In this document: positions 1 to 24,069 of the stretch, in pieces | Layout: each line of letters starts with the position of its first letter | Numbering within the stretch: the stretch's first letter is position 1 | Virus record (IMG/VR): IMGVR_UViG_3300009128_000129 | Span: 1 to 24,069 of that record | Source of the DNA: a virus | Direction: 5' to 3' (one strand) | Length of the DNA: 24,069 bases | The notes under the pieces: model-generated | Told to the model about the DNA's origin: nothing | The model's input: the letters and a program-made list of their open reading frames with translations, nothing else | The model's database searches: none | Position numbers and translations under genes: made by a program

Positions 1-1
1 G

Positions 2-361
2 ATCGCCGCTGCCATTAAACGGGCGATCCGGCATAGCAACTTAAGCCGGGAGCAAGTGGTGGACGGTATCAACGCCTATTTTGGCCGGGCCCCAAAGAAC
101 GATGGAAAAAAGCCTCTCACCATCCACATGTTGAACAACTATCTTTCCAAGCCCGTCCAGTATCCGATCCCTACCTATTATATATATGCGATTCAGCACG
201 TGACCGGGTCACTTGCGCCTGCAAGGGCACTTGTGGAGCCGTTGGATGCCAGGGTGATCACGGGCGTGGAAGTGCGTCAGATGGCGTTGGGTAAGCTGGA
301 TGAGACGATTCAGGAGATGCAGCGGCTGAAGCGTGAACTCAGGGGAGGAAAGCATGGGTAG
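2..361 (+). CDS. CII-like phage regulatory protein (5' partial)
   Basis: The reading frame is open from the first complete codon, so the gene begins upstream of the window; a GTG at position 56 is probably internal. About 119 residues are visible. The N-terminal part (KRAIRHSNLSREQVVDGIN), a turn, then LTIHMLNNYLSKP and a later THXSLAP-like segment (VTGSLAPARAL) resemble the helical layout of phage CII/CP76-type DNA-binding regulators, in which a HTH is followed by a helix beginning with a TGD/TGS turn. The C-terminus (EMQRLKRELRGG) looks like a short amphipathic helix. In Mu-like phages such genes sit just before the transposase and control lysis/lysogeny. The stop overlaps the next gene's start by 8 bases. 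The family call is by eye; the role is inferred from position. Confidence 0.6.
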   Translation: MAAAIKRAIRHSNLSREQVVDGINAYFGRAPKNDGKKPLTIHMLNNYLSKPVQYPIPTYYIYAIQHVTGSLAPARALVEPLDARVITGVEVRQMALGKLDETIQEMQRLKRELRGGKHG

Positions 362-629
362 GCGGGAAGGCAGGAAAATAACCAGAAAGATGAAGATGCG
401 AATGTCGAAGTTGTGTGAGACTGAGGCTAAGACTGAGGCTAAGACTGAGGAGAGACAAAAGGCCGATCCTACAAAAATTTCAAAGGCGAGGGTCGTGGCC
501 ACGGGGAAGATTGCAGGTGGTGTGAGTGAGACCCGTGTGGCTTTTGAGGAAATGGGTGAAGATGGAAAGGCCGCTGTGCGGCATGTGTTTCGGGATGTGC
601 GAAGGGCAGAGGAGGTTGCTAACTTATAA
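354..629 (+). CDS. small basic hypothetical protein
   Basis: The ORF is 91 residues. ATG at 354 is chosen over an upstream in-frame start at 333 because GGAGGAAA lies just before it and it overlaps the preceding stop, suggesting translational coupling. The N-terminus is strongly basic (GRREGRKITRKMKMRMSK). It is followed by an EAKTEAKTEE stretch encoded by a 12-base tandem repeat at 421-448. The C-terminal half contains VAFEEMGEDGKAAVRHVFRDVRRAEE, probably helical. I recognise no family. It probably binds nucleic acid, judging only from charge, and belongs to the early operon. Confidence 0.6.
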   Translation: MGRREGRKITRKMKMRMSKLCETEAKTEAKTEERQKADPTKISKARVVATGKIAGGVSETRVAFEEMGEDGKAAVRHVFRDVRRAEEVANL

Positions 630-649
630 TATAGAAAGGAAGGGACCCT

Positions 650-874
650 ATGTACCTCACCGAAAAACAAGCAAAGGGAATAAAGAGAACAATTTTGGCT
701 CTTACGAGCCTTATGTTCACTCATGATCTTGACCATGTGTTTGATCACCTTCATGGCAGTAGGAAGGCCCTATTATTTTCGCTAGAAGACTTTAAAATTT
801 GCGAAGATTTCTTGGATAAAGTTGATTTGAATCGAACCAAAAAGGAAATATCAGATCTATTAGCGAAGTTATGA
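650..874 (+). CDS. hypothetical protein, 74 aa
   Basis: A 74-residue ORF starts at ATG 650 behind AGAAAGGAAGGG. It has few distinctive features: a mixed-charge helical N-terminus (LTEKQAKGIKRTILAL), a histidine-rich middle (THDLDHVFDHLHG) and a charged C-terminal helix. It is more AT-rich than its neighbours. It overlaps the next gene by four bases (ATGA), a typical coupled start-stop, which supports both ORFs being real. Function unknown. Confidence 0.6.
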   Translation: MYLTEKQAKGIKRTILALTSLMFTHDLDHVFDHLHGSRKALLFSLEDFKICEDFLDKVDLNRTKKEISDLLAKL

Positions 875-1185
875 AAATGAAAAAGGACGATCTTTATAAA
901 AACATGACTGCCGAGAATATTCTTAAGCGAATCGTGGAGCTACGAATTATTGGCAGAGAAACGAGTGGGGGTGAACGGGTGTCAATGGCGGCCATTGGTC
1001 GGACATTAGATCCACCTGTCAATAGATCGTCGGTTTTGCGGATTGTTTACGGAGAGCGAAAAAGTAAGCGAATCAGGGAAGCGATTGAGAGAGAGCTCGG
1101 GGTCATTTATTGGATCCCAGAAAAATATCGCGGTCAGAAGGCCGCTCCCACATCAGCAAAAAGGCATAGGAAGGTAGCAGCATAA
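871..1185 (+). CDS. HTH DNA-binding protein, possible Ner-like early regulator
   Basis: This 104-residue basic protein starts with ATGA overlapping the previous stop and ends directly before the transposase start, with zero spacing. The central segment VSMAAIGRTLDPPVNRSSV, followed by LRIVYGERKSKRIREAIERE, fits a Cro/Ner-type helix-turn-helix: a helix, a turn, a recognition helix, then a supporting helix ending in LGV-IYW. The C-terminal tail is Lys/Arg/Ala-rich. In Mu, Ner is a small HTH protein encoded immediately upstream of A that represses early transcription. This gene has the right position and approximate size, but the Ner assignment is inference. Confidence 0.65.
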   Translation: MKMKKDDLYKNMTAENILKRIVELRIIGRETSGGERVSMAAIGRTLDPPVNRSSVLRIVYGERKSKRIREAIERELGVIYWIPEKYRGQKAAPTSAKRHRKVAA

Positions 1186-3414
1186 ATGGACGTGACGGTT
1201 CGGGAGGTTGCGGGTGCTATGGGAAAGACCCCACAAGCAATAAACGCCAGGGCCAGAAACCAAAACTGGCCCTCCAAAAAGATCAACGCCCGTGGTGACA
1301 AGCGCTTTGCCGTGGCTGATCTGCCGTTGGATGTGCAAAAGGCGATCGTTGGTAAGGGGGGCGTGCCCGTGACGGAGGCGCTATTGCCGGCATTGGTGGA
1401 GGGAGCTCGGAGTTCGGAGCTCGAAGCCCGGAGCGAGTTTGCGGTGGGGTTTGCGGATATGATGTCAAGTAAAAGCACCACGGCCTGGACGCCGGAGCGG
1501 GCGGTACCGCAGAATATTATCCATGATGACAGGGTGATGGGGCAGGCCCGAATGGTTCAGGAAGCGGAGAATGTCCCTGCCGGTCAAAGTCGGACAAAAT
1601 GGGTTAAAGAGGTAGCGGCCAAGCATGGTTATACGGTGCAGCACCTGTACCGGTGCATCAAGCGCTATAATAAATGTGGTCTGGCCGGGCTTATGCACAA
1701 GAAAAACACCAAGGGTAAAGCCCGCACCTGGGACCCGGAGGCGATCGCCTTTTGGGTCGGTACCTGCCTGAAAAAAGAAAATCGGAAAATCGATAAGAAA
1801 GATATTTACGATGGGCTTGTCATCGAGGCCCATCAAAAAGAGTGGCGGATCGGCAGTTATGCCTCGGCCCTGTGGTGGTTCAATAAATCGGCCACGCCAC
1901 AGTTTCTTGCCCTCCAACGCGGAGGGGTCCGGGCCCTGGACAATACCCTGCCGCCGGTGCTGCGGGATTATTCCGACCTAGAGCCTTTTGAACTCTTGGT
2001 GGGTGATCAGCATCGCTTTGACTTTTGGGTCGTTGACGATGATACCGGTGAGGTCTTCCGACCGGAAGGCTATTTCTGGCAGGATCTCTGTACCCGGAAT
2101 TGGTACGGCGGTGCCGTGGCTAAGCGCTATGACTCGATGCTCATGGGCCTTGCGCTGAGAATTGGCATCCGGCGCCTTGGGCTGTTTAAGGGCATCTACA
2201 CGGATCACGGCAAGCCGGAAGAATCCCGCTATATCATGTCTATCCTCAAGCATATTCGCGCGCTGGGTATAGTGGTGGGGGAAACCATCGACGCACCCCT
2301 TGGTGGGGAGGATGCGGAGCTGGTTAATCCCCTTGCCATTATGCCCGGCACCCACGTCAAGGCCATTGTCCGAAATGCCAAAGCTAAAATGATTGAGGGA
2401 AGATTTGGTACGTTTGAAAATGTCCTGCGCAGCAAGTTTCGCCTGCCAGGGAGCGTCAAGCGCCTCGCGGACCTCCAGGAATACCGGGAGGTTGACCATA
2501 ACGAGGCAATGGCCCTGGCCGAGGCGGGCAAGCTGCCGACCTTTCGCGAGTTCGTCGTCATTATGTATAAGGCGATGGATTATATGGATCAAGATAAGCC
2601 CCACCGCGGTGTGCTCAGAGAATGGGGTTGGACGCCAAAGCCAAAACAGGCCACGCCCATGCAGTGCCTGGAGATGCATTACAAAAACGGATGGCGCCCC
2701 ACCCGGCTCTCTGAAGAGGCCACGGATCTTATCTTTCTGCCAGAGGCGCCACAGCCTCGCACGGTCGATCGCGGCCGCATCCTCTTTCGAAATGAAAAAT
2801 ATGAGTGTGACGCCATTGTGGATATGAGTGGCAAAAAAGTGACCATCCAGTATGACCCGCTCGACATCGAGTGGGTCTTTGTATTTCACGAGGGCCGCTT
2901 TATCGGCCAGGCCAACCTGGTCGAATATTCGAGTATGAAAGACCAAAAGCTTGCCAGCCGCAAGATCGAGGAAAAGCGCCGTATACGCAAGGCCTTTTTG
3001 CTGGAATACCGGAAGCTTACTACTGTGGCGTTAGATATGCGGCAGTATTCGGAGGTACCACAGGCAGAGCGGGTGGCAGCCAAGGTGAAGGCGGAACGCG
3101 GATTGCGGAATGCGGAAAAGGAAGCGGAAAGGGAGCTCTATCGGGAGCGGACCCAAGAAGAGCTGGATGCTGAGGTGAGGGCTTTGGAAGTTCAAAGTTT
3201 AAAGTTCAAAGTTCAGCGGCCCAAGCCCCTGCCTGAGCGTCCAGTGTATTTCATGAGCGACCTCACTCGATACGAGTGGTGCACCAATTATGAGATGGCC
3301 GGGGGGCAGTTGCAGCAAGATGACGTCATTTTTAAGGCGGGCTATGAAGCCCGCATGTCCAGTGATCAGCGCGAATACTGGGAGACAGTGCGACGTGTCG
3401 GAACATGGGAATAA
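1186..3414 (+). CDS. Mu-type DDE transposase (MuA-like)
   Basis: This 742-residue protein catalyses strand transfer of phage DNA and is close to MuA in length. Residues 1-55 form a MuA-type winged DNA-binding domain (VREVAGAMGKTPQAINARA...NWPSKK). Residues 135-175 look like a second HTH (KWVKEVAAKHGYTVQHLYRC). The RNase H-fold core carries D274 (VGDQHRFDFW), D340 (GIYTDHGKPE) and E404 (AKMIEGRFGTFEN), matching the MuA D-D-E triad. Residues 480-580 fit the Mu transposase C-terminal beta-barrel. The tail 585-660 is a charged coiled coil, where MuA contacts MuB. Two heptad repeats are read in frame in linkers: 1402-1436 (residues 73-84) and 3190-3216 (about residues 669-677). The stop overlaps the next ATG by one base. 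Confidence 0.95.
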   Translation: MDVTVREVAGAMGKTPQAINARARNQNWPSKKINARGDKRFAVADLPLDVQKAIVGKGGVPVTEALLPALVEGARSSELEARSEFAVGFADMMSSKSTTAWTPERAVPQNIIHDDRVMGQARMVQEAENVPAGQSRTKWVKEVAAKHGYTVQHLYRCIKRYNKCGLAGLMHKKNTKGKARTWDPEAIAFWVGTCLKKENRKIDKKDIYDGLVIEAHQKEWRIGSYASALWWFNKSATPQFLALQRGGVRALDNTLPPVLRDYSDLEPFELLVGDQHRFDFWVVDDDTGEVFRPEGYFWQDLCTRNWYGGAVAKRYDSMLMGLALRIGIRRLGLFKGIYTDHGKPEESRYIMSILKHIRALGIVVGETIDAPLGGEDAELVNPLAIMPGTHVKAIVRNAKAKMIEGRFGTFENVLRSKFRLPGSVKRLADLQEYREVDHNEAMALAEAGKLPTFREFVVIMYKAMDYMDQDKPHRGVLREWGWTPKPKQATPMQCLEMHYKNGWRPTRLSEEATDLIFLPEAPQPRTVDRGRILFRNEKYECDAIVDMSGKKVTIQYDPLDIEWVFVFHEGRFIGQANLVEYSSMKDQKLASRKIEEKRRIRKAFLLEYRKLTTVALDMRQYSEVPQAERVAAKVKAERGLRNAEKEAERELYRERTQEELDAEVRALEVQSLKFKVQRPKPLPERPVYFMSDLTRYEWCTNYEMAGGQLQQDDVIFKAGYEARMSSDQREYWETVRRVGTWE
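1402..1436 (+). repeat. five period-7 units inside the transposase gene
   Basis: Five consecutive 7-mers read ggagctc, ggagttc, ggagctc, gaagccc, ggagcga. They encode the linker after the N-terminal DNA-binding domain (about residues 73-84). This is a different word from the other heptad families but has the same period. Confidence 0.75.
3190..3216 (+). repeat. family C heptads inside the transposase gene
   Basis: Units gttcaaa, gtttaaa, gttcaaa, gttcag are the same words that make up the array at 7969-8064. They are read in frame as VQSLKFKVQ in the C-terminal linker of the transposase. Confidence 0.85.
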
Positions 3415-3581
3415 TGATGGATTCTAGGACGGAAAATAAGCCATCGCGAGAGGATGTCATGATCGCTATGGCACTTTTAGAGCAGCTAGTGGCCGATTTT
3501 GAGCCGCATACCGATGAAGATCATGAGCATGCATTAATTGCGGGCCGCGTTGCTCGCTGGTTTTTAGAACCAAAAAAATAG
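3414..3581 (+). CDS. small acidic hypothetical protein between A and B
   Basis: A 55-residue ORF starts at ATG 3414 (overlapping the transposase TAA as TAATG) or at the adjacent ATG 3417. It reads MMDSRTENKPSREDVM... and ends ...VARWFLEPKK. It is acidic and histidine-rich in the middle (EPHTDEDHEHA) and probably helical. It fills the gap between the transposase and ATPase genes exactly, ending 15 bases before the next start. I recognise no family. The coupled start and tight packing make it likely to be translated. Confidence 0.6.
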   Translation: MMDSRTENKPSREDVMIAMALLEQLVADFEPHTDEDHEHALIAGRVARWFLEPKK

Positions 3582-3596
3582 AAAGGAGACCCCACC

Positions 3597-4286
3597 ATGA
3601 AAAACATCTTTATCACCACGGAAAATGTCAACAAGTGCACGGAGGTGTGTCAGGAGCTGGAGAGCCCGGAAAGCTTAATCGGGCCGTCCCTGGCCATGTT
3701 TACCGGCCCTGCAGGGCGCGGTAAGAGCGAGTTTGCGAAATACTATGCGACCAATTCAACGGCCATTTACATCCCGCCGCTCAACGTGCGGTCCCCGGCG
3801 ATGGTGCTCAGGGAGATCGCTTTTGAATTGTCCATGCTCAGGCCCCGTCAGACCGAGGCCTGCATGAATATTATCGGAAGCGAAATGGCCAAGGCCAGGC
3901 GTCTCATCTTTATTGATGAGGCGGATCTGCTGCCCATTGGTATTTTGGAGATGCTCAGGAATATCAATGAGCGCTATGCCTGCCCGGTGGTCCTCATTGG
4001 GGAGGAAGAACTCAAAGGCAAGGTGGGCAGTCGGCGCCGGATCACAAGCCGCATCCGGCGCCGGGTGGAGTTCAACCCGGTCACCCAGCCGGACATGGTC
4101 CTGTTTTACGCGAAAGCCCTGGATATGAATCTATCGAACAATGTGTCTACCATTCTATATCGCGGTTGTGGCGGAGACTGGCGGCCGATCGAGGTCACGG
4201 CGATTGCCATTGAGCGGGCGCTTAGGGCGAGTGGGGTTGATGAGATAACGGAAGATCTGGCGAAAGCGGTGGTAGGGAGCCAGTAG
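3597..4286 (+). CDS. MuB-like AAA+ ATPase, transposition target-DNA activator
   Basis: This 229-residue ATPase is expected to bind target DNA, deliver it to the transposase and stimulate strand transfer. Walker A is GPAGRGKS at residues 37-44; Walker B is LIFIDEAD at 103-110 (D107, E108). A sensor-like strand follows (VVLIGEEEL, 131-139), and a basic segment SRIRRRVEF (151-159) fits the arginine-finger region. The C-terminal part (YRGCGGDWRPIEVTAIAIERAL) is helical, like the MuB C-terminal domain. It is shorter than Mu MuB (about 312 residues) and lacks the N-terminal HTH extension; similar short forms occur in ExeA-like and TniB-like relatives. GAAAGGAGA precedes the ATG. The TAG stop lies inside the first heptad repeat (cagTAGgcaaac). 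Confidence 0.9.
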   Translation: MKNIFITTENVNKCTEVCQELESPESLIGPSLAMFTGPAGRGKSEFAKYYATNSTAIYIPPLNVRSPAMVLREIAFELSMLRPRQTEACMNIIGSEMAKARRLIFIDEADLLPIGILEMLRNINERYACPVVLIGEEELKGKVGSRRRITSRIRRRVEFNPVTQPDMVLFYAKALDMNLSNNVSTILYRGCGGDWRPIEVTAIAIERALRASGVDEITEDLAKAVVGSQ

Positions 4287-4328
4287 GCAAACCAGTCGGC
4301 AGTTGACAGTAGGCAGTAGGCAAACCAG
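4281..4328 (+). repeat. family A heptad array, left half only
   Basis: Units such as cagtagg, cagttga and cagtcgg end in caaaccagg. The right arm and the conserved loop of the complete elements are missing. The array starts over the stop codon of the ATPase gene and ends just before the start of the next gene. Confidence 0.85.
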
Positions 4329-4337
4329 GTGGATACT

Positions 4338-4829
4338 ATGGAACAATCGACAATCGACAATCAACAATCAACAATCCCAAAGACTGGGTTGGCGAAGCGC
4401 ATGCGCGAGTGGATGAAGGCCAGGCAGCGGCCCTTCCTGCCAGTGGAGCTGTGTGATGGCCTTGGCATTCCTAAAGGGCCGGAGAGGGATAGGACCCGAC
4501 AGGCCATGTTTGACTTTTTCCAGCGCGAGGAGATCGTGCGCAACGCAAATGGTAAGTATCTTTATAATAAGGGCTATAGGCCGCCTGTGCTTGGCGTTGT
4601 TAAGCCGAGGGCATTGCGGGCCATGTACTTTTCGATCACGTTTACGGTGAGTGACATCCAGCGCCTGGCCGAGGCAAAGACCCGCGATTATATAAATCAT
4701 ATGATAAAGCAGTTGCGGCAGGATGGGCATGTACGCATCATTGCCCGCAGTACTCGTGGGAATGGCGGGAGCGAGAGGTTGTATGGGTTGGTGGATCGGG
4801 AGAGGTTTAGAATTGAATTTGTAAGTTGA
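4338..4829 (+). CDS. winged-helix/HTH hypothetical protein
   Basis: The ORF is about 163 residues from ATG 4338; a GTG at 4329 and an ATG at 4402 are alternatives. The first residues (EQSTIDNQQSTI) are encoded by the heptad array at 4344-4376, so the ancestral start may be ATG 4402 (MREWMKARQRPFLPVELCDG). Two segments look like winged helices: 20-75 (PFLPVELCDGLGIP...RQAMFDFFQREEIVRN) and 105-160 (TVSDIQRLAEAKTRDYINHM...RIIARSTRGNGGSERLYGL), the latter with a beta-hairpin wing. It could regulate middle transcription, but I cannot name a family. The TGA stop lies inside a family A repeat word (agTTGACag). Confidence 0.7.
   Translation: MEQSTIDNQQSTIPKTGLAKRMREWMKARQRPFLPVELCDGLGIPKGPERDRTRQAMFDFFQREEIVRNANGKYLYNKGYRPPVLGVVKPRALRAMYFSITFTVSDIQRLAEAKTRDYINHMIKQLRQDGHVRIIARSTRGNGGSERLYGLVDRERFRIEFVS
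4344..4376 (+). repeat. family D heptad array (caatcga/caatcaa)
   Basis: About 4.7 units read caatcga, caatcga, caatcaa, caatcaa, caatc. The array is read in frame at the N-terminus of the HTH protein. It is the reverse-complement orientation of the arrays at 17579 and 22025. Confidence 0.85.
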
Positions 4830-4948
4830 CAGTCGGAGAGCAAGTTGACAGTCGGCAGTAAGCGAATCAGTTGACAGTAAGCAGTTGACAGTAGGCAAAC
4901 AGGGCGAAGGCATAGATTGCCTACTGTCAACTGCCCATTGCCGACTGG
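4824..4948 (+). repeat. family A heptad hairpin element, long copy
   Basis: Many units of agttgac/agtcggc/agtaagc are followed by a stem and the conserved 24-nt loop at 4896-4919. A perfect stem of about 18 bp pairs 4881-4898 with 4917-4934 (loop-closing bases shared with the core). It starts on the stop codon of the upstream gene and ends 15 bases before ATG 4964. Confidence 0.9.
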
Positions 4949-4963
4949 ACAGAAGAAGCAAAA

Positions 4964-5425
4964 ATGAGAGCACTAGCAACCAAACAGCCAAAGAAAAAAA
5001 CAGACCCGGAGCGGAAAGGGCTGTTGGCGAGAATACATATCGCTAAGAAACAGCTTGGCATGACGGATGAGGAGTACCGGGCAGCCATGTCACCTTTTGG
5101 CGTGGAGAGCGCGGGTCAGTTGACGATCCCTCAGCTTGAGGATTTTGACCGGTACCTACAAGACCTCGGCTGGAGGCCGGTGAAGAAGGCAAACGGCAAA
5201 AGGCAACAGGCAAAAGTGACGCAGCTTGAGGCGCTCAGGGAGCGGGCCAGGGCCATTGCCGGGGACCTGGAGAATGGCGAGGCCCGGCTCCGGGGGTTGA
5301 CGTTGAGCATATGCGGGGTGAACGATTTGGCGTGGTGTGTGGATGTGGCGAAGCTGAAAAGGTTGCTGACGGTGTTGGAAAAATATCGGCAAGGCCAGGA
5401 GAATCAGTTGACAATGGGCAGTTGA
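4964..5425 (+). CDS. GemA-family (Mu gp16-like) regulatory protein
   Basis: This 153-residue protein has the typical opening of the GemA/DUF1018 family: a basic N-terminus then LLARIHIAKKQLGMTDEEYRA, followed by QLTIPQLEDFDRYLQDLGWR. In Mu the gene lies in the early operon and its product modulates host gene expression; the precise mechanism here is unknown. Two heptad tracts intrude: 5188-5215 (ggcaaac/ggcaaaa units, residues about 75-84) separates the N-terminal domain from a C-terminal helical part, and the last residues (QENQLTMGS) plus the TGA stop are encoded by the following family A element. The original C-terminus probably ended near EKYRQG. Confidence 0.85.
   Translation: MRALATKQPKKKTDPERKGLLARIHIAKKQLGMTDEEYRAAMSPFGVESAGQLTIPQLEDFDRYLQDLGWRPVKKANGKRQQAKVTQLEALRERARAIAGDLENGEARLRGLTLSICGVNDLAWCVDVAKLKRLLTVLEKYRQGQENQLTMGS
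5188..5215 (+). repeat. four ggcaaaN heptads inside gemA-like gene
   Basis: Units ggcaaac, ggcaaaa, ggcaaca and ggcaaaa are read as a lysine/glutamine-rich linker (KANGKRQQAK). The period is 7, as in the intergenic arrays. Confidence 0.7.
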
Positions 5426-5484
5426 CAGTAGGCAAACTGGGCAATGGCATAGATTGTCAACTGTCAACTGCCCATTGTCAACTT
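5405..5484 (+). repeat. family A heptad hairpin, 22-bp perfect stem
   Basis: The arms 5406-5427 and 5462-5483 are perfectly complementary over 22 bases and extend inwards with one mismatch and one G-T pair to about 30 bp. The 24-nt core is at 5433-5456 (caaactgggc ... catagattg). The upstream gene's stop codon lies in the left arm; the next ATG is 16 bases after the right arm. Confidence 0.95.
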
Positions 5485-5499
5485 GGAAAAGAGGACATT

Positions 5500-5688
5500 A
5501 TGGTGAGATTTAGTGTGGAACGGTTTAAGGGCATTGCCTTTTGTGGGTTTACTTTTACGCGGGACTGGATCGCGTTGTGGTATTGCCGCGTGGTTGGTTA
5601 TGCTGTGGCGGTGGTTATGTTTCCGGTGGCGGTGGTTTTGGGCTTGCTGTGTGCTTTTGAGCGCGGGGAGGATGATGCCCACACTTGA
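5500..5688 (+). CDS. small membrane protein, 62 aa
   Basis: ATG 5500 is chosen because it follows AAAAGAGGAC and the end of the repeat hairpin; longer in-frame starts run back through the GemA gene. The protein has an aromatic N-terminal half (GIAFCGFTFTRDWIALWYC) and one clear membrane helix (VVGYAVAVVMFPVAVVLGLL), then a charged tail (CAFERGEDDAHT). It overlaps the next gene by 14 bases. Function unknown; one-helix peptides are frequent in this early region. Confidence 0.6.
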   Translation: MVRFSVERFKGIAFCGFTFTRDWIALWYCRVVGYAVAVVMFPVAVVLGLLCAFERGEDDAHT

Positions 5689-6412
5689 TTACACTTGCGA
5701 GGTATGTGGCGCTGAGGGCCAGGCATATCGGCGAGAAAAGCCGCCACGGTTTTGCAGTATGGTGTGTCGGAAAAAGGGCAAGTTTACGGCGGGCAATGGC
5801 AAGACGAGGTGGCCCATTACGCCGGAGGTGCACGAAAAGATCAGGCGGTTATATGCGGAGGATGTGGGCATGAGCCGGGCGCCCGTTGTCCGGGAGTTTG
5901 CGGATAGGCACAGACTGCCTGCCTGGAAAGTTAAGCGATATGCACAGGTACAGGGGTGGACTACCAGAGGGAAAAAAGAGCCAGTGTGGTCAGAAAAAGA
6001 GCTGGAGATTATAAAACGAAGCGCCCACCGGTCGATCGAGCGGGTGCAGATTTACTTGAAGCGGGCGGGCTTTGTCCGGTCTGTGACTGCCATTGCCTTG
6101 AAGCGCAAAAGAATGCAAGCATCCAGGTATATTGATGGCTATAGCGCCCTGCAGGTGGCGGAAGCCTTTGGCGTGGACGGCCATGTGGTTACACGGTGGG
6201 TTAAGCTGAAATATCTCAAGGCCATGCCGCGTGGGACAAAGCGTCATGGGCCACAGCATGGCGATATCTGGTATATCCGGGATGCCTGGATTAGGGCTTT
6301 TATCATTTCCTGTATTGACGTCATTGATTTGAGAAAGGTCGATAAATACTGGTTTGTGGACGTCCTGGCCGGTGGCCAGGATGGCCTGGGAAGGTTTGAG
6401 ACTGATGATTGA
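5675..6412 (+). CDS. zinc-finger plus HTH DNA-binding protein
   Basis: The ORF is 245 residues from ATG 5675, with GGGGAGG just upstream; the adjacent ATG 5672 leaves no spacing. The N-terminus holds a four-cysteine zinc-binding motif (CEVCGAEG ... CSMVCRKKGKF). The middle has helical repeats (EVHEKIRRLYAEDVGMSRA, SEKELEIIKRSAHRS) that look like Myb/homeodomain-type HTHs. The C-terminal part carries a MerR-like HTH (YSALQVAEAFGVDGHVVTRW) followed by a wing-like segment (HGDIWYIRDAWIRAFI). It probably binds DNA in early or middle control; I recognise no exact family. The last eight bases overlap the next gene. Confidence 0.75.
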   Translation: MPTLDYTCEVCGAEGQAYRREKPPRFCSMVCRKKGKFTAGNGKTRWPITPEVHEKIRRLYAEDVGMSRAPVVREFADRHRLPAWKVKRYAQVQGWTTRGKKEPVWSEKELEIIKRSAHRSIERVQIYLKRAGFVRSVTAIALKRKRMQASRYIDGYSALQVAEAFGVDGHVVTRWVKLKYLKAMPRGTKRHGPQHGDIWYIRDAWIRAFIISCIDVIDLRKVDKYWFVDVLAGGQDGLGRFETDD

Positions 6413-6536
6413 TGACTGGCTATTGATCGAGAGACAGCAAAATATAGAAGAGCGCGTTATAGATACAATCTTGATGGTGCTCTTTTCGGCTGGGATGCTT
6501 GTGACCATTGGGCTATTGGTTTGTTTGCTTTGGTAA
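6405..6536 (+). CDS. single-helix membrane peptide, 43 aa
   Basis: ATG 6405 starts in GATGATTGATGACTGG, overlapping the previous stop by eight bases. The start area resembles a family D repeat word. The protein has a short acidic N-terminus (MIDDWLLIERQQNIEERVID) followed by one strong membrane helix (TILMVLFSAGMLVTIGLLVC) and ends LLW. An in-frame start at 6354 would run back into the HTH gene and is less likely. Unknown function. Confidence 0.55.
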   Translation: MIDDWLLIERQQNIEERVIDTILMVLFSAGMLVTIGLLVCLLW

Positions 6537-6543
6537 CCTTGAT

Positions 6544-6622
6544 CAGTTGACAGTAGGCAGTTGACAGTAGGCAAACTGGGCGACCGTGTAGATTGTCAAC
6601 TGTCAATTGCCGACTGCCAACT
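6544..6622 (+). repeat. family A heptad hairpin element
   Basis: Arms 6545-6574 and 6593-6622 pair over 30 bases with about five mismatches, some of them G-T. The conserved core at 6572-6595 is 24 nt (caaactgggc ... gtagattg). Left-arm units are cagttga and cagtagg, repeated twice. Confidence 0.9.
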
Positions 6623-6642
6623 CAAAAAACAAAGGAAAACGC

Positions 6643-7326
6643 ATGGAAAAAGAAAACCTCGGCATTGATCCAAAGACAGGTCGTCATAGTTCGACGCCGT
6701 TGACCCGGTGGGAGAAGGCTTTCGTGGACTGCCTCTGGTTTGATCATGTGGGTAAGGCAAACAAAATCCCAGCGAACGATTTGGCTATCAAGTTTACTTA
6801 TAAGCTGGGCTGCTCTGTGGAGAGAGCCACAGATCGACATGAATTTGTGGAGTACTGGAAGCGCGAGGTCCGATATATGCAAAACCATTTGCTTTTTGTT
6901 CATGATCATATTCCAGTCTATTCCAGATCTGGCTTTAAAGGGGGATATTGGCTCGGCGAAACAGAGGAGGAAGGGATACAATTCTTTAATACCTTCCGGG
7001 GGCGTGGCCTTACATCGTTCAAAAAAGCAACCAGAGGGCGGCAGGCCACTATGGTGGAAATGATGCACCAACTTGCCTTTGAGTTTGACGTGAAGGACCA
7101 TACTGAAATCCCGGTTACCAGACAGCCGAAACAATCGGTACATGTGGCCGTGGTAGATCGCTTCTTAAGCCAAATGATGAGAGACCCTGGGCGGTTTTCT
7201 GAAGATCTTGAGCGGATCGGGCGCAAGTTTAATGCAGTCTTGCTGCCGAAGCAACGGGTCAATCAGATCGATCAAAAGGTAAAGGAGTTGCACCACTTGG
7301 TGACTGGACTTGTTTCAGGAGGATAA
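6643..7326 (+). CDS. hypothetical early protein, 227 aa
   Basis: ATG 6643 is preferred, with AAAGGAAAA upstream; an in-frame TTG at 6607 would begin inside the repeat. The protein is soluble and of mixed charge: TPLTRWEKAFVDCLWF, then an aromatic, histidine-containing part (YMQNHLLFVHDHIPVYSRSG) and a Ser/Gly turn-rich segment (GYWLGETEEEGIQFFNTF) that could be a winged helix. The C-terminus is a coiled coil (RVNQIDQKVKELHHLVTGLV). I do not recognise a family. The TAA stop is followed directly by another open stretch in the same frame (see 7327-7500). Confidence 0.65.
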   Translation: MEKENLGIDPKTGRHSSTPLTRWEKAFVDCLWFDHVGKANKIPANDLAIKFTYKLGCSVERATDRHEFVEYWKREVRYMQNHLLFVHDHIPVYSRSGFKGGYWLGETEEEGIQFFNTFRGRGLTSFKKATRGRQATMVEMMHQLAFEFDVKDHTEIPVTRQPKQSVHVAVVDRFLSQMMRDPGRFSEDLERIGRKFNAVLLPKQRVNQIDQKVKELHHLVTGLVSGG

Positions 7327-7500
7327 GAAGAAGGTGACCTTTTTCGCTGGGTTGATGTGTTTGACGCTCTTGTTGAACAAGCCATAGGGGCCAATTCAGC
7401 TAAAGCAGCACTTACCATAAGCTTTATTGACGACACAGAGGCAGCTTTGGGCGAGCTTGTGCCAGAGGTAATATTTCAGGTTAGGCGTATAGAGGAATGA
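7327..7500 (+). pseudogene. open frame after a TAA stop; frameshifted or readthrough small gene
   Basis: Immediately after the TAA at 7324-7326 the same frame stays open for 57 codons (EEGDLFRWVDVFDALVEQ ... EVIFQVRRIEE) and ends at a TGA that overlaps the next ATG as ATGA. There is no ATG. AGGAGG at 7317-7323 is placed to serve GTG 7337, which is in another frame. One additional T in the run at 7341-7345 would join that GTG to the long frame. It may be a small gene with a one-base deletion, a gene starting at GTG 7357, or a readthrough extension of the preceding protein. Sequence and coupled stop argue that the peptide is or was translated. Confidence 0.45.
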
Positions 7501-7829
7501 GTCAACATGAGATCCAGGAAGGGCGTGAGGCTGGTGAGGGCAAGCAAATTGCTGCACCTAAACCGGCAGATGATCAATTACCGCTCTTTGTGGAGAAGGG
7601 TAGACCGCGCAAGGGCTGGGAGCCACCGTGGGGGGATGGGACAAAGTATTTAAATGAACACGGTTTCCCTGGGCCTGATTGGCCGGGGTGGGACGCAAGC
7701 TGGTTAGAAAATGATTACTGTTTCCTCAACGTTGATGAGGATAGGAGGTTGATCGATGAAAGGAATAGCAAAGGCCGCAGTGGCACAGAAGCTGGCAGCC
7801 AGACGGGCGACGGGAAAGTTAAGGAGTGA
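7497..7829 (+). CDS. hypothetical protein, 110 aa
   Basis: This starts with ATGA overlapping the upstream TGA. The N-terminus is charged and probably disordered (EGREAGEGKQIAAPKPADDQ). The central segment is rich in Trp/Gly/Pro (GWEPPWGDGTKYLNEHGFPG, DWPGWDASWLENDYCF), and LFVEKGRPRKG is basic. The last 25 codons overlap the next gene in another frame. No family is recognised. Composition resembles small early proteins of other transposable phages but gives no function. Confidence 0.55.
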   Translation: MSQHEIQEGREAGEGKQIAAPKPADDQLPLFVEKGRPRKGWEPPWGDGTKYLNEHGFPGPDWPGWDASWLENDYCFLNVDEDRRLIDERNSKGRSGTEAGSQTGDGKVKE

Positions 7830-7968
7830 GATCCTGGATCTGATGGGGGATCTTAAGAAGACCGTGGCACAGCTTCAGACGGCGGTGGAGAAAGAGCGGT
7901 TTGAGCGGCGTGTTAGGGCGCAGGCGTCGGCTTCGGACGCTGGGAATTGTTGGGCGAGTTTGCTGTGA
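7756..7968 (+). CDS. small coiled-coil protein, 70 aa
   Basis: ATG 7756 follows GATAGGAGG with good spacing and lies inside the end of the previous gene (overlap of 74 bases). The protein is basic at the N-terminus (KAAVAQKLAARRATGKLR), then helical (EILDLMGDLKKTVAQLQTAV, EKERFERRVRAQ), consistent with a coiled coil. It ends right where the family C repeat array begins. Unknown function. Confidence 0.55.
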   Translation: MKGIAKAAVAQKLAARRATGKLRSEILDLMGDLKKTVAQLQTAVEKERFERRVRAQASASDAGNCWASLL

Positions 7969-8064
7969 GGTTCAGGGTTCAAAGTTTAAAGTTCAAGGTT
8001 CAAGGTTCAAGGTTCAGGGTTCAAGGTTCAAAGTTTAAAGTTCAGGGTTCAAAGTTTAAAGGTT
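7969..8064 (+). repeat. family C heptad array, 13 units (ggttcaa/agtttaa)
   Basis: Thirteen exact-length 7-mers and a five-base remainder fill the whole gap between a TGA and the next ATG. Words are ggttcag, ggttcaa, agtttaa, agttcaa. No long inverted arm is present. The same words occur inside the transposase gene at 3190-3216. Confidence 0.95.
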
Positions 8065-8469
8065 ATGGAACGGCCAGTTGAACATAAAAAATTAAATTTT
8101 CGCAAGGCCCTAAAGAATGAGCTGCTTTATTGGGTGCTCATTTTCATCCTGCTCTTTATGATTTTTTTTCTGAGGGTTGGCCGGTTAACCCGTTCGCCGG
8201 TTAGCCGGTATTTTACGGGCCAACGGGCAAACCGGCTAACGGGAGAACCAAACAAAATGAGAGCCGAAGACGCACAGTGGTATCGTGATGAATATTATTG
8301 CCTGGAGTGCCAGTGCGGCAGGGCAAAGAAGTCTGGGTTTAGCTTTTGCTGGAAGTGCTGGCACAAGCTGCCGGAAGAACTGCAAATACGGCTCTATAAC
8401 AAGCGCGGGGCGTGGACCACCGGCTATGGCCAGGCTTATGAGGAATGTGTGAGGTTTTTGAATGAATAA
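8065..8469 (+). CDS. membrane helix joined to zinc-ribbon domain, repeat-mediated fusion
   Basis: The 134-residue ORF has three parts. Residues 1-36 are a basic start and one membrane helix (LLYWVLIFILLFMIFFL). Residues 37-62 are encoded by a complete period-8 hairpin element (8175-8243). From M65 (ATG 8257) begins a compact cysteine-rich domain, with CLECQCGRAKK then FCWKCWHKLP, a zinc-ribbon pattern, followed by a helical end (GYGQAYEECVRFLNE). The layout suggests two former genes joined in frame by the repeat; ATG 8257 could still start the second domain alone, although its upstream GGGAGAACC is not ideal. No family named. It overlaps the next ATG by eight bases. Confidence 0.6.
   Translation: MERPVEHKKLNFRKALKNELLYWVLIFILLFMIFFLRVGRLTRSPVSRYFTGQRANRLTGEPNKMRAEDAQWYRDEYYCLECQCGRAKKSGFSFCWKCWHKLPEELQIRLYNKRGAWTTGYGQAYEECVRFLNE
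8175..8243 (+). repeat. family B octad hairpin inside a coding frame
   Basis: Period-8 words (ccggttaa, cccgttcg, ccggttag, then acgggcca, acgggcaa, accggcta) form an imperfect inverted repeat around ccggtattttacgggcc. It is read in frame as RVGRLTRSPVSRYFTGQ and onward. Confidence 0.85.
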
Positions 8470-8743
8470 GGCTGAGGGAAAAAAGGAATATCGCTATATC
8501 CATTTTGTGAAGGCCGAAGAAAAGCCAAAAACGGAAGTGTGGACTTGCCACAATAATTCAACTGAGGCGCATATTGGCACAGTCGCCTGGCATCCACATT
8601 GGCGGCAATACTGCTATTTTACCAAGGGGGCAATTTACAGTTCGGGCTGTATGGCGGATATCCAGGATTTCATAAAGTGGCTTGACGGTCGGAGGAAGGC
8701 ACGGGCAAACGGGCAAACGGGCAAACGGGACAACCCTAAATGA
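8462..8743 (+). CDS. hypothetical phage protein, 93 aa
   Basis: ATG 8462 overlaps the previous stop by eight bases. The core, KTEVWTCHNNSTEAHIGTVA then WHPHWRQYCYFTKGAIYSSG and CMADIQDFIKWL, is a compact beta-rich domain of a type I associate with small proteins of unknown function in phages and mobile elements. The last 14 residues (ARANGQTGKRDNPK) are encoded by period-8 repeat units (acgggcaa), so the natural C-terminus was probably near WLDGRRK. The stop overlaps the next start as ATGA. Confidence 0.6.
   Translation: MNKAEGKKEYRYIHFVKAEEKPKTEVWTCHNNSTEAHIGTVAWHPHWRQYCYFTKGAIYSSGCMADIQDFIKWLDGRRKARANGQTGKRDNPK
8701..8734 (+). repeat. family B octads at the 3' end of a gene
   Basis: Units acgggcaa, acgggcaa, acgggcaa, acgggaca. 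Only one arm of the family B element is present, and it is read in frame as the C-terminus of the preceding gene. Confidence 0.85.
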
Positions 8744-8931
8744 AAAAATATATCGATGATAACGGGCAGGTTGTCGAGGTTGTGAAGGGCCTTAGCGATT
8801 GGTGGATCTGCGCCCGCGGGGGACATCGCGTGAAAACCAAGTATCTGCCGCCGAGAAAAAGTGCAGACCTTTGCCAGCAGGATCTTGACGCATATGCAAG
8901 GGGAAAGGGGTGGCGCGTTGACGATAGTTGA
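8740..8931 (+). CDS. hypothetical protein, 63 aa
   Basis: ATG 8740 overlaps the previous TGA. The protein starts KKYIDDNGQVVEVVKG, and its middle (GLSDWWICARGGHRVKTKYL) is aromatic and basic, with two cysteines overall (WICARG, LCQQD) that do not form an obvious metal site. The C-terminus is helical (DLCQQDLDAYARGKGW). The Shine-Dalgarno region would fall inside the repeat-encoded end of the previous gene, so coupling is likely. Unknown function. Confidence 0.55.
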   Translation: MKKYIDDNGQVVEVVKGLSDWWICARGGHRVKTKYLPPRKSADLCQQDLDAYARGKGWRVDDS

Positions 8932-8992
8932 GCTGATCGCCCTTTGCGTGGTGCTGGGGGTGCTGCTTTTGGGTTGGTTAGTGGAGAGATGA
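8918..8992 (+). CDS. tiny membrane peptide, 24 aa (TTG start)
   Basis: TTG 8918 follows GGGGAAAGGGG. The peptide is MTIVELIALCVVLG... ending GWLVER: one hydrophobic helix capped by Glu-Arg. It overlaps the end of the previous gene by 14 bases and finishes five bases before the next hairpin element. Translation is plausible but unproven because of the non-ATG start and small size. Confidence 0.4.
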   Translation: MTIVELIALCVVLGVLLLGWLVER

Positions 8993-8997
8993 AGGGG

Positions 8998-9080
8998 GTT
9001 TGCCGGTTAGCCCGTTCGCCGGTTCGCCGGTGTTTGTCACGGGCCAACGGGCCAACGGGCCAACCGGCAAACGGGCTAAC
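8998..9080 (+). repeat. family B octad hairpin element
   Basis: Arms 8998-9016 and 9054-9072 pair over 19 bases with one mismatch. The inner core is ccggtgtttgtcacgggcc. Words are ccggttag, cccgttcg, ccggttcg and acgggcca. The next ATG is 20 bases downstream. Confidence 0.9.
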
Positions 9081-9099
9081 CCCAAGAGAGGATGGAGAG

Positions 9100-9201
9100 A
9101 TGACATTTTATGGCCTCGCCACATGTGTCGTGATAGCGCTGTTGATGGTCATCTTCATCTGGATCGCGGTGAAAGATGATGATGTTGACCCAAAGGGATG
9201 A
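9100..9201 (+). CDS. single-helix membrane peptide, 33 aa
   Basis: ATG 9100 follows GAGAGGATGGAGAG. The peptide is MTFYGLATCVVIALLMVIFI then WIAVKDDDVDPKG: one membrane helix with an acidic tail. An in-frame ATG at 8944-8990 would translate through the repeat hairpin and is rejected. Unknown function; it follows another membrane peptide (8918-8992), and the two could work together. Confidence 0.5.
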   Translation: MTFYGLATCVVIALLMVIFIWIAVKDDDVDPKG

Positions 9202-9205
9202 AATA

Positions 9206-9436
9206 ATGAAAAAAATGTTGACAAATACAGCTCCCGGTGGTATGGGCTTTTTTATCCGTATCAAAGGGGCTGCCCCAGCCTCGCGGCTTAATCAGGCCGT
9301 GAAAGGGGGTTTTTTATTTGTGGGCAATGAAATAGCCCGACTGGCCGGAGACCGCGAGGTCCTGGGCGCTTCCTTTGAGCGTGGATACAGTTGGGCTATT
9401 TTTTTGCCCACAAATCCTAATCAAAGGAGGTACACT
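9206..9436 (+). promoter_or_regulatory. structured leader upstream of 9437 gene; weak ORF alternative
   Basis: This 231-base gap can be read as an N-terminal extension of the downstream gene (from ATG 9206: MKKMLTNTAPGGMGFFIRIK ...), but a strong AGGAGG at 9425-9430 places the start at ATG 9437. It contains ggggctgcccc, a small hairpin cggcttaatcaggccg, and the long inverted repeat 9316-9415. I read it as an untranslated, structured leader or a small inserted element; a translated extension cannot be excluded because the frame stays open throughout. Confidence 0.45.
9316..9415 (+). repeat. Y-shaped inverted repeat with T-tract, 28-nt arms
   Basis: Arm 9316-9343 and arm 9388-9415 match at 25 of 28 positions. 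In RNA two of the three differences are G-U pairs, leaving a single U-U mismatch. The 44-nt top contains GACC-GCGA-GGTC (a GNRA tetraloop hairpin, 9350-9361) and CGCT...AGCG (9367-9381). The lower stem AAATAGCCC...GGGCTATTTTTTT also has terminator character. It could be an attenuator, a structured RNA or a MITE-like insertion; the ends read ATTTGTGGGCAA / TTGCCCACAAAT. Confidence 0.8.
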
Positions 9437-9718
9437 ATGAAAAAAGAAAGAAGCATTGTGGATGATTGTGTGGATGACCTTTTTGGCCTTCGCGGCCAGC
9501 TCGGCGCGGTGTTGTATTTGATGGGCGACGCTGAAGACCCTCTGGACGCCACCCGCTATGACTTGAGGCACTATCTCCGGTCCGTCCAGGATCAGGTGAC
9601 GAGTGTTGTTGTGCGGTTGATAGAGGGACAAAAGGAAGCAAAGGAAAGCCGTGTGAACTACCAGGCCCCGGTCTTTGACCTGGATCGTGGGTCATTTCCC
9701 AAGGAAAGGAGGGCCTAA
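9437..9718 (+). CDS. hypothetical protein, 93 aa
   Basis: ATG 9437 is chosen for the strong AGGAGG six bases before it. The acidic, helical protein runs KKERSIVDDCVDDLFGLRGQ, then LGAVLYLMGDAEDPLDATRY, then RHYLRSVQDQVTSVVVRLIE, consistent with a helical bundle. The C-terminus is unstructured (NYQAPVFDLDRGSFPKERRA). It ends two bases before the antirepressor-like gene, so the two are probably co-translated, and both lie behind the structured leader. No family is recognised. Confidence 0.65.
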   Translation: MKKERSIVDDCVDDLFGLRGQLGAVLYLMGDAEDPLDATRYDLRHYLRSVQDQVTSVVVRLIEGQKEAKESRVNYQAPVFDLDRGSFPKERRA

Positions 9719-9720
9719 CC

Positions 9721-10470
9721 ATGCAAGAATATCCACAAAACGAAGCACAACGGCAAGAATTTGAGGACCGCACTGGCCATAGTGCTGTGGTCAGGGCCTA
9801 CGAAGAAACCGGGACCTTTGATAAGCTTGTTCACGACCTCCCAGGCAGGCCGCCCTTTATGCTGGACCGGGACATCGCCGCCGTCTATGGGGTCGAGACC
9901 CGTGTCTTAATGCAGCAGGTACGGCGCAACGAAGACCACTTTCATGTGGATATGGTCTTCCAACTCACTGAAAATGAACTAGAAAAGATGGTATCACAAA
10001 ATGTGATACCATCAAAACAGATCTTTGGCGGTCATCTCCCCTGGGGCTTCACCCGGCTTGGGTCGAATCATGTGGCCCATTTTCTGAAGTCAAAGCAGGC
10101 CATTGAGCGGTCAATCCAGATCAGCCGGGCCTTTGTGCATTTTGAGGATCTCCATCAAAAGGGGCTATTGGCGACGAATCTGTTGATTCCGAAAGAGATC
10201 GTCGAGGAGTGGTCAAAGCGCTTGGTGGACTTTGAGGTACAGGACGCCCTGGAGCGAAGTACAAAGCTTGATAAGAAGACCTATCAAAAGATGCTGCGCT
10301 ACCGTAAAATGGGCTTGTCCCAGTCAGATACGGCAACGCTGCTAGGCCTAAACCGGTCAACGGTGCATCACTATGAGCGCCTTGGCCGGAGATTTGACCT
10401 CCAGGTCATCCAGGGCGGCAAACGCAGTCAACCCGTCTTTGATAGCCGGAAAAGAGGAAAGAGCAATTGA
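9721..10470 (+). CDS. ORF6N-domain antirepressor-like protein with C-terminal HTH
   Basis: The 249-residue protein has an ORF6N domain at about residues 42-140: LPGRPPFMLDRDIAAVYGVE, then TRVLMQQVRRNEDHFHVDMV, FQLTENELEKMVSQNVIPSK and GFTRLGSNHVAHFL. This domain is typical of phage antirepressors and related DNA-binding proteins. Residues 190-225 form a second HTH (YRKMGLSQSDTATLLGLNRS, TVHHYERLGRRF). It probably switches phage gene expression. The codons for residues 89-98 contain a perfect 12-bp palindrome (9987-10013). GGAAAGGAGG precedes the ATG. The TGA stop lies in a family A repeat word (caatTGAcag). Confidence 0.85.
   Translation: MQEYPQNEAQRQEFEDRTGHSAVVRAYEETGTFDKLVHDLPGRPPFMLDRDIAAVYGVETRVLMQQVRRNEDHFHVDMVFQLTENELEKMVSQNVIPSKQIFGGHLPWGFTRLGSNHVAHFLKSKQAIERSIQISRAFVHFEDLHQKGLLATNLLIPKEIVEEWSKRLVDFEVQDALERSTKLDKKTYQKMLRYRKMGLSQSDTATLLGLNRSTVHHYERLGRRFDLQVIQGGKRSQPVFDSRKRGKSN
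9987..10013 (+). promoter_or_regulatory. perfect 12-bp palindrome within the ORF6N gene
   Basis: GATGGTATCACA, spacer AAA, TGTGATACCATC. All 12 base pairs match. It is in the coding sequence for KMVSQNVIPS, a segment I believe is often conserved in ORF6N proteins. It could form a hairpin in mRNA or be an operator-like binding site for a dimeric protein. Confidence 0.8.
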
Positions 10471-10482
10471 CAGTTGGCAAAA
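10465..10482 (+). repeat. family A fragment over the stop codon
   Basis: A short caattga-cagttgg-caaaacc fragment contains the stop codon of the ORF6N gene. Only the left part of the element exists, followed by the GC-rich hairpin at 10485-10506. Confidence 0.7.
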
Positions 10483-10484
10483 CC

Positions 10485-10506
10485 TGGGCGGGGGAAACCC
10501 CGCCCA
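10485..10506 (+). promoter_or_regulatory. GNRA-capped hairpin before the 10526 gene
   Basis: TGGGCGGGG (10485-10493), loop GAAA, CCCCGCCCA (10498-10506): nine perfect, GC-rich pairs closed by a GNRA tetraloop. No T-tract follows, so it is not an intrinsic terminator. An outer CCTGGG/CCCAGG pairing (10483-10488 with 10511-10516) would be an alternative fold covering the ribosome-binding site. Confidence 0.7.
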
Positions 10507-10525
10507 ACAACCCAGGAGAGTTAGC

Positions 10526-10648
10526 GTGACGCGGACGGAATTCTTCGAGAAAATAATTCAGTTGATTTCTGAAAAGTTCACTGGTATCCTGAATGTCAAG
10601 TTTGTAAAAGGCAAGATCGTTTGGGCGAAAGCCCCAAGGGACATTTAG
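10526..10648 (+). CDS. 40-aa protein resembling DUF2292-type small proteins
   Basis: GTG 10526 follows CCAGGAGAG. The protein reads MTRTEFFEKIIQLISEKFTG then ILNVKFVKGKIVWAKAPRDI: a helix followed by a two- or three-stranded sheet. This layout is like DUF2292 proteins and small phage relatives (helix, then IxIxxxxGxI). A longer in-frame ORF from 10373 is rejected because it would be a shadow of the antirepressor gene. It is the last gene before the terminator at 10738-10784. Confidence 0.5.
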   Translation: MTRTEFFEKIIQLISEKFTGILNVKFVKGKIVWAKAPRDI

Positions 10649-10681
10649 AGGGCCAGTAAACAGCGCGTAAAAATTTGAATG

Positions 10682-10784
10682 CCCTGTTAGTTCAGGGAAG
10701 GGGCGCTGAAGCCCCATAGTCGGTTACGGAGGAAACGGGCCGATTGACTTCACCATTGTGTGGGGACAATCGGCCTTTTTTTTT
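10682..10784 (+). ncRNA. candidate structured RNA / attenuator between early and late halves
   Basis: Three hairpins follow in order. CCCTG-TTAGTT-CAGGG is at 10683-10697. GGGGC-GCTGAA-GCCCC is at 10700-10715. An intrinsic terminator is at 10738-10784. AGTCGG (10718-10723) can pair with CCGATT (10740-10745), which is half of the terminator stem, so an antiterminator fold is possible. No known riboswitch consensus was recognised. It may be the 3' end of the early transcript, a stable small RNA, or a regulated attenuator for the late lysis and head genes. Confidence 0.5.
10738..10784 (+). terminator. strong intrinsic terminator
   Basis: Perfect 9-bp stem GGCCGATTG (10738-10746) / CAATCGGCC (10767-10775) is followed by nine T. 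The 20-nt loop is 10747-10766. It marks the end of the early/middle transcript, before the lysis genes. Confidence 0.9.
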
Positions 10785-10805
10785 GGAAAACCCTGGCCCC
10801 CATCG

Positions 10806-10881
10806 AATGACTGGATTGCCCGATCAAGCCGGGCAATGACGGTGTGAGAGTGCCGGGCAATGACGGGCAAACCGGCTAACC
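10806..10881 (+). repeat. composite repeat: ttgcccg hairpin plus family B fragment
   Basis: TTGCCCG-ATCAAGC-CGGGCAA (10816-10836) is a 7-bp hairpin followed by TGACGG, and a second CCGGGCAATGACGGG copy follows at about 10852-10866. It then runs into a family B fragment (gggcaaaccggctaacc, 10865-10881). The wording resembles dispersed intergenic repeats of deltaproteobacteria. The late-gene promoter could lie here, but I cannot pick a -35/-10 pair with confidence. Confidence 0.6.
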
Positions 10882-10896
10882 ACCGAAGGAAACAAG

Positions 10897-11439
10897 ATGA
10901 AATACGAAGACAGATTCGACAGCCTGATCCAGTACCTGACCGAGCAGCACTTCCCGGTTCTGGATTGGCTCATAATTAAGGCTCAGGTGGCTCAGGAGAG
11001 CGCATTTGACCCGAACGCCCTCTCTCCGGCGTCATGCATGGGGCTAATGCAGATCTCCTCTCCTCTGGCCTGTGAGCGCCTCGCAGAGCCTAAAAAGGTC
11101 TGGTGTGTCCAGGAGAATCTGAAGCTGGGTATCCAATACCTAAAAGAGCAATATGACCACTTCCCGGAGATCCCGACGCATCATGGGAAGATCCTCTTTG
11201 CCCTGGCGTCTTATAACTGCGGCAGGGGCTATGTAAATGTGGCTCTGCGGTTGGCCCGGAAGGATGAAGGCCAAAGTGTTGAAGAGCCTGGCCTGTGGCA
11301 AACGTGGGAATATACCAAGCAATTTTTGAAAGACTACAGGTGCATGTGGCGAGGCAAGTGGCCGGATCATGGGCAGGTGATTCAATATGTGGAAAATATT
11401 ATGCATCACTACTCTCGGTTATTGAAATTGGGGGTTTGA
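10897..11439 (+). CDS. lytic transglycosylase (SLT-type endolysin)
   Basis: The 180-residue protein cleaves peptidoglycan glycan strands at lysis. Motifs are typical of the SLT/goose-lysozyme-like family: catalytic E34 in AQVAQESAFDPNALSP, then GLMQISSPLACERL, then NLKLGIQYLKEQYDHF and FALASYNCGRGYVNVALRLA. No signal peptide or membrane segment is visible, so release needs the holin encoded next. It is the first late gene, after the terminator. The stop codon TGA (gttTGAttgg) lies in the first period-9 repeat unit. Confidence 0.92.
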   Translation: MKYEDRFDSLIQYLTEQHFPVLDWLIIKAQVAQESAFDPNALSPASCMGLMQISSPLACERLAEPKKVWCVQENLKLGIQYLKEQYDHFPEIPTHHGKILFALASYNCGRGYVNVALRLARKDEGQSVEEPGLWQTWEYTKQFLKDYRCMWRGKWPDHGQVIQYVENIMHHYSRLLKLGV

Positions 11440-11550
11440 TTGGTTTGATTGGTTCTATTGGTCTTATTGGTTTTGATGGATTGCGGCTGAAAGCCGCCAC
11501 CACTTAAACCAATCGAACCAATTAAACAAATAAAACTAATGAAACCAATC
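11434..11550 (+). repeat. family E period-9 inverted repeat
   Basis: Left arm units are ttggtttga, ttggtttga, ttggttcta, ttggtctta, ttggttttg. Right arm units are aaaccaatc, gaaccaatt, aaacaaata, aaactaatg, aaaccaatc. The centre carries GCGGCTGAAAGCCGC (11483-11497), a hairpin with a GAA loop. It fills the gap between the transglycosylase and the holin genes; a second copy is at 15094-15168. Confidence 0.9.
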
Positions 11551-11568
11551 ATAAAAAAGGAATAACCA

Positions 11569-12012
11569 ATGATCGACATCACAGGCATCGGAAGCATTGC
11601 AGAGGTTGCGAGTAAAATCATAGAGCGATTTTTTCCGAAAAAGATGGATGATACGGAAAGGGCCAAGGTGCAGCTTCAGGTCCAGGAAATGCTGGAACAA
11701 AGGGAGAATGCCGTCATTGAGGCGCAAAAGGCCATCATGGTGGCCGAGATGCAGCAGGACGACACCTTTACAAAGCGTGCCAGGCCGACATTGGTCTATT
11801 CAGGGTTGTTTTTCATATTTCTAGTACATGTAATTTTTCCGATCATAATATATGCGACTAAGGAGAAACTGCCCGGCCTGTCCCTGCCTGAAGAATTCTG
11901 GTGGGCCTGGGCCGGGGCATGCAGCATTTGGATACTTGGCCGGTCAGCGGAAAAGCGCGGCATCAACCATAAACTTGTGGGTCTGATAACGGGGGGGAAG
12001 CGAACCAGTTGA
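11569..12012 (+). CDS. holin (3-TM / GTA-holin-like family)
   Basis: The 147-residue protein has a soluble, charged N-terminal half (GIGSIAEVASKIIERFFPKK, then a helical RAKVQLQVQEMLEQRENAVI) and a C-terminal membrane part (RPTLVYSGLFFIFLVHVIFP, then LPEEFWWAWAGACSIWILGR). RPTLVY followed by FWWAW-G and a GRSAEK end is the pattern of the 3TM holin family. It would form lesions in the inner membrane to free the endolysin encoded before it. GGAATAACC precedes the ATG, which is not a strong ribosome-binding site. The stop lies in a family A repeat (cagtTGAcag). Confidence 0.85.
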   Translation: MIDITGIGSIAEVASKIIERFFPKKMDDTERAKVQLQVQEMLEQRENAVIEAQKAIMVAEMQQDDTFTKRARPTLVYSGLFFIFLVHVIFPIIIYATKEKLPGLSLPEEFWWAWAGACSIWILGRSAEKRGINHKLVGLITGGKRTS

Positions 12013-12070
12013 CAGTAAGCAATTGACAGTAGGCAAACAGTGCGATGGCACAGATTGCCTACTGTCAACT
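12006..12070 (+). repeat. family A heptad hairpin element
   Basis: A perfect 14-bp stem pairs 12023-12036 with 12055-12068; the 24-nt core is at 12034-12057 (caaacagtgc ... cacagattg). The upstream stop codon lies in the left arm. Confidence 0.9.
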
Positions 12071-12096
12071 TTTACTATCTTAACCGGAGGCGAATA

Positions 12097-12495
12097 ATGG
12101 ATACATACAGGAAAAAGGTTTTGACGCTAAAGGCCGCCATTATGGCGTATCAGCGGGAAAATAACCGGCACTATGGGGACCTGACCCGTCCTGAACAGTC
12201 AGTCGAGGACCTGTGTCAGGCGCTCTATCTCAGGCTGGACAGATTGCTCATGTGCCTGGAGGATGGCTGTGATGACGAGACGCCCGAGGAGTCGGGCAGC
12301 GATCGGGTGGTCAGCCAGCTACTCCAGGCGGCAACCAAACTGAGCCGTGGCGGTGATGTGCACACTACATTGATTGATGATTTTGAAAAAACGCTACAAA
12401 TGCTTGATCAGGCCGCGGACCTGAAGAGAAAGTCTGAAACGGCCAAGGATGTGGCAGAGACCGCAGCCATTAAACATAAGAGATCAAGAAGTTGA
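12097..12495 (+). CDS. hypothetical late protein, 132 aa
   Basis: ATG 12097 is chosen for AACCGGAGG just before it; an in-frame start at 12040 would be inside the repeat. The protein is helical throughout (KVLTLKAAIMAYQRENNRHY, SVEDLCQALYLRLDRLLMCL, SQLLQAATKLSRGGDVHTTL, DDFEKTLQMLDQAADLKRKS), without membrane segments, and has a basic C-terminus (IKHKRSRS). It lies in the lysis module between the holin and a small membrane protein. No family is recognised. Confidence 0.6.
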   Translation: MDTYRKKVLTLKAAIMAYQRENNRHYGDLTRPEQSVEDLCQALYLRLDRLLMCLEDGCDDETPEESGSDRVVSQLLQAATKLSRGGDVHTTLIDDFEKTLQMLDQAADLKRKSETAKDVAETAAIKHKRSRS

Positions 12496-12692
12496 GCAGT
12501 TGGTGGATCAAGTTTGTGGCCAACTCGAAAGATGCGGCCCTAATTCTAAGCCTCTTGTTCAACGTCATGGCCAGTGCGGCCATCTGGCGCTTATGGAAAA
12601 GCCGGGAGGCGTTGCAAGACAAGGTTACGGGCATGTTGGGGGAGCTGTTGACAGAGCTGAGTCGGTTGATGGCGAGGCTTGTTGATAAGTAA
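12492..12692 (+). CDS. small membrane protein of the lysis module, possible Rz-like
   Basis: TTG 12492 overlaps the preceding TGA (TTGA), a coupled start. The 66-residue protein has one membrane helix (AALILSLLFNVMASAAIWRL) after a short N-terminus (MSSWWIKFVANSKD), then a helical region (KVTGMLGELLTELSRLMARL). One N-terminal helix followed by a coiled coil is the layout of inner-membrane spanins (Rz), which would suit the position, but it is shorter than most Rz proteins and no partner Rz1 lipoprotein was found. The start is uncertain. Confidence 0.5.
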   Translation: MSSWWIKFVANSKDAALILSLLFNVMASAAIWRLWKSREALQDKVTGMLGELLTELSRLMARLVDK

Positions 12693-12693
12693 A

Positions 12694-12799
12694 AGTCGGC
12701 AATAGGCAGTTGACCTTCCAGTCAGCAATAGGCAGTTGACAGTTGACAAACTATGCATAGGCACTGTTTGCCTACTGTCAATTGCCAACTGCCGACTGG
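12694..12799 (+). repeat. family A heptad hairpin element
   Basis: Arms 12718-12751 and 12766-12799 pair over 34 bases with about six mismatches. The 24-nt core is at 12747-12770, the most diverged copy (caaactatgc ... cactgtttg). A short extra heptad tract sits at 12694-12717. Confidence 0.9.
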
Positions 12800-12811
12800 A
12801 TAGAGGAGATT

Positions 12812-12958
12812 ATGATTACGAGAATGCGACTAAAATATCACTTGAGGCGTTTGGCGCTGGAGGTAGGGCTGAGGGCGCTAGAAGATGTCATACATGAATT
12901 GCGCAGACAATCAACAATCAACAATCAACAATCAACAATCGAAAAAGATGTCTCGTAA
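12812..12958 (+). CDS. short ORF upstream of terminase small subunit, 48 aa
   Basis: ATG 12812 follows TAGAGGAGATT. The ORF starts MITRMRLKYHLRRLALEVGL, then RALEDVIHELRRQ (basic, helical), and then enters a family D heptad array (12908-12940) read as STINNQQSTIEKDVS. It ends inside the next gene, overlapping by 11 bases. The N-terminal half looks coding and has a good ribosome-binding site; the C-terminal half is repeat-derived. Similar small basic peptides occur beside terminase genes in other phages, but I cannot name a function. Confidence 0.5.
   Translation: MITRMRLKYHLRRLALEVGLRALEDVIHELRRQSTINNQQSTIEKDVS
12908..12940 (+). repeat. family D heptad array
   Basis: Almost five units of caatcaa. 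They overlap the end of the short ORF 12812-12958 and fall directly before ATG 12948. Confidence 0.9.
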
Positions 12959-13535
12959 AGACTATAATAAATACGCCCAGGACGTCCGTGATCGCGCTGA
13001 GGAGCTCTACGTGGAGCACGGCTGCACCTATGAGGAAGTGGCGGAGCGGTGCGATGTTGCGGTCAACACGGTTAAAAAGTGGGGCGCTGAGGGGGAGTGG
13101 AAGGAACGCCAGAAAGAAGTGAGGACGGCCCTTGGGGAGATCAAGCGCAATACGGTGTTGCTCAGAAAGAAGTTGATTGCCAATGCATTGCAGAGCTTAA
13201 ACCCGCAGGACGTCTATGCGGTTGCTCGGCTTGAAGCGGCTACCAGGCCAAAGGCCGGAGAGCCGGAATGGACACCTGCAGGGGCAGATATGCGGGAGAT
13301 CGCCACGCCACAAGATGCGGTGGATGCCCTGCAGGAAGCGATCAGCCTGAAGGTGAACCGGATGTTGTCAGACCCCAAGGCGCTGAGCTTGAGCGCTCTC
13401 AAAGATATGAAAAAAGGCCTGGAGCTGATCGAGCAAATGAAGGCCATGTACGAGACAGAGGATGCAGCGCCGGTGAAACGGCAACTTGATGAGGATACGA
13501 TTAGGCAGGTGAGGGAGATATATGGGCTTGCGTAA
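12948..13535 (+). CDS. terminase small subunit-like protein (Mu gp27-type)
   Basis: ATG 12948 is preferred to 12885, because the upstream frame passes through the repeat (NQQSTINNQQSKK). The 195-residue protein opens with a HTH: DYNKYAQDVRDRAEELYVEH, then GCTYEEVAERCDVAVNTVKK. The WGAEGEWKERQKE segment after the HTH is typical of phage small terminase and related DNA-recognition proteins. A long helical region follows (EIKRNTVLLRKKLIANALQS, then LKDMKKGLELIEQMKAMYET). It would recognise phage DNA for packaging with the large subunit. It overlaps the large-subunit gene by 14 bases. Confidence 0.75.
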   Translation: MSRKDYNKYAQDVRDRAEELYVEHGCTYEEVAERCDVAVNTVKKWGAEGEWKERQKEVRTALGEIKRNTVLLRKKLIANALQSLNPQDVYAVARLEAATRPKAGEPEWTPAGADMREIATPQDAVDALQEAISLKVNRMLSDPKALSLSALKDMKKGLELIEQMKAMYETEDAAPVKRQLDEDTIRQVREIYGLA

Positions 13536-15090
13536 AAAAGCGGTCAGCGATCAGCGGTCAGCGATCAGCAATCGCAAGCGGGCTGCTATAGCGCTCACGA
13601 AATACCAGAAAAACTGGGTGGAGGACCACAGCCGGTTTAAGATTGGCGCCATTACCAGGCAGGGTGGCAAGTCTTTTGGGACGGCCCTGGAGGCGGTCCT
13701 GGATTGTCTGGAAAAGAAGACCACGTGGGTGTTGTTATCGGCGGGAGAAAGGCAGAGCAAAGAGCTCATGCAAAAGGTGGCCATGCACGCCAGGGCCGCC
13801 GGGAAGGTCATACAGGAGATCGAGGGTGAGTACTGGGCCGATAAGGAGACCAAGTATAAGCAGCTTGAGGTTGTGCTGCCAAATGGTTCGAGAGTTGTCG
13901 GTCTTCCTGCAAACCCGGATACGGCCCGCGGTTGGTCGGCCAATATTGTCTTAGATGAGTTTGCCCTGCACAAGGACAGTAGAGAAATTTGGAAGGCCAT
14001 GTTTCCCACGGTGACGCGGGGCTACAAGGTCCGTGTCATATCGACCTTTAAGGGAAAGACAAACAAGTTTTATGAGCTCTTTTTTGGGGCGCCAACGTTA
14101 CAAAGTTTTACAGGGGGCGATTATGCGCACGTTGGTGACCGGGGCGGTTGGAGTAAGCACTTTGTGAGCATCTATCAGGCCGTGGAGATGGGCCTGGAGC
14201 TGAAAGATGAAGAAGGCAAACTGTGCGAGCCGGAAGATTTGCGGCTGGCACTTAATGACGATGACGCCTGGCAAGAAGAGTTTGAGTGCGTGCCTTCTGA
14301 TGAGGTGTCGTCCTTTTTGACCCATGAGCTCATCTCAAGCGTGGAGGATGTGAGGCTGGATGTGCTGCCGCTATGGGCGGAAAAGCTGATCGTCATGGCC
14401 CAGGCAAACTATGGTTCATTTAAAAAGACCAAGGTCAGGCCTGGGTTGCCGATGAATATGCTGGAAGGTGTGGAATTTTTGGGCGATCTGTATGTGGGCA
14501 TGGATATCGGGCGAAAAAAGGATCTCAGTGTGATCTGGGTGGATCAAGAGATCGACGGTATCTTGCGGGCAATGGCGGTGATCGAGCTTAAACGGCAGCC
14601 CTACTTTGTCCAGGAGCAGGTGCTCCATACGATTTTGAGTCAGAAAAGCTTTCGCCGGGCCTGCATTGATGAGACCGGCATTGGATCACAGCTGGCAGAG
14701 AATGCCCAGGACCTTTTTGGCAGTCATCGTGTCGAGGGGGTGGCCTTTACAGCACAGAGCAAAGAGGCCCTGGCCGTGGGATTGAAGCAGAATTTTGAGG
14801 ATCGGGGCAGCGCTATCCCGGCGAGCAATACGATTCGTAACTCCCTTCATAGCGTCAAAAAGTACGCCACTACGACAAAGCACTTTCGCTTTGATGCAGA
14901 AAAGACCGAGGCCACGGGCCATGCTGACCACTTCTGGGCCAAGGCGTTGAGCACGCAGGCCGGGTCAAGCAATGTCCAGGCTGCGTGTGCCGGCACAGAT
15001 CCCACGCCGAGAGAGCCGGTGAGTGGCGAGCGGAGAAGGTGGCTGTCAAAGGGGGGCGGGGTGTTTGGGAGATTCCAAAAGGCTGCATGA
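13522..15090 (+). CDS. terminase large subunit (Mu gp28-like)
   Basis: The 522-residue packaging motor and nuclease has ATPase features: a Walker A-like ITRQGGKS (44-51), a Walker B IVLDEF (142-147, D145/E146), and a coupling segment VISTFKGKTN (172-181). The RNase H-like nuclease domain shows D328 (YVGMDIGRKKDLSVIW), D383 (CIDETGIGSQLAE) and D469 (HADHFWAKALS), fitting the three-acid active site. Residues 8-18 (VSDQRSAISNR) are encoded by period-7 units at 13543-13577, just before the first conserved part (LTKYQKNWVEDHSRFK), so the N-terminus may have been extended by the repeat. The start overlaps the small-subunit gene. Confidence 0.92.
   Translation: MGLRKKAVSDQRSAISNRKRAAIALTKYQKNWVEDHSRFKIGAITRQGGKSFGTALEAVLDCLEKKTTWVLLSAGERQSKELMQKVAMHARAAGKVIQEIEGEYWADKETKYKQLEVVLPNGSRVVGLPANPDTARGWSANIVLDEFALHKDSREIWKAMFPTVTRGYKVRVISTFKGKTNKFYELFFGAPTLQSFTGGDYAHVGDRGGWSKHFVSIYQAVEMGLELKDEEGKLCEPEDLRLALNDDDAWQEEFECVPSDEVSSFLTHELISSVEDVRLDVLPLWAEKLIVMAQANYGSFKKTKVRPGLPMNMLEGVEFLGDLYVGMDIGRKKDLSVIWVDQEIDGILRAMAVIELKRQPYFVQEQVLHTILSQKSFRRACIDETGIGSQLAENAQDLFGSHRVEGVAFTAQSKEALAVGLKQNFEDRGSAIPASNTIRNSLHSVKKYATTTKHFRFDAEKTEATGHADHFWAKALSTQAGSSNVQAACAGTDPTPREPVSGERRRWLSKGGGVFGRFQKAA
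13543..13577 (+). repeat. period-7 units at the start of the terminase gene
   Basis: Units ggtcagc, gatcagc, ggtcagc, gatcagc, aatcgca. They are read in frame as residues 8-18 of the terminase large subunit. The word is not used in the other families. Confidence 0.85.
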
Positions 15091-15093
15091 TAG

Positions 15094-15168
15094 TTTAATT
15101 GGTCTTATTGGTTTTGATTGGTTTTATTGGTTTTGATGGAATAATCGCGGCTGAAAGCCGCTTCAACC
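15094..15168 (+). repeat. family E period-9 element, second copy
   Basis: Units ttaattggt, cttattggt, tttgattgg, ttttattgg, ttttgatgg are followed by GCGGCTGAAAGCCGC (15147-15161), identical to the core at 11483-11497. The right A-rich arm is largely missing. It lies between the terminase stop and the portal gene. Confidence 0.85.
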
Positions 15169-15200
15169 ATAACTTTAGTCACTTTAGATCACTTAAAAAA

Positions 15201-16655
15201 ATGAACTTACGAGAACGCATAGCAATACGGCTTGAACCGACCATGCGGACAGAAGAAGAAGTCCGTGGGTTGGTGAAAGATGTGGTCGCACAAGAAGGGT
15301 CGAAGATTGAGGCCTTGGTTAAAACGGAAGTGGAAAAGGCCAAGATGTCGCTTCCTATTGTGGCAAATTGGGACCCAAAAAATGAGGGGTATCGCCGCAT
15401 GTCCGGCGATGTGACACAGCGCCGGGATCTGGCAATGATCAAACAAGACCGGATGTTTGAGATTGCGTATTATATGTGGGATCAGAGCGCCATGACAAAG
15501 AGGTTGGCCAAGATGGATAAGACTTTTCTTTTTGCCGAGCCCATCACGGTCACCAGTGATGATGAGGCCGTCAAGGAAATCATTGACCGGTTTTGGAGCG
15601 ATCCCCAGAACAACATGGACCTGGATTTTCCTGATCAGATGATGTGGCTGGGGCTTTTGGGTGAGCAATGCTGGCCGGTGGACATCAATAAGCACAATGG
15701 TCATGTGAGATTGGGGTATGTAGACCCGGCAGGTATCCGGGAAGTGTACGTGAACCGGATGAATGTGAAGCAGGCGGTCCAGGTAGAGCTGGTGGGCACG
15801 GCAGGCCGCTCCGGTAAAAAGATGTCGGTGATTCGTACCGATGGTGACCCGAGGCATAAGAGCTTTAACAGGCTGGTAGGGGAATGCTTTTTCTTCGCCA
15901 TTAATAAGCCGCCGAACTCTCCACGGGGACGAAGCGACCTACTCACGCTCTTTGACTGGATCGATGGCCTGGAGCAATACGGTTTCAATTATTTGGAGCG
16001 GGCAGAGTTTCTACTCAATTTTGTGTGGGACATCACGCTGAAGGGTATGAGCGAGGACCAAATCAGGAAGTGGATGGAAGATAACCCGCCACCACAACCG
16101 GGGAGCCAACGGGCGCACAATGAACAAGTTGAATGGAAGGCCGTGTCGCCTGATATCAAGGCCCATGACTACAGCAAGGGCTTTGAGATGGGAAAGTCTT
16201 TTATCATGGGCGCGGCTGGGCGGCCTGAGTCGTGGTTTGGCGGTGGCGGCAAGGCCTATCAGACCGAGGCAGAGATCTTCGGCCAGGTGCCGATCAAGGA
16301 CCTTGATGAGCGGCAGTTGTATGTGAGGCATGTCCTGAATAAGGTCATCCAGTTTCAGCTTGACAGTGCGGTGATTGTCGGACGGTTGACGGAAAAGCAG
16401 GCAGCGGCTGGGTTTACGGTAAACATGCCGGAGATCAGCAAGAAGGACCTGGTGAAATTGGTCAATGGTGTACCACAATTGACCACGGCATTGACAGTGG
16501 CTGAGCAGAATCGGTGGATTACCAGAGAGACAGCCACGCGGATGTTTGCGATGGTGAGCAGCCAGCTCGGCATGGAGATTGATGTGGAAAAGGAGCTTGA
16601 GGCGGCGGGGAAGGCGCTGCCCTCCGCTTTTGAGGATTATGAGCAGGTAAAATAG
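15201..16655 (+). CDS. portal protein
   Basis: The 484-residue protein forms the capsid vertex ring for DNA entry. ATG 15201 is chosen because the in-frame upstream stretch from 15099 is repeat-encoded; however, no good ribosome-binding site is visible. Typical portal features include an N-terminal helical clip region (MRTEEEVRGLVKDVVAQEGS), a segment RDLAMIKQDRMFEIAYYMWD, the wing-like SPRGRSDLLTLFDWIDGLEQ then YGFNYLERAEFLLNFVWDIT, and a C-terminal crown helix (PQLTTALTVAEQNRWITRET). It occupies the position of Mu gp29, but I do not claim close similarity. The TAG stop shares its last two bases with a family A repeat. Confidence 0.85.
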   Translation: MNLRERIAIRLEPTMRTEEEVRGLVKDVVAQEGSKIEALVKTEVEKAKMSLPIVANWDPKNEGYRRMSGDVTQRRDLAMIKQDRMFEIAYYMWDQSAMTKRLAKMDKTFLFAEPITVTSDDEAVKEIIDRFWSDPQNNMDLDFPDQMMWLGLLGEQCWPVDINKHNGHVRLGYVDPAGIREVYVNRMNVKQAVQVELVGTAGRSGKKMSVIRTDGDPRHKSFNRLVGECFFFAINKPPNSPRGRSDLLTLFDWIDGLEQYGFNYLERAEFLLNFVWDITLKGMSEDQIRKWMEDNPPPQPGSQRAHNEQVEWKAVSPDIKAHDYSKGFEMGKSFIMGAAGRPESWFGGGGKAYQTEAEIFGQVPIKDLDERQLYVRHVLNKVIQFQLDSAVIVGRLTEKQAAAGFTVNMPEISKKDLVKLVNGVPQLTTALTVAEQNRWITRETATRMFAMVSSQLGMEIDVEKELEAAGKALPSAFEDYEQVK

Positions 16656-16732
16656 TCGGCAATAGGCAGTTGACAGTTGACAAACTAGGCAATGGCATAG
16701 ATTGCCTACTGTCAACTGCCCACTGCCGACTG
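16654..16732 (+). repeat. family A heptad hairpin element
   Basis: Arms 16654-16676 and 16709-16731 pair over 23 bases with two mismatches. The 24-nt core is at 16681-16704 (caaactaggc ... catagattg). It ends ten bases before ATG 16743. Confidence 0.9.
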
Positions 16733-16742
16733 GAGTGAGCGG

Positions 16743-17576
16743 ATGCCCAAGAGCAAGAAAGAGAAAGAGTTTGAGCGTAAGTTAAATGAGCTCATTGAGC
16801 GGGCGGATAAGTTGCTCGATGATGAGGTGACCAAAGTCATTGCCATGCTTGAAGAGGCAAGAAAGGGCGTGGCTGCCACGGTGGCCTCAACCGAGTGGGA
16901 GGCGCATTACTTGCAGCAAATGAAGGCGGCCATTGAGCGGGCCTTGCAGGAGTTTGGCGACAAGTATGGCGTGGAGCTGAGAGAAGCACAGCGGGCCTTT
17001 TGGGAGCTTGGCATTGATATTGTGGATCTGCCTATACGAGAGGTTGGTGTGATGGCGGCTATCCCGGAGATTGACACTGCGGTCCTTGGGATCATGCAAG
17101 GATTTTCGTCAGACCTCGTTACTAATTTGAGCGCGGATGCCATTAAGCGGATCACAAATGAGCTGACCCTGGCCATGCTGGGCCAAAAGACGCCGTATGA
17201 AGTCATGGAGCTTATTGGCCGGAACCTGGATGATAAGTCCATCTTTAGCTCCATTGCAGACCGGGCAGAGGCCATCACACGGACCGAAGGGGGCCGGGTA
17301 TTGTCGGCAGCCACACAGGCCAGGCATGAGGCGGCGGCAAAAGTAGTGCCGGGGCTGATGAAGGAGTGGCGCCACTCGCATATCAGCCGGATGCCACGGA
17401 TTGCGCACCTGGCAGCCGAGGGGCAGCGAGTGAAAGTAAATGAGCGCTTTATGGTGGCTGGTGAAGCGCTTAAATACCCGCGAGATCCGGCAGGATCGGC
17501 CAAGAATACGATTAGGTGCGAGTGTTACTCAGTGCCATACCACCCGAACTGGGATGCGGTGCTGTTGGCAGCATAA
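16743..17576 (+). CDS. minor head morphogenesis protein (Mu gpF-like)
   Basis: The 277-residue protein has a charged, helical N-terminus (KKEKEFERKLNELIERADKL, then VTKVIAMLEEARKGVAATVA). Its C-terminal third fits the gpF/SPP1 gp7 domain: DRAEAITRTEGGRVLSAATQ, then ARHEAAAKVVPGLMKEWRHS, followed by a histidine/glycine-containing part (HLAAEGQRVKVNERFMVAG) and a cysteine-containing end (NTIRCECYSVPYHPNWD). This family sits next to the portal gene and helps capsid assembly or DNA ejection. The order (portal, gpF, small protein, protease-capsid) agrees with Mu-like head modules. Spacing from the repeat hairpin is short. Confidence 0.88.
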   Translation: MPKSKKEKEFERKLNELIERADKLLDDEVTKVIAMLEEARKGVAATVASTEWEAHYLQQMKAAIERALQEFGDKYGVELREAQRAFWELGIDIVDLPIREVGVMAAIPEIDTAVLGIMQGFSSDLVTNLSADAIKRITNELTLAMLGQKTPYEVMELIGRNLDDKSIFSSIADRAEAITRTEGGRVLSAATQARHEAAAKVVPGLMKEWRHSHISRMPRIAHLAAEGQRVKVNERFMVAGEALKYPRDPAGSAKNTIRCECYSVPYHPNWDAVLLAA

Positions 17577-17578
17577 GG

Positions 17579-17611
17579 GATTGATGATTGATGATTGATG
17601 ATTGTCGATTG
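17579..17611 (+). repeat. family D heptad array (gattgat orientation)
   Basis: Units gattgat, gattgat, gattgat, gattgtc, gattg. The array is the reverse complement of the caatcga/caatcaa arrays at 4344 and 12908. It ends shortly before AAAGGAGG and ATG 17633. Confidence 0.9.
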
Positions 17612-17632
17612 AAAAAGAAAGGAGGAAAGAAA

Positions 17633-17911
17633 ATGGCTAAGACACAAACAGAAAAAACGGCAGAGGCGAATGACGCTAAGGCAAAGGCTGCATTGCTGGA
17701 GGAAGCACTGGAGGCCTATGGAGTTGAAAGGGAGTATGTCTTTTCCAGCAGGGTTGACCTGGCATCGGGGACGGTTGTTATTTTGACGAATGGCGGTGCC
17801 AGGGTGCAGTACAAGCAGGGCGATAAGGTGGCAAAGCTGGACCCCATCCGAGTTACCGGCATCAATCCTGAATGGGAAAAGCGCAAGCCGATAGTGGGGA
17901 AAAAGAAATAA
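17633..17911 (+). CDS. small head-module protein, 92 aa
   Basis: ATG 17633 follows AAAGGAGGAAAG; an in-frame start at 17588 would be repeat-encoded. The first third is helical and charged (QTEKTAEANDAKAKAALLEE). The rest looks like a small beta domain (EYVFSSRVDLASGTVVILTN, then GGARVQYKQGDKVAKLDPIR). The position between gpF and the protease is occupied in several Mu-like phages by small unknown proteins. Probably structural or assembly-related, by position only. Confidence 0.6.
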   Translation: MAKTQTEKTAEANDAKAKAALLEEALEAYGVEREYVFSSRVDLASGTVVILTNGGARVQYKQGDKVAKLDPIRVTGINPEWEKRKPIVGKKK

Positions 17912-17915
17912 AGGG

Positions 17916-17976
17916 GGTTGGCCGGTTAGCCCGTTAGCCGGTTCGCCGGTGACAAATACGGGCCAACGGGCCAACC
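17916..17976 (+). repeat. family B octad hairpin element
   Basis: Arms 17916-17934 and 17958-17976 pair over 19 bases with two mismatches. The inner core is ccggtgacaaatacgggcc. It lies 18 bases before ATG 17995. Confidence 0.9.
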
Positions 17977-17994
17977 ACAAGGAGAAACAGACCA

Positions 17995-20565
17995 ATGCCA
18001 TACACACTAGAAAAACCACCGGACTGGCTGAAGAACTTGCCAGCAGGGGCGATTAAGATCGGAGTGGCGGCACTTAACAGCGATTTTGAAAAGACGGGCA
18101 ATGAGGAAAGTGCCAGGAAAGCCGCCTGGGGTGCTATCAAGCAGAAATACGAGAAAGGCGATGACGACACATGGCGGGCCAAGCAGGATGTGAGCCTGGA
18201 TGATATCCGCGATATGATCTGGAAAGCCCTGGATGAAAGGCAAAAAGATGCCTACCTGCAGGACGTTTATGGCGCTTACATGGTGTATGAGGCGGACAGG
18301 AAATACTACAAGCTGGCCTACTCCATCCTGGACGGAGAAGTACAGTTCGGGAGTGACCCAATGGAGGTGAAGAAAGAGTGGGTTATTGCTAATACCAAAC
18401 CACTGGAGATGCCCGTGCGGCTTGTACAGGCAACCGACCCTGAAGGTGCGTCATGGGAAATCGTTATCTGCGAGCCTGGGCTTACAAAAAACGGGTGGTA
18501 TCACCCAGAAGAGGTGTTGCGGGCGTCGGCGGATCTTTTTGAGGGCGTTAGCTTAAATTTTTATGATCTGCCCAAAAAAGGGGCAACGCATATACAGGAC
18601 TCACTTTTTGACCTAAAAAAGTTCCTGGTGGCAAATAAGGCAGGCTGGATAGAAAAGGTGCGTTATGTGGCAGGTGAAGGATTGAAGGGGACATTACACT
18701 TTCTCGATTCGTTTAAGTGGCTGGGCAAAAATCTCCTGGCGGCAATGGCTGAGGGGGCGCGGGTTTACGGTTTATCCTATGACGCTCCCGCACAGGCGAA
18801 GAAAAGCACCATCGATGGCCGGTCGGTCCTCGAACTGGTGAAGTTATATGGCGTAGATAGCGTGGACATAGTGGACCGGCCCGCGGCCGGTGGTAAATTT
18901 ATCCGGGCCGTGGCGGCCCAAAAGGAGGGAGATATCATGAATAAGCAAGAATTATGGAACATGATTGAAAAAGCACGGCCCGAGCTGCTGAAGGGGAAGA
19001 CGTTGGAGGCTATCTCGGATGAGGAGTTGACCGGGCTTGTGCGGATGGCGATGGAGCCGGGGGCTGACCAGTCGGCAGGCGATGGGAATCAGCCGGCAGT
19101 TGACAGTCAGCAGTCGGCAAACCAGGGCGGAGACGGTGACCCTGGTGTGACGAGAGAGGATTTTGACAAGCTGCGGTGTGATATGGCGCTGAAAGACAAG
19201 CTGGCCGGGAGTGATCTGGACGAGGCCGGAAGGAAGCATATCTGGGAGCGCTTTCATGGTCGCGTTTTTGAAGAGGCCGAGCTGGACAAGGAGCTTGGCG
19301 CGTTGAAAGACTTGCTGGCCACCAAGGCACAGATGGATCAAGGCGCAGGGGCCGGTGATGTTGATGGCATCCCTGCCAGTGGACGCATCTGCGTGGGTAT
19401 TGGTACCCTTGAGAGGGCGCAGATGGCCGTGGACAGGATGTTTGGGCTCACGAAGGAAGACATGGAAGGCTTTGCCCGCATGGAGCGGCTGGATCATAAG
19501 CCGTTCTTTGAGGATGTGCGCAGTGCGCAGGATTACCAGGAGATGGACAAAGTGCCACCCTTTTCATCCTTGCATGAAATGTATGTCTTTTTCACGGGTG
19601 ATCCTGAAGTGAGAGGGGTTTTTAACCAGAAAGGGTTAAAGGCCAGGATGGATATCACGAGTTCAACGTTTACTTATGCCTTTGGCAACACCCTTGGTAG
19701 ACGGTTGGTGAAGGATTATCTGGCCGCTAATTTCCGGGAAGATCTCATAATCAGCGTGGCAAAGTCGGTGAAGGATTTCAGGCAGCAAGAAGCAGTTAAG
19801 GTCGGCTTTTTCGGAGACCTTGACACGGTAGACCCGGAAACAGCCGATTACCAGGAGATTGCTGCTGTGACCGATGAAGAGGCCACCTACACGCTGGCAC
19901 AGAAAGGAAACCTTTTGACGATCACCAGAAAGACGATCATCAACGATGACCTCTCTCTTGTGCAGAGGCTTGTGTCCCGGTTAGGCCGTGCAGCCAGGCG
20001 CACCCATGCCCAGTATGTGTGGGATATGTGGGTTGACAATGACAATTGCAGTGATGGGACGGCTTGGCACACCTCCGGGCATGGAAACCTGGGAGCGGCG
20101 GCATTGAGCATTACCACGGCCCTGGCGGCCTGGAAGGCCCTGGCCAAAATGACCGAAAAGGACAGTGCAAAGCGGATCGGGCTCTTAGACGATCCTGGCC
20201 TAAAGGTCTCCCTGATTCATCCGCCGGACCTGTTCGACACAGCGGATATTGTGGCAAATAACGAGTACTATCCAGGATCAACGACCAACCTGAATGACCG
20301 CAATCCCATGAGAAACAAGTTGGTACCCGTACAGGTGAGCTTGCTCACGGATACCAATGACTGGGGCATCATTGCACCCAATGCGCTGGTGGACCATGTT
20401 GAGATGGGGTACTTGAACGGCCGTCGGGAGCCGGAGATGTTTGTAGCCGACTCGCCGCAGAGCGAGCAGGTCTTTGTGGCCGATAAGATTCGGTACAAGA
20501 TCCGTCATGAGTACGCTGGCACGCCAGTGGATTATGTGGGGAGCTATAAGGCGCAAGTCGCCTAA
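17995..20565 (+). CDS. fusion: ChaB-like / prohead protease / scaffold / gpT-type major capsid
   Basis: An 856-residue protein with four parts. Residues 1-60 resemble ChaB (PPDWLKNLPAGAIKIGVAAL, then a short helix ending WGAIKQKYEKGDDDTW). Residues 140-305 fit a caudoviral prohead protease, with candidate catalytic H199 and S261 (VYGLSYDAP) and the ending VDSVDIVDRPAAGG. Residues 315-450 are helical and acidic like a scaffold, with repeat-encoded residues 359-377. From about 475 to the end the sequence fits a Mu gpT-type capsid protein (SLHEMYVFFTGDPEVRGVFN, DITSSTFTYAFGNTLGRRLV). In Mu these are separate I, Z and T genes. An internal ribosome-binding site at 18922-18929 could yield scaffold-capsid separately. 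Confidence 0.85.
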   Translation: MPYTLEKPPDWLKNLPAGAIKIGVAALNSDFEKTGNEESARKAAWGAIKQKYEKGDDDTWRAKQDVSLDDIRDMIWKALDERQKDAYLQDVYGAYMVYEADRKYYKLAYSILDGEVQFGSDPMEVKKEWVIANTKPLEMPVRLVQATDPEGASWEIVICEPGLTKNGWYHPEEVLRASADLFEGVSLNFYDLPKKGATHIQDSLFDLKKFLVANKAGWIEKVRYVAGEGLKGTLHFLDSFKWLGKNLLAAMAEGARVYGLSYDAPAQAKKSTIDGRSVLELVKLYGVDSVDIVDRPAAGGKFIRAVAAQKEGDIMNKQELWNMIEKARPELLKGKTLEAISDEELTGLVRMAMEPGADQSAGDGNQPAVDSQQSANQGGDGDPGVTREDFDKLRCDMALKDKLAGSDLDEAGRKHIWERFHGRVFEEAELDKELGALKDLLATKAQMDQGAGAGDVDGIPASGRICVGIGTLERAQMAVDRMFGLTKEDMEGFARMERLDHKPFFEDVRSAQDYQEMDKVPPFSSLHEMYVFFTGDPEVRGVFNQKGLKARMDITSSTFTYAFGNTLGRRLVKDYLAANFREDLIISVAKSVKDFRQQEAVKVGFFGDLDTVDPETADYQEIAAVTDEEATYTLAQKGNLLTITRKTIINDDLSLVQRLVSRLGRAARRTHAQYVWDMWVDNDNCSDGTAWHTSGHGNLGAAALSITTALAAWKALAKMTEKDSAKRIGLLDDPGLKVSLIHPPDLFDTADIVANNEYYPGSTTNLNDRNPMRNKLVPVQVSLLTDTNDWGIIAPNALVDHVEMGYLNGRREPEMFVADSPQSEQVFVADKIRYKIRHEYAGTPVDYVGSYKAQVA
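18937..20565 (+). CDS. nested in-frame product: scaffold-capsid (internal start)
   Basis: AAGGAGGG at 18922-18929 lies seven bases before ATG 18937, which is in frame (residue 315 of the long ORF). It is a stronger ribosome-binding site than most in this window and lies exactly at the border between the protease (ending RPAAGGKFIRAVAAQKEGDI) and the scaffold part (NKQELWNMIEKARPELLKGK). Translation from it would give a 542-residue scaffold-capsid protein without the protease, in large amounts, while occasional translation of the long form supplies the protease. Nested starts are well known in head genes, for example lambda C/Nu3. Evidence here is sequence only. Confidence 0.65.
   Translation: MNKQELWNMIEKARPELLKGKTLEAISDEELTGLVRMAMEPGADQSAGDGNQPAVDSQQSANQGGDGDPGVTREDFDKLRCDMALKDKLAGSDLDEAGRKHIWERFHGRVFEEAELDKELGALKDLLATKAQMDQGAGAGDVDGIPASGRICVGIGTLERAQMAVDRMFGLTKEDMEGFARMERLDHKPFFEDVRSAQDYQEMDKVPPFSSLHEMYVFFTGDPEVRGVFNQKGLKARMDITSSTFTYAFGNTLGRRLVKDYLAANFREDLIISVAKSVKDFRQQEAVKVGFFGDLDTVDPETADYQEIAAVTDEEATYTLAQKGNLLTITRKTIINDDLSLVQRLVSRLGRAARRTHAQYVWDMWVDNDNCSDGTAWHTSGHGNLGAAALSITTALAAWKALAKMTEKDSAKRIGLLDDPGLKVSLIHPPDLFDTADIVANNEYYPGSTTNLNDRNPMRNKLVPVQVSLLTDTNDWGIIAPNALVDHVEMGYLNGRREPEMFVADSPQSEQVFVADKIRYKIRHEYAGTPVDYVGSYKAQVA
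19069..19126 (+). repeat. family A heptads inside the scaffold region
   Basis: Units cagtcggcagg, cagttga, cagtcag, cagtcgg end in caaaccaggg. Only the left half of the family A element exists, as in 4281-4328 and 10465-10482. It is read in frame as residues 359-377 (QSAGDGNQPAVDSQQSANQ), between the two scaffold parts. Confidence 0.85.
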
Positions 20566-20569
20566 TATG

Positions 20570-20647
20570 GGTTGGCCGGTTGGCCCGTGCGCCCGTTAGC
20601 CCGTAAAAAAGACCGGCTAACCGGCTAAACCGGCCAACGGGCAAACC
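20570..20647 (+). repeat. family B octad hairpin element
   Basis: An inverted repeat of about 35-nt arms with regular G/C alternation between the words cccgttag and ccggctaa, and an A-rich loop (cccgtaaaaaagaccggc). It starts after the capsid gene stop and ends 19 bases before ATG 20667. Confidence 0.9.
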
Positions 20648-20666
20648 AAAAAAAAGGAGGAAAACC

Positions 20667-21653
20667 ATGAAAAGATTTAACAAAATATGTTGGATTACAC
20701 TGGCCATTGTGCTGCTTATGTTTGTGGCATTTGAGGCAGCGGCCTATGATGTGAAACAGATCCATAGTCGATTTAAGGCCACGTCCGGGGAGGCATTGAC
20801 GACGGGTGAAGTGGTGTGCATCAAGGATGCGGACGGCTATGCCTATAAGGCGGACTCGGATGACTCCAGCCTGCGGCCTGCCGTAGGCATTGTGGGCAGC
20901 AAAACCGCGACGGCCTCTGGATCTGCCGTGGAGATTATTATCAGCGGTACACTTACTGGGTGGAGCAGCCTTGCCGAAGGTGGGGCGGTTTATCTGTCTC
21001 CGACGGCGGGAGACGTGAGTCAAAGCTCGCTGACCGCGGCCTATGAGCAGCAGGTCGGTGTGGCGATCTCGACCACTGATATCCTGTTCGACTTCAACGC
21101 CAAGGCCGGGACGCCGACGAATGCGGCCGTGAGCGGGACCCTGGCCGTGACGGGTACGACAACGCTTACCGGCAATCTGACCGCTAACGGCGCCGCGAAT
21201 ACCCTGTCAAACACGACCGCGAGCGGGACACTGACGGTGACAGGGACCACGACGACCAATGGCACCCTGGATGTGAATGGCGATTTGGCTGGTGACGGTG
21301 GTGGGGTAAGCTATGGCATGAAAACCAGCGTGGTGGAGAAAACGGGCAATTATACGTGTACCGCCACCACAGATGTGGGCAAGACGTTCACCAATGAGGG
21401 CTCAAGTGGCGAGATTACCTTTACGCTGCCCACAGCCGCCACGGGGTTGCAATATTGCTTTGCGAACGCGGACAGCAATGGCTATACCGTCAACGTTGAT
21501 CCGGGCGCTAGTGATCAGATCCTTGGTGAAACCAACTCTACCGAAGACAAGGTGCAGAGCACAAGCCAGGGTGATGTGATATGCCTGGAGGCCGTGGATG
21601 AAGTGAACTGGATCTCAAGAGGTGGCTTTGGTACTTGGGCGGATGCGGATTAA
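20667..21653 (+). CDS. fibre/decoration-like protein with signal peptide
   Basis: The 328-residue protein follows AAAAAAGGAGGAAAACC. Residues 1-26 look like a Sec signal peptide (MKRFNKICWITLAIVLLMFV, then AFEAAA before YD). Residues 28-140 form a beta-rich domain (TSGEALTTGEVVCIKDADGY, then RPAVGIVGSKTATASGSAVE) like phage head decoration/fibre base proteins. Residues 155-215 hold short Thr/Gly-rich repeats (SGTLAVTGTTTLTGNL, SGTLTVTGTTTTNGTL) as in trimeric fibres. The C-terminal part (GEITFTLPTAATGLQYCFAN ... CLEAVDEVNWISRGGFG) fits a fibre tip. A signal peptide on a virion protein is unusual because capsid parts normally assemble in the cytoplasm. Confidence 0.75.
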   Translation: MKRFNKICWITLAIVLLMFVAFEAAAYDVKQIHSRFKATSGEALTTGEVVCIKDADGYAYKADSDDSSLRPAVGIVGSKTATASGSAVEIIISGTLTGWSSLAEGGAVYLSPTAGDVSQSSLTAAYEQQVGVAISTTDILFDFNAKAGTPTNAAVSGTLAVTGTTTLTGNLTANGAANTLSNTTASGTLTVTGTTTTNGTLDVNGDLAGDGGGVSYGMKTSVVEKTGNYTCTATTDVGKTFTNEGSSGEITFTLPTAATGLQYCFANADSNGYTVNVDPGASDQILGETNSTEDKVQSTSQGDVICLEAVDEVNWISRGGFGTWADAD

Positions 21654-21655
21654 GT

Positions 21656-21718
21656 TGGTTAACCGGTTGGCCCGTTAGCCCGTGAAAAACACCGGCTAAC
21701 CGGCTAAACCGGCCAACC
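21656..21718 (+). repeat. family B octad hairpin element
   Basis: Arms of about 28 nt pair around cccgtgaaaaacaccggc. Left words are ccggttgg, cccgttag; right words are accggcta, accggcta, aaccggcc. It lies between the fibre-like gene and ATG 21738. Confidence 0.9.
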
Positions 21719-21737
21719 CAAAACAAGGAGACTAACA

Positions 21738-22025
21738 ATGGCAAATGACTGGACAAAAAACCCGATGGAGATCGACACGGCTGAGAACAACGCGGGTGAC
21801 TATCTGATAAATTATATGGAGTGGCATCCGAACGCGGCCAATGACGACCTGGAGGTGCAGGACGGTGCGGGCAATGTGCTGTGGAAGATACGGGCCATTG
21901 CGCCGTCGAGTAACGATGAGACATCGGGGATCGAAAAGACCGAGATCGGGGCGTTTCCCTTGCCAGCACATGGCCTCAATGTGGTGACCATTGATGGGGG
22001 AACGTTGTATGTGCACCTGAGATAA
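21738..22025 (+). CDS. small structural-module protein, 95 aa
   Basis: ATG 21738 follows AACAAGGAGAC. The protein is MANDWTKNPMEIDTAENNAG, then a beta-strand pattern (INYMEWHPNAANDDLEVQDG, then AGNVLWKIRAIAPSSNDETS, then FPLPAHGLNVVTIDGGTLYV). I associate this arrangement (TKNP-x-D ... DGAGNVLW ... G-LYVHL) with small beta proteins in fibre modules of deltaproteobacterial prophages; the function is not known. It has no signal peptide, unlike its neighbours. The stop runs into a family D repeat. Confidence 0.65.
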   Translation: MANDWTKNPMEIDTAENNAGDYLINYMEWHPNAANDDLEVQDGAGNVLWKIRAIAPSSNDETSGIEKTEIGAFPLPAHGLNVVTIDGGTLYVHLR

Positions 22026-22056
22026 TTGACGATTGATGATTGTCGATTGTCGATTG
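22025..22056 (+). repeat. family D heptad array (gattgtc orientation)
   Basis: Units ttgacga, ttgatga, ttgtcga, ttgtcga, ttgag. Same orientation as 17579-17611. It ends just before AGAGAGG and ATG 22069. Confidence 0.85.
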
Positions 22057-22068
22057 AGAGAGGATGCG

Positions 22069-23316
22069 ATGAAAAGATATTTCTGTGGGAGCGGCCTCAT
22101 GGCCGCGATGAGACATTTGGTCTGGCCGGGTATTGTGGTGGTATTGCTGATCATAGGTTTTTGTGCCCCTGGCATTGCAGACAAGATCGGCACCCTGGTG
22201 GAGGAAGAAGACGGCTCGCCGTCTTCCTACGCGGTGAAGCTGAAGTTTGGAAACGGCACGCTGACGGACAACGGTGACGGTACAGCGAGTATAGCAAACA
22301 TCTCGTCTGTGACAGTGCAGGACGAAGATGGCACACCGGCAGTGTCTGCTACTGGAATCAAGTTCAACAACGGCACGGTGACAGATAACGGCGATGGCAC
22401 GGCGAGTGTATCTTTAGTCGAGCCTGGCGGATCGGCAAATCAAGTACAATACATGATAGATGCTACAACTTTCGGCGGTGATGCTGGGATGACCTACACG
22501 CCCACGACAGACACGCTAAATATCCAGAGCGGGTCAAATAGTATCTCAATAAGCCCGACCCATATCCAGAAAAGTGGCGCCGCGGGCGATCACATGTATT
22601 TTGACGCACAGGGTCAAAATTATGTGTTTAATGATGATGGCGACGACTCTGACTTTCGGGTTGAGGGTGATACTAATGCTAACTTGCTTTACATTGATGC
22701 GGGCAACGACAAAATTGGTATTGGAAATTCGTCGCCTGCGCAACACCTGGAAGTCGGGAGCGACCCGACGGATGGGAATGTGGAAATTAACGGTTCTCTG
22801 TGGGCGGGGGTTCTTGAGCTTACAGAGGACGGCGGCAAGGCTGGGCCGATAATCAATATGCCGGTGAGCGGTACGCCTGCGGCAGATACAGAGCAGTCTT
22901 ATCCTTTTGCCATAGATGGTACTAATATCTTGACTATCTATTCCAAGGCTGATGGTGATGGCGAAATCTATTCGCCCGCTGTTCATTTGCATGGTTTGGA
23001 TGTTGACGAGGCCCAGACGGTTACGATCCCTGATAGTGGTGATGGGGCAGCGGCCACGTATACGTTAACACCCACGAGGTCATATGTGGAGGTCACATGT
23101 GCGGATGCAAATGGGTGTGTGTTGACTATGGGCGAAAACGGCATTGACGAGGGGACCAAAACCGAGTTGGCAAACGCAGGCGCAAACCCTTACACCATAC
23201 AGGACACCGCTGGTGTGTCTGAGATGGAAGGTGATTTTACTGCCGGACAATATGACCTGATATCGTTTCGTGACATGGGCGATAGGTGGCTTGAACGCTT
23301 TCGGAAAAACAATTAA
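22069..23316 (+). CDS. large fibre-like protein with signal peptide/anchor
   Basis: ATG 22069 is preferred to 22033, where the frame would be repeat-encoded (MMIVDCRLRED). The 415-residue protein has a basic start, then a hydrophobic segment (LVWPGIVVVLLIIGFCAPGI) followed by AD, fitting a signal peptide. Two copies of KF-NNGT-TDNGDGTAS occur near residues 60-110. The middle has fibre-type sequence (GDHMYFDAQGQNYVFNDDGD, then IGIGNSSPAQHLEVGSDPTD), a pattern common in trimeric tail-fibre shafts. The C-terminus (FTAGQYDLISFRDMGDRWLE) resembles the end of fibre proteins. It probably is a surface-exposed fibre or adhesin; the export signal is unexplained. Confidence 0.7.
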   Translation: MKRYFCGSGLMAAMRHLVWPGIVVVLLIIGFCAPGIADKIGTLVEEEDGSPSSYAVKLKFGNGTLTDNGDGTASIANISSVTVQDEDGTPAVSATGIKFNNGTVTDNGDGTASVSLVEPGGSANQVQYMIDATTFGGDAGMTYTPTTDTLNIQSGSNSISISPTHIQKSGAAGDHMYFDAQGQNYVFNDDGDDSDFRVEGDTNANLLYIDAGNDKIGIGNSSPAQHLEVGSDPTDGNVEINGSLWAGVLELTEDGGKAGPIINMPVSGTPAADTEQSYPFAIDGTNILTIYSKADGDGEIYSPAVHLHGLDVDEAQTVTIPDSGDGAAATYTLTPTRSYVEVTCADANGCVLTMGENGIDEGTKTELANAGANPYTIQDTAGVSEMEGDFTAGQYDLISFRDMGDRWLERFRKNN

Positions 23317-23340
23317 AAGCTAATGAGGAGAGATAAAAGG

Positions 23341-23784
23341 ATGAAAGTATTTAAAGGCTTGCTGGTCTTGGTTTTTGTGTTTTGTGGCTCTGGCGTAAGT
23401 GCGGAGCAAACCATTCCGCTGCCCGGAGATAATGGGGCGAATGTCGAATATGTCAAGGTGGACGAAGGCACTATGCGGGTGACCGTGGACTCGTATGTGC
23501 AGCAATTGACGAGGACCGAATGCGTGCCTGTGTCGGTGCCATATACAAAAACGGTGTTCGGGTCGGCGGTTGATTATCAAAGGAGCGAGATTGTAAACGA
23601 CATCGCACAAATAAACGCAGCGATAGAGGATGCTAACACCCAATTTGCCTCCGAGACCGCAGAGAATACCGAACGGGCAGGCAGGCTTGTTTCGGAAAAA
23701 GAGAAGAAGATTGCGGCAATGGAGAGCAAGCTTGCCATTAAGCAAGCAATCCTGGATGAAATGGATGCCCAGAAAATTAAGTAG
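23341..23784 (+). CDS. exported coiled-coil protein, 147 aa
   Basis: ATG 23341 follows GAGGAGAGATAAAAGG. Residues 1-22 form a signal peptide (MKVFKGLLVLVFVFCGSGVS, then AE). The mature part starts with a beta segment (YVKVDEGTMRVTVDSYVQQL) and then a long helix (VDYQRSEIVNDIAQINAAIE, then TAENTERAGRLVSEKEKKIA, then MESKLAIKQAILDEM) consistent with a coiled coil. It could be a fibre-associated chaperone or linker; I recognise no family. The next gene starts ten bases after its stop. Confidence 0.65.
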   Translation: MKVFKGLLVLVFVFCGSGVSAEQTIPLPGDNGANVEYVKVDEGTMRVTVDSYVQQLTRTECVPVSVPYTKTVFGSAVDYQRSEIVNDIAQINAAIEDANTQFASETAENTERAGRLVSEKEKKIAAMESKLAIKQAILDEMDAQKIK

Positions 23785-23794
23785 GAGAAACGCC

Positions 23795-24069
23795 TTGAAA
23801 AGATTTTTAATTTTTACCATAGCGGTTTTGAGCTTTGTGGTAGCTCCTGCGCTGTCAATGGCAGGGGCGCAGCCGGAAGCGGGGCTTGTGGGTCATTGGT
23901 TATTGGCTGAGCAAGACTTTGATGGGACGGACACTATTTACGATAAAGCTGGCTCAAATGATGGCACAGGCACAAATATTGCTTCAGCTGATTTTGTGGC
24001 TGGTTATGATGGCAAAGATAACACAGCCATTGATTTTGATGGGAGTAGTGAGTATATAGCAACAACTGG
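23795..24069 (+). CDS. LamG/lectin-like exported protein (3' partial)
   Basis: TTG 23795 follows GTAGGAGAAA, and the frame is open to the window end. The N-terminus is a signal peptide (MKRFLIFTIAVLSFVVAPAL, then SMAGA). Then comes a concanavalin/LamG-type opening: AGLVGHWLLAEQDFDGTDTI, YDKAGSNDGTGTN, and AIDFDGSSEYIATT, with G-x-W and the DFDGSSEYI strand characteristic of that family. LamG domains bind sugars or proteins on cell surfaces and are found in phage receptor-binding proteins. The rest of the protein is outside the window. Confidence 0.7.
   Translation, partial: MKRFLIFTIAVLSFVVAPALSMAGAQPEAGLVGHWLLAEQDFDGTDTIYDKAGSNDGTGTNIASADFVAGYDGKDNTAIDFDGSSEYIATT

Follow-up and report, generated by a model that had tools for sequence, protein, structure and literature searches.

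On balance, the short tandem arrays that occupy the gene junctions of the Mu-like phage genome analysed here are probably small interspersed palindromic repeats which have a clade-specific vocabulary, gather at the junctions of exchangeable DNA and were acquired at gene junctions. The whole stretch of DNA analysed, referred to in the following as the window, comprises an entire IMG/VR record (G000; 24,069 bp) and contains genes for MuA, MuB, GemA, terminase, MuF and the capsid. Since the record contains no flanking host DNA and no host could be identified, the designation of the window as a prophage in the original prediction was given up. Unless stated otherwise, coordinates refer to the plus strand, which is the strand of all window genes used in the analysis.

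Distribution of the arrays in the window

With a segment cut-off score of at least 12, the period scan detected 14 period-7, six period-8 and two period-9 segments in the window, as compared to means of 0.0, 0.075 and 0.025, respectively, in 40 dinucleotide shuffles of the same sequence. Periods 4 to 6, 10, 11 and 13 were about zero, and the signals at 14, 16, 18 and 21 are multiples. Together with direct reading, the scan confirms as real the five word families, A to E, that had been predicted at these junctions, and a signal of equal strength in shuffled sequence, which would have spoken against them, was not seen. Further words beyond these families are GGAGCTC, GCGGAAT, GGCAAAC and GATCAGC. 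As delimited by us, about 28 elements cover about 1.67 kb or 7% of the window, and on direct reading practically all gaps between genes of at least 30 nt from 4286 to 22069 contain array words. The density of period-7 arrays per 100 kb is 50 in the window and 37 in the related contig L089, 0 in phage Mu and 0.7 to 4.7 in three sampled hosts.

The arrays usually begin at or within the stop codon of the upstream gene and end shortly before the following ribosome-binding site, and array words contain the stop codons of the MuB, GemA, SLT, ORF6N and holin genes. The predicted location between stop codon and ribosome-binding site thus holds as the usual one at junctions, but arrays were also found within ORFs.

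Family A begins with a half-element (AGTCGGC AGTTGAC AGTAGGC; 4287–4325) between MuB and the next gene, the MuB stop codon TAG lying in an adjoining CAGTAGG word. It is followed at 4827–4949 by a two-armed hairpin (4869–4946; −46.8 kcal/mol, z −8.7) with extra left units, at 5405–5483 by an element that supplies the GemA stop codon (−54.3 kcal/mol, z −13), and at 6544–6624 by a further element (−43.7 kcal/mol). The element at 12005–12073, in which the right arm is shortened, supplies the holin stop codon, and the one in the portal/MuF gap lies at 16654–16732 (both from inverted-repeat search and fold). Core alignment and fold delimit another element (12720–12797), which together with an extra partial left arm spans 12693–12799.

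Two-armed B elements reside at 8175–8252 (octamers GGTTAGCC/CGTTCGCC), and at 8997–9081 (−57 kcal/mol); further B elements are found 3′ of the capsid gene at 20570–20648 (−45.3 kcal/mol) and, with 3 + 3 units, at 21657–21720 (period scan, fold). In addition, there is a B fragment (GGGCAAACCGGCTAACC) at 10862–10883, recognised by sequence reading, and a B element with a short right arm and a poor fold at 17916–17960 (period scan). The first of these B elements is read through by ORF 8065–8469, which probably represents two genes, the second beginning near 8257. The E element at 11433–11556 consists of nonamers ATTGGTTTG and their relatives around the core GCGGCTGAAAGCCGC (−45.3 kcal/mol, z −6) and has the SLT stop codon at its start; a second copy with the same core and a decayed right arm is located at 15093–15175 (period scan, fold). 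The single C array (GGTTCAA/AGTTTAA, period 7, about 14 units) extends over 7969–8068, with neither an inverted arm nor an RNA fold. D arrays were located by period scan at 12903–12945 (ACAATCA, period 7), with the end immediately in front of the gene for the terminase small subunit, and on the minus strand at 17579–17611 (GATTGAT, i.e. in the opposite orientation) and 22024–22057.

Intragenic arrays sit at N-terminal extensions or in indel-rich linkers. In MuA, GGAGCTC heptamers occupy a variable linker (1402–1434; period scan and homologue comparison), GCGGAAT heptamers a site with three residues more than in homologues (3087–3117), and AGTTCAA heptamers the C-terminal region (3188–3215; period scan). 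A D array (ACAATCG/ACAATCA, period 7; 4343–4376) lies within the N-terminal extension of ORF 4338–4829, and GGCAAAC heptamers lie in a variable linker of GemA (5188–5216; period scan). The remaining cases are a B-type single-arm array (ACGGGCAA) at an ORF C-terminus (8701–8736; period scan), GATCAGC/GGTCAGC heptamers where the terminase large subunit is extended N-terminally as compared to relatives (13539–13573), and A words in a variable linker of a capsid/protease ORF (19070–19130; direct reading).

Architecture and unit grammar

Inverted-repeat search and reading reveal a feature that had been overlooked in the original prediction, namely that A, B and E, with units of 7, 8 and 9 nt, respectively, mostly consist of two inverted arrays of three to five units each, separated by a short core, while C and D are single arrays without an inverted partner. 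The A element of about 78 bp is composed of four heptamers, a 22-nt core that is common to the copies, and again four heptamers. Its left arm reads from the outer to the inner unit, e.g., AGTCGGC, AATAGGC, AGTTGAC, AGTAGGC, followed by the core AAACTAGGCAATGGCATAGATT and by four reverse-complement units as the right arm. Among the 12 distinct A copies in the window and in the phage contig L097, two have a shortened right arm, ten are in sense and two in antisense orientation relative to the genes, and the ten full copies have a mean column identity of 87% across 78 columns. B is built from [GC]GTTN[GA]CC units that surround a GTGACAAACAC-type core, in either orientation, E units ATTGGTNNN flank the core GCGGCTGAAAGCCGC, and the cores are likewise common among the B copies and among the E copies. 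Because of these common cores (A, 87% over 78 bp) and the inverted arms, the copies of A, B and E can be regarded as dispersed relatives.

Among 92 A units for which the core alone set the phase, positions 1 and 7 are invariant, T is found at position 3 in 90 and G at position 5 in 87 units, and all four bases occur at position 4, resulting in the consensus A[GA]TNGRC. Similarly, in the GTTCAAN units of two prophages of the metagenome-assembled genome (MAG) G002 (see below), position 6 does not vary, whereas position 7 comes close to uniform (H 1.92 bits). The chromosomal GTTCAAN set of G002 has the same pattern, but it is not independent because the pattern used for its retrieval fixes the very positions compared.

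Matched junctions in related phages and bacterial genomes

About half of the 80 relatives retrieved by a terminase search carry arrays, in words of their own, and at orthologous junctions the genes overlap or abut in most relatives. In particular, the gap between the portal and MuF genes is shorter than 30 nt in 14 of 19 records, and in the five records where it is present, including the window, it holds an array in all cases and a different word in each (chance per junction at most 1.2%, four tested). After the capsid gene, the junction is at least 58 nt long in each of the 12 records that were compared, and a hairpin of some kind is often present there. In line with the original prediction, the arrays are therefore not kept at the same positions in distant phages, the relatives having no insert or a different word at matched junctions. 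Within the group of the window, words of A, B and E occur together in contig L128, of A in L131, and of A and E in L097; after the same upstream gene, an A element is found in L131 versus B arrays in L128, and a pair of A copies from adjacent junctions has 97.5% identity. The combination of several unrelated families and of unit lengths 7, 8 and 9 under one architecture in one transposable phage, as originally described, is borne out and recurs with other words and the same layout in an independent phage, L055.

A search of annotated phages and plasmids with the A element gave no match, nor did a search of phages with the structural region. A second assembly of the window phage is identical over 13.7 kb, so that no movement was caught and copy-number variation was not seen between these two assemblies. 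Of note, the IMG/VR contigs L008 (window 7998–21676), L128 and L131 start or stop within elements, implying that assemblies break there and that such phages are fragmented in databases. Another dispersed hairpin (ACTGGATTCCCGCC...GGCGGGAATGAC) is present at other junctions of relatives (L089 1700–1830, L023/L025).

With respect to bacterial genomes, the A pattern was found in five of 345 genomes of Desulfobacterota, nearly always as a single match and in three only with an AGTTGAC run, and the host of the window was not found. The MAG G002 (record title: Deltaproteobacteria) contains two homologous Mu-like prophages with 70–86% nucleotide identity, in which some junctions are filled in one prophage only, one junction carries different families, and another differs by 14 nt, i.e. 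two units. Of the 29 matches to GTTCNAN in G002, 13 are located in 71 kb of prophage DNA and 16 in the remaining 3.23 Mb, corresponding to a 37-fold higher density (p ~1e-14), as compared to no match in control strings or in five other genomes; the vocabulary was found in 15 of 60 genomes from the set of relatives of G002. Enrichment inside prophages is thus evident in G002, but phages are not the sole home of the arrays. The chromosomal copies of G002 adjoin ordinary genes (FtsX, ABC, MFS, SSF); near-identical, recent copies in prophage and chromosome were not found, and it is the words more than their order that are common to both. Binning is a caveat for this MAG, and the vocabulary common to prophage and chromosome supports the bin.

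In a related genome, G037, the matches cluster in variable islands, and 393 kb of unselected DNA from it contain 0.8 period-7 arrays per 100 kb. In match-bearing regions of G037 and of the other relatives G318, G354 and G355, arrays of several different words are densely concatenated, and the genes checked in those of G037 and G318 include polysaccharide genes (Wzz, glycosyltransferase) and AAA_14-DUF4143 genes. The prophage as sole site of the arrays was therefore rejected, the chromosomal match-bearing regions of the relatives being equally dense. In the intergenic regions L271 to L278, arrays of different words lie end to end with short linkers (ACTATCTTTTC or AACTGTT), and at L258, L273 and L274 (G002/G318/G037) genes for AAA_14-DUF4143 ATPases adjoin dense arrays, five being among the flanking genes tested. 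RAYT-type transposases (Y1_Tnp) are encoded in six of six prophage-bearing MAGs and also in five of 14 control genomes, and four RAYT loci are without strong flanking arrays.

Known repeat systems and origin of the elements

REP/REPIN and MITE-type palindromic repeats are short, dispersed, imperfectly palindromic, intergenic and found in both orientations. The window elements resemble them in dispersal, imperfect palindromy, intergenic placement and occurrence in both orientations, but differ in that their arms are made of strict 7-, 8- or 9-nt tandem units and in that, despite terminal inverted repeats as in MITEs, no target-site duplication was seen in the form of an adjacent direct repeat at ten A copies. 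The closest precedent are the "predicted global regulator binding sites" of Geobacter metallireducens, of which there are tens per genome and which consist of four to five degenerate tandem hepta- or octanucleotide units (GTTGCTYN, MTYCTGA) in opposite-strand pairs, for which the recruitment of a host protein was proposed (PMC2700814). Likewise, A, B and E, but not C and D, combine two tandem arrays with about four units each on opposite strands. However, the Geobacter sites are chromosomal, are not described as filling phage junctions and include no nonamers, and their words differ from those of the window as judged by eye only.

In the SPADE survey (PMC6344855), heptamer tandem repeats are reported to outnumber all other periodic repeats in prokaryotic intergenic DNA, and no clear indication of what this periodicity does is seen there. 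Strict 7-nt units above chance, as in cyanobacterial STRR and in the long simple sequence repeats (LSSR) of prokaryotic intergenic DNA (Mrazek 2007, as cited in PMC4679880), are found in A, C and D, while B and E with their units of 8 and 9 nt fall outside the heptanucleotide class by length. An enrichment between genes is likewise seen, 97 of 218 arrays being intergenic or at gene edges by naive ORF calls, as opposed to about 7% non-coding sequence. LSSR are, like the arrays of the window, mostly intergenic and clade-patchy, but the window elements differ from them in their degeneracy at set positions, their two arms with cores and their additional unit lengths. The TAACTGA direct repeats of Beggiatoaceae (PMC4679880) share the few-unit intergenic heptamer arrays, the lineage-patchy distribution and a possible horizontal spread, but represent a single, mostly direct word near start codons, without hairpin pairs save one indirect repeat. 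STRR and the Xanthomonas/Nostoc GGGNATC repeats (PMC4692102) are also intergenic heptamers with one degenerate position and some inverted pairs, but are chromosomal single-word families with words of G-quadruplex type. Among openly licensed papers, no description of such repeats as fillers of phage junctions was found. Here, heptamer repeats become accessible to study in the form of discrete elements that have two arms, a core and a clade vocabulary and can be scored as present or absent at matched junctions, including those of two sister prophages in one genome (G002). A statistical oddity is thereby turned into testable questions as to what moves the elements, what makes them accumulate in prophages and variable islands and what recognises the fixed unit positions, offering a practical way into the question of why 7-letter repeats are so abundant in bacterial genomes.

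According to the reading as interspersed palindromic repeats, the elements are pairs of inverted arrays that enclose a short core and mostly have three to five units, each 7, 8 or 9 nt long, and single-arm arrays might be halves or relatives of these, an extra step that C and D would require and that counts against this reading. Also to be weighed against it are the absence of target-site duplications at the A copies, the lack of recent near-identical copies in prophage and chromosome of G002, the failure to find the host of the window, the second assembly with no sign of movement and the four RAYT loci without strong flanking arrays. Each host clade would possess its own vocabulary, common to its phages and variable chromosomal islands, from which phages would acquire elements at gene junctions. 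Insertion there may be tolerated because many words carry stop triplets able to end the upstream gene and the downstream ribosome-binding site stays intact. We infer that copies are not generated locally but brought in, either through insertion or through recombination with copies already resident, and that tolerance and not selection accounts for their presence; after acquisition, array length would shift by whole units.

Alternatively, replication slippage in place might make the heptamer arrays, with hairpins arising from quasi-palindrome correction or copy-back and the footprint of the polymerase accounting for the 7-nt bias, the latter a proposal of Mrazek et al. 2007 (cited in PMC4679880 and PMC4692102). 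While the two-unit length change at one G002 prophage junction and the single arrays C and D would suit this account, we consider it unlikely, as slippage would be expected to homogenise units, whereas those observed combine near-invariant with free positions; as the arms of one copy match each other no better than the arms of other copies (p 0.89); and as A keeps its 4 + 4 layout constant between junctions that are unrelated and in further phage contigs, and arrays of period 8 and 9 exist as well. The original suggestion of fresh slippage at each junction is not supported in view of the shared cores and inverted arms of A, B and E, and it is these cores, together with the occurrence in both orientations, the presence or absence at matched junctions and the clade-wide vocabulary, that favour dispersed palindromic repeats. 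Much less probable still is a dedicated host or phage enzyme, likened to telomerases with a variable position, that would generate the arrays by repeatedly copying a short template, which sets the unit length (7, 8 or 9 nt), with certain positions mis-copied in each round, and would drop them at gene ends in exchangeable DNA.

The hairpins might also serve as RNA punctuation, i.e. as stem-loops between cistrons with a role in protecting or processing late mRNA or in insulating translation, in agreement with the strong predicted folds of most A, B and E copies (−35 to −57 kcal/mol; z −3 to −13), the range for A and B being mostly −30 to −57 kcal/mol, and with the junction of at least 58 nt after the capsid gene. 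However, this is rather improbable, since C does not fold, the short B copy at 17915 and the second E copy fold weakly, and most other orthologous junctions lack any insert. Moreover, the RNAalifold covariation term for A is only 0.09, which together with the absence of preferential matching within copies suggests that the fold follows from the same words being used in both directions. The elements had no match in Rfam, and a reading as terminators was rejected, there being no excess of terminator-like sites. By analogy with Geobacter, each unit could finally be a candidate binding site, with arrays of four or five, often paired, recruiting a host protein. The fixed and free positions of the A and GTTCAAN units and the paired opposite-strand layout are consistent with such a role, but the different placement in the sister prophages of one host and the many unrelated words in one phage make it, if anything, slightly more doubtful than a function in RNA.

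Apart from the arrays, the window contains a G + C-rich structured stretch at 10650–10800, which lacks an Rfam match, ends with a stem followed by a T run and is possibly a small RNA or an operon terminator. In addition, a 28-nt inverted repeat (89%) with its copies 44 nt apart is found at 9316–9415 ahead of ORF 9436, resembling a leader or attenuator.
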